Assembly (NCBI GenBank): GCA_035771165.1
Contig: JAWNZC010000285.1
Span: forward strand, 1,837,501 to 1,901,500
Direction: 5' to 3'
Origin: Paragorgia papillata
Lineage: Eukaryota; Cnidaria; Anthozoa; Scleralcyonacea; Coralliidae
DNA: 64,000 bases
Position 1 is the stretch's first letter. The number at the start of each line of letters is the position of its first letter. Position numbers and translations under genes: made by a program. Below the pieces are notes generated by a model. That model worked only from the letters and a program-made list of their open reading frames with translations, did not search any database and was not told where the DNA came from. This document shows, piece by piece, positions 1 to 64,000 of this stretch.

Positions 1-3000
1 TCCAAGAAATTTTATTTAACTTAAAACATAATTTAACTTTGGATTAACTCGATAATGTTCTCATAACACATATAGCATTAGTTCAGATTGCTTTTCATCG
101 TTAAGTTTCTAGACTTTTCAAGAAGATACTCCTCGTAAGCCTCCCGAGGATTCTTTATCGTACTCGTAAATTTTACACCAGTGTCTTTTACTTGGTACAG
201 ATACTTTAATGGACAGCTAAACAGAACAGATATAGAAAGAATATTTGGTTATAAATCCATGTCCTATTTACACGAATTTTTATCCTTAGGTTAGGTTGTG
301 TGTTGGGGTAAGGCTTTCATGAAGTACCTGGGTTATGTAGGACATGGAATTATTACCGAATATTTGGCGAGTCGTCAATTTCCACCGGCTGAACCATTGT
401 CTCTGTAGCGACTTCAGAGTATTTGTTATTGTCTCTTTGGTTTCGTAATTTCAACGCCTGCATCGCTTCGTTGAACTCTATCCAGATACTTTCATCGACG
501 TTTGTCCTGGTCTCTTCGTAGCACGATCTGAGAAAAGCGACATTGAGACATACTGATAAATGGTTTATTAAAGGCTATATAGGAATGTGCATTTTGAATA
601 TATGTTTAGATTTCATCAAACGAAAGAAACCATTATTACAAAAAACTAGTGTACTCCTACAATCAATCTAAACGCCATAGTATTGGAATGACACCAATTA
701 TAAGAATTAAAGTTACTGTTGAATCGTTGAAACATTATCTTCTGTACTATGCTGAATTTAAATAAAGTATTTACAAATAATGTATATTACTTTGAATTCT
801 GCCTTATGAGACGACGCGACGCTGTACATTCTCCATGGTTACACTAACGCCTCGCCTAAACTTGCCCATACATTAATACCTCTTCATGCCCCTTATTATT
901 CCCCAAAGCTCATGATCACCCCATAAAATGAATTAAATATTCTGCTTATATGCAAATCCGGTTATGTTTCAGGCATTAGTAACTTTAATGACTTTTCCCT
1001 TTTGTGTTCTGCATGTGCGAGAATCTTATAACATACTAAACCATACTGACGAATTATATAACCAAGTTCTGTAATTTTTTAAAGTGCTTGGTCAACGATG
1101 CTGTCGAATAATGTTCTTCTAAGCATTACCAGAAATTTGGGACATTTTGCGGCCACGTTCGTAGCCAGTGGTTACTCCCATAATAATAATATACAGTAAA
1201 TATTTTGCGAAAATGCGAACGGCTGCTAAGAACAAAGATCGCCTCTGCTTTCAAAGTAAACAAACATGGCTGCAGGCTGCTCGAAAGAGAAGAGACCTCC
1301 GTGGCTTCGCCGTTTGTCCTTCTCGCAGCTCAACTCCACGTTTAGACATAACGGCCTCCTGCTGATAGACGAAATCGGAGTTTCGACTGTGCATACAATC
1401 TGAGTCGGGATAAAACGTAGTTCGTTTATAACATGAGGCTGAAGCAGCCGCAGTAAACATAACATTTCTGATTTCAGAAACCTTTTAATGCTTAGGTATT
1501 CTATAAGGATAAAATTTGCTTCTCAATTATCCTTGACAATAAATCAATAATCCTAAACGTATTGTCTAAAAACATGAAAAAATAGTCCCAGCCTATGCTA
1601 TCTTCCCGTTATGCTTTAATAGACACGATGTAATTTGCATAGGGGCCCAAATTGAAAAGGAAACTAATTTGCATGTGGGCCTAAATAAAACTACGATTTG
1701 GTGTATTGCTCAAACACACTATAAAATCAAGAAAGTTTAAAGGCTTTGGGAACCGCAATGTTGTTAGATACGGAGATATTTACGAGTTATATTAGCAGTT
1801 CGAACATTGCTAAATACATAGCAAGCTCCGCACTTTGCATCGTTCGCAAGGAAAGCGGTTTATTTGGCAGATTTGTATCGCATGTTTAGCAGGATTATTA
1901 TGGCTTACATAACAGAATGAGTCAAATAAGCAGCGTAAATAAATCGATGTTGGGAACCGGCTGTGTATTTCGGTAAGCGAACATTTTTTGTTATAACGTT
2001 TCCTTACTTAACTCTTAACAGGAATCGAGCTCCGCAACCGAGAAGACTTATGTCCCTAGTAGGATAAATTTTAAAATTTACGATTCATACGGTTCCTATA
2101 CGTATAAACACCACAAAAGCGAACCAAATATCTAATATAATATTCATATATAAGCTTTTCATTGCTATGTGCCAATACGTTTTTTCTGAGCTCACGGCTT
2201 TTCGGATTGATTCGTACATATCTTAAGTTCAGCTTCTCAAAGTGATTCTTCGTTCTATCTTCCTTCACTTATAAACGAGGGTTTAGTTACGAATGATTCT
2301 AGGATGACTTATTCTGTTAGGTTCTAACCCTAATATAATATTCATAGCTTATTCAGATAATATTCGAGTTAAGTTATCTCACCAGATTCAGTCATTTAGA
2401 ATGTTCAAAATCCACTATATATATTCCTCTAGACAAGATTTAGAATAAAAATATAAAGTGTGTCTACTAATTTCTCTTTAGCTCCTTGTAAAGAACGTCT
2501 ATTTTGTTAGAGTTTATTGTACGCATGCTCTGTATGCTTACATGTCCCATAAATGACGTCAGCATAAATAATGAGATTAGGGTTAGGGTGTCCTGGAGCC
2601 TGAGAATGAATGACGTATGCATAAATAATGAGGTTAGGGAGAAATAATGCCGTAACGCGCCGCTATAAAATGAATACTAATGAGATTAGGTTAGCTCGGT
2701 GGTCAGATTTGCGTGATTTTCTCCCACATGGGATGATTGAGGTGTCGTATTTCGAGAGGCCGATTTCTGTAATGGCCGCCATAGCAAACGTTACGCAAGA
2801 GTGCGCTTCATTTAAATAAATTATGCACACATTGTCAGACTTAGTCCCCCATAAATAAGTAGATCTACCCTTCCTCTCTACAAAAATCAGGAGGGTAGTA
2901 CCCCCACGGGCCATATTTTGCGTCTAACGAGGTTTTGTGTACCCCTACTTTTTAGGCAAAGTGGGGTTTACACAAGCTCTGTGTGTGCTCCAATGGTTTG

Positions 3001-3193
3001 TTCGTGGCATTTTTGAGTACACTGTAGCATAAACTTTATTTTAAATTCTGGACTTGTGCCTTTACTCTTATGCTGTTCGCGTTCGAACACGAAATATGCC
3101 TCAGTGTACCCTTCCTGGGGATGAATTTGTTTTTTGCAATGTCATGCTTTTGTTAAACAAAAACTTGAAGAATTCAAAATAAAGTTTAGGTAT
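1..3193. other. Flank with no recognisable gene
   Basis: AT-rich sequence with only short, unconvincing open frames on both strands. Around 2560-2690 a short motif (ataaataatgag followed by a ttaggg-type string) recurs three times, including a telomere-like attagggttaggg near 2576. I see no RNA gene, transposon end or coding exon that I can defend. Confidence 0.5.
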
Positions 3194-3598
3194 ATGGCGT
3201 CAACCAGAGGAGTCGAAAGCAACCAGCAATTGTAAGTATTCGCTGTTTAAACCCATGTTTTGATTCTCACTTTTGATCTTGTCCGCCATCTTGAATCGCC
3301 TTCTTGGCCAAGCCACTATTCTCAATATTCCCTTTGAAATTTCGTATCCTTAGACAGGAAAAATTGTATATAAAAAGTCGGTACACAGCAAAGAAAATAA
3401 ACACTCAGGAAGATATGACAGCGAGAAAATTTCATGCCTTTTGGGACACGGCTTCACGAGTTCAAGTCAGAAATACTTTGAAGAAGAAGTCTGGTGAATT
3501 TGCTGAAGTACTCAAGAGCAATTATGAGGAGAAGAGCGCTAAGTTTGCCGATTTAGAGAGTCGTGAGGAAGAAATTAATCAAAGGGAAACTGAAGCTG
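3194..3598 (+). CDS. Possible split gene, two exon-like segments
   Basis: An ATG at 3194 opens a short segment ending at a good donor (GTAAGTATT at 3232). A second open segment to about 3598 ends at another donor-like GTAAGAAAC. It encodes a charged, helical stretch beginning MTARKFHAFWDTASR and ending in Glu/Arg-rich residues. The two segments do not join in frame with the acceptor I can see, so this may be the start of a transposon gene, a host gene fragment or chance. No family is recognised. Confidence 0.2.
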
Positions 3599-3785
3599 GT
3601 AAGAAACAGTGCTAAAAGAGTAAAAGGTCCTAAAATTGTTAAATATTCTTGCCAAACGTTTACAACATATACAGCATGTAAAATATTGTATTCTTAAGCA
3701 GTAGTTCTTTGCCAAATCCTACCCCAATTGACTTGACTTTGATAAAGATTATGTCTTGATCAAATTACCTTAGACATACAGACTA

Positions 3786-4104
3786 TTGGGGGAGCACGGG
3801 TGGTGTGTGCTGTTAGGGTGCTGCCTCTCACCAATAGTTAAGCCCGGTTAGACGGGGTTAGTACTTGGATGGGTGACTGTCTTGGAATTACCGTGTTCTC
3901 GAGCTTGGATGTGAATAGAGTTTAAGTTGGTCTCTCCTGTGCTTCGAAGGTTTTTCACCGGGTTCTCCAGTTTTCCTCCCTCTGCAAAATCAACACCATC
4001 TGGGATAGGAGTGGCACCCACCCCCTGGTAGTAGCCAAAGAAAGAGCAGCCTTCTGGCTACCTCCGACTAACGGTCAACCAATAGAGATAGATAGATTGA
4101 CTAC
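3786..4104 (+). repeat. 5S-rRNA-derived SINE (SINE3-like)
   Basis: The head, about 3786-3905, matches the 3' half of eukaryotic 5S rRNA, including the internal-promoter region GTTAGTACTTGGATGGGTGA and the following GACTG..TGGGAATACCG-like block. The 5' half is diverged. It is followed by a body with a CGGGTTCTCCAGTTTTCCTCCC-type segment and a short GATAGATAGATT tail. Known SINE3 elements use a 5S-derived pol III promoter, and this fits that plan. Its tail ends about 40 bp before the Polinton. Confidence 0.7.
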
Positions 4105-4147
4105 AGCTTACATTAACTTTTTTTTTTGCAATGAGAGCCTTATGTAC

Positions 4148-4310
4148 AGTAGTGTACTAATATATATCATTTTTTTTTATGTGTTGGAGATTGGGTACTA
4201 GTCTTTAACCAATCATATTGTTTTTTGTTTTTTTTCGACCAATCGTAGTTCATTAGGAATAAATTAATTTCGATTTTGGACGGAGGGTGCTAGAGAGTAG
4301 GTGTTGGCTG
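4148..4310 (+). repeat. Polinton left terminal inverted repeat
   Basis: About 163 bp, nearly identical to the reverse complement of 40160-40322. Differences are a handful of substitutions and small indels in an A/T run. Similarity stops at GGTGTTGGCTG. Confidence 0.95.
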
Positions 4311-4359
4311 TTCATATATTAATTTATTTTCGGGTGTGGCATTTTTGAGTGTGTATTTC

Positions 4360-4412
4360 CCACAGCCGGGAGTCGAACCCGGATTATCTGGTACATTACC
4401 ACCAGCACCTTT
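4360..4412 (-). other. tRNA-like T-arm (tRNA relic)
   Basis: On the minus strand a perfect T-stem and loop, CCGGGTTCGACTCCCGG, contains a pol III B box and is followed by CTGTGGG. Upstream there is a hairpin CTGGTGGTAATGTACCAG, but no standard A box and no 5' acceptor strand. It therefore looks like a partial or divergent tRNA rather than a functional one. It lies just inside the left TIR and is absent from the right end. Confidence 0.4.
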
Positions 4413-4819
4413 CCACTTTGGTTTTTTGTTGTATGTGTGCGAAAAAATTATAAAAAATTAAAAAAAAAATTTATTTTTTATTGGAATAGAAAAAAAACTA
4501 AATTATTTTATTTTTTATAATTTTTTTTTGTGTTGAAAGTAGGTGTTACGTATAGGGTAATAAAAATAAAAATGAAAGAATTATAGAATTACGATGTAAC
4601 ATATACTTTTTTTTGAGTAAAAAAAAAGAAAAAAAAAGATTTTCTATATATGGCTAAAAAATGAAAAGAAAGAAAAAAAAAATATTTAAGTTTTTTAATA
4701 TTTTTTATACTTTTTTCCCATATATGGGTATAAGGGAGAAAAAAAATAATTTGTTTTTCCAGTTTCCAAAATATTTAAATTGTTTTTTATGTTTATTTGA
4801 AAGACAGTTCAAAAAAAAA

Positions 4820-5101
4820 ATGGATGAAGCGGGATGGTTTCGATGTATGTGTAAAAAATGTATGCGTGAAAAATGTAATATTGAAAAAGCGATACAGTAT
4901 TTAAATCAAAACCCTTATCTTATAGATTTTTTTTTTTTTAAAAGAAAGTTGTTGGGTTTTTTTCTTAGGAGAACTGAAAAAAAAATTAAAGAGGAAAAAG
5001 GGATTGAACGTGCAAAAATGGAAAACGGAAAAAGAAATAAAGAAACAGACAAAGTTGTTAATGACAAATTTGGATTACGTGTAAAAACAAAATTTGAATA
5101 A
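4820..5101 (+). CDS. Small basic protein with Cys cluster
   Basis: First gene inside the left TIR, about 93 residues from an ATG at 4820 preceded by a poly(A) run. The frame stays open further upstream but is low-complexity there. Cysteines near the start (RCMCKKCMREKC) could bind zinc. The C-terminal half is Lys/Glu-rich. No family recognised. It reads in the same direction as the rest of the left arm. Confidence 0.4.
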   Translation: MDEAGWFRCMCKKCMREKCNIEKAIQYLNQNPYLIDFFFFKRKLLGFFLRRTEKKIKEEKGIERAKMENGKRNKETDKVVNDKFGLRVKTKFE

Positions 5102-5130
5102 ATGTTTGAAAGAAGAAGAAGTTGAATAAA

Positions 5131-5367
5131 ATGTTAGTTAAAGAAATTGAAATTGATCTTATAACCGCAAAATATGAGTCGCTTGAAAAATTATGTGAAC
5201 TTTTAAACAATATTACTGATATTAAACTTAGAGTGATTGGTTGGTTAAAAAATTATTTTCAAGAAAATGAAGATAAAGTGGTTTTTGAAGTGATTGATAT
5301 GTCAGGTGCTGGTGCTTACCCGCATAACTATATATGGACATTATTTAAAATAGGTGAAAATATTTGA
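5131..5367 (+). CDS. Small left-arm protein
   Basis: About 78 residues from ATG 5131. The central segment (ITDIKLRVIGWLKNYFQENEDKVVFEVID) has the same pattern as the proteins at 6989 and 7427: a basic strand, an aromatic-Asn-Glu-Asp turn, then V-(V/F)FE. These three look like members of one small expanding family. Function unknown. Confidence 0.55.
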   Translation: MLVKEIEIDLITAKYESLEKLCELLNNITDIKLRVIGWLKNYFQENEDKVVFEVIDMSGAGAYPHNYIWTLFKIGENI

Positions 5368-5427
5368 TGAAGGAAAGATATAAAAAAGAATAGAATTCAT
5401 CATTAAGTAATCAAGTTTTTTCTTAAA

Positions 5428-5799
5428 ATGAACGAACAAAAGAAATCAACAAGATTTCAAGCAGCTGTGTTAGCGTATGCTAAAACAGAAATAATTTGTG
5501 TTCCTGCAATTTATTGTTGTGTTCAAAGAGATTTGGGTGAAGATATTAAAAAAATAGCTAGCGATGTGCAACAAATTTTGAATGAAAAGTTAACTAAAGT
5601 TGGTTTGGGTGACGAAATTTTAGTTGATGTGTTGGGTGTTTTGAAAAAAGAGATAAATCACGGAGTTCAAAGAGGTTTGGTTAATTTGGGATACAAGCAA
5701 ATCGTTTCAGAAGTAGCAGAACTTGGTGGTCATTTGGAGAACGTGAAGTTTGAAGAAAAAAATGGACAAAAAATTTTTACAAAGAATGAACAGTTTTAA
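5428..5799 (+). CDS. Helical left-arm protein, paralogue of next gene
   Basis: 123 residues, mostly helical. The pattern CVQRDLGEDIKK...QQILNEKLTKVGLGDEILVDV is matched by CVKEDLSVQIDD...QCFLNEYLTEVDLIEDIQLDI in the overlapping next frame, so these are tandem paralogues. The ATG follows a TTTTCTTAAA tract. Its 3' end overlaps the next gene by about 38 bp. No known domain. Confidence 0.6.
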   Translation: MNEQKKSTRFQAAVLAYAKTEIICVPAIYCCVQRDLGEDIKKIASDVQQILNEKLTKVGLGDEILVDVLGVLKKEINHGVQRGLVNLGYKQIVSEVAELGGHLENVKFEEKNGQKIFTKNEQF

Positions 5800-6121
5800 A
5801 AGTCATTACACTTACATTGATGGTTTAATTTTGGATAAAGTCAGAGACGGTGAACCTATTGATTTTAATTTAATAGTTCAATGTGTGAAAGAGGATTTAT
5901 CTGTCCAAATAGACGACGAATTTTCGTTTCATGTTCAGTGTTTTTTGAATGAATATTTGACTGAGGTTGATCTTATTGAAGATATTCAACTAGATATTAA
6001 AAGTCTTGTGATTGAGAAAATAGAACAGAGTGTAAAAAAGAAGTTGAAAGCGTTGCTGAAGAGAAGAGAAGAAGAAAGGTGTAATAAAGAAGAAGAAGAA
6101 AAAAATGGAAAAACTGTATAA
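5762..6121 (+). CDS. Helical left-arm protein, tandem paralogue
   Basis: About 119 residues from ATG 5762, overlapping the upstream gene in another frame. Shares the LxxxVxxDL...FLNExLTEVxLxEDIxxDI pattern with it. The C-terminus is a run of Lys/Arg/Glu and overlaps the next ATG at 6105. The close packing suggests a compact, virus-like gene array. Confidence 0.6.
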   Translation: MDKKFLQRMNSFKSHYTYIDGLILDKVRDGEPIDFNLIVQCVKEDLSVQIDDEFSFHVQCFLNEYLTEVDLIEDIQLDIKSLVIEKIEQSVKKKLKALLKRREEERCNKEEEEKNGKTV

Positions 6122-6338
6122 TTTAGATGAATTAGTAAAGAAACAAACAAAAAATTTTAAGGAAGAAGAAGAACTATTAGAAAAACAGAAGTATATAGTT
6201 GAACAAATAATCAAATTAAAAAAGTTAAAATCTTTCAAAGATGTACAAATTTATTTACATATGTATTTGAGAGAAAAAGATGTTGATGAATATTTTAATT
6301 GGTCAGCTTATATTGATTTTTTTAAAAAAAAGTTGTAA
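6105..6338 (+). CDS. Small helical left-arm protein
   Basis: 77 residues, starting inside the previous coding region. Charged coiled-coil-like N-terminal half, then a segment VQIYLHMYLREKDVDEYFNW that faintly recalls the FLNEYL segment of the two upstream genes. Possibly a third, diverged member. Function unknown. Confidence 0.45.
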   Translation: MEKLYNLDELVKKQTKNFKEEEELLEKQKYIVEQIIKLKKLKSFKDVQIYLHMYLREKDVDEYFNWSAYIDFFKKKL

Positions 6339-6468
6339 AAAAATAAATTTCTCTGTTTTTATATTATTTTTAATTTTTTTTTTAGATCATTTTCTATATT
6401 GCATTTTTTTTGTGTGTGTGTAGAATTTGATGTGAAAAAAGAATTTAAGGATTAAAAATAATAATAAA

Positions 6469-6843
6469 ATGGAGAAGAAAAAAAAATTGGAAGCGTATAA
6501 ATTCATTAGTCAGGAGTTAAGTGAAAGACCTTTTGTGGAAGATAAGATGTCGAGCGAATTGGATAAGAAGATTAATTTACTACTCAGGGAAACGTGTGTG
6601 TTGAGTCGAGTAGTATTGGATGGTTACCGTCGCTTGCTTCGTTGTGTAACGAAGAAGAAACCGTTCGACAGTGTACTTTGTCAGACGGAGATGATTTTGT
6701 TGATGGAAATCGAGACGATGAGCAACGAAGAGCGAGACAGCATAGTAACCATTCTAATGCCGGAGAAAAGCGATGACGAGAGTCTGTTGGCAGAAGTGGT
6801 CAGAGTTATAGTTTCTACCGTGGAAAGGAAAGGAGTACAATAA
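6469..6843 (+). CDS. Unknown helical protein, atypical codon use
   Basis: 124 residues, ATG at 6469 after an AT-rich leader. All-helical, charged at the start, with Cys and Arg clusters (CVLSRVVLDGYRRLLRCV). Codon use is visibly richer in G/C (TCG, CGA, ACG, GAG) than in its neighbours, so it may have a separate origin. No family recognised. Confidence 0.55.
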   Translation: MEKKKKLEAYKFISQELSERPFVEDKMSSELDKKINLLLRETCVLSRVVLDGYRRLLRCVTKKKPFDSVLCQTEMILLMEIETMSNEERDSIVTILMPEKSDDESLLAEVVRVIVSTVERKGVQ

Positions 6844-6898
6844 AATCAACATTTTTTTGTTGGTGTTTTTTTTCTCACAAAAAAACAAAAAAAAACTC

Positions 6899-6906
6899 TA
6901 TAAATA
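6899..6906 (+). promoter_or_regulatory. TATA box upstream of the 6989 gene
   Basis: TATAAATA, 83 nt before ATG 6989 and directly after an A-rich run. The same poly(A/T)-plus-TATA layout precedes several other Polinton genes. Confidence 0.5.
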
Positions 6907-6988
6907 CAAAAAAGTTGTATTATCAAAGTCACTTTATAGTAGTGATCAATTTGAGAGGGTTTAATTTACAAGAAAAAAAAAATTTGTA

Positions 6989-7342
6989 ATGGAAAAGTGG
7001 ATAAATAATATGAAAAAACATTTTAAATACAATGATGATAATGAACATGGTAATGAAAGAAACTTTATCGAGTTTAATGAAATATTAATTTTATTGAAAC
7101 AAAGTCCAGATTCACGTATTAAAGTTACTTGTGCAAAAAAAAATTATTTTAATAATAATGAGGATATGGTTTTTTTCGAGTTGTATGGATGTTGGAATTT
7201 AATTGCGCAGTATAGGTTTTATAGAACATTAGTTAGAAATATTCCAAAAAAAAAAGATCATGATTTTAGTTTGGATGTTGGAAAGTATACAAATACAAAA
7301 GATTGGGAAAAAAGAAAAAATAGAAAATGTGTAATACTATAA
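6989..7342 (+). CDS. Left-arm paralogue family protein A
   Basis: 117 residues. Core pattern ERNFIEFNEI..LL......VT.AKKNYFNNNEDMVFFELYG is closely matched by ERKFIEFNEV..IL.....KVTHVKKEYFHNYEDVVYFEIKG in the next gene, so this is a recent tandem duplication. A shorter relative may be the 5131 gene. No known domain. It probably folds as a small alpha/beta unit. Confidence 0.65.
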   Translation: MEKWINNMKKHFKYNDDNEHGNERNFIEFNEILILLKQSPDSRIKVTCAKKNYFNNNEDMVFFELYGCWNLIAQYRFYRTLVRNIPKKKDHDFSLDVGKYTNTKDWEKRKNRKCVIL

Positions 7343-7364
7343 TATATTTTTTTTAAAAAAAATG

Positions 7365-7371
7365 TATAAAT
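7365..7371 (+). promoter_or_regulatory. TATA box upstream of the 7427 gene
   Basis: TATAAAT about 60 nt before ATG 7427, after an AAAAAAAATG run. It lies between the two tandem paralogues, so each copy may have its own promoter. Confidence 0.45.
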
Positions 7372-7426
7372 GTGGATTCATTAAATAAATAAATCATTTT
7401 TAAAGTTGTTTTTGTGTTTTTTGAAA

Positions 7427-7765
7427 ATGGAAGAAGAAACAACTATGACTCAATATAGAAGGAGAGATTTATATGAAAAAGAAAGAAAATTTATTGAATT
7501 TAATGAAGTATCAGATATATTGTTCGGGAGTTCGGGAGTGTGTAAAGTTACTCATGTGAAAAAAGAATATTTTCATAACTATGAAGATGTTGTTTATTTC
7601 GAAATAAAAGGAATTTTTCAAGATGGACCTGCGATATCAAGATATTATTGGACATTGGCTAAACGTTATAGATTTCGTCATAACAAAAGAAAAAAAAGAT
7701 GTGATTTTAGTAAATGTGTTGGAACGACAACAAGAAGAGAAGATTGGGGGAAAGATTTTTACTAA
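7427..7765 (+). CDS. Left-arm paralogue family protein B
   Basis: About 112 residues from ATG 7427. An in-frame ATG at 7406 is less likely because of its hydrophobic lead. Tandem paralogue of the 6989 gene, sharing FIEFNE, the KKxYF(N/H)xxED turn, the (V/F)FE strand and the YW/FxRTLA-type segment. Basic C-terminus. Function unknown. Confidence 0.65.
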   Translation: MEEETTMTQYRRRDLYEKERKFIEFNEVSDILFGSSGVCKVTHVKKEYFHNYEDVVYFEIKGIFQDGPAISRYYWTLAKRYRFRHNKRKKRCDFSKCVGTTTRREDWGKDFY

Positions 7766-7810
7766 TTTTTTTTTTACATGTAGTTTTCAGAATAAAAATT
7801 ATTTTTTAAC

Positions 7811-7965
7811 AGAATAATTTACAAAATGGTTCTGTAGATTCTTCATATTTTATATTGTCAAATTTAATACATTGTACTAATGCAAGATCTTCATTATTGG
7901 GTAATGTGATACAGTGTAACTTTTACGTTTTTCATCAATAATAAAATTGTAAGGAAATGGAATTC
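7811..7965 (-). pseudogene. Fragment related to the 27457-27732 gene
   Basis: On the minus strand the frame reads TLPNNEDLALVQCIKFDN, closely matching the DEDLALVQSVSFH segment of the right-arm protein at 27457-27732. No start codon is seen, so this is a partial copy. It is another left/right arm correspondence. Confidence 0.5.
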
Positions 7966-8059
7966 CATACTATAATAATATTAATACCGTCTTTTTCTTG
8001 TTTTTTCTTTTCAACCTTTTTTTTTTAAAAAAAAAATTATATAGGAATAAATTCTTTTT

Positions 8060-8545
8060 TTACATTTTTTTTCTTTTTACATCAGTGATATCAATGTAAA
8101 AACGAACGATTTCACTACGTACTTCAGGGTAAAGATGATAAACATTAGATAGGAAACTATCTAATGTAAGCGATGAATTCCATACATCACACCACATCAA
8201 TATGCTTTCAAAATTATTTTCTTTAACATTTCTTTTCTTGTCAGTCAGTAAGGCGGTCTCGTATTTTTTCGTACGATTTGTTTTGCATTCTGCATCTTCA
8301 TTTTCGGGAAAAAATCCTGCATGATCGATAGAGAAAGTGAATTCCCCTGCTACTTTTGGCCAAGAGTGTATGAGTTTCATTAACCCGTTGATAAACCCCA
8401 CTTTTGCATTAACTAGCGTTGTGGTTGTGGAATTATTTTTTTGTAGAAATCCTGTCCATGCTCTATCAGTGACTTCTCTTATCAATATATTTTCATTTTT
8501 ACCATCACCATCGATTCTTACTTCTTTTGTTGTTGTTGTTGCCAT
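8060..8545 (-). CDS. Unknown 161-residue protein
   Basis: Intact minus-strand gene. The ATG at 8545 lies about 40 nt downstream of a minus-strand TATATAAGG (8585-8593). Contains Thr-rich stretches and a central IHSWPKVAGEFTFSIDHAGFF segment, with a basic C-terminus. No TM segment or signal peptide. Family not recognised. It points away from the frameshifted plus-strand gene at 8672. Confidence 0.6.
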   Translation of the reverse strand: MATTTTKEVRIDGDGKNENILIREVTDRAWTGFLQKNNSTTTTLVNAKVGFINGLMKLIHSWPKVAGEFTFSIDHAGFFPENEDAECKTNRTKKYETALLTDKKRNVKENNFESILMWCDVWNSSLTLDSFLSNVYHLYPEVRSEIVRFYIDITDVKRKKM

Positions 8546-8584
8546 TTTGGTTTTTTTTTGTGAAATTTTTGGTTTAAAAACCGT

Positions 8585-8593
8585 CCTTATATA
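8585..8593 (-). promoter_or_regulatory. TATA box for the 8545 minus-strand gene
   Basis: TATATAAGG on the minus strand, about 40 nt before the ATG at 8545. Confidence 0.5.
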
Positions 8594-8671
8594 ATAATAT
8601 TTTTTCCAAATACGGATTTTTTTATTTAAAAAAAAAATATATATATTTATATAAATGTTTGTGTTGCTTTA

Positions 8672-9831
8672 ATGATAAGAAATACTTTAATGTTAAAAAG
8701 TATTTTGATGAATGTTTATTATCTACAAACTTTTAATCATGGTTCAATCGGTCTTTTGTATTGGATGTTTGGGTTACTACATCATTATAGGGGTGGATTT
8801 ATTTATGCTATTGAAAGGAAAAACAAACAAGAAGAAGAAGAAGATGATGGTTGGGTGCCGGAATTATTTTTATATAATGGAATTGTTGATGATGAAGAAG
8901 GAGAATTGATTTCACCCTATGTAACGATATGTTCAGGATCTACGGATTTTCTATTACCGTATATAAACGATAAAGAAAACTGTTACGGGATAGTTTATTC
9001 TGAGCAAACGGATCAAATTATGTTATGATGTTATTTTGATTTTGATTGTTGTTGTTCTGTATTTCCTGTAAATGATAAAATTAGATATTATTTTAAAATT
9101 TATTACCGAAATACTTCTGATAATTATCATTTAATAGGGTGTATGGATAATATAACAGATGAAATGTATTCACCTGTAGCGGGTGAAATGTATTCGCTTT
9201 TTTTTTATATAAATGAAACATTCGGTGAAACATGTTTAAAAATATGTTTTTTTTATATTCTATTTCACCGTATCTTTTTTACCATTGTTGGGAAAGAGAT
9301 ATACACGATATACTAATGTATCATGATAATTATGATACTTTTTGGATTAATACTACTTTAGTTTATAATTTAGCTGTAATTTTTACAATGTCTTGTAATT
9401 CACATAATCCAAACGGAATATTAGTTCGGGGAGTCAATATTGCTTATAATATGGTTTTATTTGATAAATTTATTAATGAGGTCTTAGAAGGTAATTTGAA
9501 TTTCGATTTTTCTGTTGATCCTAAATATGTATATAGAGTAAATACAGAATGTAGATTTAAAAATTGTAAAAAAAAAGTAAAATATCCGGTATCTCCTTTG
9601 TGTTCTTTAACACAGAAATTACATTATACAAAAATGGATATATTAAAACAAATAACAACGATTCCTTGTAATATTCAAGAAAACAATCAAAGAACTATTT
9701 TAACCAGCAGGAAAAAAAATTGTTTTGTAAAAATAAATAATAACGAATTAACGGATATTAGAATTAGATATGTAACAGATATATATCGTTATCAACCTGT
9801 AAATATTTCATATATTTCTACATTTTTGTAA
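8672..9831 (+). pseudogene. Left-arm copy of the large arm protein, broken
   Basis: Paralogue of 29827-31172. Shared landmarks are PYVTI.SG..(D/Y)FL.P.IND near the middle and NLxxIF...C..HNP.G.L.R....YN near the C-terminal third, plus a CxxKNC motif. The reading frame has a TGA at 9026-9028 and a shift near 9240, so it is split in at least three pieces here. The C-terminal open piece starts at 9232. No known domain. The Cys/His-containing C-terminal part may bind metal. Confidence 0.65.
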
Positions 9832-9903
9832 AAACAAAAATATATTTTATTTAATTAATTTTTGTGAAAAAAAAAAAAGAGAATTTTTTTTAATTTTATT
9901 TTT

Positions 9904-10041
9904 ATGCAATTTCCCATTTGTCAACGTTTTTTTAATGAATGTATAAATTTTTTATGTAAAAATGATAATTTCTCAGAAAAATATTTTATTGAGTGTGTAA
10001 ATTTCTATAACGAATCTTTAACCTTATTTGGATTAAAATAA
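9904..10041 (+). CDS. 45-residue Cys-containing peptide
   Basis: ATG 9904 to TAA 10039-10041. Contains two repeats of the pattern FxECxNF (NECINFLCKN and IECVNFYNES). It lies between the arm paralogue and the 10124 gene. Too short to classify. Confidence 0.3.
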   Translation: MQFPICQRFFNECINFLCKNDNFSEKYFIECVNFYNESLTLFGLK

Positions 10042-10061
10042 TTTTTTTTCAAAAAAAAAAG

Positions 10062-10068
10062 TATATAA
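10062..10068 (+). promoter_or_regulatory. TATA box upstream of the 10124 gene
   Basis: TATATAA directly after a ten-A run, 56 nt before ATG 10124. Confidence 0.5.
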
Positions 10069-10123
10069 CTAATCGCAGCAATATTTTTTTTAGTTCATCC
10101 GTCTTCTTTTTTTCAAAAGCGAG

Positions 10124-10855
10124 ATGGAACTATATCTGAAAGAACATACTCAACATAATTGTGTGTTGGTAAAATATAATGATTTATCTCAAAAAATAGT
10201 TGCGTTAAAGAAAAAAAATGATAAAGCAATACTGGCTAAGGTATATCCGACAAGTAAACAATGTCAAAAGTATCTGGTCAACAGCGAACTGGAATTGGAT
10301 ATGGATCTAATTCCAGAATTGATTAATGTTCTTAACAACATGAATGTCAAAGCAAACGATTGGTCAGCACAAGTATTTGTGGTTGTTTCTGAATATGTTA
10401 ATTACAAGAAAGATTCTATGCGTCTCGTGTTGCGAAATAATGATTTTGGCACAGGAGAACTTATTATTCAAAAGAAATTAGCGGTTCTTCCTGAAGTTGA
10501 TTTGACGTTCGCTGATGAAGCTGAAGATGAAAATGAAGATGAAACTTTCAATGGCTTCAACGTAGCGGAAGAAGAAAAATGGGCGGATCAGTGGGGAAAT
10601 TTTTCGTTTAAGAAAACGGACAATTTGGGTGATATAGCCAGGCAATTGGGAAAATTTTATCACCTCGTAAGGGGTACAGCAGCTGGTGGTGGTGGTAAAA
10701 GAAAAAAGAATAAAAATGATGGTGGTGAAAAGAAGAAGAAGAAGATAGTGATAGAGGATGAAGAATTAGCTGAATGTGACTTGGATACATTAGTGGAGAC
10801 ATTAGAAAAAAAACCCAAAGATTTCGACGAATTAAAAAAAATAAAAAAAATATGA
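10124..10855 (+). CDS. Unknown 243-residue protein with acidic middle and basic tail
   Basis: Intact. The N-terminal 130 residues look like a mixed alpha/beta domain. Then come an acidic stretch (residues ~133-150), an EEEKWADQWGNFSF segment, a Gly/Lys-rich nuclear-localisation-like stretch (~188-207) and an acidic/basic C-terminus. It lies just upstream of the integrase, on the same strand. The next gene overlaps its stop (ATGA-type overlap at 10852). Position and charge suggest a virion- or DNA-associated protein, but no family is recognised. Confidence 0.6.
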   Translation: MELYLKEHTQHNCVLVKYNDLSQKIVALKKKNDKAILAKVYPTSKQCQKYLVNSELELDMDLIPELINVLNNMNVKANDWSAQVFVVVSEYVNYKKDSMRLVLRNNDFGTGELIIQKKLAVLPEVDLTFADEAEDENEDETFNGFNVAEEEKWADQWGNFSFKKTDNLGDIARQLGKFYHLVRGTAAGGGGKRKKNKNDGGEKKKKKIVIEDEELAECDLDTLVETLEKKPKDFDELKKIKKI

Positions 10856-11040
10856 GTGATGCAGCTTTAGTTGAGTTATCATATTATTATGGATGTGGAA
10901 AATTAAATTTAGAAGATTGTATTTGTCGTTATAATACGGTTATAAATGAAGGGTTAAAAGATGATGATAAATTTGATTTTGTTAATACGTTAATTACTGG
11001 TGAAGTGGATGTAATTAGATCATTAATTGAAAAAAGATAA
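10852..11040 (+). CDS. Small 62-residue protein
   Basis: Overlaps the upstream stop by 4 bp, typical of tightly packed viral genes. Contains YYYGCGKLNLEDCICRYN, then a helical acidic half. Function unknown. Confidence 0.5.
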   Translation: MSDAALVELSYYYGCGKLNLEDCICRYNTVINEGLKDDDKFDFVNTLITGEVDVIRSLIEKR

Positions 11041-11063
11041 AAAAATTTTTAGGAAAAAAAAAA

Positions 11064-11957
11064 ATGGTGAAAAAAACCAAAACTTTTTCAGAAGAATTTA
11101 TAAAAAAAGCTGCAAGACTACTAAAAGGAGAAATATTAGAAAAAGAAGATTTAGAAAAATATAAACAACATAGAAAAATTAAAAAAAAATATAAATGATT
11201 AAGTATTCATGTTAATGAAAAAAATGAACAATGGTGTATTGATTTAGCAGAAAATAAAGATTTGTCAAGATTTAATAAACAATATCGTTATTGGTTGGTT
11301 TGTATTCATGTTTATTCAAGATATGTATGGATTGAACTTTTAAAAAAAAAAACTGCTAAAAATACAGCGAATAAATTTGAAAATATTTTAAAAAAAGAAG
11401 ACCACCCTATGAAAATACAATGTGATGAAGGGACAGAATTTCAATCAATTCGTAAAGAATTGAGTCAAAAATATGGTTTTACTGTTTTTCATACTTAGAA
11501 TCGTGAAATTAAAGCATCACATGTTGAGAGAGTAATTCAAACTTTAAAAAAAATGGTGAGACGTGTTTTGAAATTAACAGGAGAATTTAATTATCACAGT
11601 TACTTACCAATTATTGTTGAAAGATACAATAAATCACCACATTCAAGTTTAAACGGATTTACACCGCATGAAGTATATCGTGAAAATAAAAAAATAAAAA
11701 AATTTAAAAATATAATGTTGCGAAAAATGATTTCACCTATTACTTTTACAAAGAACGTCTTGAAAGAAGGAACTACTGTACGAATTGTGAGAAAAAAAGA
11801 CAATATTTTTGAAAAAAGTAGTTTACAAGGGTGGACCGATGAAAAATTTAAAATAAATAAAGTATTTGCGACCGATCCAATTACATACGAATTAAAAGAT
11901 TTTAATGACGAAAAAATAATTGGTATTTTTTATTTGGAAGAATTACAGAAAATATGA
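11064..11957 (+). pseudogene. Polinton retroviral-like integrase with two in-frame stops
   Basis: RNase H-fold integrase that would catalyse insertion of the element's ends. The catalytic triad is visible: the first Asp in WCIDLAE, the second in CDEGTEF and the Glu in ASHVERVIQTLKK. A C-terminal chromodomain/SH3-like part carries VRIVRKKDN. The frame from ATG 11064 is interrupted by TGA at 11196-11198 and TAG at 11496-11498, both in the same frame, so this is nonsense mutation rather than shift. Its 3' end overlaps the minor capsid ATG at 11954. The family call is strong from the motifs and neighbours. Confidence 0.9.
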
Positions 11958-12893
11958 ATTTACAAATTTTAAGTAATACTGTAAAAGAAGGAAGGACTAA
12001 TTACACAAACGATTTTGAAATGAAATTATTTCAACCTATCGATGGATTAAATCGGGAAGCATTTTTTGAAGTTACATCTGTTACTTACCCTTCAACAACA
12101 AAAAATATTCCTGACGATGAATGTTGGTTTACATTAGAAATAAATTACCGTGATTTTAGATGGCTTTTTCCTAATAATGTTTATAAAGATTGTTCTTTAC
12201 AATTGGTGTTGGATAAAATTATTATTGAACAAGGATTTTATACTTTAAAAAAATTACTGAATTATATAAATAACGCTGTGAACGAATATGATATTTTTTT
12301 TATCTGCGATAATAACGGAGAAGTAAAAATAAATGTAAATGTCTACAGTGAATATTGGATAAGGCAGGAATACACACACGGAATTGAGTCTGATGACGGT
12401 GTAGAGCTTAATTGGTTTCATTTATCCAAACCTTCAATAAATAAACAAAATCAAAAAAAAATATTTTTTTATCGATATTGAATTAAATTTTTCTACAAAA
12501 TTAGCATTTATGCTGGGTTTTTCAGAAAAAAAACATCGTTTTAATCAAAATACGGATCAAGAGAAACTTGATAGTACGAATTATACAATTTCCGCTCAAT
12601 ATTTACCCGATATTTCTGATGGTTTGGATAAAATATTTGTTTATTGTGAAGAATTAGAAAGAAGTTTTATCGGAGATACATCATCCGAACTATTAACTAC
12701 AATTCCGATTCGTTGGAATGAACAAGGAAAGGGAAAAGGGGAATTAATTGTTTATTCTCCTCCTTTAATTAAAAGAAAATTTAAAAAAATGAAAATTCAG
12801 TCATTACATATAACATTAAAAGATAGTGTAGGAAAAAAAATTCCATTTGATTCAGGAACTGTTAGTATCGAAGGATTAATTCATAATGCTTAA
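11954..12893 (+). pseudogene. Minor capsid (penton, single jelly-roll), frameshifted
   Basis: Polinton minor capsid protein, predicted to form the pentameric vertices. The first part (from ATG 11954) has the family-typical start: a beta-rich EVTSVTYPSTTKNIP strand region, then a helix with YINNAVN. The second has LAFMLGFSE, VYCEELE, FIGDTSSELL and a terminal strand ending in VSIEGLIHN, a pattern found in Polinton and adintovirus pentons. The two parts are in different frames, and the switch is at the A-run near 12450. It sits between integrase and capsid genes, the usual neighbourhood. Confidence 0.8.
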
Positions 12894-13388
12894 AATAAAA
12901 TTAAAAAAAAAAAACCTATTTTATCTATTGAAGAATATGAACTTACTAAAGTTGATTTAAAATTAGATTCATATAATAATGATAATTTATTCTGGAATTT
13001 ACATTTTATCGAATGTAAAGGAATAAAAGGAAATTTTCGTTTATTATTTTCAAGAAAAATTGATTTTTCAAATTTTAAACAAAATTTACAAGGAAAAAAA
13101 TCAAAAAATTTTAAAATTGTGAATATAAAAGATTCTGATATAACACGAACAGATCTTAATAAATCTAGTCAATTTTTTTTATTCGCAAAACGTTTTTTAT
13201 TGTATATTAATGAAAAAAATTTTTACGGTACGAATAATAATGATAAACGAAAATTACCTTTTTTTTTATTATCGAATTTAAAAAATGCAAAAGAAACAAT
13301 TCAGTTTTTTATCGACTATGAAGATAAATCTTTTAAATTGATCAATGAAGAAATCACGCTTTATTTGAGCTTATATGAAGAGCAATGA
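12886..13388 (+). pseudogene. Unknown capsid-cluster protein, frameshifted
   Basis: Starts with an ATG overlapping the penton stop, shifts frame in the A12 run at about 12901-12913, then is open to 13388 (about 165 residues). Lys-rich lead, then SIEEYELTKVDLKLD and FWNLHFIECKG...FRLLFSRKI beta-rich segments. Probably a virion component by position. No family recognised. Confidence 0.5.
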
Positions 13389-13467
13389 AAAAATAAAAAA
13401 GTTCATAATGTTTTTTGAAATTGAAAAGTAACATCTAAATTTTTTTTTAATAAAAAAAAATTAAAAA

Positions 13468-13712
13468 ATGGTTGATAAAAAAAAAAAAAAGATGGGAAAT
13501 TAACTTCACAAGACTATGTTGAATTAATGAATGGAACAAGAAATGGTGGAAATTATGAAGAAAGTCATTTTATAATTTCAAAAAGTAGATCGACTAAAGA
13601 AGAAATTTTATTGAATGGAAAAATGGGTTTACCTCAAAATATAGATGAAGATCATGATAAAAGAATTAATAAAAAAAAAAGAAAAAGAAAAATGATCGAT
13701 CCTGTACTTTAA
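13468..13712 (+). pseudogene. Small capsid-cluster protein, frameshifted
   Basis: ATG at 13468 followed within five codons by an A14 run. Past it another frame is open: TSQDYVELMNGTRNGGNYEE and onward to a basic KKKRKRK C-terminus (about 80 residues). Unknown. Likely virion or DNA-associated given its basic tail and location. Confidence 0.45.
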
Positions 13713-13837
13713 CGTTTAACACGTTAAAAAAATCTTTAAATATATGTTTAATAAAAAAACTTAATCACTTTGTTATGACATGTTGTTGTTGTTGTCTGTG
13801 TAAAAAAAAAATAATTAAAAAAAAAAAATAATAATAA

Positions 13838-13984
13838 ATGGGAAAAAAAAGTAGAAAAAATGGAAGACGAAGAAGAAGAAGAAGAAGGAGAGTACAAAAA
13901 GGAGGTGGCTTTGGGGTGGGTATGGCACTTGGAATGTTTCTTCCGCAAGTATTATCAACTACGGGGAAAAATATTAAAAATTAA
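13838..13984 (+). CDS. Basic core peptide (pX/mu-like)
   Basis: 48 residues: MGKKSRKNG, nine consecutive Arg, VQKGGGFG, then a hydrophobic stretch VGMALGMFLPQVL. An Arg-rich DNA-condensing head plus a Gly-Gly site plus a hydrophobic tail resembles adenovirus core peptides and adintovirus pX-like proteins. The QKGG|G site resembles adenovirus-type protease sites and recurs in the proteins at 17544-18088. It lies immediately upstream of the major capsid gene. Confidence 0.55.
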   Translation: MGKKSRKNGRRRRRRRRRVQKGGGFGVGMALGMFLPQVLSTTGKNIKN

Positions 13985-14035
13985 TGTTTAAAAAAAATTA
14001 AAAAATTAAAAAAAAACTTTAAAAAAAAAAAAAAA

Positions 14036-15277
14036 ATGGAAATAGAACCTTCAGAACAAGAAGTTGATCAACATGACACATTATTTAGTAAACCTTTAGA
14101 ATTTTTTAAACCAAAACCGTATAATGATATGTTTATGGAAACGCGAGAATGTGACATTTATTCGAATCCAAAAGATAAATTTTCTGACGTATATACTTTT
14201 ACACATAATGGAAATAGTATTGGTTTAATGAAAACAAGTCATGCTGAATTTTCAGCAATTCTTACAATTTGTACTGATGCAGGAGCGATTGCAGGTGCAG
14301 GTGCAAATCTTAACCCCCCACCTATTCCTTTACGTACAATGTGGAAAACAAAAGAATTATTATTAAATGAGAATTTAGTTACACCCGCTGATAATTTTGG
14401 TTATTATTCTTCATATGTCAATTTTATATTATGCGAATCTCCAACACAATATAAAGATTCTAAAGAAATAAATTGTTGTTATCTTGATACAGCGGGCCAG
14501 ATGCAAACTATACGCGGACTAAATACGGGTATGCTTGCTAGAGGGGAACTTTTAACTAATAGAGATGCTCATCTAATCGATCATATCGATTTACCTTGTT
14601 TCAGTAAAAACGGAGGAGAACAATATCTCCCAAGCGCTTTTAAAGTTGAAATAAAATTATCAAGAGCGCCGGTTCGAGTGGTGTGTATGCAAGGTGATCA
14701 CGCTGATTTGAATGTAAATCATGGTAAAATCGGATTGGAAAATTTTAAATTGAAAATTCCATTTTTTAAACCCAAAGATCAATTAACAGACGCTTTAAAT
14801 ACATCATTTGTCACGGATCAAAAAGAAGCTAAATATTATACTTCAACATTACGTACAGTGACAGAAACTGTCCCCGCTGGAAGAAGAAGTTTAATTGTGA
14901 ACGATATATTTAACGGAAGTTGTCCCGTACGTTTATTTATGATGCAGCTTCGTGAAACTAGTTTTAATGGAACACTTGCAACTAACGCATTTAATTTTCG
15001 ATGGGAAAATTATTCAAATGTAAATATTTCAGTAAATAACGTTAGTGTAACAACTATAACAGATCAAGTGGAAGCGTATAAATTATTACGTAAAGTACTC
15101 AATAAAAGATTTTCAGAAATGCCATTCAGTTATAATGATTTTTGTAACGGTTATTCAATTTTGGGTTTTGATTTAACATCAAATCATGATACTCATTTAA
15201 AAGTATTACCTAATCGTCCCAGCGGTGTACTTAACGCTCATTTGAATACAGCGCAGATACAATCGCTGGAACGATGA
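14036..15277 (+). CDS. Major capsid protein (double jelly-roll)
   Basis: Intact 413-residue gene. The lead ends in FFKPKPYNDMF. Typical of Polinton/adintovirus major capsids are LPSAFKVEIKLSRAP in the middle, VNDIFNGSCPVRLF and NAFNFRWENYSN later, and a C-terminal YSILGFDLTSNHD followed by ...NAHLNTA. These proteins build the pseudo-hexameric trimeric capsomer. The A-rich leader holds the ATG at 14036. It is the longest undamaged Polinton gene here, a contrast with the broken integrase and polymerase. Confidence 0.85.
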   Translation: MEIEPSEQEVDQHDTLFSKPLEFFKPKPYNDMFMETRECDIYSNPKDKFSDVYTFTHNGNSIGLMKTSHAEFSAILTICTDAGAIAGAGANLNPPPIPLRTMWKTKELLLNENLVTPADNFGYYSSYVNFILCESPTQYKDSKEINCCYLDTAGQMQTIRGLNTGMLARGELLTNRDAHLIDHIDLPCFSKNGGEQYLPSAFKVEIKLSRAPVRVVCMQGDHADLNVNHGKIGLENFKLKIPFFKPKDQLTDALNTSFVTDQKEAKYYTSTLRTVTETVPAGRRSLIVNDIFNGSCPVRLFMMQLRETSFNGTLATNAFNFRWENYSNVNISVNNVSVTTITDQVEAYKLLRKVLNKRFSEMPFSYNDFCNGYSILGFDLTSNHDTHLKVLPNRPSGVLNAHLNTAQIQSLER

Positions 15278-15278
15278 T

Positions 15279-15353
15279 GTTTGTTGGTGAATTTCGTAAG
15301 GAAATAAAAATCGGAATGAATACCCCAGCTCGTTTATTGTATAATATTTAATC
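15279..15353 (+). CDS. Possible 24-residue peptide after the capsid gene
   Basis: ATG right after the capsid stop encodes MFVGEFRKEIKIGMNTPARLLYNI. Too short to be certain. The following 15354-15530 contains a further short frame ending in QYLNKGHIIVYPLISKF, perhaps the remainder of one broken gene. Confidence 0.25.
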
Positions 15354-15532
15354 TTACAACAAAGCCCGTATAAATCTTTTTATTCTCTGGAAAGGAAAGA
15401 GAAAGGATGGGTAAAGAAAACAAGGGAGAAAAAAACATATAAAAAAAATAAAAATTGTTGATCCAAATCAATATTTAAATAAAGGACATATCATCGTTTA
15501 TCCGCTTATTTCAAAATTTAGTTAAAAAAAAA

Positions 15533-15880
15533 ATGGAAAAAAAAACCCGAATCTGAAAAAAAAAAAGAAGAAGAAGGGGAATCTGACGAAATTTCTGATT
15601 ATTATTCTGATTATTCTGATTCTGAAAAAGAAGAAAAAATTGAAAAAGAAGAAAAAAAGTTAAATAAAAAAAATAAAAAAATGAAGAAAAACAAGAAGAA
15701 ATAAGTGACAGAGAAGAAGAAGAAGAAGAAATGAGCGGTATGAGTAGTGAAGACAAAGAAGAAGAAGATGATAATGATGATGATGATGAATCACAAATAT
15801 TAAAAACTATTATGTTATATAATCAAATTAAAAAAAAAAATGAAAAAAAAAATTTTTACCACAAATTACTAATTTTCTAA
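15533..15880 (+). pseudogene. Acidic Ser/Glu/Asp-rich protein, frameshifted
   Basis: A Glu/Asp/Ser-rich frame (GESDEISDYYSDYSDSEKEEK, then REEEEEEMSGMSSEDKEEEDD) broken by at least two shifts at A-runs. Ends ILKTIMLYNQIKKKNEKK. Highly acidic proteins can act as chaperones for basic core proteins, but that role is only inference. Confidence 0.4.
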
Positions 15881-15888
15881 AAGCAAAT

Positions 15889-16134
15889 ATGAAAAAAAAA
15901 CATATTCTATACAATAAAAGTTTACAAAGAAAAATTTCGATTTTATCGAAAAATATTATAAATAAAAAGATTGCGATAAAATGTTCACGTGAATATTTTC
16001 AACTTCTTAAAAAAATAGCGTCTAATAAAATTAATTCACTTGATCTTGAGTTAATGATATGTGAAGATCATTGTTTGGGAATCATTCTGGAAAAAGCTTG
16101 TAAATATATTAATTCAATTAAAAATAATGAATAA
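15889..16134 (+). CDS. 81-residue helical basic protein
   Basis: ATG 15889, Lys/Ile-rich and helical, ending LEKACKYINSIKNNE. Overlaps the next ATG (16126) by 9 bp, supporting a real compact array. Function unknown. Confidence 0.5.
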   Translation: MKKKHILYNKSLQRKISILSKNIINKKIAIKCSREYFQLLKKIASNKINSLDLELMICEDHCLGIILEKACKYINSIKNNE

Positions 16135-16477
16135 ACTAGAATTGGTTGATTCCGCTCAATTAATTGAAATGTTTGAACATATAAAATCTGCTGGTGAAGA
16201 AAAAAGATTTTTACAAGGAATAAAAAATCAAGACGAATTTGAACTTAATGAAAAAAAAAAAGATTTGGAGAATCTTGTAAAAAATTCAGGGAATAAACAA
16301 TATGTTGGGGAAAATATGGTTCAATTTTTAAAACAAAAAAATTATTTGAAACGAAAAAGTGACAGTGAAAAAAAAGAAAAAAAAGATGATAATGATAATG
16401 GTGGTGGTGGTGGTGCTGGTTCTATTCCTTCAGTTAACGAAATTAAAATAAAACATTTTTTAAAAAAAATGGAATGA
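16126..16477 (+). CDS. Charged protein with Gly run
   Basis: About 116 residues from ATG 16126. Glu/Lys-rich helix (QLIEMFEHIKSAGEEKRFLQG), then a DNDNGGGGGAG linker and a short C-terminal segment IPSVNEIKIKHFLKK. Overlaps the next ATG at 16474 by 4 bp. Unknown; capsid-cluster location. Confidence 0.5.
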
Positions 16478-16822
16478 CTGAACAAAATATAAAAATGGGT
16501 GATGAAACCATTAATAAAACAGATTTAATATACGATTTATCACATAATGCTAGTAAAGAATCGTCTTTTAATTTATCAAGTAAACAGCATACAGCTGCAT
16601 TAAAATATTTAAGAAAAAAAAAAAATATGCCGGCAAGTTTTATACGAAATACTTTATTAAAAAAAAAAAATAAATAAACCCGAAAAAGAAATTGAATACG
16701 ACGGTCTGGAAAATTTGTTTAAGGAGAAAGAAGAAGAAGAAGAAAAAGATTTTCCTATAAAAAAAATAAAATTAACACCATCACCATTTCATTATCGTGA
16801 AAAGTTACGAGGTCGAAAATAA
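16474..16822 (+). pseudogene. Unknown protein upstream of the protease, frameshifted
   Basis: Open to 16677, shifted at an A11 run, then open in the next frame to TAA 16820-16822 (EYDGLENLFKEKEEEEEKDFPIKKIKL...FHYREKLRGRK). About 115 residues in all. The stop overlaps the protease ATG. Segments such as HTAALKYLRKKKNMPASFIRN look like a short helical domain. Unknown. Confidence 0.5.
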
Positions 16823-17435
16823 TGAATTGTGAAGATTTATGTTTTTTAAATCGTTTTCTTTTTACAAATGAAATTAACGAAATAGCAATTCAAAATTGTT
16901 TTTTAAAAAAATTTTTCTTGGGTACATTTCCTGCTGATCAGTTTCCAAAAAATATTAAAGAAAAACAAAAAAAAATGGTTGTTGTTGTTGGATATGGAAT
17001 ACAGATGAAACTCATGAAGATGGTCGACATTGGGTGGCTGTATGGTTAAATAATAATAATGAAATTTTTGATAGTTTTGCAAAATCTGTAAATTTTTATG
17101 ATAGAAATTACTGGAAAGAATATGCAAAAAAAATAAATTTTAATTTTATATATTCTCAAAAAAAATCTTTACAATCAATAATTACTTACACTTGCGGATA
17201 TTGGTGTTTATTATATTTGTATAATAAAAGTAGAAATAAAATTGAAAATAATAATAAATGGAAAATAAAAAATATAAAATATAAACGTAAAATAAATAAT
17301 GATTTATTTTTTAAAAAAAACATGGATTTAAAATACAGAAAAATTATTAATAAAATTATATTTAAAAAATGTTGTAAAAAGAAAAAAAACGAACAAAAAT
17401 GTTGTAATTTTTATAAATCTTTTATTAAGAAATAA
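16822..17435 (+). pseudogene. Adenovirus-like cysteine protease, frameshifted
   Basis: Maturation protease that cleaves capsid and core precursors. The catalytic His is in GRHWVAVW, the acidic partner in IFDSFA, the oxyanion Gln in SLQSI and the nucleophile Cys in YTCGYWC, in the order and spacing of the adenain/Polinton family. The N-terminal part (to about 16975) and the catalytic part are in different frames, with the switch at the A8 run near 16970. The Lys-rich C-terminal tail is unusual. Substrate-like QKGG sites lie in neighbouring genes. Confidence 0.85.
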
Positions 17436-17543
17436 GAATTTTTTTTTGTTTATTTACACGTATCCCGTTACATCTTACACATTTTTAAATTTTTTTTTTA
17501 TTGTAAAAAGTTTTTTTAATTTTTTTTTTCTGAATTTCATTTT

Positions 17544-17849
17544 TTACCAAACTGATCCTAATGTAAAATGTGTATCACGTCGTGAATTTCTATTTTTTGA
17601 TCTTTTATATATTCTTCCTCCTCCTCTTTTTCTTTTGAAAACTCGTTGATTTTTAGGAACCCTATATACGAATTCGCCACCGCGTTGTGTTTTTTTTCTA
17701 CCTGCTTTATGCAATGCTTCTAACATAGGACCTATAAACATAAAACCGCCTTTTTGCTTTTTCCGAGTAGCTCTTTTATGCGCTTTACTTAACACTCGAT
17801 GACTAAAATTACCAAAACGCTTAAAGAATCCTCCTTTTTGTAACCCCAT
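17544..17849 (-). CDS. Basic core protein with repeated GG sites
   Basis: 101 residues from ATG 17849; longer upstream extensions are low quality. Strongly basic, with four near-evenly spaced sites: LQKGGFF at the start, then KQKGGFM, TQRGGEF and KRGGGRI. Adenovirus-type proteases cut after or between such glycines, so this may be a polyprotein of core peptides (protein VII/pX analogue). Convergent with the protease gene. Confidence 0.6.
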   Translation of the reverse strand: MGLQKGGFFKRFGNFSHRVLSKAHKRATRKKQKGGFMFIGPMLEALHKAGRKKTQRGGEFVYRVPKNQRVFKRKRGGGRIYKRSKNRNSRRDTHFTLGSVW

Positions 17850-17856
17850 TTTTTTT

Positions 17857-18088
17857 TTAATACCAAATAGTACCCCAACGTCTTCTTTGTTTTGGAGGAA
17901 CGCATGTAGTTGTACCAGCACTTTGAATTCTCTTATAACGACGACGACGATAACCACCTTTTTGTTTTTTTTGATTTTTTTTGATTTTTTTTTACACCCC
18001 CTCCACCCATAATACTACCCAACCCTAACATTCCTTGGGCTGGTGCTAATAATCCTAAAAAACCGCCTTTTTGACGACGTGACTTCAT
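17857..18088 (-). pseudogene. Second basic QKGG protein, frameshifted
   Basis: ATG 18088: MKSRRQKGGFLGLLAPAQG, a Gly-rich stretch, then Lys-rich. At the A-runs near 17980 the frame changes to one reading QKGGYRRRRYKRIQ and on to a stop at 17857-17859. The opening closely resembles the 13838 peptide (Arg-rich, QKGG, hydrophobic Gly/Leu/Met stretch). If read without the shift, the frame ends at 17933. Confidence 0.5.
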
Positions 18089-18191
18089 GACTTCTTTTTT
18101 TGTAGTAAAAAACTTTTTTCTTCTTCTTCTTCTTATACTCTTTTTTTTTTTTTTTAAAGTAAAAAAAAGTCAAAGTCAAAAAAATTTTTAT

Positions 18192-18875
18192 TCACATATC
18201 ATAAATTACAGCATTTTCACCTGGAAAAATATTAGTTCGAATTCGTGAATTTTCATAACTATTTGTACAATTATCAAATAACAAATAACCATACGGGTTT
18301 TTATTAACATCATCTAATACATTATCAAATACATTTCTTCTTAGTTTTTTATTATCAGCAATAGTATACATATTTCGTACATCGGCAATGTTTTTAAATA
18401 TTACATGATATTGACTATTAATACGCGAATTTCGTAATTTTCCATCACCGTACATTAAATTTTGACATATAAAAATTACACTTATATTTTTATGATGTGC
18501 ATCACGCGAAGCGTAATTATTTAGTTTATTTAAATTTTCTTTTGAAGATGTAATAGTAGTCATAAGATCATCTAAAATTATTAAAGTATTATCGATTAAA
18601 TTCGTTTGTAATTCATCAGCTGACGGAATTTTTTTATTACAATCGATAAAATTAATTTTTATTTCTTTTTCTTTAATCATTTTTTCCATAGTACCATATA
18701 TTGGTTGTTGAGCCGTATAAAGATAAATAATTTTATTAATTTTCGGTTCAATCATCGCTTCGATAAATTTCAATAATTTATATATCCAAAATGTCTTTCC
18801 AGATTGACTAGGCCCACATAATGTTAACATAAAAGGATGTTGAAATGGTATTACAGCGCTGTTCAGTTTATCCAA
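18192..18875 (-). CDS. Genome-packaging ATPase (FtsK/HerA type)
   Basis: 227 residues. Walker A is GPSQSGKT near residue 22, Walker B is TLIILDDL near residue 102, followed by a FICQN sensor segment. This A32-like ATPase would drive DNA into the capsid. No ATG at the frame start (TTG at 18875). The first Met directly precedes the Walker A (MLTLCGPSQSGKT), too far in to be the natural start, so initiation is unclear. It abuts and slightly overlaps the polymerase stop on the same strand. Intact otherwise. Confidence 0.9.
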   Translation of the reverse strand: MDKLNSAVIPFQHPFMLTLCGPSQSGKTFWIYKLLKFIEAMIEPKINKIIYLYTAQQPIYGTMEKMIKEKEIKINFIDCNKKIPSADELQTNLIDNTLIILDDLMTTITSSKENLNKLNNYASRDAHHKNISVIFICQNLMYGDGKLRNSRINSQYHVIFKNIADVRNMYTIADNKKLRRNVFDNVLDDVNKNPYGYLLFDNCTNSYENSRIRTNIFPGENAVIYDM

Positions 18876-21800
18876 TATTTTCTAAAAAACCATACGGAAA
18901 AGTATAGAAATTATTTTTAACAACACGTTTATTAAAAGTGAAAGTAAATATTTTAGTTTCATCTTGCATGAAAACATGTTTAATTTATCTCTTGTTATTT
19001 TATCGTTATATGTAATTGTAATTTTTTGATTTTTTTTTTCAACACATTTAGATAATGATTCAAAATTGAATATCTTTTTAACATTTTCATTAATTAAACA
19101 AAAACCCTTAATATGGATAACTTCTTTAATTTTATCATTATTATTTTCGTCTTTTTCCTTTAAATTAGTTCGATAAGAATAAGATTTTGGACCTGTAGAA
19201 CAAAATTGAGTAACCCATTCATTTTCTTTCAATTCATTTGTTAATTCTCCTAAATAATTTCCTGTTTTAATACCGTCTTCATTATTTTTTTTAACATAAA
19301 AAACAGAATCAGTATCGAAATATAAAACACGTTCACCTAGTTCATCAATTAAATCGAATAGTTTTAAACGAGCATAAGCCGTAACAAAACAAGCGATAAT
19401 TACATTTCCTGTTTTTAACGGAGCTGTCATTTCATCTGTTTTTATGTAAGTAACTCTTAAAATTTCTCCATTAATAAAATCGATACTTGTTAATTTTACA
19501 TTTGAATCATTCGCTAATTTTAATAATTCGTCATACTCGCTTAAAAAATCAACTTTCGTATTATTCTCATTTTGAGCAAATTTCCCCCAAAGCGCGTTTA
19601 ATATTTGTTTAGCCGTACTACGTAAACCAGGATTGTAAGCAATTTTATTTTTATCAAGTAAAATTCCCTCATTTTCATAATAATTTTTAATATATTCATC
19701 TATTTTACTTTCGATTAAATCCCCATCAATATCGTAACATTCTTTCGGATATCCCGATGCTTCTTGCTTAATTTTTAAAAAACAATTTACATAATCTTGA
19801 AAAAATTTTTCTTTTCGAGAAAAATCATAGATTTCAAAAATTGTTATCATTCGATACCCTTTTTCAATAGCTTTATTTATTTCAATACTTGTCCATGTTC
19901 CCAACATACTTCTTTCATTTTCATTGTGAAAACAACGTGTTAATTGAGTAGAAGAAGCACACGTATAACATAAAGGAAATAATAATTTATCATTTATTCG
20001 TGAGGGTAGTACAGGAAAATATAAATTTTGAGGTGGTAAGATACGACATTTTACTAACCCGAATACTTCAGATAATTTTTTATTTTCACACTCGTCTTCA
20101 ACGTAAATTGTTGGATGACCTACAGGAAATTTATTACTTTTTTGAACGAAAGGGTATAAAGAAGTAAAATCGATGTACAAAATTTTTTCATTTTCATCAA
20201 TAGCTCTAAACAAACAAACGGGCGATGTTCTCCCACCGTAAAGCGCCTCACGAGGTTCTAAAGGTATGTGTTCATAAAAAAAATAATTTTTTTCATCAAA
20301 ATCATTTTTAGTAATTTTATTTTCCTCTAAAAAATCACATTCCCATTTTTCTACTACTTTAAACCCGTTTTTTTCTAATTGATGTGTAAATTTTTTAGTA
20401 GCTGAATAAAGATTACAAAATTTTTCATTATTTATTTTATTTCATACGGATAAAAACATTTTGGACAACCGTGATAAAAACACCCGTGAAATTGATAAAC
20501 TGTATTATCACGTTCAAAATATCCGTCGACATAACGATTTAAAATCATTTTTTCACCATTTTGTGAGCATTTATATTCCAATTCTCCGTTACATTGTGTT
20601 TCATTAATTTGTTCTAACCAAATTAACGCTGTAATACTTTGTTTAACTTTCCCCCTGTATCCTGTTGCTGGAATAATTCCGACACATTTTTCTCTTAAAA
20701 AATTTAAACGAAATACTTTTAGCGCGAGACTCGCGATTGTAATACATGACGTATCGTAAAAAGGAGATACTCCGGATGTTTCGTATATCAAAGAAGAAAA
20801 CTTTAAACATCCTTTTCTTAAAATAGTTACGTCGGAAGTGCAATAATAAGATAATTCATCTTTAAATACGTATTGATTTTCTTTTTCTTTTTCAATTTTT
20901 CAAATTGTTCTTTTTTTTCTTCTTCCATATTTTCTACATCAAAAAATTTACGATCAACAATACTACCCACGTAATTTAAATCATAAAAACGATACGGATG
21001 AAAACCTTTACTCTCGTCATCGAGGCCCATTGCTTCGGGAATTTTTGATAATAGCATATGTAAAAATGAAAAATTATCAAAAAAAGAAATATTTTTATCG
21101 GGAATTTTTGACATCATTACTTTATTTCCGTTCATAATTGTTTCAGGATAAATTTTCTTTTCTTCCAATAAAAATTTAAAAATAAAAATAGTATCGAATC
21201 GCCCGCCATTATGAGCTAACCAAACTAGTAAAATAAATTCACATAATTCTTCTACTACGTTATCGCCTTCAAAAATTAATTCACGCTCACCACAACAATC
21301 AAAAATTTTTTGTTCATTACTCGAATATTTTTCAAATTCAATATTATCGCATTTTTGACATACTTTTTGAACTACACAATAGTAAGGAATCATTAATTTA
21401 TTTTCATCATTACGTGTTTCAAAATCAAAAAAAATAATCTATTATCTTTATATCTTGTTTTGTTTTGTTTTAATACACTCATGTAACAGTGATGTTTTTT
21501 ATCTTTATAATCATTACAATGAAAACAAAATAATTTTTGACAATTATGCATTTTTACATTTTTTTTGGAAAAAAATGAAAAACGAGGAACAATTTTTGCA
21601 CAAGTATTGCAATAAAAATAATATTGACACGGTGTTAATTTTTCATAATTAGATTGTTTTGGTTTAAAGACTCTATTTGTAAGATGGTTTGAAAAACATT
21701 CTTCGTTAAAAAATAAAATATTACAATTAGTACATTCAATTTTTGTTTCTCGTACACATTCGGTTTGTTTAAAACATCTTTGACAAGTTAAATTAGTATT

Positions 21801-22892
21801 ACACATATGATTATCTTTATGTTCAAAATGTCTAAAATAATTCATACATTTTACGCAAAAAGATGAAGGGTTAAGTTTAGAAAATTTACACATACTTAAA
21901 ACAACATCGTAATGATTATTATTTAACCACAAACAAACAACATTATTTGTTAATTTTATTAAATTTCCATCTTCATCCGTACGAGAGTCATAGATAATAC
22001 AATCATCAAACTTATCAGAATACACTACCAAATCAACACCTTGAACTTTAAGAAATTTCTCATAAACATCACGAAAATTATTTGTTTTCACTTCACCTTC
22101 AAGAATCCCGCATTGCTGATAAATATTACGAATTTCATCGATAGTATAAAGATCGTCTACTCCTTTATGAGGGTTTCTTTCCATTTTTATGCACTTATTA
22201 TCTTTTTTTAAATACGAAATTCCGACTAGTAAACTAACTACAAAACAACAATTCTTAATAAGATGGTTTAACTTATCGCATATTACGTAAAAAACACCTA
22301 ATCGATAATTACGATTATATTTCTCAATTGCTTTATTCACTCCTCCTCCATCACTATCATTAACATTTCCTAATTTTCTATAAATATTTTTTTTTCTTAA
22401 ATTTTTATTCTTTTTCTTATTTCTACTAAAATTTCGCGAATATGGAAATGTTTGTATAACAACGTTCGTTTTCCATCCATTAGCTATTAAAAATGTATTA
22501 CTCTGCATCATCTTTTCAAAAATATTCAATAAAAAATTAACATCGAATTGATTTATCGGTAAGACAACTGTAGAAAAATAAGTTTTCGGAGCATGACTAA
22601 AAATTAATCTAACATAATCATTTTCAGATGTAGTAGATGCTCTAGCTACATTAAGTAAATATGAAAATACAATTCTTAAAGATTGAATAAAAGCAATATA
22701 ATTCATATTAGCTTTTCTAGAAATGGAAATATTTAATGTTTTCTGTTTCATTTTGAAACGATCGATATAGGATTCTTCTAAAATACTTGCATTAAAATCC
22801 TCTTCATCTGTATCTTTTTTTCCTTTTTTCTTTCTTTCTTCAAGTAATTTACTTAATTCGTTAATTTCTTCATCCGTATACTTATCTGTCAT
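18868..22892 (-). pseudogene. Protein-primed family B DNA polymerase, multiply frameshifted
   Basis: Replicates the element from protein-primed ends. Order along the gene: about 500 residues rich in CxxC pairs, exonuclease motifs (an acidic FET segment near 21420, then WLAHNGGRFD near 21200), a YCTSD-like Exo III near 20840, GGRTSP, motif A DFTSLYP, motif B KQILNALWGKFAQ, motif C YFDTDS, and an FTFTFNKR...PYGF-type C-terminus. These lie in at least five frames, with switches near 21430, 20870-20830, 20790, 20430 and 18985. Spread over 4.0 kb it has the usual length. Start ATG 22892. Catalytic residues are intact despite the shifts. Confidence 0.9.
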
Positions 22893-23047
22893 TTTTTTTT
22901 TCTTCTAAAAAAAGGAAAACTTTTTTCTTCTTCTTCTTCCTTTATTTCTACTCCATCAGTACGATCGACCACCACATTATCTGAATCACGGACAGATATA
23001 CATGTGAAAGTAATAAAAGGTTTATCTTTTGCAAAAAAACTACCCAT
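22889..23047 (-). CDS. Small protein upstream of the polymerase
   Basis: ATG at 23045-23047. About 51 residues, MGSFFAKDKPFITFTCIS then RDSDN..DRTDG and an acidic/basic tail; its TGA overlaps the polymerase ATG. Translationally coupled geometry suggests a real gene or a 5' extension of the polymerase. Function unknown. Confidence 0.4.
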   Translation of the reverse strand: MGSFFAKDKPFITFTCISVRDSDNVVVDRTDGVEIKEEEEEKSFPFFRRKKK

Positions 23048-23087
23048 TTTTTTTTTAAAAAAAAACTAAAAAAAAATAAATAAAAAA

Positions 23088-23399
23088 TGACCACCGTTCA
23101 TATAGAAATTTATTTAAAAAATTAAAAAAAAAATGAAACTTACATTGGTTATGAAATTGTAGATAATGACGGAGATATTTTCTTTTCTTCTTTTATTCTA
23201 AAAGATGCTCTACAAGAATTTCAAAAAACCAATGAAATATTATTTATAACAAATTTTGAATTAAATGAAATATTTAAAGATATGCAAAAAAAAATTCCAT
23301 ACATTCCAGATCATATCTCATACAAAATTACTTGTCTATTAAATTTTATTAAAAAAAACGAAAAAACCCAAAAATACATGGGTATAAGAACAATTTATT
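23088..23399 (+). pseudogene. Unknown 105-residue protein, frameshifted
   Basis: ATG 23088, switch at the A10 run at about 23125, then a long open frame (YIGYEIVDNDGDIFFSSFIL ... KITCLLNFIKKNEKTQKYMG) to 23399. Divergent from the polymerase side. No known family. Confidence 0.45.
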
Positions 23400-23415
23400 A
23401 AAAAAAAATTTTTAA

Positions 23416-26400
23416 ATGGTAAAAACAAAAAGGAAAAAAAAAAAGGAAAAAAATTATAGAGGAAGTTATAATCGCGGAGGAAGAAGAATGTGTACAATTT
23501 CGCAAAGTATTCGCGAATCTCTTCAATGTAAAAGTAAAAAAAAAAAAAAAGATGTCGTAAAAGAACAGGACATACAAAAAAATGTTGGATACATTTAGCA
23601 AAAGAAGATAACTTACGTATTAAAAAATCAACAATTAGAAATGCTGGTGAAGGTTTATATAGTTGGAAAAAACCTTTCAAACGAAACGAAGATATCGGAT
23701 TATATTCAGGTGTGCAAACAACTGTGAAGGAATTGGATAGAAAATACGGGAAAAAAACAATCGCGCAATATGCAATTTGTGACGGACCCCGCGATTGTGT
23801 CAACGCTTTTAAAACAACTCATGGGGCTGTACGATTCACAAATGACGCAAGAGGTTCAAAATTTTCAAATAATTCTGATTTTATTGAAAAAACACAAAGA
23901 GTACCTCATTTTAAATTACGCGCTAGTAAAAATATAAACCCACATCGTGAAGTATTCACGGCGTCACAAATCAGCCAAATTCCTCCCATCGGCCTTGAAT
24001 GCGCGCCGACTTTTAGGGTACATGGTGTCAGCGGCTTATCGCAAAAAATGTCGCCAAAGAAGTCGCTCGTAAATGTTCTACATTTAGCATGGAAGTATAA
24101 GTTATTTATGAAACTTTTGTAGCTGGAAATGCAACTTATAAATAAAATATTAAACGTTTTTTCCCTCTGAGCTGCAATTGAGCGTTTTCTCACCATATTT
24201 CCCTTTGATATTGCACATTTTATGATGCGAGTATTACGTCAGTATTCGATTTTAACGGGCGAACTAAAAGACGGACGACAACTTTAGTTGTCGATATTTT
24301 TAGCGAAATACTGTCGCATTTATCTCCCTTTTGTCGATTGCGAATATAGGAGCTGTGCCAAGAGAAATAGCCAATGTTGTGATTTTTTAACAGTTTTCTC
24401 GCCAATGAACATGCAAAAGATGAAGGCTTTAGGGCAAACACAAATTTTGTCCAAGCCAAAATGAGCGCAAAGTTTTAAACTACTGAATTATTCATGTTGA
24501 ATGAAACGTTGTCAACGTAAACGTCGCTTTTAAATACGTATTTTTGTTGTACATGTTGGTGTCCGCCATCTTGAAAATTGCCTTGTACTTCCGCGGCGGT
24601 AGTCTTCGTCAAGTGAGCATTAAATGATCAAAGAACGATTATCATCGTGGAAAATGTGATATAAAATCTCCCAAAGACAGAGTTTTGAAAGTATTGACGA
24701 AAATGAGTGGTTTGTCTGAAGAAGAAAGAGCTAAAGACGTGTCATAGAAATTAATTTGTGAATATTAGCTTGACCAACGTAATAGCGGGAAGAAACCTTT
24801 AGCTTTGCCAAATCCATCTATCCCGCGAAGTAGAAAAATATTCCATTTCGATAACTGCCGAAGCTCAAAGGCAAGCGCGTACAAATATATAATTATATAG
24901 TGTTGTTTGAACATTGGTATATAGTATATATTCTAAGGAAAATTGACTGAAATTCTCCAGTTTTAAAATATGTTGCTAATAATTTGTTATCAGTAAGTTA
25001 ACGAAACGTTTGCAGTAAGTCAAAATATATCCAGTTCCACATGTGTACCTTTAAAGATTAAATTAAATAAATGCTTAACATATTTTAATTGAATTTTGAA
25101 ACATGTACCCTGTGAACTTTGGAATTTATTTCACAAATTTTACAATTTACCCTCCTCCCTCCCTGTAATAAAAACAATTTCTCAATATAAAAGACATGGT
25201 ATAGACATACCATCCAATGTGTGCTGGGGGTGTAAGTGGGTCTGTTTCAGCTGCCATGTCAAGCAACAGTGACCCTGGACCCAATGAAAGTGGATGTTGG
25301 AATTCATTTGGGCTCATTGTGATTAGTTCTTTCATTCACTATTTCTGTTGGACAAATTTTTCTTTCCCCCCCCCCCCCCCCCCTCTCCATGCACACACAC
25401 ACATGGATGTACATCGTCGTATAAACAAATTGTACCTGTATATACAAGCAGAATGCTTTAATAGCAACTACTAGTATTTGTATTTTGCCCAGGATAAACT
25501 CACCATGTAATTACAGGAATTATACAGGAAAAATTAGGGTACAATACTACAATTATAACACTTGTGTTTTGCTTCCAATTTCAAACATGTACAGTTTAAT
25601 ACCCAAAAATATTATAGTTAAAGACCTGTACAGTTGCCTATAAAGTATTATAATTCATTATTATAATAGTGTATGATACCCCAAATCAAAACAACCAATA
25701 ATTTTTTAATGATTATTTTGAGTACTGAGCTATTATTGTCTTGCTCAAAGTGGACTGTTCTTTGGAGATTCAATATATAGTGACATTTTACAGTAAAGGA
25801 GCTTATTAAAGCATGGTTTTAGATATAGCCTTAAGAGCAGACAGCATAGTTGCTCAGCTGAAAGGCACAATCATGGACAACACATTGGATCCACAAGCAA
25901 TACATCTGCAAGACCATATGATCAAACCAATATTCCTCTGGGTCTTACATCTATATGGAAACAATGTTTTAATACTGTTGTATTAAAAGTACAATACATT
26001 ATTGCACTATTTGGAGCAGGCTGAGCCACTGGGGTTGTTTACCACAAAGACCCGAATATGGATAATTTAATGAGTCTATTTCAATATATGCATGGGAACC
26101 CTGGCCTTTTTGCACTGAAACCATAAAGCATTGTCCTGGAAAGTCATTTCACTAGCTAACAGCTGATTTTGGTCAACTGATAAGAATATTTTTCTGGATA
26201 GCTACTGCAGTCCAGGCAAGGTTTTAACAGTTATGACACTTATAATTATTAAAACACCTGGCCATACAAGTTTAATACAACAAAATTCACTGTACTACAG
26301 TAGATATTTATACATGTATGGTGACAAAGAGAATACAAATTAACAGTTAATCAATCCCTGCAACGTTAAAATCTGCAATGTCATTATTATGATAGTTCTG

Positions 26401-27160
26401 TTTGTAAATTAAAACTTATCTCGACTGTCTCTGGCTCAATTTCTGGCTCAATTTAAACAAAATAGTAAAAGAGCTCTTCTCCAGCTCCTACACCAACTGC
26501 CCAGCAACATCACCGAACGAGTGTTCCTCGAATTAACAAATTTTGGTTTACCATCACACTTTAGTTGGTTGTCAAATTTTGCTGTAATACAATTTTTCCC
26601 ACTGAATCTTGCTGAAGAAAAGATCAGATCTTGATTGTCGAAAATCCAGTGCTGACATCCGAGGAGATAGTTCCCCATAGGTTCTACGCAACACACAATA
26701 TCAAATCCATCGGAATTGTAGTGGAAAAGTCTTATCGCTTCACTGATGTGCTTGAGGAATGAGGAAGAATACGAGCGTGGCGCTCAATTGCTCATATATA
26801 GTCTGTATTATCTGCTTCTTGTCGAGGGTATTACCGACTGTTAAGTCAGGCGACTTTCGGACGTCCGAATGTGTTGAAACCACGATTCTTCGGCCACGGA
26901 TATCATTTCTACCGTCACGTCACTGAATTCCAATTTCCAAATTAAAAACCACATCATGTCTATGTCTTTCTAGCTTCTTTCAGCCATGTTTATTGAATAT
27001 ATCAGCTTCGCGCAGCGCGCGCGTCCACGCGAGGCCTGGAACTGAGCGATTCCAAGTGGGAGAAAATTAAGGAATTTGTGACGCCGTGATATTAGTTGAT
27101 TACGGAAGTGAATACTGGCCGAGAGGATATTTAAAAAAAAAGAAAAAAAAAGGTAAATAA
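23416..27160 (+). pseudogene. SET-domain lysine methyltransferase, split by a transposon
   Basis: The N-terminal third is basic (MVKTKRKKKK, RGSYNRGGRR). A shift at the A13 run near 23540 leads into a SET domain: STIRNAGEGLYS, RNEDIGLYSG, an ARF-type VRFTNDARG (the NH-C knot region) and a C-terminal motif split by insertion, with ...NPHREV before it and VDYGSEYWPRG after it. The inserted element at 23956-27089 is flanked by TAT, and removing it restores frame. SET enzymes methylate protein lysines. Similar genes occur in large DNA viruses. The product could modify host or virion proteins. Confidence 0.75.
23956..27089. mobile_element. DNA transposon inserted in the SET gene
   Basis: 3,134 bp, ends TCACGGCGTCACAAAT in inverted orientation, flanked by TAT at 23953-23955 and 27090-27092. 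Base composition is clearly more G/C-rich than the Polinton. A 2-3 bp TA(T) target and this size fit PIF/Harbinger, ISL2EU or Tc1-like families; the family is not fixed. Inside I find no convincing transposase. Short exon-like frames exist (ATG at 24703, frames at 25217 and 26696 minus), so it may be non-autonomous. A poly(C) run lies at about 25370. Confidence 0.85.
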
Positions 27161-27368
27161 AAAACGTCAAAGAGGAGGAAATTTCAGGGGTAAAAGAAGA
27201 CAAAGAGGTCGCCAAAAAGGAGGGGAAAACCCGTTTTTTAATTCAGCTATATTACGTGATTTTGTAAAAACAAAAAATTTAATTAAAAAAAAATTAAATA
27301 ATGCAAAAAATAATATATTTCAAAAAAAAATAAATCAAGCAATCCGAGGGAAGAATGGTAAATTATAG
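27150..27368 (+). CDS. Basic protein with QRGG/QKGG sites
   Basis: Open frame of about 72 codons with no clear ATG (poly(A) before it, likely shifted). It reads KRQRGGNF, RGKRRQRGRQKGGENPF, then a helical Lys/Asn-rich half. It shares the QRGG/QKGG site with the core proteins at 13838 and 17544-18088 and directly follows the SET gene. Probably a third core-type protein. Confidence 0.4.
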   Translation, partial: KVNKKRQRGGNFRGKRRQRGRQKGGENPFFNSAILRDFVKTKNLIKKKLNNAKNNIFQKKINQAIRGKNGKL

Positions 27369-27456
27369 AAATTATTCTGAAAAATATTATGTAAATTAAA
27401 AAATATATAAAATAAAATAAAAATAAAAAAAATTGTTTTTTTCTTGTTTTTTTTAT

Positions 27457-27732
27457 TTACAAAAATTCATCAGAATAAACTATATAAATTTCATAATCTA
27501 CATAGGGTTTCAGAGCTACACCATATTTTACATTTCCCAAAGTTTTATGAGGTGTTTTATGAAATGAAACAGATTGAACCAATGCAAGATCTTCATCATG
27601 TTGTAATTTATATTCTAAATCGGTAAATTCAATTGATTTTGAAAACATTTGTTCATTTTCAGGTAATGTTACTAGTTGTCTTTCAGTCTTTATATTAGGT
27701 CTTTCCACATCCGAACCCTTAAAATTTTTCAA
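27457..27732 (-). CDS. Right-arm protein with left-arm relic
   Basis: 91 residues, opening MKNFKGSDVERPNIKTERQL. The segment EDLALVQSVSF matches the fragment at 7811-7965. Ends in a YVDYEIYIVYSDEFL strand. Unknown function. It lies 10 bp from the end of the next minus-strand gene. Confidence 0.55.
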   Translation of the reverse strand: MKNFKGSDVERPNIKTERQLVTLPENEQMFSKSIEFTDLEYKLQHDEDLALVQSVSFHKTPHKTLGNVKYGVALKPYVDYEIYIVYSDEFL

Positions 27733-27742
27733 TAAGTGTTTC

Positions 27743-28744
27743 TCAAAAATTTTTTTTTTTTACTTGTATTATAGAAAAAGTTATAGCGTTTTCATACAAA
27801 GCTTCACAATTTTTTTTAATATCAATTTTAATACTATGAATAATTTTTTTCTTCTTCCATTCGTCTTTCAAATCTATTGTTAAAGAAGCATCTGAAAAGC
27901 TAGTTTCAGTATAAGTATAAGGCGGGTAAGGTGGTGTTGTTGAAATGGTACCGTCTTTTGCGATAATCTCTTCTCTAATAACACCTCTTCTCCACGATTT
28001 TTCCCTAAAATTATAAACTCCGTTTACTACTTTTGGGATAATAGGTGAAAAACTTGTTAATTCCAAATGCCAAAAACGATAATTTTTCAAAATTATTTTT
28101 TTATTTCCATAAATATTCAAAATTTTTACGGATTCAGGAATCTTAAAAATTTTTTCATACACTCTCGCTGCAAAAAGAAGAACCTCATAGAAGGCGCAAT
28201 GACAATTTGGTTTTACATGTTGACTACATCTCTTTATATCCTTATTAAAATACCTTAGTAATTTTTCGTATTTTTCTACATTAAAATGTTCTAAATTTAT
28301 AGCGGGAATACAAAATTCTTTACATAAACTAGATTCAATATTACCCCCTTTATAACCAATTAAAACATTCTTCGTTTTCTCCATTTTTTCTTTAAAATAT
28401 GTAAAAAATTCTAATTGACTAAGATAATACTTGTTTTTTCTATAATTGTATAATTTTAATCCATGAATTGAAAATTGATGTCTCACACAACTTTTATTTC
28501 TTCCATCCAAATAATTATATGGGTTTTCACCAAAAAGATCTTCAGCAAAACAATGAATTAAATCATGTCTTTTTGTTTCCATATCAAAAATAGAAACTTC
28601 TCGATAGTAACGTTTACCATTAATTTGATAACATTCACAATCCATGATATGTGTTACATTTTCCAAAATTTTTTCTCCTTTTTCTTTAAATAAATCTTCA
28701 TGCTCGTCTATTTGATTAAATTGAGTATCATAGATTGAATACAT
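27743..28744 (-). CDS. 333-residue protein, possible DEDD-type nuclease fold
   Basis: Intact. Near residue 35 MDCECYQINGK gives a D-x-E after a hydrophobic strand. Near 147 comes NVLIGYKGGNIE, then INLEHFNVEKY, and near 185 a CSQH...CHCAFYEV segment. This order (DxE, a GxKG...E segment, NLE, Cys/His, CA..V) resembles an RNase H-like exonuclease-type domain seen in insect and cnidarian mobile elements. The assignment is tentative, since I cannot place every catalytic residue. The C-terminal 130 residues are beta-rich. Divergently transcribed from the 28860 gene. Confidence 0.5.
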   Translation of the reverse strand: MYSIYDTQFNQIDEHEDLFKEKGEKILENVTHIMDCECYQINGKRYYREVSIFDMETKRHDLIHCFAEDLFGENPYNYLDGRNKSCVRHQFSIHGLKLYNYRKNKYYLSQLEFFTYFKEKMEKTKNVLIGYKGGNIESSLCKEFCIPAINLEHFNVEKYEKLLRYFNKDIKRCSQHVKPNCHCAFYEVLLFAARVYEKIFKIPESVKILNIYGNKKIILKNYRFWHLELTSFSPIIPKVVNGVYNFREKSWRRGVIREEIIAKDGTISTTPPYPPYTYTETSFSDASLTIDLKDEWKKKKIIHSIKIDIKKNCEALYENAITFSIIQVKKKNF

Positions 28745-28859
28745 GTTGAATACTAAAAAAAAATAGAAAAATATTTTATAGTTATACTTTTTTTTTTTTT
28801 CAAAAAAAAACTATATAAGAAAACACTGAAAAAACAGAAAAACAGAAAAAATTTTCAAA
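28745..28859. promoter_or_regulatory. Divergent promoter with mirrored TATA boxes
   Basis: Between two divergent genes: a minus-strand TATA-like TATAACTATAAA (about 28774-28785), a T14 run, an A9 run, then plus-strand TATATAAG (28812-28819), 41-48 nt before ATG 28860. The near-symmetrical layout suggests a bidirectional promoter with a poly(dA:dT) core. Confidence 0.5.
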
Positions 28860-29351
28860 ATGGAGACAATGATAGGATTTCATATGGATTCGAAAAAAAA
28901 TAGTCAAGAATTGCTACGAAGATATATAGTAGAACTAAAAAATATGCTTTTAGTTGATGAAAGATTGGGAGAAAAAAAAATTGATGAAGAAAGCCAAAAA
29001 TACTTGGAATGGTGGTATTACAAGATTATGAATTACATTCATCGTGTAGCAACTGTGCAAGGACGTCTTCAAAAATTACTTTCACAAATTAATGAAGAAG
29101 AAAAAAAAGAAATATTACCTATTTGGAAAGTGTTATCAACAGCAATTAACATTTACAGAAAACAGAGGCTTCAACGAAATATAAATGAACCACTAGATAA
29201 TTATATTATTACATGCGTGATTATGATAAAACATGCATTATTCCGATTAGAAAAAATTCTATCTCCACAACAACAACCAACATTAATGAAAGTACATCTA
29301 CTTGATAGTTACTTAATTACCTGGGAAAATTGTCTTGAACTAGTTCAATAA
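28860..29351 (+). CDS. 163-residue all-helical protein
   Basis: Intact, ATG 28860. Amphipathic helices throughout (LLRRYIVELKNMLL, YLEWWYYKIMNYIHRV, AINIYRKQRLQRN, IMIKHALFRLEKIL). No TM segment. Its 3' end overlaps the convergent gene by 12 bp. No known family. Confidence 0.55.
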   Translation: METMIGFHMDSKKNSQELLRRYIVELKNMLLVDERLGEKKIDEESQKYLEWWYYKIMNYIHRVATVQGRLQKLLSQINEEEKKEILPIWKVLSTAINIYRKQRLQRNINEPLDNYIITCVIMIKHALFRLEKILSPQQQPTLMKVHLLDSYLITWENCLELVQ

Positions 29352-29771
29352 TATTTGTTTAAAATATTCATAATTCTCTTCACAAATTAATCTTTTATGA
29401 CATGGGCAATTTATTTTCTTTTTCATCTCTTCAAATTCTTTGTCATAATTTTTCACATATCGATGCTTGTATCTTGTAAAATCTTCATTAAATCGTTTGC
29501 AAACTTCTTCATTATCATTTTTCAAAATATCCAAGGTGATGGGTAGAAATAATTCAATCATCTTTTTATGATTAACATAAGCGCAACATTTTTTTTTCCA
29601 TATTTGTATTAGTTCTTCACTTATCACTTCAATATAAATTGTTCTTAATAGTTCAGCACAAAAATTTATATTTCTATCATCACAACTGTATTCTCCAAAA
29701 CAAGAGAAGAACAAAGGTTTTTGAGAATTCTTTTTTTTTTTTTTTTTACTTTTCACTTTATATGGTAACAT
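29340..29771 (-). CDS. Cys-rich 143-residue protein
   Basis: Starts MLPYKVKSKKKKKK and has Cys pairs spread along it (FFSCFGEYSC, KKCCAY, CPCHKRLIC), so zinc binding is plausible. Mostly helical in between. Unknown. Confidence 0.5.
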   Translation of the reverse strand: MLPYKVKSKKKKKKNSQKPLFFSCFGEYSCDDRNINFCAELLRTIYIEVISEELIQIWKKKCCAYVNHKKMIELFLPITLDILKNDNEEVCKRFNEDFTRYKHRYVKNYDKEFEEMKKKINCPCHKRLICEENYEYFKQILLN

Positions 29772-29820
29772 TATTTTGTATAAATTAAGCGTTAATTATT
29801 TCAAACATTACATTCATTCA

Positions 29821-29940
29821 TTCATCATGAATAAGAGATCATCTGAAAATCTTTTCGATGAAAGAACTGATAATAAATCATTCATCATGAATAAGAGATC
29901 ATCTGAAAATCTTTTTGATGAAAGAACTGATAATAAACGA
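29821..29940 (+). repeat. Two-copy 60-bp tandem repeat inside a gene
   Basis: 29821-29880 and 29881-29940 differ at only about three positions. It keeps frame and duplicates MNKRSSENLFDERTDNK at the protein start, so either ATG could initiate. A very recent duplication. Confidence 0.95.
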
Positions 29941-31172
29941 ATAAAACAAGATGATATTACTTGGAAATGGATTTTCACAATGATTCCATCATTTCGTAAT
30001 TTTCGTAATCGTTATTTTGGATATCTCTACTGTGTATTGGTTTGTTTCATTTATATTCTGGTGGATTTACAAAATTAATTCAAAGAGAAGAAGAAGATGA
30101 AAAATCAGCACATGGATGTGGAGAACCCTACCCGTTTTGGTTGTTTAATGGAACTCCTAATAAAATGTATAAAATTGAAAAATAATTTTTACCTTACGTG
30201 ACTGTATCGAATGGTGTTAATTACTTTTTAGTACCTGACATTAACGATAGTGATGATAAATGGTGTGTAAAATACGATCGAGATCTAGCAGAATTTATAT
30301 TATTTCGTGACAATAGATTTCTTTTTTCTTTTTTTCCAAAAAAATCCGTAGTTAATGAATATTATTTTCAAATGCTAAGATGTAATTTTGAAAATTTTGA
30401 AAATGAAAAAATCCCGCAAAACTGGTTTAATATTTTAATATGTAAAAGACTTTCAAAACCTCCAATGATAAATACACCCTTCACAGCATGTTTATACAAA
30501 GGAAGATGTTTGGAAGAAAAAACATTTAACATCTATACATTATTATACAATGTTATTTCAAACAAAAATTATTTGAAAGTTTGTTTTTTTCTATTTTCTC
30601 TAGCTCCAAATCTTTTTTATCAAACCGTTGAGTGTTTCAACTGTGAATGTAATATAAGCGAAGTATATAATTTAGTATTGTGTTTCTTATGTTATTGTGA
30701 TGCTCATAATCCAACCGGTGTATTAAAACGAAATCGAAGATACTCGTACAATTCTCAATTAATGGTAACACATATACGACTATTTGGAGGACTTGGTAGT
30801 ATAAGTTGTAAATATAAAAATTGCCGACAACAAGGTAAATCTCCTGAAATAAATAAAGGATACGAAATTTACGAAATTGATATGCTATCTGACGAGCAAA
30901 TAGAAATAGAAAAAAAACAAAAAATAATTTACTCGCGCGAACCGCAAACTTATCATCATTGTAATGAACATAATGAAAGCGTTGACGGAAATGAAATCGA
31001 ATTTTTTACTCGTAATGATAATTTCTTTAAAATCATGGCGTTAGCTAATTTTGATGACATTTATTTAGCCGTTAATAGTATGATTCGAAATTTATCATCA
31101 AAAACTACTGATCAATTCAAAGAAGATTTTCAAAAATATAAATACAATAATAATAATGATTTATTACTGTAG
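29827..31172 (+). pseudogene. Right-arm copy of the large arm protein, broken
   Basis: Paralogue of 8672-9831, better preserved. It opens with the 60-bp duplicated segment, shifts near 30030 (into YSGGFTKLIQREEEDE..GEPYPFWLFNG), hits TAA just before 30187, then is open from about 30190 to 31172. Landmarks: PYVTVSNGVNYFLVPDIND, then CLYKGRC, FYQTVECFNCECN, CFLCYCDAHNPTGVLKRN and CKYKNCRQQGK. Many Cys residues suggest metal binding. No known family. About 400 residues if intact. Confidence 0.65.
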
Positions 31173-31741
31173 CATATCATTTAATTTATTAAATGAAGAA
31201 ATGTAAATATCTCTATTTTTAAAAACAAAAATACTATTTTGTAATAATTCTAATTCTTTACATAAATTTTCATGTTGTTTAAATGTTTTTATTTTACAAG
31301 ATAAATTGTTACTTAATATAGCAAATAAAGTCTTTCCTACACGTCCATTACCGTCCGAAAACGGGTGGATATATTGTAATGAAAAATATACACGTGTTAT
31401 AATATTTTTACTTAAAGAATTCTTAATATAAAATTCGTCCAATAGTCTCATATATTCATCTATATATTCGGGTAAAGGAGGGCAATGATTTCCTATTATT
31501 CTTCTAAAATTGAATATTCACCTCCGTTTTTCATACAATATTTATGTAAAAAAATACATATTTCACTTATTTTCATTTTTTCCATTTTTTCTTTTTTTTT
31601 TAAATATAAAATATTAATTGCATTACTCAATTTTCCACAAGAATACCAAAAAAAACCATCACCCTCGTTTTCTTCCATTTTCACTACATCGTAAGCAAAA
31701 ATTTTAACTTTCAAATGAAATAATAATTCTTCTTTTTTCAT
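31164..31741 (-). pseudogene. Fic-domain protein, one frameshift
   Basis: Fic proteins transfer AMP or similar groups to target hydroxyls. The active-site motif HPFSDGNGRVGK is present (canonical HPFx[D/E]GNGRxxR; the last Arg is Lys here). Upstream is the CPPLPEYIDEYMRLLDEFY segment typical of Fic cores. The N-terminal part (31741 to 31496) is in another frame; the switch is at GAAGAATAATAGG near 31490. About 190 residues. I see no inhibitory (S/T)xxxE(G/N) helix. It overlaps the end of the convergent arm gene by a few bases. Confidence 0.8.
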
Positions 31742-31748
31742 TTTTTTT

Positions 31749-32150
31749 TTATTGAAAATAATATGTTGTTATTATCACCGATGACGCTAACAATGTCAAA
31801 AAAAATAAATCTTTTTTTAAATATTTTCTTTCTCTTCTTCTTTTAATTTCACGTTCAAAATAGTCTGTAGCTTTTAAATCTTTTACTGTCAATTCCACAA
31901 GAAATTCTACGTCTTCTTTCGATATTTTTCCGCTTTTTTCACAAATTAAAATTAATCCATAAAAAACGATAATTATTCCCTCATTCAGTTCGTCGTTGTT
32001 AAACCTTCGATAAATCTGATGTAACTGATTACAGTCGAATTCCATGTGTCTTACTATTGTTTCTTCCATTACCTTCAAAATTTGTTTTTCCAAATATCGA
32101 TTTTGATAGATAATCCCCTTATCTTTAAGTCGAGTAATAATAACAGTCAT
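31749..32150 (-). CDS. Tail-anchored helical protein, Bcl-2-like candidate
   Basis: Intact, 133 residues. All-helical; near residues 50-72 NDELNEGIIIVFYGLILICEK resembles the BH1 region of Bcl-2 proteins in spacing (acidic, N-x-G, hydrophobic, F-x-G, hydrophobic C). A basic stretch precedes a C-terminal membrane segment (LFFLTLLASSVIITTYYF), as in tail-anchored Bcl-2 proteins. A BH2 Trp is not evident. If true it would act at host mitochondrial or ER membranes. The ATG overlaps the stop of the upstream coiled-coil gene. Alternative: an unrelated tail-anchored viral membrane protein. Confidence 0.4.
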   Translation of the reverse strand: MTVIITRLKDKGIIYQNRYLEKQILKVMEETIVRHMEFDCNQLHQIYRRFNNDELNEGIIIVFYGLILICEKSGKISKEDVEFLVELTVKDLKATDYFEREIKRRRERKYLKKDLFFLTLLASSVIITTYYFQ

Positions 32151-33128
32151 CTTACTTTCTTTTTTTCTGATTTTTTTAATTCGTTTCTGTATCTACTCTC
32201 CATTAACTCAATATCAATTAAACATTCTTTTATAGCAGTTTGTTTATCTATTTTTTTTTTTAATCATAAAAAGACGTCTTAATTCTTTAAATTTATTTTC
32301 TGCAGCAACTATAATATCGCTATTTGTTTTTGTATATATTGGAAATTCTAATATTTTAACTTGTTTTTTAGTTAATAATAATTTTCTAAGATAATATTTT
32401 TCTTTTTTTTTCTTGTCTTGTTCGAAGATTTCATCATCTTCTTCTTCTTCTTGTTCTTGTTCTTCAAATGCAGCCCTTAACAAATCTAAATTTTTACCTT
32501 TTTTTGGCATTTTAAATTCAATGAATACCGAATCACTCCCTAAAGGATTAATTACTTTATGGGGTATAAATCCCGACGGTGGATGTTGAGGATGAGGATA
32601 TGTCGGAGGTGAGGGGCTCGTTTCTAACTCTTTCATTAGGGTGTCAAACGATGGAAGTGGATGTTCCTCTTGAAATGTTTCCATTCTTAACTCATGCTCG
32701 ATTAATCTCTGTCGTTGTTCTACTTCAAAATTGTATTCAATTAATTTCTTTTCTCTTTCTATCTCTTCTTCTTCTTCCCGTCTTCGCACCTCTTCCATAC
32801 GGCGAACCTCTTCTTCTTCCAGACGGCGACGTTCTCTTTCTTCTTCTTCCAAACGAACACGCTCCTGTTCTCTACGCTCTTCTTCCAAACGAGCACGCTC
32901 TTCTTCTTCCAAACGAACACGCTCTTCTTCTTCCAAACGAACACGTTCCTGTTCTCTACGCTCTTCTTCTAATCTTTTCTTTTCAACTAATACAAAATAA
33001 ATTAAAAAAACTATTTCCAAAAAAATTACATTTTATTCTACATTACCTCTATCTAAATCTTCAGCGGAATAACCAGATAACATTGTAACAAGTCTATCAA
33101 AACTTGATTTTGCTTCATTTGGGTCCAT
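32147..33128 (-). CDS. Long coiled-coil protein, candidate intron and one shift
   Basis: From ATG 33128: MDPNEAKSSFDRL.. (27 codons). Then an in-frame stop follows unless a 60-nt GT-AG segment (32987-33046) is removed, after which the frame continues into about 90 residues of R/E/L coiled coil built from repeated EEERVRLEEE-type units. Next come a Pro-rich segment (ETSPSPPTYPHPQHPPSG), MPKKGKNLDLLRAAFEEQ, an acidic run and a basic helical C-terminus. An A11 run near 32256 shifts frame for the last 40 residues. Possibly a structural or scaffold protein. Its stop overlaps the next ATG. Confidence 0.6.
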
Positions 33129-33360
33129 CACCAAAAAAATCTTACAACTAAATAAATAAAAATAATTTTCTTACTTTTTTATTTAAAATAAATCTCCAAA
33201 TACGTCATTATTTTTTTTATTATTTTTTTCAAAAAAACTTTTACACCATATATGGTATCAACTTCTCAATTCTAGTTCCTTCTGAATAGATTTAAAAGAG
33301 AAAAAAACAAATACTTAGAAAATCAATCACTACTTGGAAATCAATTAGTTGGAAACGAAA

Positions 33361-33903
33361 ATGAAAAAAAACAACAAATACTTGGAAATCAAACACTACT
33401 TGGAAAACGAAAAAAAAAAGGATAATATTTTAAAAGAAGCAGAAAATCATTTCAACAAAGAAGAACTGATCAAATCGAAAGATCATTACTGGTTAATGAA
33501 ACGTTTACAAAAGACTACGATAAAAATATGGGAGCACGGTGCAGACAAAACATTCTCAAGATTTTGTAGTGTAGAATTTTGTTTACGTGATTCTGAATTT
33601 TGTGGATTTTGTCATGACGACTGCAATAAAGATCAAGTTTGTTTATTTCCATCGTGTTCAACGTGTGTGAAAGAAATAATTAAAAAAAACGTTTTTCACT
33701 TAGAACTAGGAACAGTTCTTATCCAAACAGAAATCAATCAACTATTTTACTCGCCGTTGGTCATACCAAGTATTGATTATGAAACAAAATACAGACAATT
33801 AAACGAATATTATAAAAAACTAATTCCATTTTCTAACTCAATTAATAACCGATGTATAAGAAGACCAGTTAAACAACAACAACGATGGAATCATTGTCAG
33901 TGA
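33361..33903 (+). CDS. Cys-rich zinc-binding-like protein
   Basis: 180 residues from ATG 33361. Helical Lys-rich lead, then two Cys clusters (FCSVEFC...FCGFCHDDC, CLFPSCSTC), consistent with a small zinc module, then a beta/helical end. The last third is duplicated downstream as a non-coding remnant (34006-34110). Unknown function. Confidence 0.6.
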   Translation: MKKNNKYLEIKHYLENEKKKDNILKEAENHFNKEELIKSKDHYWLMKRLQKTTIKIWEHGADKTFSRFCSVEFCLRDSEFCGFCHDDCNKDQVCLFPSCSTCVKEIIKKNVFHLELGTVLIQTEINQLFYSPLVIPSIDYETKYRQLNEYYKKLIPFSNSINNRCIRRPVKQQQRWNHCQ

Positions 33904-34208
33904 AAGCCGATAACCAATGTAATATTTTCTTTAAGTTCTTAGCTAATGTATTTTGAACGAACGAATTATACAATAAACTTGTCCTGATTGTAATCTTTAT
34001 ACAAACAATTAAACGAATATTATAAAAAAACTAATTCCATTTTCTAACTCAATTAATAACCGACGTATAAGAAGACCAGTTAAACAACAACAACGATGGA
34101 ATCATTGTCAGTGAAAGCCGATAACCAATGTAATATTTTCTTTAAGTTCTTAGCTAGCGTATTTTGAACGAACGAACGAATTATACAATAAACTTGTCCT
34201 GATTGTAA
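33798..34208 (+). repeat. About 205-bp tandem duplication of a gene 3' end
   Basis: 33798-33997 (last codons plus 3' flank of the Cys-rich gene) and 34006-34208 are nearly identical, including the segment encoding NRxIRRPVKQQQRW and the following AACGAACGAATTATACAATAAACTTG tract. Confidence 0.9.
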
Positions 34209-34335
34209 TCTTTATTACTTCTTCTTCTTCGTTCCGTTTTTTGAATATGAGAGTAAAATGAATTATACAATAAACTCACCCTGGTTGAATCTTTATTACT
34301 TCTTCTTCGTTCCGTTTTTTGAATATAAGAGTAAA
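34180..34335 (+). repeat. Two-copy tandem repeat with CTTCTTCTTCGTTCCG
   Basis: GAATTATACAATAAAC..., an ATCTTTATTACTTCTTCTTC tract, then GTTCCGTTTTTTGAATATRAGAGTAAAATG repeats twice (about 34181-34260 and 34261-34337). Confidence 0.8.
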
Positions 34336-34337
34336 AT

Positions 34338-34870
34338 GCTGCTTCCAAGTATTTTTTTTTAATTCTACCCAATTAAAAAAAAAACACCTTATACTAACCC
34401 GATTAAAAAACCTTCCAGAATACCATTTCCAAGTACTAACCCGATTAAAAAAAAACTTTTTAACGCTATTTTCCAAGTATTTTTTTAAATTCTATAACTA
34501 ATCCGATTAAAACATAATACTTGGAAATAGATACTTAGAATGGGGTAAACAACATTCCAATGATCAAAAATAGAATACTTAGAAATCAAATACTTAGAAT
34601 TAGATCATTTTTGAGTAAACAACATTCCGATCATACCAATCATTAACCTTTAGACTTGGAAAAAATATAATACTTGGAAATAGATACTTAGAATGGCGTA
34701 AACAACATTCCAATGATCAAAAATAGAATACTTAGAAATCAAATACTTAGAAATAGATCATTTTTTTGAGTAAACAACATTCCAATCTTAGACTTGGAAA
34801 ATATAATAAATAGAACACTTAAAGCGCTTTTTTGAGTAAACATCGTCATTAACCTTAGACTGTTCATTAT
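34338..34870 (+). repeat. Non-coding tandem repeat array of ACTTGGAAA/ACTTAGAAT motifs
   Basis: No gene. A unit of roughly 155 bp (ATACTTGGAAATAGATACTTAGAATGG, GTAAACAACATTCC and onward) occurs at about 34515 and 34672, with a partial third copy from 34790. The short words ACTTGGAAA and ACTTAGAAA also pepper 33310-33400 and 34338-34500. Candidate recombination hotspot or regulatory array. Confidence 0.8.
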
Positions 34871-34882
34871 AAAATAAATAAA

Positions 34883-35149
34883 ATGGAGAACTACGACGAC
34901 TATATTATATACTACAACGAACTATGGGAGGAGGATGATACAGTCAGAGAAGACTGGGTGGTAAAAGATGAAAATACGACAACAGATGGCTGGTGGGTTA
35001 TGAAAATAACGAAGAACAACAGGATTAAAAAGATTCGATGTAGCAGAGATGCACGAAACTTTAAAGAAATCTACTTTCTTCTTTCCGAAGTTTGGGAGGT
35101 GAAAAAACCGTCAAGAAATCAAGAAGAAGAACAAAATCAAGAACAATAA
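34883..35149 (+). CDS. Small acidic protein
   Basis: 88 residues, ATG 34883 after an AT-rich TATAAAATAAATAAA leader. Acidic Tyr/Trp-rich start (YDDYIIYYNELWEEDD), a W-rich middle (TTDGWWVMKITKNNR) and a polar Gln/Glu tail. Unknown. Confidence 0.5.
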   Translation: MENYDDYIIYYNELWEEDDTVREDWVVKDENTTTDGWWVMKITKNNRIKKIRCSRDARNFKEIYFLLSEVWEVKKPSRNQEEEQNQEQ

Positions 35150-35379
35150 ACAGACAGACATGATTTCAACAAATAAACTGATTATAGTTTTATTTGTTAT
35201 ATATATATATTTTTTACATTACTTTTATTTTTATATCTCTTAGAAGAACTTCAAGACACTCGATATCGCGAAATGTTTTTTTACTATCCTAATTAATTAA
35301 ATCTCATTTCTACTACAACTAAATCATTTGTTCATTGTTGTCGTTATTCAGTTTTATTTATTTCTTGAATTGTCTCAAT

Positions 35380-35655
35380 TCATTCTTGTTGCTTTGTTCT
35401 TCTGTCCAACACCACTTCCCGACCATCTTTCAAATGCACGACAGTTTTTTCATCATAGTCGCAATAACAACAGCCGCCATCTTGCTGTTTAGCTTCTTCT
35501 CCGTTCACTCTTTTATTCAGTTCATCGGCGCTATGCTCCTGAGAATAATGTATAAACAAACAAAAAACAATAATTGTAGCAGCATACAGATATACAAATT
35601 TCCACATATTGGTTTGAAATATTTCAAAGAAACACGCAAGCAATGTTAAAAACAT
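35380..35655 (-). CDS. Two-pass membrane protein with Cys-rich tail
   Basis: About 91 residues from ATG 35655. Two hydrophobic segments (MFLTLLACFFEIF and VYLYAATIIVFCLFIHY), then a hydrophilic tail with GGCCYCDYDEK and VVHLKDGREVVLDRR. The opposite strand is also open but its translation looks like a shadow. Possibly a small viral membrane protein. Confidence 0.5.
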   Translation of the reverse strand: MFLTLLACFFEIFQTNMWKFVYLYAATIIVFCLFIHYSQEHSADELNKRVNGEEAKQQDGGCCYCDYDEKTVVHLKDGREVVLDRRTKQQE

Positions 35656-35832
35656 AACAAAGTAAAAAACCAAAAAGCATTCACGCTTTTATAATTTCCA
35701 AAATCACTTAAAAATACTAAATTAATAATTCCAAAAAGCCCAAATAAGGTGATAAAAGATTAAAAAAGCATAAAAAACATAGAAAACAACGGGTGTCTAT
35801 AATCCGTTCACTCACTCACTCAGACAATCAAA

Positions 35833-36498
35833 ATGGAGAACATCGAACAATCATTTAATAAAGAAAAATGTGATATCTGTACCAACGCGTTTAAAATAAT
35901 ACCTGTTGGACTACTACACAAATGGAAGAGTACTTATCGACATTATCTACACACCATTTCAAATGAATTATCACCATCATATCCCTATTTTAAATTTGCT
36001 TTAATCTTCTTCACTGAAACAGAATTTTATCATTGGTTGAATACTACTACAGGAGGTTTTACTTATGATGAACACTACGTTATGGTGTACAAGCCATCAG
36101 GACGTCACGCTCTATTTTTAACAGAAAACTTCGATGAACACTGTATTAAACTATCAACACAAACATGTCTTAAATGGATTACTGCTGCTGTAGAACGACA
36201 ACACGCTATCTCAGATTATAATCTTACACCCGGATTTGAAAGTAGCTTTTTAATTGAACTAGCAGTACAAATAAAAAATAAATATAAATGTGAAAAAATT
36301 CTAAGACTTATATTTTCACTTTCATACAAACACATAAATAAAAATAATTATGAAAAAACTATAGCAAAAAGGAAAAGAAAACGTAACGAAGAAGAAGAAG
36401 AAATTATCATTGAAAGTAAGAACAAAATACCTTTTTTTTACCTCTCTTTCTCTTCTCAAAGCAATAACTTGCTCAATCACATATTTCTGGTTTTTTAG
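35833..36498 (+). CDS. Arm paralogue 'INE(Q/T)SFNKEKC' copy 1
   Basis: 221 residues. N-terminal CDICTNAF zinc-knuckle-like Cys pair, then HKWKSTYRHYLHTISNE, FETEFYHW and LKWITAAVERQ. Closely matches 38768-39350 along its length (SFNKEKC.ICTN.F...P.G..HKW..TY.HYL...). The last 30 residues past RKRKRNEEEEE may be out of the natural frame or unspliced. No known domain. An intact homologue of the transposon-split copy. Confidence 0.65.
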   Translation: MENIEQSFNKEKCDICTNAFKIIPVGLLHKWKSTYRHYLHTISNELSPSYPYFKFALIFFTETEFYHWLNTTTGGFTYDEHYVMVYKPSGRHALFLTENFDEHCIKLSTQTCLKWITAAVERQHAISDYNLTPGFESSFLIELAVQIKNKYKCEKILRLIFSLSYKHINKNNYEKTIAKRKRKRNEEEEEIIIESKNKIPFFYLSFSSQSNNLLNHIFLVF

Positions 36499-36595
36499 TA
36501 ATTCGTTCTGTTTTTTTTAATAATTCGTTTTCTTCACTATTTAATTCCTCTAAATTATCAAGCAATTTTTTTTCCTGTCTCTCCCACTCAACCAT
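36473..36595 (-). CDS. Short relative of the 39347-39676 gene
   Basis: 40 residues, MVEWERQEKKLLDNLEELN... to a TGA. The opening M-x-E-W-E-K/R and spacing match MDEWEKTNRFFDIEQLN of the second cassette, so this is a truncated or diverged copy. It supports duplication of the whole cassette. Confidence 0.4.
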   Translation of the reverse strand: MVEWERQEKKLLDNLEELNSEENELLKKTERITKKPEICD

Positions 36596-36740
36596 TCTCG
36601 TAAAAATAAATTACCTTCATAAGCTCCTCGAAACTTATAGTTTTCGTTGAATCTTCTTTACATCTATTAAACAATTCCCTCATAACTTCAGGGTTATTAT
36701 TCAGATAAATAGCAAGATTAGAAACAACAGCTCTCTCCAT
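36588..36740 (-). CDS. Small helical protein
   Basis: 50 residues from ATG 36740: MERAVVSNLAIYLNNNPEVM... Overlaps the next small gene by 8 bp. A donor-like AAGGTAATTT within it leaves open that it is an exon. Unknown. Confidence 0.35.
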   Translation of the reverse strand: MERAVVSNLAIYLNNNPEVMRELFNRCKEDSTKTISFEELMKVIYFYENG

Positions 36741-36824
36741 TTCTTCAAAGTAAATATTTTTTTTTATTTTCTCACTATTATATAATATATATTCTCAGTT
36801 TGTTTGTTTTTTCTCCTTTTATAG

Positions 36825-37280
36825 ATGTGTGATCCTTTCTGTATTGTCTGTTCCCGCGAAATTACACACAAAAATCGACAATACTTTTACTGCTGTCCTG
36901 AATGTGAATATTCCATCATCTTTTGTAAAGATTGCAAAGAAGATGATAATAAAATCAGAACTATGGTATTCGATAGATGTGATTTTACTGGAAATATGAA
37001 ATGTAGAAATCGACAACTGCGCTGGTGGCGAAAATATTTTTCAGACAAAACTGCAGAATATAAAACTTTAGATGAAATTAAAAAAAATTACTTTGGAAAC
37101 ATAGATGTAGAAATAAAAATAAAAAATGAAATAAATTTTTTTTACCTTATAAGGAAAAAAAAAACCATTAAAGAAACGGAGTTTTATAATTTCTTTTTAC
37201 ACATCACAAAAAATGGAGACCATCGAAACCCAGACTGGAAACTTTGTAGTGCGCACGGAAGATCTTCCGTGCGCACTTGA
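36825..37280 (+). CDS. Cys-rich zinc-ribbon-like protein, cassette copy 1
   Basis: From ATG 36825. CIVCSR, then YCCPECEYSIIFCKDCK, then MKCRNRQLRWWRKYF. The same Cys spacing and K(C)xNRQxRWxxRYF signature occur at 39702-39902. After residue about 115 the frame crosses the start of the next gene and the transposon TIR, so the true end is probably earlier. Likely a small zinc-binding protein. Confidence 0.6.
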   Translation: MCDPFCIVCSREITHKNRQYFYCCPECEYSIIFCKDCKEDDNKIRTMVFDRCDFTGNMKCRNRQLRWWRKYFSDKTAEYKTLDEIKKNYFGNIDVEIKIKNEINFFYLIRKKKTIKETEFYNFFLHITKNGDHRNPDWKLCSAHGRSSVRT

Positions 37281-39350
37281 AAATCCACGTGCGCAATTTT
37301 GTCTGCGGAGCGCCGCGCGCGCACGCAAAAAAACAGCAAGCGCGCGCTGGATAAGTTCGACGTCTCTCTCACAAGAGGGGAGGAATTCACTGCCGTACTG
37401 AAGGAAGATTGCATTATCAAATCTCTCTACAATGATCCCGAGTTCTACCAATCTGTTGGCCGTGAGTTTTGCGTCATTTTCGACATAATGTACTCAAAAG
37501 CAGGCACAGAAGCTATCACAGAGTCATTTTACCGAGTTATGGAAACTCAAGAAATGGACGGTGGCCAAAGTCATGATGTTCTTTCTTTGAGAGCAAAGGT
37601 CGACTGGTCTCTTCCTTCAGTTAGTATTGCAGTGCGAAGCAGCACTTGATGGTACAGCTGACCTTTATATAAATGGTGACAAAGAAAGAGGCCTGAAACG
37701 ACATTATCTTCGTGTGTACAAGGACCAAAGATCCATGAAGAAAAGCAGTGAACTGTCCAAGGTCTTGGCACGTCATGCTGAAAAGAAGGCAAGACTTCCC
37801 TTTCTTCTTTGAAAATGAACCATTAACTGGAACAGTTTAAACTTTGAACATTCCTTTAATACTTTATGCAACGTATTATGTGAACTGTCTTGAATATTAT
37901 ATATCTAGTATTATGAGTTTATTTAATTATTTCTTGCAGTTTTGTTGTATGATGATCGAAGCAACGTTCTGAAAAGCAGAATTTAGAAAGTTATATCTAT
38001 TAAAGTGTACATAATAAATACAGCCATTTGCTTTCACTGAGTGCAAACCGCGACTTTGGAGTTTGGAATTGTTTAACGTTTAAAGCCTAAAGCTACGGTT
38101 ACACATGCCGATTTGTGTCGCCGACTTCTTTTGCAATGGCGTTGCGAGATAAATCGGGCACCTGCATGCTACCGCTACACACGTCGATTTGTGTTGCATT
38201 GCAAGTTTTGACCACAAAACAAAAACTTGCAATGCTTCGGTAATGCCAAAATTGGCGTTGCATGTCGTTGCACGTTGTGTTACACCGTTACACAATACAC
38301 ACGAACGCCGATTTATCTTGCGACACAAATCGGCGTGTGTAATCGGGGCTTAAGCTTAACGTTTAAATAAGGCATTTCTCTCATTTTAACAAATAAGTTC
38401 TTAATGATCTCACTTCACAGTGACCTTTGTACAATGGGAACATTAAATCTGATTGGTTAAAACGAGAGAAAGGCTTCATTCAATCGTTAAGTTACTCAAA
38501 AAATGTTTGCGGTTTGTGCTTAGATGCAAATGGCTGTATCTTATGAGTACAATTTTAGTGTGTGTTTGTGTATCTTATTATGCAGAGGCAGCAGAGCCCA
38601 CAGTCCTGCAATAACTGATTAGTGGTAATTACCCCCCGCCCCCCCCCCGACTTTACGTGCAGAAGACCAAGCGTTGCGTGCGCAACACCAAGTGTTACGT
38701 GCGCATAATTTTGCGACAAAAAGTTCTTCCGTGCGCATGTAACAAAGTTTCCAGTCTGGATCGAAACATCATTTAACAAAGAGAAATGTTCTATTTGTAC
38801 AAATAATTTTGAAAGACTACCGGCAGGACAAATGCACAAATGGCGGGATACTTATCAACATTATCTATACAGCTTGACAAATGAAACAACACATGCATAT
38901 CCGTTATTGAAGTATGCTATAAACTTCCCAACTAAACTCGAATTCAGAAATTGGTGTATAACAAAAAGATTTCCTAATTCAGAAGAAGAAAACTACGTTA
39001 CAGTCTATAAAGAAGTTCAAATACATACTCTATTTACAACGAAAAACTACGATGTCGAACAGAGCATTGAACTGAATACACACGTTTGTCTTCGATGGAT
39101 TATGTATACTATATTATGTATACAAACTGAAGGAGCCGAATTTGACTATCAACTTACAACGCAAGTTGAATGTAGTTTTTTAATTGAACTTACAATAGAG
39201 ATGACAGATACAATAAAATGTGAGAAAATTCTAAAACTTTTATTATCAATTTCATGTAAACATAAAAAAAACTATGAAAGTTTTATAGCAAAAAGAAGAG
39301 ATAAAAGGAAACAAGAAACAGCAGAAATCTTAGCAACTATTGATACTTAA
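37213..39350 (+). pseudogene. Arm paralogue copy 2, split by a transposon after codon 5
   Basis: ATG 37213 starts METIE, then the transposon at 37230-38759 intervenes. The coding region resumes at 38768 (SFNKEKCSICTNNF) and continues open to 39350 (ends RDKRKQETAEILATIDT). The duplicated ATCGAAAC falls exactly where the frames meet. Homologous to 35833-36498 over its length. Before insertion it was an intact gene of about 200 residues. Function unknown. Confidence 0.85.
37230..38759. mobile_element. 1.5-kb DNA transposon with 8-bp target duplication
   Basis: Ends CCAGACTGGAAACTTTGT in inverted orientation; ATCGAAAC at 37222-37229 and 38760-38767. Just inside the left end is a palindrome GTGCGCACGGAAGATCTTCCGTGCGCAC. 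An 8-bp duplication points to hAT or P superfamilies. Inside, 37299-37812 holds a broken coding remnant (VGREFCVIFDIMYSKAGTEA..., then ...TADLYINGDKERGLKRHYL in a shifted frame) that looks like a transposon-derived protein end. Probably non-autonomous. Confidence 0.9.
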
Positions 39351-39676
39351 TGAAATATAATTTTTTTTTTTACCTCTTTCAATTGTAATGTATAATCTTC
39401 ATAAAACACAACTTTTCCCAAAAACTTATCAAAATTATTTTTGGTCAACTCATCAGTAGTCCAGAAATAACCCAAAGGACAAGTTGGTTTTTCTGGATCT
39501 TTAGCGACCACTTCAAAAAAAAGTACCATTGGTTTTTCTTCTTCACTATTGTCATCTCCTGGGATATCAATATTTTTCCCACCACGTAAAATCAAATCAT
39601 TATTGGGATAAAATTCGCGAAAAAAATTCAATTGTTCGATGTCAAAGAACCTATTCGTCTTCTCCCACTCATCCAT
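39347..39676 (-). CDS. 109-residue protein, cassette copy 2
   Basis: MDEWEKTNRFFDIEQLN opening shared with the 36595 minus gene. Then a beta-rich middle (PMVLFFEVVAKDPEKPTCPLGYFW). Stops four bases into the convergent gene. A donor-like GAGGTAAAAA near its end leaves open a spliced tail. Unknown. Confidence 0.5.
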   Translation of the reverse strand: MDEWEKTNRFFDIEQLNFFREFYPNNDLILRGGKNIDIPGDDNSEEEKPMVLFFEVVAKDPEKPTCPLGYFWTTDELTKNNFDKFLGKVVFYEDYTLQLKEVKKKIIFH

Positions 39677-39701
39677 CGTGAAAGAATAAAAAGAAAGAAA
39701 G

Positions 39702-39902
39702 ATGAAAACTTGCTTAAGTTGTTATTATCAAATTCATAATATAAACTTGGAACATTACTATTGGTGTCATAAATGCAAAGTTTACATAACTTTTTGTTAC
39801 TTTTGTTCCCGAAATTATATAAATTGTATTAAAAGTCTAATTTCTAAAAAATGCAAATGTAAAAATAGACAAGCGCGTTGGTGTAAAAGATATTTTTGTT
39901 AA
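39702..39902 (+). CDS. Cys-rich zinc-ribbon-like protein, cassette copy 2
   Basis: 66 residues. CLSCYYQ, YWCHKCKVYITFCYFCSR and KCKCKNRQARWCKRYF, matching the 36825 protein. Last gene before the right TIR. A small zinc-binding fold is likely. Confidence 0.6.
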   Translation: MKTCLSCYYQIHNINLEHYYWCHKCKVYITFCYFCSRNYINCIKSLISKKCKCKNRQARWCKRYFC

Positions 39903-40159
39903 TAAATAAATAAAAATATTTTTTTCATTTTTTTTTATTTTTTTTTTCTAACGTTTTAACTAAAAAATTTAAAAAAAAATTTTTTTAAAGTTTTTCCTTA
40001 TATGGAAAAACGTAAAAATTTCAAAGAAACCCAAAAAACAACAACTATATATTCAATAGCAATTTTTTTTATTTAGTTTTTTTCTTAGCGGTATCCAACC
40101 TTCACGGTATCAACGTTCACTATTTCTATACTTCAAAGAAAAAAACCCAAAAAAAACCC
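39903..40159. other. Polinton right subterminal region
   Basis: AT-rich, no gene. Contains a hairpin-like ...CCTTATATGG... (about 39997) and poly(T) tracts. Confidence 0.5.
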
Positions 40160-40322
40160 CAGCCAACACCCACTCTCTAGCACCCTCCATCCAAAATCGA
40201 AATTAATTTATTCCTAATGAACTACGATTGGTCGAAAATAAAAATAAAACAATATGATTGGTTAAAGACTAGTACCCAATCTCCAACACATAAAAAAAAT
40301 TCACATATATTAGTACACTACT
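40160..40322 (-). repeat. Polinton right terminal inverted repeat
   Basis: Inverted partner of 4148-4310, ending TAGTACACTACT and followed by TGTACA. The high similarity of the two TIRs argues for a fairly recent insertion. Confidence 0.95.
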
Positions 40323-40328
40323 TGTACA

Positions 40329-40757
40329 CATACTCCCTTTATACTAGATAACCTTTTTTCTTTCATCTTTTTTCATGTGGTCTTTCTGTGTTTCAAGCAA
40401 GTTGACGTTTCGAGAAAAGGTCTTCTTACCAGCAAGGGAATAATTGAAAATATCTACCTTATCCATACACTTTGCCTTAGCTGGGCAGTAATTTGTGAAA
40501 ATGTTTCACACAAGACAATAGAATTTAAGCAATTTTGGGAACTTGTTCATATTTTAATATATAATTATATGCTGCATAATAATAAATTATATGCTACATG
40601 TATATAATATTACTGTATATTTTAAAGGAAGGACGCAGTAAATGACACTTCTCAGATCAGATGAAAATATTTTTATTTTAATTTATAATACACATAACAC
40701 AAGCCATACAGTGTTTAAAATAGATTCATTTGTCCCTATAATATTATCTCTATTTAA
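40329..40757. other. Short flank between two transposons
   Basis: About 430 bp of host-like sequence. No gene that I can defend. Confidence 0.5.
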
Positions 40758-40874
40758 AGGGGGGTTACAGTCCGTTCTGCGCATGTACGGGGTTTGTTTA
40801 CATCTAATGTTTTGATCCACATAAATTGCATAACATGAAGTATTCCTCCTTCGAAACACCTCACATGATCAGTC

Positions 40875-42962
40875 ATGGCCGACGCAATGGAAGAGAGCTT
40901 CACGCTTGAAGAGTTGGAAGAATTGAAGAAAGTCAAATAGAGGAGGTCGCGGCATTGCCTAACGTAGATAATATAACTACATGCACATGTCGCGGCCACT
41001 GTCTTCGAGAAAAGGGAAGAAATTTCTTTCCGTGCAGAAGTTTAAACAACTTTTGTTCGAGCGCGTGCCACGGCGAAGACTTTGGGGTCTGCATGGACAA
41101 CAGGAGAGTTCAAGAAAGCGACAGTGAAAAGACGGTAAGTTCATTAAGACTATGTTTTGAATCCAAGTATATATATATACAAGTTATTTCTAGTTTTTAC
41201 TGGTATCTTTTTAGTGCGCGACGCTACTAATTTCGTATATTTAGACTTTTATAGTACGGCATCTGCGCCACAATTATTCTATTTGTATCACGCGGTCCTT
41301 CTTGTCTGTTTTGGGTTTTGTTCGCGCAGACTAGTTGAGTTATTTATTTATTGGCATATCGGTTGATCTTGTTCAACGTTTAAAACCAATCAGAAGGTGA
41401 ACGGTCATCCAGTAACAGTTGGCAAATACTTGCGCAAAAATCGCCATTGATTTTCAAAGATTTGAGTCTGGGTTTCTAAAGTAACCTAAATTCGTGTTCG
41501 AAAGTATCAAATTCAATTCATTCATGTTTAGATGTCACCCTTACCAAAAGGGCTATAAATATTGACGTGACAATTTAGTTATTTTTATTGCCTTTGCACT
41601 ATAACTAAGAATATTTGGCATCCTGTTTAGCCTCTCCCTGTGCTGTTTTAGGATTCTGATTTCTCCATGGAAGAAAATGAAAGCCAGTATGAAGATGAAG
41701 AAGCAAGAGGGAGAGGACGTGGCAGAGGTCGTGCTAGAGGGAGAGGTAGGGGAAGAGCAAGAGGACAAGGCAGAGGTGCAAGAGGACAAGGAAGAGGTGC
41801 AAGAGGCCAAGGAAGAGGTACAAGAAGAGGTTGTGTAAGAGGAAGAGGGCAACTGGTTGAAGAACTTAATGCAGCTGAAAACCAAGCCAATCATGAACAA
41901 CAATTGATTGTAAGAAAACCCTTTGTTACATTTTCTCAATAGTTTAAAACAATTTGGCAAGAGGATGGGGCTTCATGGTTCACCATAAGAACTACACTGT
42001 GCTTGTATTCAGGATAGTCTGGTGACTTATTCGAGTTACCTACTGGGGAGGGCTATAGCCCCCCCAATATTTCTAGCAAGGGGACTAAGCCCCCCGATAT
42101 CTCTAGCAAAGGGGCTAAGAAAGACCTGAAAATTGCTGGAGGGGAGGGGGGGGGGGGCAAACACACTCTTTAGCATCTATTGACGAATCAGCCCCTCCAA
42201 TACTGTACATACTTTGACAAGAAAGAATTTGAAGTGTTGTTAAAAACATTTTACTTCTTTATTACAACTGTTGGTGTGAAAACCATTATTTAGACAGGAG
42301 TAGCTATAGGTAAACATTTTATTGTTTATTATAAATGTAGTCCTGAAAAAGCTCTAAAACTTATTACAACAATTACCATAAATTATTATATTTCATATCC
42401 TTTAGTTTTTAATCTATGAATCTTATTTCATTTCAGAACGTCGTGGAAGCCTTAAATGTTGATACTCTAAGAAGGCTTGCATTAGAGCTTCTTAGAAGAC
42501 AGCCAGCAGCATTTGCTGATTTGGTGAATGGGGAAATGGCAGGTGGGGAAATGGCAGGTCGGGATGGAGTCCAACAACCAAACCTCCAACCTGATAATCT
42601 TCTTCTTGAGTGGCGCAACTGTGGACACTGCATTGCTATGCCAACTCAAGAAGAAAACAAATGCTGCACCCAGACAAAACGATCCTGCATCTCAAAAAAC
42701 CCCCATTTTCCAACAACTCATCCTTGATGGCAATGTTTCAGACATTGCCATGCGATATAGAGAAGATGTTCTCGTTTTAAACAATGTGCGAAACAACGAA
42801 AATTTTCGCCATGCAGCGTACAGACAATATGTCTTATGGCAACATGGACGTTTGGGAAAGGGAAACAGGAGGGTTGTACCTAGCTGCTGTGTAGTTGCCA
42901 TACGAACTCATTACCCTTCTCCCAATGGTTTCTACACAGGATATAGGCCTGCAAGATTGTAA
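40875..42962 (+). pseudogene. Multi-exon gene with P2X7-type cysteine cage
   Basis: Exon-like pieces: 40875 to a donor at about 41133 (a 1-nt shift near 40935; CTCRGHCLREKGRNFFPC Cys cluster); about 41652-41909 (GRGRGRARGQGRG repeats, donor GTAAGAAAA); about 42437 to 42962. The last has [20 protein letters not shown], then C(I)xxxPx[27 protein letters not shown] and FYTGYRP, matching the cytoplasmic zinc-cage/ballast domain known from vertebrate P2X7. One shift at a C-run near 42705. No transposase domain is recognised, so its role in the element is unclear. Confidence 0.75.
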
Positions 42963-43799
42963 ATAATGTACATTTATAATTGAAGAGGTTATTTCACTGG
43001 TCTCAAAATGACATGTAACCATTTCAATAAAACTAGTTATAAACTTAACTTAGATCAGGTTTGAAATAAAAAAGGTAAATGCTTCAGATTATAATTATGA
43101 CAAAATGTCAGTCTGAGGTCAGCAAAATAACTTCTTCCATTTATAACTAAATATTTCATATTCTTGGCAAATAGTTTAGCCCTTATATTATTGACGTATA
43201 ACATTGCGAGCAATGCCCATCAAGTTTCTCTTTCAAAAAAGGCATTTGCTTGAAATGTATGGCTGTTTCGCTCTATGTCAGAGCTCGTCAGCATGCCTAG
43301 GAAACACTAAAGTAACATTAATTGATAAATCAGTGAGTCCAACATGGACAGCCTGACCCATCAATAGGGCCAGGGGGTTTGAAATCAGAGTTTTCCTTCT
43401 CCTAGGTGGACTGCCTGTCAAGGCTTATGAGCTCCACCTACCCAGAGCAATCTGGTTTTAAGGCGCCAGAAACTCGCCTTTCACACCTTTGCTACCAAAT
43501 TTAAACAGTACAGCAGTTAGCAAAGGAGTTTGGCTAGGAAACAGACCCTGTGGGACATTTGATGGAAGTGGAGTAGCTCAATTCTCCACACCATCCCAGT
43601 CATCCTAACCCTTTAAAAACAGCTACAATACAATAAATAGCCCATGCACGAGGGGCAGTGGGATCACCAAGTTATGCTATGGTATCGTAGCCAACAAGGG
43701 TGAGAAATATAATTAACAATTGGACAATGAGACCAAGCTGTCCATGAGCATGAGCAGATAGTCAACGAAGGCACAGCCAAGTAACTTATCACTATGACA

Positions 43800-44165
43800 A
43801 TAAGGGTGAATTAAAATGTTTCTGAGCCCCAGACAGGGATTGCACTTGTAAGCTTCTGATGACTGGTTAAATGGTCTAAGCACTGACCTACTGTACTTAG
43901 ACTCATGGAGAGCTAAGGCTGCAAACATAGTCATGTACTCCTATTAAGCAGTAGCATTTGCATATGAAATGTAGTGAGTGGACATTGTGAGTGGTGCACA
44001 TGTGCAAGCTTACATTACCCTATTCATTACATTTCATATGCCAATGCGACTGCTTAGGGGCACCTGACTATCACTTTGCAATATTAGCATTCAATGAGTC
44101 TAAGTAGCTCAGTGGGTAGAGCATCTAACCGGTCATCAGAAGGTTTCAGGTTTGGTCCCTGGTTT
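43800..44165. repeat. Fold-back pair of tRNA-derived SINE heads
   Basis: 44098-44165 has a tRNA-like head: TAGCTCAGTGGGTAGAGCA (A box) and GGTTTCAGGTTTGGTCCC (B box). 43805-43925 carries the same in reverse, and 43945-43978 pairs with 44029-44060, giving an imperfect 360-bp palindrome centred near 43997. It is a head-to-head SINE dimer or fold-back element inside the TTAA transposon. Confidence 0.75.
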
Positions 44166-44486
44166 GTTGGGTTTTTTTTTGAGCTGGACAAACGTCTAGT
44201 GAATGTCAGTGTTACATCAAACTAAGCTCGCACATGTACCAGGATGTACACCATCACAAAATAAACTCATCAGCCAAAATATCATGTTAAGAAAACAGCA
44301 AAACTAATGCAAAAAAAAAAAGAGTAATGTTCTTATTCTACATCCTCTAGTGATAAGTCTATTCGGCTGAACATTGTTAACCACTTGTTCTTGGAATAAC
44401 TCAGCCTCGTTGCCTAATTGTTAATTATGTCATGGGTTTCACTTTGTAAATTAGACAGTATGTAAATATAGTATAAGAACTAGTTA

Positions 44487-45013
44487 TTAAAATCTTGACT
44501 TATGGGCTTCTACAAGTGATTTTAATGAAGGGGGAGGAATAGCAGATATGTTGAGAGCAATCCTCCTTGGGTCTTCATTTACGATACCAATTCTTTGATT
44601 CACAGTTCCCTCAGAACTGGCTCTTTTCTCAAACACATTCAAGAGAAGTTTAGGGATATAGCTATACATTTTAGGCTTCAGGACTTGAACATGGCACCAT
44701 CGTTGTGTCCTCTTACTGAACTTGCGTCCAAACCTAGTAACAAACTCTATTTTATAATTGCATACTAAAGAAATGAATGTGTAGTAGGTAAAATAAATGA
44801 AAATAATAACTGACATTATTCAATAAGTTACCTTGGTTGACCGTCAGCTGTGGTTGCTTGTGATCTAAATTTCCTCCATCGTTTAAAAGAATCAAATAAA
44901 TACACTCTAGAGGCATCTCTTCTAGTACAATATTCTTTTCTACTTGCTGCTTTGTCTGGATTGCCCGTACTCGACGGATTCGGATTCGAACTCGGAGAAT
45001 TTGAATCGCCCAT
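44487..45013 (-). CDS. Second gene of the TTAA transposon
   Basis: The first segment starts at ATG 45013 (MGDSNSPSSNPNPSSTG..., Ser/Asn/Pro-rich, then RKEYCTRRDASRVYLFDSF) and runs to a donor CCAAGGTAACTT near 44832. A second segment ends at 44487 (TRFGRKFSKRTQRWCHVQVLKPKMYSY...). The two do not join in frame with the acceptor I see. Unknown. Confidence 0.4.
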
Positions 45014-45509
45014 CTTGTTCGATACGCGGATAGCTTTGCGATATAAACAACGCGCACACAGCTAGTTAGACTGGGAAGCTGGGAACGACAACATCCGGTG
45101 GAGGCTCCTACGATAAACATGCGCAGAACGGACTGTAACCCCCCTTTAGGTAAACTAAACCATACATGTAAGTGACCTTGAAATTCTGAGTATAGGTACT
45201 GTAATTTTATAAAACATGTAACATGTGTTTGTTAATTTCATGGCAACAATAGGGACTCTCTGCAATATCAAATAATAAATGTAATCCTCTATATGTGAAT
45301 TTTCAGTCATGGTGGATACATGATGTGAAGTAATATTTCAAAGTCGACAATGAGGACTAGACCGGATTTCAAGTCCACAAAATTAAGTTCCAATCCGAGG
45401 CGAAGCCTAGGACTTCAACTAGTTGCAAGAACTTGAAATCAGTGTGGTCCAGTTCGAATTCGAGGTTTTTCCCATTTTTTCTTGTAATATATATATATAT
45501 ATATATATA

Positions 45510-46214
<705 letters not shown>

Positions 46215-46215
46215 T

Positions 46216-46744
46216 TGTTACGGATATGCCTATCCTAAGACAGTTAATTAACTAGACGTTATTTGATCACTGAACTACTTAATAAGTACTTGTAACCAAT
46301 TAGTAATACTTATGACTTGGCATGAGTCAGCTATGATGTCATTTAGTAATTACGTAAATATATTATATATAGAATGAAGTATGTTACTATAATTATATAC
46401 TCTAGAAACTATATAAGCAGCCATCGAACATATATCAGGCATGCATATGTATGAGAGTGAGCTATATGTATCAAAGTGGTTACGAAGTCAGTCCTGGAGT
46501 TCCTGCCGTTGGTTTTATTATTCCTTCCTTTTCAAGTCCATACGGATTGTTAACCTGTGTCGGAATCTCCTATTGACTGTTTCGTTGTGTGCAGACGACA
46601 GATAAGTTTCTGAACTTTAGTTTAGTTTTAATCTTTATAGACATTTTCAATATCTGTTCTAAGTTTCTTGTTAATTAAATAAATAATTGTAAATACCAAA
46701 CAGCTGAGGTTACACTTTTTGTTGCGTATAGCGGTCACGTAACA
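46216..46744 (+). repeat. 5' LTR of Gmr1-type retrotransposon
   Basis: 529 bp, TGTTACGG...CACGTAACA with inverted TG..CA ends. Contains a TATA box (CTATATAAG at about 46409) and an AAATAAATAATT-type polyadenylation signal near 46677. No 3' LTR lies in the window. Confidence 0.85.
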
Positions 46745-46746
46745 AT

Positions 46747-46764
46747 TGGGGGCTCAGGCGGGAA
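46747..46764 (+). other. Primer binding site, tRNA-Pro-like
   Basis: TGGGGGCTC two bases after the LTR matches the complement of the tRNA-Pro 3' end for the first nine bases; the rest (AGGCGGGAA) diverges. Confidence 0.6.
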
Positions 46765-46911
46765 CGTATACGTTTGTGTCTCGGGAAAGTATACGTTAGT
46801 GTCTCGGGAAAGTGTCCGGGGAATTTCATTCAAATCAAAGTTCGGTAACTTTTGATATTTTTTTATTCGGAGGTAAATTTCGAATTTGTGTGAGCTCAGC
46901 TATTTGATAAA

Positions 46912-49900
46912 ATGTCAGAATTTAAACCTGAGCAGTTTATGTTAGAGCCCGATCAAGAGGTTTTTAATAAATTGAGGAAGGATGACCTGATCTCATTAGG
47001 TAATCATTTAAGTATAGAGGTAAAAAGTTCTATGGTAAAGAAGGACATGCAAAAGACAATTATGGAACACTTAGTTAAATCAGAACACTTTGAGGAAAGT
47101 GTTTTAAATTTGTATAAGAATCCCGATGCAAATCCAGAAATAGAAATAGAAAGAATGAAATTTGCAATGGAAGCAGAAAGAATGAAATTAGAATTCAAGA
47201 AATTAGAAATGGAGAGAGATAGAGAAAGGGAAAGAGAAGATAAAGATAGAGAAAGGGAAAGAGAAGATAAAGATAGAGAAAGGGAAAGAGAAGATAAAGA
47301 AAGGGAAAGAGAAAGAGAAGAGAGATTAGAAAAGCAGAAATTTGAGTTGGAAATGAGAAAAATAGAGTTGCAAGGAAAATTGGGATCTGTTCATACTGGA
47401 ACCAAACTAGATTCGAGTTTTGATGTTACTAAACACATTAGAATGGTTCCACCTTTCCAGGAACGGGATGTCGATAAGTATTTTTTACATTTTGAAAAAA
47501 TAGCCGAAAATCTTAAGTGGCCCAAAGAAAATTGGACCATGTTATTGCAAAGTGTTTTAGTTGGGAAAGCTCGTGATATTTACGCACAGCTTTCGTTAGA
47601 TATAGCTTCGGAATACGATACCGTTAAGGAATTGATTCTTAAGGGGTACGAGTTGGTCCCTGAGGCATATCGTCAAAAATTTCGTAATTTTGAAAAAACG
47701 GGTAGGCAGACCTATTTAGAATTCGCTAGAGAAAAAGAGCAATTGTTTGATCGCTGGTGTGCCTCCGAAAAATCCGATAAGGAATACGACCAATTGAGAC
47801 AATTGATTTTGATTGAAGAGTTTAAAAGATGCATTCAAAGTGATATATGCGTATTTCTAAATGAACAAAAGGCGACAACCTTAACAGCTGCCGCGCGTTT
47901 GGCCGACGATTTCATTTTAACACATAAGGTTTCATTCACAAATAAGGCGCCACAGTCTTGGTCTTTTCGAGGCAATAATTCTTCATCATTTGATAGCAAG
48001 CGTGTATTTGGTACTAAGAACCTGTCAAAGGAATATTCAGATAATTTTAATCCTGACGCTAAAAAGTCCAAACCACCCACTGCTAGATTTGAACCACCTT
48101 CTCAAGGCAAGCCTTCAAACTCTCCTTTTAACAACATAGTTTATAGTTATTGTAGAAAGAATGGTCATGTAATATCAGATTGCTACAAATTGAAACGGAG
48201 ACAACAAGAGCAAGGTGAAGTAAAACCCAATGGCTGTACTTCAAAACAGTCCATGCGTGACAATGTGCAAGACACATCTGTCATTAAGCCACTTCCTTCT
48301 CTTAACTGTGAGGTTAAGCCCTCTTTTGACCCTATTACGGAAGTCTTTCAGCCATTTATTCATAATGGTTTCATATCACTTACAAGTGATTTGTCAAAAA
48401 CAGTTCCTATTAAAATTTTAAGAGATACTGGGGCTTCCCAATCTCTTTTGTTGGCAGATACTTTACCATTTTCTCAGGAGTCTTACTCTGGTAAGAATGT
48501 TTTGATTAGAGGAGTTAATTCTGATACGTTCAGTTCTCAACAATTACACAAAGTCAATTTGTCGTCAGACCTAGTGTCTGGTACCGTTCTATTGGGTATT
48601 AAAACGACTTTACCATTCGAGGGAATTCATCTACTTCTCGGCAATGACCTTGCAGGCGAGAAGGTAGTCGTTAACCCAATTTTGACTGATAAACCGTGTG
48701 TAAATCAAACTTCTGATCCTATTGAGCGAGAAATTTCAGATTTATATCCCGCATGTGCGGTAACTCGAGCCATGCGTAAGCAGAAGCAATTAGAACATGA
48801 CTCTAGTGAAGACGTCATCGATATGTCAGACACCTTTCTTGGCCAAGCTTTCGAAGGCGTTAATTCAACATCTGAATCGTCTCAAGCAACCTTTTCAGAG
48901 CCAAATCTTATTAATGCACAACAAAATGATCCTGATATCTCTGTCTTATTTCATAAAGCAGTTGACGCGGCCGAAATTGCGAAGAATCCGGTCTGCTACT
49001 TTATTAAAAACGATATTTTAATGAGAAAGTGGAGACCGCCTGATGTTTCGGCAGACGATGAGTGGTGCGTCAGATATCAGATCGTTGTGCCAAAGACCTA
49101 CCGGTCTGACATACTTAGCCTAGCGCATGAAAACCCCCTTTCTGGCCATTTAGGTGTTACCAAAACCTATCTTAAAATTCTGAGTCATTTCTACTGGCCT
49201 AATCTTAGACGAGATGTAGTGCAATTTTGTAAAACTTGCCACACTTGTCAGGTTGTTGGGAAACCAAATCAGGTGAATCCAAAAGCCCATTTACAGCCAA
49301 TTCCAGCCTTCGAGGAGCCGTTTAGTAGAGTAATTGTAGATTGTGTTGGCCCATTACCTAAGACTAAGGCAGGCAATCAATATCTGTTGACCATTATGTG
49401 CGCTTCTACAAGGTTCCCTGAAGCTATACCTTTGAGAAATATTAAGGCAAAAACCATTGTTAAGGCCTTAATTAAATTCTTCACTTTAGTTGGCCTTCCT
49501 AAGTCTATTCAATCGGACCAAGGTTCAAATTTCATGTCTGGAATTTTTCAACAGGTGATGCACGAGTTAGGCATCAAGCAGTATAAATCTACTGCCTATC
49601 ATCCTGAAAGTCAGGGTGCTCTCGAAAGGTTTCACCAAACTTTAAAAAACATGATGAGAACCTATTGCCTCGACACACAAAAAGACTGGGATGACGGCAT
49701 CCATTTACTTTTATTCGCTGCTCGAGAGTCAGTTCAAGAATCTCTGGGCTTTAGCCCATTTGAGTTAGTTTTCGGACATACGGTTAGAGGACCACTTAAA
49801 CTCCTAAAAGAAAAATTCCTTTCGGAAGATGGCGGTTCGTTAAATCTTTTGCAGTACGTTTCGGACTTTCGCACAAAACTTACGAAAGCATGTGATCTAG

Positions 49901-50642
49901 CTAGGACAAATCTTCGATCAACACAGAAAAACATGAAAAAATAGGTTTGATCGAAACGCAGTAAACCGCAAATTTAAACGCGGTGATAAGGTTCTTGCAT
50001 TGCTCCCAGTTCCTGGAAATTCCCTTCAGGCTAGGTATTTTGGTCCCTATGTTGTAGACAAGAAAGAGAGTGATTTAAATTATGTCCTAATAACTCCAGA
50101 TAGGCGTAAACAAAAACAGTTGTGCCATGTAAATATGTTAAAGCCATATTACGATAATGATAGGGTAATACATTCTGTAAATGTAGTGAGTTCTGAGTCT
50201 GATAAAGACAAAGACGATGTAGACCTAGGAGAACTTTCTAGTCTGTCTGCCACATCAAAACTCAACAACTCTGATGTCCTACATAATCTGGATTCCAAGC
50301 TATCTCATCTTCCACCGAATCAACGTCAAGATCTTCAGAACCTGGTTAAAGAATTCGAACACCTTTTTCCAGATATTCCTACCAGAACAGACAAAATTTT
50401 CCACGATGTCGACGTTGGTGATGCTAAACCAGTGAAACAACATCCCTACAGGTTAAACCCAGTGAAGCAGAAATACCTACGTGAGGAGGTTCAATATCTT
50501 TTGGAAAACGACTTCATAGAACCAAGTCAAAGTAATTGGAGCTCTCCATGTATCCTGGTGCCGAAACCTGATGGAAGCTATCGTATGTGTACCGATTACC
50601 GAAAAGTCAATAATGTGACTAAGTCGGATACATTTCCAATCC
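46912..50642 (+). pseudogene. Gag-protease-integrase-RT polyprotein, interrupted
   Basis: ATG 46912, 1,010 codons open. Gag has a charged coiled coil (repeats of DREREREDK, residues ~100-140) and a zinc knuckle YSYCRKNGHVISDC whose first Cys is Tyr. Protease DTGAS near 505. Integrase HHCC zinc finger (HENPLSGHLG...CKTCHTCQ), core D (VDCVGPL), D (SDQGSNF), E (ALERFHQTLK). A shift at AAAAAATAGG near 49940 leads to a GPY/F-type segment (RYFGPYVVDKK...NMLKPYY) and the start of RT (YRMCTDYRKVNNVT). The transposon follows at PIP. Confidence 0.9.
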
Positions 50643-50660
50643 CAGACTCGTACCCAGTCG
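50643..50660 (+). repeat. Academ-like left TIR
   Basis: CAGACTCGTACCCAGTCG, perfect inverted match to 63654-63671. Confidence 0.9.
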
Positions 50661-50940
50661 CTTCTTTAGTTTAAGCTAGGATCAAACGTGGGATCACAAG
50701 GGACTCACTAGGATAAAAGCGGGGTTTCACGGTAAGGGTGAGAATTAGATGGGAAGCGACTGGCAGATTACTGTGGTTTTCTTGCAAGAAACGTGTTCAT
50801 CTTGCAAACTGCTATTTTGTGCTTCGTAGTCGAATTTTTTCACATTGACATATGTAAATCGATGTTTTTATGATGTAATCACCGCAAATTACGTTTTCCT
50901 ATTCCGTATTTTGACCTTCAAGTATGGAGCTCTATTCAAA

Positions 50941-53900
50941 ATGGCGGACTCCGATGAAGATTTCAACACTTCATTCTGCGCCATGAACTTAGATGGTGAG
51001 TGTGAAAGATAATATAGTATTTACTGTGCTTGCAAGTTCAGTTTTTGTTGTTCTAAGTTTTGAACTTCTATTCTAATTCAGATGAAGGTCCTAATACCGA
51101 CCCTTCTAAAACTCCTAAAGCGAGAAAATCGCTGTCATTCGACGTAATTAAACACGACCTAACACCAGATTCAAAAAGTCAGGGTTTACCAAGAACTAAA
51201 TGCAGGAAAGTAGTTCACGGTGAGTAGTATTTTATCCACTTCAAAAGTCCATCAGCTTTACTTATTTAAGATCTAATAATATAATTGTTTGAATGTGCAG
51301 ATGACGTGGGTACATCTGTTCCTGGAGTTCTCCAGCAATGTTTAAAGGATATCTGCAATGAAAGAGAGGGGGAGAGAGTTGAGCAAGAAGATATCATGGA
51401 AATACTTGGTTTTGCTGATGACCTTAGTTCAAAAAGTCGCCTTTCGAGAGCTTTGGCAGCCACGTTTCCGAACTGTGAGAAGAAACGGGTGATGTGCAAA
51501 GATAAACAAATATATCCTTTACACATGTATAATGCCTGATGTATATATGCAATATCATTATAAATACAATTTCATTATAAATACAATTATTACGAATAAT
51601 ATTATATGTGTCTGGTATATTGTTTTAGTCCTTAATATTAATATACTACAGTGTATACAAACATCACATTGAAGCATGCTTTGTCACTTGAAATGCCAGT
51701 TGACACCTCAGTTGAAGCAGGACTGAAAGAGAGGGTAAAAGACTTGGAGGCAATGATGATACGTGTTTGGGAAGATCTACATTTGGCTTTGGAAGAAGAG
51801 GTTTGAATTTATACTTGTATTCATTTAACCAATAGATTTAACCAATAGATCCCAGTTTGCTGTTGTCTATTCAGTTATAGATGCACAGATAACACTAATT
51901 AAAATGTGTTAAGAAAAAAAAAGGCCTATGAAGCTGAGTGAAGTGCGCCAATAGTGTTCTTAAAACATTGTGGCATCATCTGTACATCTATATAAACTGA
52001 ACAGATATGATATGATATATGATATGAGATCAGGGTAACCCAAGGTTATAGGTAAGGGGGACATTAATGCAATTAAATGGTCTATATAGAGCAATTAGTG
52101 GAAGACCTTATCTGCACTTTGTGTAAATATAAGGTGTTCCAAATAATCATGTCATTCTAGAGCATATGGTAATTCTTTAACAATAGATATTTGTTTTGCT
52201 ATTAAAAATAATATAATAAACATTGTCTGTTGCAGAGCAACCGAGCCAAATATCTCATGAAAAGATATAGAAGTCTTACCATTGCAAGGGAAAATTACTT
52301 GACCACATTAATAAATAGCTACCAACAAGAACTTCGAAAGTTACAGGACAAAGACAACATCCTTGCAAATCAGCAAAAGAAGAAATTGCAAGATGAGATG
52401 GAAAAGTTCAAGAGCCAATGTGATATGGGGTTCCGTGATGGTGTTTTAAAAGAAGGAGTAAAAGATGTGCCAACTAATATATTTCTGAACTTTGCTACAT
52501 CACTTGCCAATGATTATCCTCTTATTAATGACATACTGGAAACCTTGATTGGCAGTACTAAAGACACAGATGTCAACAAGATTAAGACCCATGAAGTCAA
52601 AATGAAACGTGCCAGTCATGCACTATCTGGTTTGATTGCATTAGGAAATCAAAAGTATCCAAATGACATTCAGTTACTGTTTGGTCTATTGTGTTTGTCC
52701 TATGGGGGAGGAAAACAATTTATTAACATGCTTAACTCTATTGGTTTATGTCTTCACTGGGATTCACTGTAAGTAGTTGTGTTATATGTAACAAATAATA
52801 TGAATGTTTATACTGGGTAATTTAAATGATTTTCTTTATAGTATATAGTTATTCTTTGTTTTGTAATATTAACTAGAGCCATCCTCTATAAATACATGTA
52901 GTTACTAGCTACTGGTATTATTATTTTAGTATTATTATTTTAGTACTAATTATAGCAATAATTAATTATAGTAACAATGATATCAATTATAACAAACACT
53001 TGGATTTCATGCAGGCCTAGCATGCTGGGTAATTTAGTAACTTATTACTGGGGAATTTTATAATTAAATACTATGGCCGCTCTTCTAATTCCTAATTAAA
53101 CACTTTAGTAATGTTCTCAGTTAAATATTGTCAGACATGTTCTTCTCATTGTCTGCCAGACACTTATTTTGTTGTACAGTATCCAAGCATCCTTGTGCAT
53201 GCTGCAATGCATCTTCCTCGCAAGCCTCTGAGTGCAGTCCTTTCAACATCCAGTATGCCTCTGTGTCTTTATAGAGACACAGGAAACATTTTCTATTTCA
53301 TAAATAAAAGCCAGTTAGTTACAGTACTAAGATAGTGGAGGGAAAATAAATTTTATTAACCTGTATACTTATGTATTATATCCACATTTTAAGATGCAAA
53401 ATTCTCTAAAATAACAAGCCCTAAATAACATGAGCCCTCCTGAAAATAAGCTCTTCCGTAATATGGGCTTTTAAAAAGTCCTTTGTCAAACAAATGTAAG
53501 TCCAATGATTATTTTATAAAGTTTACAGTATTTGATTCAATAATAAAATTTTTCTTTCAGGATGAAACATCTGGATGAACGCCTTGGTAACTTTCAAACC
53601 ATTATCGATGAGAAATTCCCCCAAACTAAACCAGTTATTTTTTTGATGGACAATATCAACATGTACAAAGGGAAAAAGAGACACTATAGGCTGTTTAAGA
53701 AGATGAGTCCAAAGATGTGGAATTTCACAGGTTAGAGGAAAATCAGGAAATATATACCGTTAAACCCATTCTACCCATTCTGCCGAGGCCATAATTCTCT
53801 GCTTAATAAAATGGTATGTCATTTGCCAGAATAAAATGATAAAGGTTGTCTTCATGCCGGAATATGGTTACCATATTGCAACTATTTCACTTATTTGAAA

Positions 53901-56900
53901 AATAAATTGGCATATCACCTGACAACATGGATATACCAAAACTTACAAAATTCAATTTTGGCCGCTATTTTTTCATGAAAATTGAGTTGATTCATGTGGA
54001 GAAATTACTCATTCACAAGACATACACAAAGAATGATGTTTAGGATAATTGGTGAAGGTTTTTCGGAACATTTCGCATATTTTTGGGAAACTAAATATCC
54101 ACTATCCAGCTGGATAATATAAATTATATTTAGTATTTTGCTAGATAATAATTCACAACAGCATCCAGCTGAATACTGAATCTAATTTACAGTAGAACCA
54201 ACTTAAACCATTTATGAAAAATGCAACTTGTGGACTTGGATTCCACAACCCTTGGAGTCTAGGAATGCATTAACCAGTAGGCCTACCATATTTTCTGGGT
54301 GATAACCCGCACGGCGTATAACCTGCACAGCAACAAAAATGTAACTTTTGGAAAAATAAATCAGCGTATTACTTGCACCATCGGATAACCCACAGATTAC
54401 CCGCACCACCCTATTACCCGCACAATCAACAGATAACCCGCACCACCCTATTACCCGCATTAATTATGTTTCCTAGCAAAATTAAGAGAGAACCCGCGGG
54501 TTATCACCCAGAAAATACGGTAACTAGTTTCACTGGTATGCTTGTATGTTTATAGGAAGAGGGGTCATAGTTCCAAATCTGGATGGCTTGGAACATTTAT
54601 TTCACTGTTCGAGTGCTTCAGTCCATTCGCAGATTGATTTTAAAGACTTAAAAGTGGATGATATTAATTTAGGTAGGCACAAACTTTTAGCTTTTGTTTG
54701 AACCTTTTTGAAAAATATAATTACATCAGTTTTATATGATTTGCAACCACCAGAAATTAAGCTCTGGTGGCAACCTTTGTTTTGGTTTGAATAGCATGTG
54801 CAACATAATTCTTGTGTGAATTATCCTTCGAATTTGCTCTAACTTTGAAAGAAATTAGGGCATAGGATGCGCAAAGTTATGCCATCTTAGACAAATAGAC
54901 TAAAAGAACCGTACATGTATCTTGTTATCCTTCTAACGACCATGCCATGTCAAAAACAATGTGTGCAAACAAGCTTTTGGAATTCGGTGGTTGCAAATCA
55001 TGTAAAACACTGCTGTAATACAAAATTGCAAATAGTTAGTTGTTACAGTATGTACGTTAATTGTATTTATTGTTGTTATTTTGGTTTTGTCTTTTAGACT
55101 CTATGACAGATCACAAGAAACTCTGGTCTGATTTTTCAGATTCACACACCACAAAACTGCTTACCCTTGGATTAAACTGTGTCCCACCAGCACTAAAGCA
55201 GTTTGCAGAGATGAATGAAGCTGAGTTTAATGCATGGCTGTCGTGCATCAATTTTGAAGATTTTGGTAAATCACCCAGACCATACACAATACAAGAGGAG
55301 CCCTTGTCATCTGTGTTCAATATCAGAAGTTCAGTGAAGAAAACAGAAACATTGATACTGCCATTATCTTTAGAGGATAATTCAACTTTACCAGGAACTG
55401 CTTCCATTCTCGAGGAGTTTGGCAAAGAGTTCAGTATTCCATGCAGTCATAGGGATGAAGTTCTGGAATTTGATGAGAAGACTCGCTCATTTGACTTGAA
55501 GGGAGCAAGAAACCATTATGAATTTATAGAGATAATTAATTTTCATAGAGATGAAATGGCATTGCTCAAACAGCAGATTTGTGATACTTCAAAGCAATTA
55601 GATGAGGACGGTGGTGATGATGATATTGATGATGATGATGACGGGAGAGAAGATGATGGTGATGAGAATGAAAGGCATGATGATCAACAAAATGAATACT
55701 CTGGTATGGAAGGAAGCCCTGCAATTCATATCAAAAGAAAATATCTGCAAAAGCAGGATGCGGTTTTCCAAAAAGCATGTAATAAGCTGACAAAATTGAT
55801 CTGGGATGCTATTCATTCACCGAGTTCTGCTACAAAACTTGACATCCTTATTAGTCGTCTCTCTGATAACAGGTGGTGGGAAAGCAAAACAGATCATTTT
55901 AACCGAACTGTCCTTCACTATGCCGTTGAATGTAACAATATTGTAATGGTGAGAGTGCTCCTTGCTGCCGGCGTCAATCCAAATGTCAAAGAAGGTTGTG
56001 GTGTCACACCTCTCCATCTTGCTGTACTTGGAAAAACTACTGAAATGTGCAAGATTTTGGTAGATAGCTTTGCAGGAATCAATGGTCTATCATTTTCATC
56101 TATCCCTAGTCCGTATAAAATGGCTAAATCGATGCATTTGAATGACATTGTGCTAATGTTTGATGAGATCCTGAAAGAACGAGGAACACTAGAACAACAG
56201 TTATTAGAGTTGTCGAGTAATGCTGCTTGCCAGACCAACAGTGAATGTGAACCTGACCAAGATGAAAGTGAAAATCCAAATGATGTACAGTTCAGTTATG
56301 ATCGATCACAGTTTTGTGGATTTCCTGCAGCAGTGGTTGGAGACCAAGGAACCTGCAAGAATAACAGAAGTGTTAAGCAGAAAGATCAGTCGGCTTTTAG
56401 TTGGGTTGCTGAAATACCAGTTGATTTACACGCCAAAGGTCATCTGTGTGAAGCAACATTCAAGGCCCAAGGAAAGGGGGGCTTCCATCATCTAATAACC
56501 AAAGTCCTAAAACGTCCAAAACTGACCGACGCTGCATTTCGTGGTAAAAAGTTTCAAGAACAAAACCTTGCCCACATAAAAGAAGCAGTCCGAGATGGAT
56601 CAGTTTCTTATGGAATGGCCGCTGTTATGATGTTTAAAACTTCCTGTTATTTTCCAAGTAAAGAGCTGCTGCAAAAGTGCCTTCAAAAGCATGGTAACCA
56701 TAATGAAGTATTGCTTCATTGCTTCAAGACTTTCTTAAAGGCATGCTCAGCTGAAGATGAAAATTTCAAATACCACTCAGAGATGTTCACCCTTTTTGGT
56801 CCACTACTACAATTGTATAATGATGCCACCCATTTTGGTCAAGGACTAGCTCCTGAGACGGTATGGGTTATGTTACTTCCAATATTTGCTCAACTACAGT

Positions 56901-58335
56901 TCAGAAATTATTGGACAGAGGCCATCGTTCATGTAGTTAACTTCACTGCAGTTTGGCCACTAGCATTTCGGGAAATGATAAAGAACAATTCATCTGTCAA
57001 CTTATCAGGTCAAGTCGGGACAGACATTGACTTGGATGAATTTGTAGAGACCTACATTGTTCGTCCTCTCAAGCAATATGCGTCTGGTAAGTTAAACAAA
57101 ATTCCTTGTGTAATTTCAGTTGTTACTTACAGGGTTCAAAATAGCGGCCGGCTGCCGGCTATGGTCGGCAGTTTCACGCCGCTAGCCGGCTAGTGTATAC
57201 GTTTTATAACGTAGCCTAACATCTTACAACGTGGCGTAATGTTATAGAACATAGAAAACGTCTCACAACAAAGTGTGACGTCTTATAACGTAGCGTAATG
57301 TAACGTCTTTAAACATAGCTTATTAACGTCTTACAACACAGCGTGATGTTGTATAACATACTGTAGCTTTAATAACGTGTTATAACGTAGCGTAACGTCT
57401 TAAAACGTACTGTAACTTCCAATGTAGTGTAACGTCTCACAGCCTAGCGCGACGTCTACAGTAAATGAGATTCTTTTTTGAATACGAGCTTATTAACTAA
57501 AACAATTCCTGGGTGGGCCTCTCGTGGACTCACATAGCAGACAAATAGCCTGTATATCAAAATAGCCGGTACCATAAATGTACATATGCAAGACAGCCTA
57601 CAAAAATATCTAAATCCAAAATATTTATTTTGAACCCTGACTTATTATAACACAAAGTAAAGTAAACCGAAATGGTGAAATTAAAGTATTGTACTACGTA
57701 GGCAGTGTTTAAACACAAATTGAAATATGGTAAGGTTGATGCACCACCGAACCATGAAATAAAATGTCTAAAGTTTTGAGAGAAGGCCCTATACAGTATT
57801 TCAGAGATAAACATTTGTCTGATGAAGAGCCTTATTTGTCTGAAAAGTTATTATAATTCTATATTTCAACAGTACCTACATGTACATGTACACTTAAAGG
57901 AAACAACATTTTAATGCTTATACAGTTCGTATTTCTGATTCACATCTAGGCCATTCTTCTGTTAGAACATGCCAACGTATTATGGCTAATGTACAGCTAC
58001 TTGGAAGTATACATCATGCATATTCTGCCAAAGAAGCTTTTGATGTATATCCAACAAAAAGGCACACTGAGCAGAGTCCTTTCCCTTACCAGCTGAAAGG
58101 CATGTGGTTTTGCCTCCGAGAAGGAATGTTTGAGTATGTTGAAGGAAGAAAAGATGCCCTCTCTTTTCCAACAGAACCTGGTAACCCAACGCTTATTCCA
58201 AAGTCAAAGGTATCTGTTCTTGAGAAAGGTGATGCAAAAGTGAAAGCATTATTTTTACAGAAAATTGCACGATTGCTTCCCATCAATGAGGAAAGTCTCC
58301 TTCGACAGGGTAATGGAAAACAACCAAAGAGATGA
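50941..58335 (+). CDS. Academ-like transposase with ankyrin repeats, ~9 exons
   Basis: Exons by splice sites: 50941-50995, 51082-51219, 51301-51488, ~51652-51800, 52236-52768, 53561-53730, 54556-54672, 55098-57086, 57950-58335. All but the third-to-fourth junction join in frame. A nuclease-like Asp lies in [13 protein letters not shown]. Exon 8 carries LWSDFSDS, an acidic low-complexity run, two ankyrin-like repeats ([22 protein letters not shown] and [19 protein letters not shown]), then the C-terminal region with [33 protein letters not shown] and SSVRTCQRI. This resembles DUF6589/Academ-type transposases. Intact in this copy; no stops within exons. Confidence 0.75.
57130..57470 (+). repeat. 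Intronic minisatellite
   Basis: Within the last transposase intron. A GC-rich CCGGCTGCCGGCTATGG/GCTAGCCGGCTAG block, then a degenerate array of about 20-25 bp units AACGTCTTATAACGTAGCGTA from about 57200 to 57460. Confidence 0.8.
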
Positions 58336-58344
58336 TGTATAATG

Positions 58345-58700
58345 TAGTGTAGTGTAGTGTCAAAAAATATCTTTACTGGCAACTTAAAATCTAAGCCTAA
58401 GGATTTCCAATCTCGTTCCCAGAGTCCACGTTCCCCACCCGGGAAACGAGAGACTCTGGGATAATCCGTTTCACATCGACATTGCATTGGCTGATGAACA
58501 CAGTGAACTCTATATAACTCTTCTTCCGGATAACACGAATCCTGTTATGGCGTGAACGGATTATCCCAGAGTCTCTCGTTTCCCGCCCGCTGGGTAAGGG
58601 GAACGTGGGCTCGGGGAACGTGGGCTCGGGGAACGTGGGCTCTGGGGAACGAGATTGAAGGATTTCTAAATCTAAATGAGTTATAAATCATCTTACTGTA
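58345..58700 (-). repeat. Partial copy of a helicase-gene exon, split by a MITE
   Basis: 58348-58407 together with 58667-58690 resembles 63107-63170, part of an upstream exon of the helicase gene (GTAGTGTCAA..ATATCTT..ACTG.CAACTT..AATCTAAGCC). It lies just past the transposase end. A small internal duplication of the element. Confidence 0.6.
58408..58657. mobile_element. 250-bp MITE with 9-bp target duplication
   Basis: Inverted ends CAATCTCGTTCCCAGAG...; AAGGATTTC at 58399-58407 and 58658-58666. Internal palindromic GGGAAACGAGAGACTCTGGG pieces and a triplicated GGGGAACGTGGGCTC. Non-coding. The 9-bp duplication could come from an Academ-type or MULE-type transposase. Confidence 0.85.
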
Positions 58701-58780
58701 ATATGCTATTGAATCATATCTACATTATCTAATTTCACCTGATAGTGTTGACTTTATGTATTAATTTGACATTTAACATA

Positions 58781-61700
58781 TTATACATCTAGAACTACTC
58801 TGTGGAGTCCATTCTTAACATCATATGCTTTATCTGTTAAAGTCAGAAATGGTGTAGTTGTATTTTCTACATGATCCCGCAAATTTTCTTCTAAGTATCC
58901 ATCTATAATTAGTAACTGAAAGAATCTAATAGCTTGCCTTTCAGATTTCAGTTTTGGTTTTCCAAGACTGTACTGTGGAACAAGATGGAAGTTATTGTTG
59001 AGTACATCCTTGCTCTTTGAACCCTTCAAAGTGAATGCAGCTTGTTTTAGAGATATTTTTCCATAACTGTTCATCGATGTAATGCAATCAAAGGCTTGAA
59101 TACTTAGATCTGTACAATCTTTGGGAACTGACTGTCTTGGACTCTGACAGTTATCACATCCATTTCCACATGGTTTAAGAATAACAGGGTTCTCACCAAA
59201 GTATGATAGCATGAAAGCTCTCCGACAGTCACTGAGCATGCAGTATTTTACAATACTATCTAAAAGTTTATTTTGAAGAGACTTTTGATTGGGATCTTCT
59301 ATCCTGCTTATACAATTGAGGAATTTTGACCTGTCTTCAAACCTATATAAAAGAATACATATTGATGGTAAACCGTCTCTTCCTGCTCGCCCTGCCTCCT
59401 GAAAATAATCTTCCATAGATTCAGGAATTGTGTGATGAATCACAAAACGAACATCTTTTTTGTCAATTCCCATCCCGAAGGCTTTGGTGGCACACATGAC
59501 CAAAGCTCTACCACTTAACCAAGCAGAGGAGTTCTGTTCTTTTTCCATGTCGTCAAGTGCCCCGTCATAGTGCACTGCACTGATGCCATTTGTCTTGAGT
59601 AAGTATGCCAAATCTTTTGTATCTCGTCGTCTACTGGAATACACAATGCCACATTTATCTCTGAAATCATCCAGAATTAACTTGACAATGTTATCCTTTG
59701 ATTTCTGATCATTTTTGGGAATCACCTTGAAAAAAAGATTGCGTCTTTCAGATGGCATCTTAATGATAAATGGAGATTGCATGTGTAACCTTTCCAAGAT
59801 TACATTCTGAGTTCGTGAAGTAGCTGTACCTGTGAAAGCATGAAATGGCTTGTTGAATGCCCGCAAGCAGCCAAGCTCTCCATAGGAAGGTCTAAAAGTT
59901 GAACCCCATGTGTCTATACAATGTGCTTTATCGATTACAAATCTTCCAAGAACATCAACTTTGTCCATTTCTTCAAAGTGTTTCATTAGCCTTTCAGAAG
60001 TAGCTGCTTCAGGGGTTAAATAGAATAATTTATAGCATGTATCTTTCAGTGACATTTCATGAAGAACTGATTCCTTTTCTTCATTAGACATGCTGGACCT
60101 TATGTAACAGGCATTTATTCCTTTTGCCCTTAATTTGTTCACCTGATCACTTAATAATGATAAAAGGGGTGTTATAACAACTGTAACACCAGGCATGAGT
60201 AAAGCAGGGATGGCATAGCATACTGTCTTTCCAGACCCTGTTGGCAGCAATACCAATGAATCTTTACTTGCAATGATGGAGTCAATGGCCTCTATTTGCA
60301 TAGGTCTAAACTCACTGTGGCCAAACAGTTTTCTAAGAACATATGTTGCCCTATCTTCTGCATCCCCTATTGGCATTTCAAATTCCCTAGGTAGTGTAAA
60401 TTCTTGTAAAGGAGTTGTGCGATTGGGAACATACTTCTAAAAAACAATGAAAACATTAAATGTTTTGTAAATTATAGTCGAATAGTGATTGTTTTTTCTC
60501 TTGTTTACTGGCAATAGAAGCGTTCCTAAAATATTTTTGTAATTCATTTGCTATGTTTGACCAATTCATTTGATGAAAATTATTGCTAACTTCCTGTTTT
60601 GAATTTGATTGGTTTCTAGTTTTTAAACAACCAATAAGAAAAGGATTATTTGCCAAAAACCAATCAAATTCAAAACAGGAAGTTGTCAACGAATCTTATC
60701 AAATGAATTGTTCAACTTGAGGAATATATTTGCAACAATATTTTAGGAAGGCTTCTATTGCCACGACAGTAAAGTAGTCAAGACCAGTAAATGAGAGTGA
60801 CAGCATGTTGTAAAAAGTAGTAAATATGCAATTATACTTTATTATTTCAAATCATAGTCAGTCGACATAATTGGTCTGGAAACTCAGTGACAGACTTTGT
60901 TCCATCTTTTTGTCCACCTTTATGAAAATTTGTGCACGTGGTGTATCCATTACACAGCAAACTGATGCCAGGATATGGTGTACAGAGGCCCATACCCCCA
61001 TAAGTTTGATAAAATAGCATCAAATTTCCTAAAATAGCATTCATAACATTGCATTTTAAGGAACTAAATATACTGAATTCCCAAATAGAAATGTAAAAGA
61101 ACTCAGATTCTAAAAAAATATGCTTTCACAGATCGATCCATCCTATGAATATTCAACCATCAATACCCCCCCCCCCCCTCATGCATGTAACCATTTAGAC
61201 TGTATGGGTCTGCAATGCTTTAATACAGTGAAATTTGTTTACTGTGTAATAATCAGTCAAGTAATACAAGACCTGTTGATATGGAGGCAAATTTAATGCA
61301 AGATGGGGTATTGGCTTGCACAAGAAATCACTGTTTTCTCTGATTATTTATATGGTGATAGGTGGATAATTAAGAAGCTGGCAATAGGACACAGGATCTT
61401 GGCTGAGTGTGATAGTGATGATGATAAATAATTTTTATTACTGTTGCCATTACCATTACTATTATAAGTAATGCCATGAGGGTGATTAAATGTCCCCGAA
61501 AGCTGAGGGAGGTTTGTGGAAGGCCCGAGGGTGATGCCTGAAGAGACTTTCACAAACCTCCCGAGGCTGAGGGGACATTTAATCACTAATCTCCCAACAT
61601 GTCATAGTATTAGTTTGTAATACCATGATTATCTTATAATAATGCATTTCTTTGTTGTGTAAAAGAGTACTGTTTGATGTTTGGTCATGCATTGCTGATT

Positions 61701-63475
61701 GGGGAAAATTAGAAATTTGCCCTGTTAGTGGGGAAAATTAGAAATTTCCCCTCTTTGGGGGGAAATTATAGATTATTAAATTACCCGGTGAGAACAAAAG
61801 AAACCGAGTCGATCATGGTATTATTAGTACTACAGTATTTGTATAGAAGATCCACTCACCAATGTGATTTTCAAAGAAATCCTGATACAAACATAAATAC
61901 AAAGTAATGTAATTGTATCACAAGACACAACATGCAAATAAAAAATGTTATTCTAAGCCTATACAGATCCATATAGAAACCCCTCATGTTCCATATCCAT
62001 TAAGTAACTAGATAAATGATCCCCATCTAAACACTGTGTTGCAGCTAACCAGGATGAACTTTGAGAAAAGAGTTCACATTGTTGTATAGCATAATGCAGA
62101 CTACTTCATGTAGTAATTATTTTTGCCAGGTAACTTGCAGTCCACCCACCACAAAATTACAAGCTGGCTCACCAAGTAACTAGGCTATCTGGGTAACCAA
62201 TAATAGACACTTGTTAGAGACATTCATATAATCCAATTAAATTGTAATGTTCATGTTAGAGCATAGTTAATATATGGTTAAAGTTAGATATCACCCATTA
62301 GTGTACATGTACATGTACATGTACAGTTCATGTTATAAAAGTAAAATATCTACAATAAATTTTACATTCTACATTACATGTATTTTTTAAGTTTACTGGA
62401 GCCTCCATGCATAATACCTTTTACTTGTTTGGGAGTTAAACCCAATCTACTTGGCAAACTCTCACTGTACTGATGTATTAAATACATTCAGACATACCAC
62501 CAAGTGTGCTTCATCTACACTAACAAGATTGCAATGGTAATATACACTTTGGTCCTGGAAAACCATTTATATATTTAGTTTTGGTGAAAAATACTGTTTC
62601 ACATTTCAAGAAAACAAACTGTATATAATGTTTAGAGGACATGTATATTAGCAGTAAAATATAAAACAGACATTACAGTACAGTAATGTATACATTGAGG
62701 GGGGGGGGGGGGAGAGGCAGAGGATGGTTGGGATCAGGCAATAGACAATTTCTTTCCATGATTTTGAGGATACCAAAAAAATATGGGGGAAACATATTAA
62801 TAGTAACATATTAGTCAATATTGTTTAGATCTAATCAAGTGTAAAATGTTAATCTCAATGTTTAGATACACTTATTAAAATTATACCTGTCAACAAACTG
62901 TACATACCACTTTCGCATAAATCGATTCCACAACAATTTCTACTGCTCCGCAAGACTTCTTGTGATACCAGGAGTTGAAATTGACGTTCATATCCACAGA
63001 TCTCACTGAAATTATTTTAGGATTACTCCCTTTCTCATAAGAACACAATAAACCTCTGTGGTAGAGATATACCCCAAACAATTTTGCTGCATCTTGTGCA
63101 TTTCGGCAGTGTAGTGTCAACAAAATATCTTCACTGACAACTTCATAATCTAAGCCTTTAAATGATTCATCCACAGATTCACCTGTCTAGAACAAAATAA
63201 AATATTAAAGAATATAAACGTTTACCTACGCTTGGTTGACTTCGATAACAAGGCATCCAATACTCTAGAGTTCTGTTTCTTTGATAGATTGCAAATACCT
63301 TAGATTTCTGGTTAACAGACAGCTTTTTCAAACATTGAAAGTGTTTCCTGTGAATGTTTGTCCACCAGAATATTTTTGGCCTTCTTGATGTCAGCTGAAG
63401 TAACCGGACACTTATGAATTGTCCTGAAATGGTGGTCCAGACCCTCTTGGAAATAACACGATAAATTATCCTCAC
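58781..63475 (-). CDS. RecQ-like SF2 helicase of the Academ-like element
   Basis: Three exons: ~63475-63220, 63181-~62906 and ~60436-58781; splice sites AGGTAAACG / TTCTAGACAG and GTGGTATGT / TTTTTTAG join in frame. Motif I LLPTGSGKT, motif Ia TPLLSLLSDQV, motif II DKAH (RecQ consensus DEAH), III FTGTATSRT, V and VI ATKAFGMGIDKKDVRFVIHH and QEAGRAGRDG, then the RecQ zinc module CRRAFMLSYFG...CGNGCDNCQ. The Glu-to-Lys change at motif II would be expected to abolish ATP hydrolysis in this copy. An ATG-bearing frame at 63572 (MADDVSAKSL... with HFRTIH) likely encodes the N-terminus but lies in another frame past 63320. Confidence 0.85.
60560..60715. repeat. Palindromic MITE
   Basis: Long inverted repeat: ACTTCCTGTTTTGAATTTGA on the left, its complement on the right, outer arms CAATTCATTTGAT. 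About 155 bp, lying upstream of the helicase main exon. Confidence 0.8.
61480..61590. repeat. Short palindromic element
   Basis: GTGATTAAATGTCCCC..GAGGGAGGTTTGTG faces CACAAACCTCCC..GAGGGGACATTTAATCAC. About 105 bp hairpin, no coding potential. Confidence 0.8.
61591..62889. other. Helicase gene intron, no gene seen
   Basis: Contains a GTACAT microsatellite at about 62304, a repeated GGGGAAAATTAGAAATTTGCC pair near 61715, and a poly(G) run near 62700. No other feature. Confidence 0.5.
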
Positions 63476-63653
63476 ATTTCTCGTGAGAACAAGGGAGCTT
63501 ATCAGCCAAAAATGCTCTGTGAAATGGTCTTTCTTCTACACTTAGACTTTTCGCGCTAACATCGTCCGCCATTTTGAATCTGTAATCTCCCAGTCGTTAT
63601 TTTTTCCCTCGCCTTCCCTTTTCTCCTTGCGCGCTTGGGCTCGCGCTGAGTAA

Positions 63654-63671
63654 CGACTGGGTACGAGTCTG
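63654..63671 (-). repeat. Academ-like right TIR
   Basis: CGACTGGGTACGAGTCTG, perfect inverted match to 50643-50660. Confidence 0.9.
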
Positions 63672-63924
63672 TTCCAATCCCACGAATGGATGATTGTATC
63701 GATAAAATTGGAAAAGCCAAGTACGTCACCAAGTTTGATTTATTGAAAGGATTTTGGCAAGTTCCACTTACTGATCGTGCCAAAGAAATCTCAGCCTTTG
63801 TTACCCCAGAGGGTTTGTTCCAGTACAAGGGGTTTGTTCCACCTTTCAACGTCTCGTTAATAGCATCATTTCTGGCCTGGACGGTTGCGAAGCGTACATC
63901 GACGATATCATCATTTACAGCAAT
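63672..63924 (+). pseudogene. Gmr1-type reverse transcriptase, continued
   Basis: The retrotransposon resumes at the second TTCCAATCC. RT core is present: AKYVTKFDLLKGFWQVPL, then a break (missing the PFGL/M-type block and frame-shifted near 63840), then the catalytic box with YIDD at about 63894 in another frame. The sequence leaves RT at about 63924. Confidence 0.85.
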
Positions 63925-64000
63925 CAGGGATGGCAAATCTTCTTTTAATAAATCTTCTTTTATCTTCTTTTAATAATAAAAGAAGATTTTGATTTTGAAG
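63925..64000 (+). mobile_element. Possible hAT-like transposon end
   Basis: RT homology stops abruptly and CAGGGATGGCAAATC begins, which resembles hAT termini (CAGGG-TGG). The remainder is TTCTTTTAATAAA repeats. The window ends before the other terminus, so no target duplication can be checked. Confidence 0.35.

Follow-up and report, generated by a model that had tools for sequence, protein, structure and literature searches.

A multicopy lineage of large, two-armed Mavericks (Polintons) in the genome of the anthozoan Paragorgia papillata

The 36.2-kb element at positions 4148-40322 of the window (the whole 64,000-nucleotide stretch of Paragorgia papillata contig JAWNZC010000285.1 that was analysed) is best read, with a probability of roughly 0.88, as an endogenous, by now broken member of a lineage of large Mavericks (Polintons) that occurs in multiple copies, with lengths of ~27-36 kb among the measured copies of its own subfamily and of a second group. 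It is a large, arm-rich Maverick lineage and not a new kind of element, as two-armed Mavericks and Polintons of up to 40 kb have already been published. What looks new is the recurrent paralogue shared between the arms, the movement of genes from one arm to the other, a Fic gene, a weakly supported SET-like gene, and target duplications that are mostly of 5 bp. Mavericks are held to lie at the origin of many DNA viruses of eukaryotes, and their accessory genes are poorly known.

The decayed copy is framed by terminal inverted repeats (TIRs) of 163 nt, the left one (4148..4310, + strand) starting with AGTAGT and the right one (40160..40322, - strand) finishing with ACTACT, which match each other at 155 of 163 positions (8 mismatches); the target-site duplication TGTAC, which has no strand, lies directly outside them at 4143..4147 and 40323..40327. 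Two later insertions interrupt the element, and neither is assigned a strand. Insertion 1 (23956..27089; 3,134 bp) is a DNA transposon without a recognised gene, whose ends form a 33-nt inverted repeat (79% complementary) with TAT at each side. Insertion 2 (37230..38759; 1,530 bp) is a hAT-like non-autonomous transposon whose 18-nt terminal repeats are perfect and which is flanked by an 8-bp duplication, ATCGAAAC (37222-37229 and 38760-38767); its site is empty in all six same-subfamily copies, where the flanking sequence is contiguous with an 8-bp overlap. The initial annotation had described a Polinton bounded by such repeats and a TGTAC duplication, of about 31.5 kb once two insertions are removed, and with about half of its length outside the standard gene set. 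The repeats, the duplication, the integrase, the packaging ATPase and the protein-primed polymerase (PolB) bear out this identity, both insertions are real, and subtracting them gives 36,175 - 3,137 - 1,538 = 31,500 bp, while the accessory arms, the non-core share, take up ~60% of the element.

The core consists of two convergent modules, ordered as in the vertebrate Maverick. On the + strand lie a retroviral-type (rve) integrase (11199..11957, in two frames; Pfam PF00665, E 1e-9), a candidate minor capsid (penton) gene placed by position (11909..12893, in two frames), for the first ORF of which the family search gave no convincing match, a candidate double jelly-roll major capsid protein (MCP; 13985..15277), and a candidate cysteine protease (16801..17435, in two frames). 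The MCP candidate is assigned by position and has 18 relatives at 44-57%; the C-terminal end known from these relatives falls in a different frame, the family search gave no convincing match, and from a poor model (pLDDT 38.7) the best viral fold matches had E values of 1.2e-3 and 3.3e-3, none reaching 0.001 or below. Among its weak fold matches are adomavirus LO7 and a protein of a MELD virus. Position and a reading of His and Cys motifs point to the protease, for which Pfam gave no match over 16959-17432 and the family search none that was convincing. The - strand encodes one or more basic proteins with repeated QKGG/QRGG sites (17544..18169), read from the sequence as candidate virion core protein, followed by an A32/FtsK-type packaging ATPase (18192..18881; Pfam PF04665, E 3e-9) and the protein-primed PolB (18882..22904; Pfam PF03175, E 1.6e-32 and 2.1e-9; PHROG 1907, E 8e-36), whose N-terminal ORF (21396-22904) had no Pfam match. 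Both the polymerase and the capsid frames are broken in the window copy. As judged from these families, the integrase would insert the linear genome, the terminal protein would prime its replication, and the capsid proteins together with the ATPase would package it, while interaction with the host may fall to the arm genes, among them the Fic, SET-like and nuclease-like ones and many others.

The left, integrase-side arm (4311..10900, + strand) carries ~11 ORFs, mostly on the + strand, including the tandem paralogues 6965-7342 and 7385-7765. On the polymerase side, a gene split by insertion 1 (23538..23955, + strand, with a possible C-terminal part after 27090) is weakly supported as SET-like: its Pfam SET match (E 0.098) lies under the curated cut-off, the motif ILVDYGSEYW is read beyond the insertion, and phmmer against PDB returned no SET chain. 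A conserved arm protein (27743..28810, - strand) weakly resembles RNase H-like/DEDD exonucleases, and the Fic-domain protein (31164..31768, - strand, in two frames; Pfam PF02661, E 7.9e-9) retains an intact HPFSDGNGR motif and matches Fic chains in PDB (best E 7.5e-8). The right arm contains tandem duplications, namely a paralogue at 35803..36498 and 38709..39350 (both + strand, 47%, the start of the second copy being displaced by insertion 2) and a Cys-rich protein at 36825..37280 (+ strand) and 39690-39902. Within-arm paralogy is clear for 35803/38709, 36825/39690 and 6965/7385. Three tested arm stretches hold 30 ORFs of at least 100 aa (10, 18 and 2), against shuffle means of 0.63, 0.50 and 0.09.

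Comparison with other copies in the host genome shows that they share these arms. At least eight TIR pairs, the window's included, were found among the best 40 of 164 genome TIR matches, and further pairs may exist because only these 40 were scored; the other genome searches scored the best 114 of 496 and the best 98 of 611 candidates. Each of the seven others is bounded by AGTAGT/ACTACT and flanked by a duplication of 5-6 bp. Six paired copies of the same subfamily measure 27,566-35,346 bp, with their own insertions included, and a more diverged paired copy, C23, measures 22.5 kb. A second, younger group is represented by C50 (27,358 bp; TIR of ~690 bp at 98.6%) and C461 (29,185 bp; TIR at 97.8%), a TIR divergence of ~1.4% and 2.2% as compared with 8/163 in the window. 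The motif 5'-(AGT)2//(ACT)2-3' ends all ten copies checked, and the target duplication, counted with the window, is 5 bp in nine of ten and 6 bp in one. All but one of the 29 arm ORFs are matched in at least one of the six same-subfamily copies, the exception, 27457-27759, falling outside the compared sequence; their proteins are mostly 80-100% identical, and the ORFs recur, often in diverged form, in C23 and the second group. Arm DNA is 91-96% identical within the subfamily, and the outermost 1.5 kb 83-89%, a mean that takes in matches to the paralogous copy. The arm genes are apparently kept by purifying selection: pooled dN/dS is 0.38 against C23 (2,422 codons; all 20 ORFs below 1; one gene may be matched by two window ORFs) and 0.59 in same-subfamily comparisons (20,522 codons; above 1 in three of 28 ORFs and 0.95 in one more), values pulled down because the filters (identity of at least 80% in the subfamily and 45% for C23, matches of at least 40 aa) discard weak matches.

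These copies bear on whether a Polinton of 15-20 kb was enlarged here by unrelated host DNA or transposon insertions in its flanks, a reading that we consider very improbable. The two genuine insertions and the tandem duplications of the right arm speak for it; the composition of the arms, however, fits the core and not the host (G+C of 0.27-0.28 in the arms and 0.26 in the core; trinucleotide distance of arms to core 0.12-0.19), whereas both insertions stand 0.31-0.54 from every part of the element and nearer, at 0.14-0.25, to the host flanks. The arm ORFs recur as described, and every same-subfamily paired copy is at least 27.6 kb long. Composition, recurrence and copy lengths together exclude the arms as unrelated insertions, a description that fits the two transposons only. 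The copy search proposed in the initial annotation yielded six same-subfamily copies of 27.6-35.3 kb with the arm genes present, instead of copies of 15-20 kb with arm genes unique to the window, and the element, which had been called unusual, is an unexceptional representative of its lineage, of which the host genome carries multiple copies.

It is also improbable, to a lesser degree, that the element is an endogenised virus from a different group of larger DNA viruses (adintovirus-like, or a linear virus of greater size) with no more than a borrowed Polinton-type integrase and polymerase. The large size, the arms full of small ORFs without an assigned role and the MCP candidate's weak fold matches to viral proteins (from a poor model) would suit such an origin, and the available part of one source describes meldvirus chimeras that mix such cores (PMC11071296); adintoviruses and meldviruses are, as far as that part goes, likewise animal-associated and combine PolB and integrase with adenovirus-like virion genes. 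Against this, the core order, the convergence, the end motif and the TIRs are all of Maverick type. Adintoviruses are recognised by a hexon and a PolB that match reference members in BLASTp, with an OTU-like domain at the PolB N terminus; viral-contig scans with the MCP and with a PolB piece gave no reference adintovirus match. The distinction is partly one of naming because adintoviruses are largely synonymous with Polintons, according to the accessible text of PMC10120064. The earlier suggestion that size and arms bring the element closer to a free virus does not hold up: two-armed Mavericks and Polintons of up to 40 kb are published (PMC12567637, in its available part, also speaks against size and arms being unusual for Mavericks), so these features do not favour a free virus over a Maverick, two descriptions that are not separable here, and the window copy has broken polymerase and capsid frames.

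Within the Maverick lineage, the arms share one gene family. Copy A (8630..9831, + strand, in two frames) and copy B (30009..31172, + strand) are ~28-30% identical (tblastn E ~1e-9; score 131, where shuffles reach at most 70), and the family has no match in Pfam or PDB. A second possible inter-arm family (36 aa, E 0.001) is doubtful; hence, of the paralogous content initially attributed to the two arms, one family stands. The paralogue flanks the MCP on both sides at 52 of 82 MCP loci (same strand at 41, opposite at 11), on the integrase side only at 13, on the polymerase side only at eight and on neither at nine, counts that may include a neighbouring element's paralogue because the best-scoring one up to 13 kb away on the integrase side, or 26 kb on the polymerase side, was used. 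Distances to the MCP are mostly stable (~5 kb and 13 kb, or ~8 and 12 kb). The count used 82 of 103 MCP, 97 of 124 copy-B and 115 of 148 copy-A matches, with second pieces and weak matches omitted, from genome searches covering the best 150 of 219 matches for copy A and the best 122 of 274 for copy B. At least two polymerase-side calls (C93 and C215:987379) may come from an adjacent element.

In the second group, genes have changed arms. Relatives of the Fic gene, 29340 and 35380 lie on the integrase side at all three loci (C354, C50, C461), as do those of 34859 and 35803 in C50 and C461, and the 8060 relative lies on the polymerase side at all three. Relatives of 5110/6965/7385 stay on their own side (C50, C461), and that of 39690 is on its unchanged side at all three loci. 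With several genes unmoved and strands differing, a single whole-arm swap is ruled out and more than one rearrangement is needed. Such movement would most simply proceed by recombination of inverted ends or inverted paralogues during replication. Conceivably, the inverted paralogue copies serve as recombination sites, or are the record of such sites, through which the arms are inverted or swapped while the replication-capsid core stays in place, giving a shuffling accessory compartment comparable to poxvirus and asfarvirus ends; we offer this as a tentative and rather unlikely reading. At a little under even odds, the paralogy reflects chance capture or independent duplication with no part in arm exchange, since A and B are only ~28% identical and in the same orientation in the window element, and the group-2 paralogues pair together in the tree. 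Occupation of both sides at most MCP loci, with mostly stable distances, and the inverted, closer pair that group 2 has of its own argue the other way. The group-2 duplicates are 48-51% identical to each other, closer than to A or B; the tree does not support A and B as each orthologous to one of them, and one ancient shared duplication accordingly lacks support.

As described in the available portion of Barreat and Katzourakis (2021, PMC8097293), vertebrate Mavericks have convergent PolB-ATPase and integrase-minor capsid-MCP-protease modules, two flanking accessory regions in most elements, (AGT)2//(ACT)2 as the commonest end motif, and, when intact, lengths of 12.7-24.6 kb with 6-bp duplications. 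The coral lineage shares the two-module core, the two accessory regions and the ends, but differs from that description in its same-subfamily copies of 27.6-36.2 kb, its mostly 5-bp duplications and the paralogue in each arm. Polintons are typically 15-25 kb, with representatives of up to 40 kb, and encode PolB and a retroviral-type integrase (PMC6431247, in its accessible part); the present lineage agrees in both enzymes and falls within that upper range, unlike them in its Fic and SET-like arm genes, and the literature searched contained nothing relevant on a Polinton with a Fic or SET domain. In essence, a large-armed lineage is present in many copies in one genome, its arm genes conserved and apparently under selection, and these copies let one ask what the arms do, how genes are exchanged between them and whether the paralogues drive that exchange.

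The element at 4148-40322 of the window belongs to a large, arm-rich lineage of Mavericks (Polintons), and it is ordinary among the copies in its genome. Its terminal inverted repeats (TIRs) of 163 nt, with 8 mismatches, bound it as described in the initial annotation, and its outer ends read AGTAGT and ACTACT. The TGTAC duplication on either side was borne out; its 6-bp form, TGTACA, is possible given one lost A, but 5 bp is usual elsewhere. The duplication is 5 bp in nine of ten checked copies (C285:962816, C72, C111, C199, C223, C23, C50, C461, and the window's own) and 6 bp in the tenth, C261, whereas vertebrate Mavericks use 6 bp. Two later transposons lie inside, one at 23956-27089 (inverted ends of 33 nt, TAT at both sides) and one at 37230-38759 (perfect 18-nt ends, 8-bp duplication), the latter presumably hAT-like from its ends and duplication. 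The site of the latter is empty, with the expected 8-bp overlap, in all six copies of the same subfamily. Subtracting both transposons leaves 31.5 kb, in agreement with the length first proposed. The flank of the element gave Pfam matches to P2RX7_C and SCAN, from which the host is probably an animal. It carries a long AT dinucleotide array (45948-46215) adjoining two direct repeats (45504 and 45781, 98% alike), a Gypsy-like retroelement with SCAN, zinc-binding, and integrase domains (46894-50674), a single ORF with ankyrin repeats and DUF6589 (55061-57193), and a RecQ-type helicase ORF without introns (551 aa, 58781-60436).

In the host assembly (618 Mb, 473 contigs), TIR pairing among the best 40 of 164 candidate matches yielded at least seven pairs besides the window's own, and AGTAGT/ACTACT ends with a target duplication were found in 7/7. 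Their gross lengths, with any internal insertions counted in, are 35,346 bp (C285:962816-998161, duplication GTTGT), 33,568 bp (C72, AAGTT), 31,606 bp (C261, TCCCTA), 30,231 bp (C111, CATAA, a stretch missing from the left TIR), 29,372 bp (C199, TGTTC), 27,566 bp (C223, AGAGC), and 22,503 bp in the more diverged C23 (AAATC). Coverage across the six copies of the same subfamily is 74-100% for the left arm (4.3-10.9 kb) and 69-88% for the main stretch of the right arm (22.9-40.2 kb) in the fetched DNA, gaps lying partly beyond it, with arm DNA identity of 91-96%. ORF 6436 was not found in the fetched DNA of C111, nor ORF 39690 in that of C111 and C199. In C199 and C223 the polymerase side has lost ∼5 kb, the spacing from the major capsid protein (MCP) gene to the right-arm paralogue (copy B) being ∼7.5 kb there vs. 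∼13 kb.

Pfam matches securely identify three core proteins: protein-primed PolB (PF03175, E 1.6e-32), the packaging ATPase (PF04665, E 3e-9), and the integrase (PF00665, E 1e-9). For the MCP candidate, the protein collection gave 18 relatives (44-57%), every one with 'ena' as its source and none bearing a name; from its poor fold model, the top viral fold matches, none at E ≤0.001, were a Tetraselmis virus protein and adomavirus LO7, which we take to be capsid proteins. Penton and protease genes are candidates named from position. PolB is spread over four frames and the MCP end lies in a different frame; the window copy is broken. Basic proteins with QKGG/QRGG repeats are encoded at 17544-18169 in the core and at 27135-27368 behind the SET-like gene; the repeated sites look like maturation-protease sites. 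The left module lies on the + strand and the right on the − strand, converging at ∼17.5 kb, a layout also given for vertebrate Mavericks in PMC8097293.

In trinucleotide make-up, the arms group with the core and away from the host, both insertions being closer to the host, and arm ORF content is far higher than in shuffled sequence. The arms encode a Fic gene with an unbroken HPFSDGNGR motif, a SET-like gene (a weak match, split by the insertion at 23956-27089), and a conserved nuclease-like protein. Among the matches listed, the closest relative of the latter is P0019, whose contig size (94,724) equals that of the MCP relative P0016; if, as we infer, this is one shared contig, it suggests that the two genes travel together elsewhere. 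The nuclease-like gene has at least 117 matches in the genome and occurs in 6/7 other paired copies, with none in C223 among those matches. Two copies of equal score lie on the same strand 6.6 kb apart at C218:77790-78722 and 84389-85321.

In a simple Nei-Gojobori-style count over identity-filtered local matches, the strong A+T bias being uncorrected, dN/dS was below 1 in 20/20 arm ORFs compared with C23 (pooled 0.38; 2,422 codons). Within the subfamily the pooled value was 0.59 (20,522 codons), with three of 28 ORFs (30186, 6436, and 39690) above 1. Between C50 and C461 of group 2, a second, younger Maverick group, it was 0.51 (1,988 codons; ORFs ≥120 aa, ≥85%).

One paralogue, without a match in Pfam or PDB, occurs in both arms (copy A, 8630-9831; copy B, 30009-31172), the two being ∼28% identical as taken from the C261 copy. 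It is present on both sides in 52 of the 82 MCP loci examined; the integrase-side member shares the MCP strand in 65/65, and the polymerase-side member does so in 45/60 and is opposite in 15/60. Among the matches listed, those to query A lie on the integrase side and those to query B on the polymerase side throughout the wider lineage, with one exception (C215:987379), and in group 2 both queries match both members, or one, at low score. C50 (27,358 bp, duplication AAATG) and C461 (29,185 bp, GCATG) have TIRs of ∼690 bp (98.6 and 97.8%), and their paralogue pair is inverted and 69% alike in DNA (48-51% in protein). Since these members are closer to one another than to A or B, the pair arose anew or was homogenised in group 2. 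Relatives of the right-arm Fic gene, 29340, and 35380 lie on the integrase side in 3/3 group-2 loci and those of 34859 and 35803 in 2/3, and in 3/3 the relative of 8060, a left-arm gene, is on the polymerase side; group-2 relatives of the outermost genes stay on their own side. Recombination between inverted paralogues or TIRs is the simplest source of this movement between arms, which we offer as a hypothesis because the gene order and strands require several steps.

The literature searched, covering few subscription papers, contained no relevant report of a Polinton with a Fic or SET domain or of paralogues in both arms. Two accessory regions in vertebrate Mavericks and Polinton sizes up to 40 kb are already published (PMC8097293 and PMC6431247, respectively). 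In essence, the lineage is a variant deserving study.
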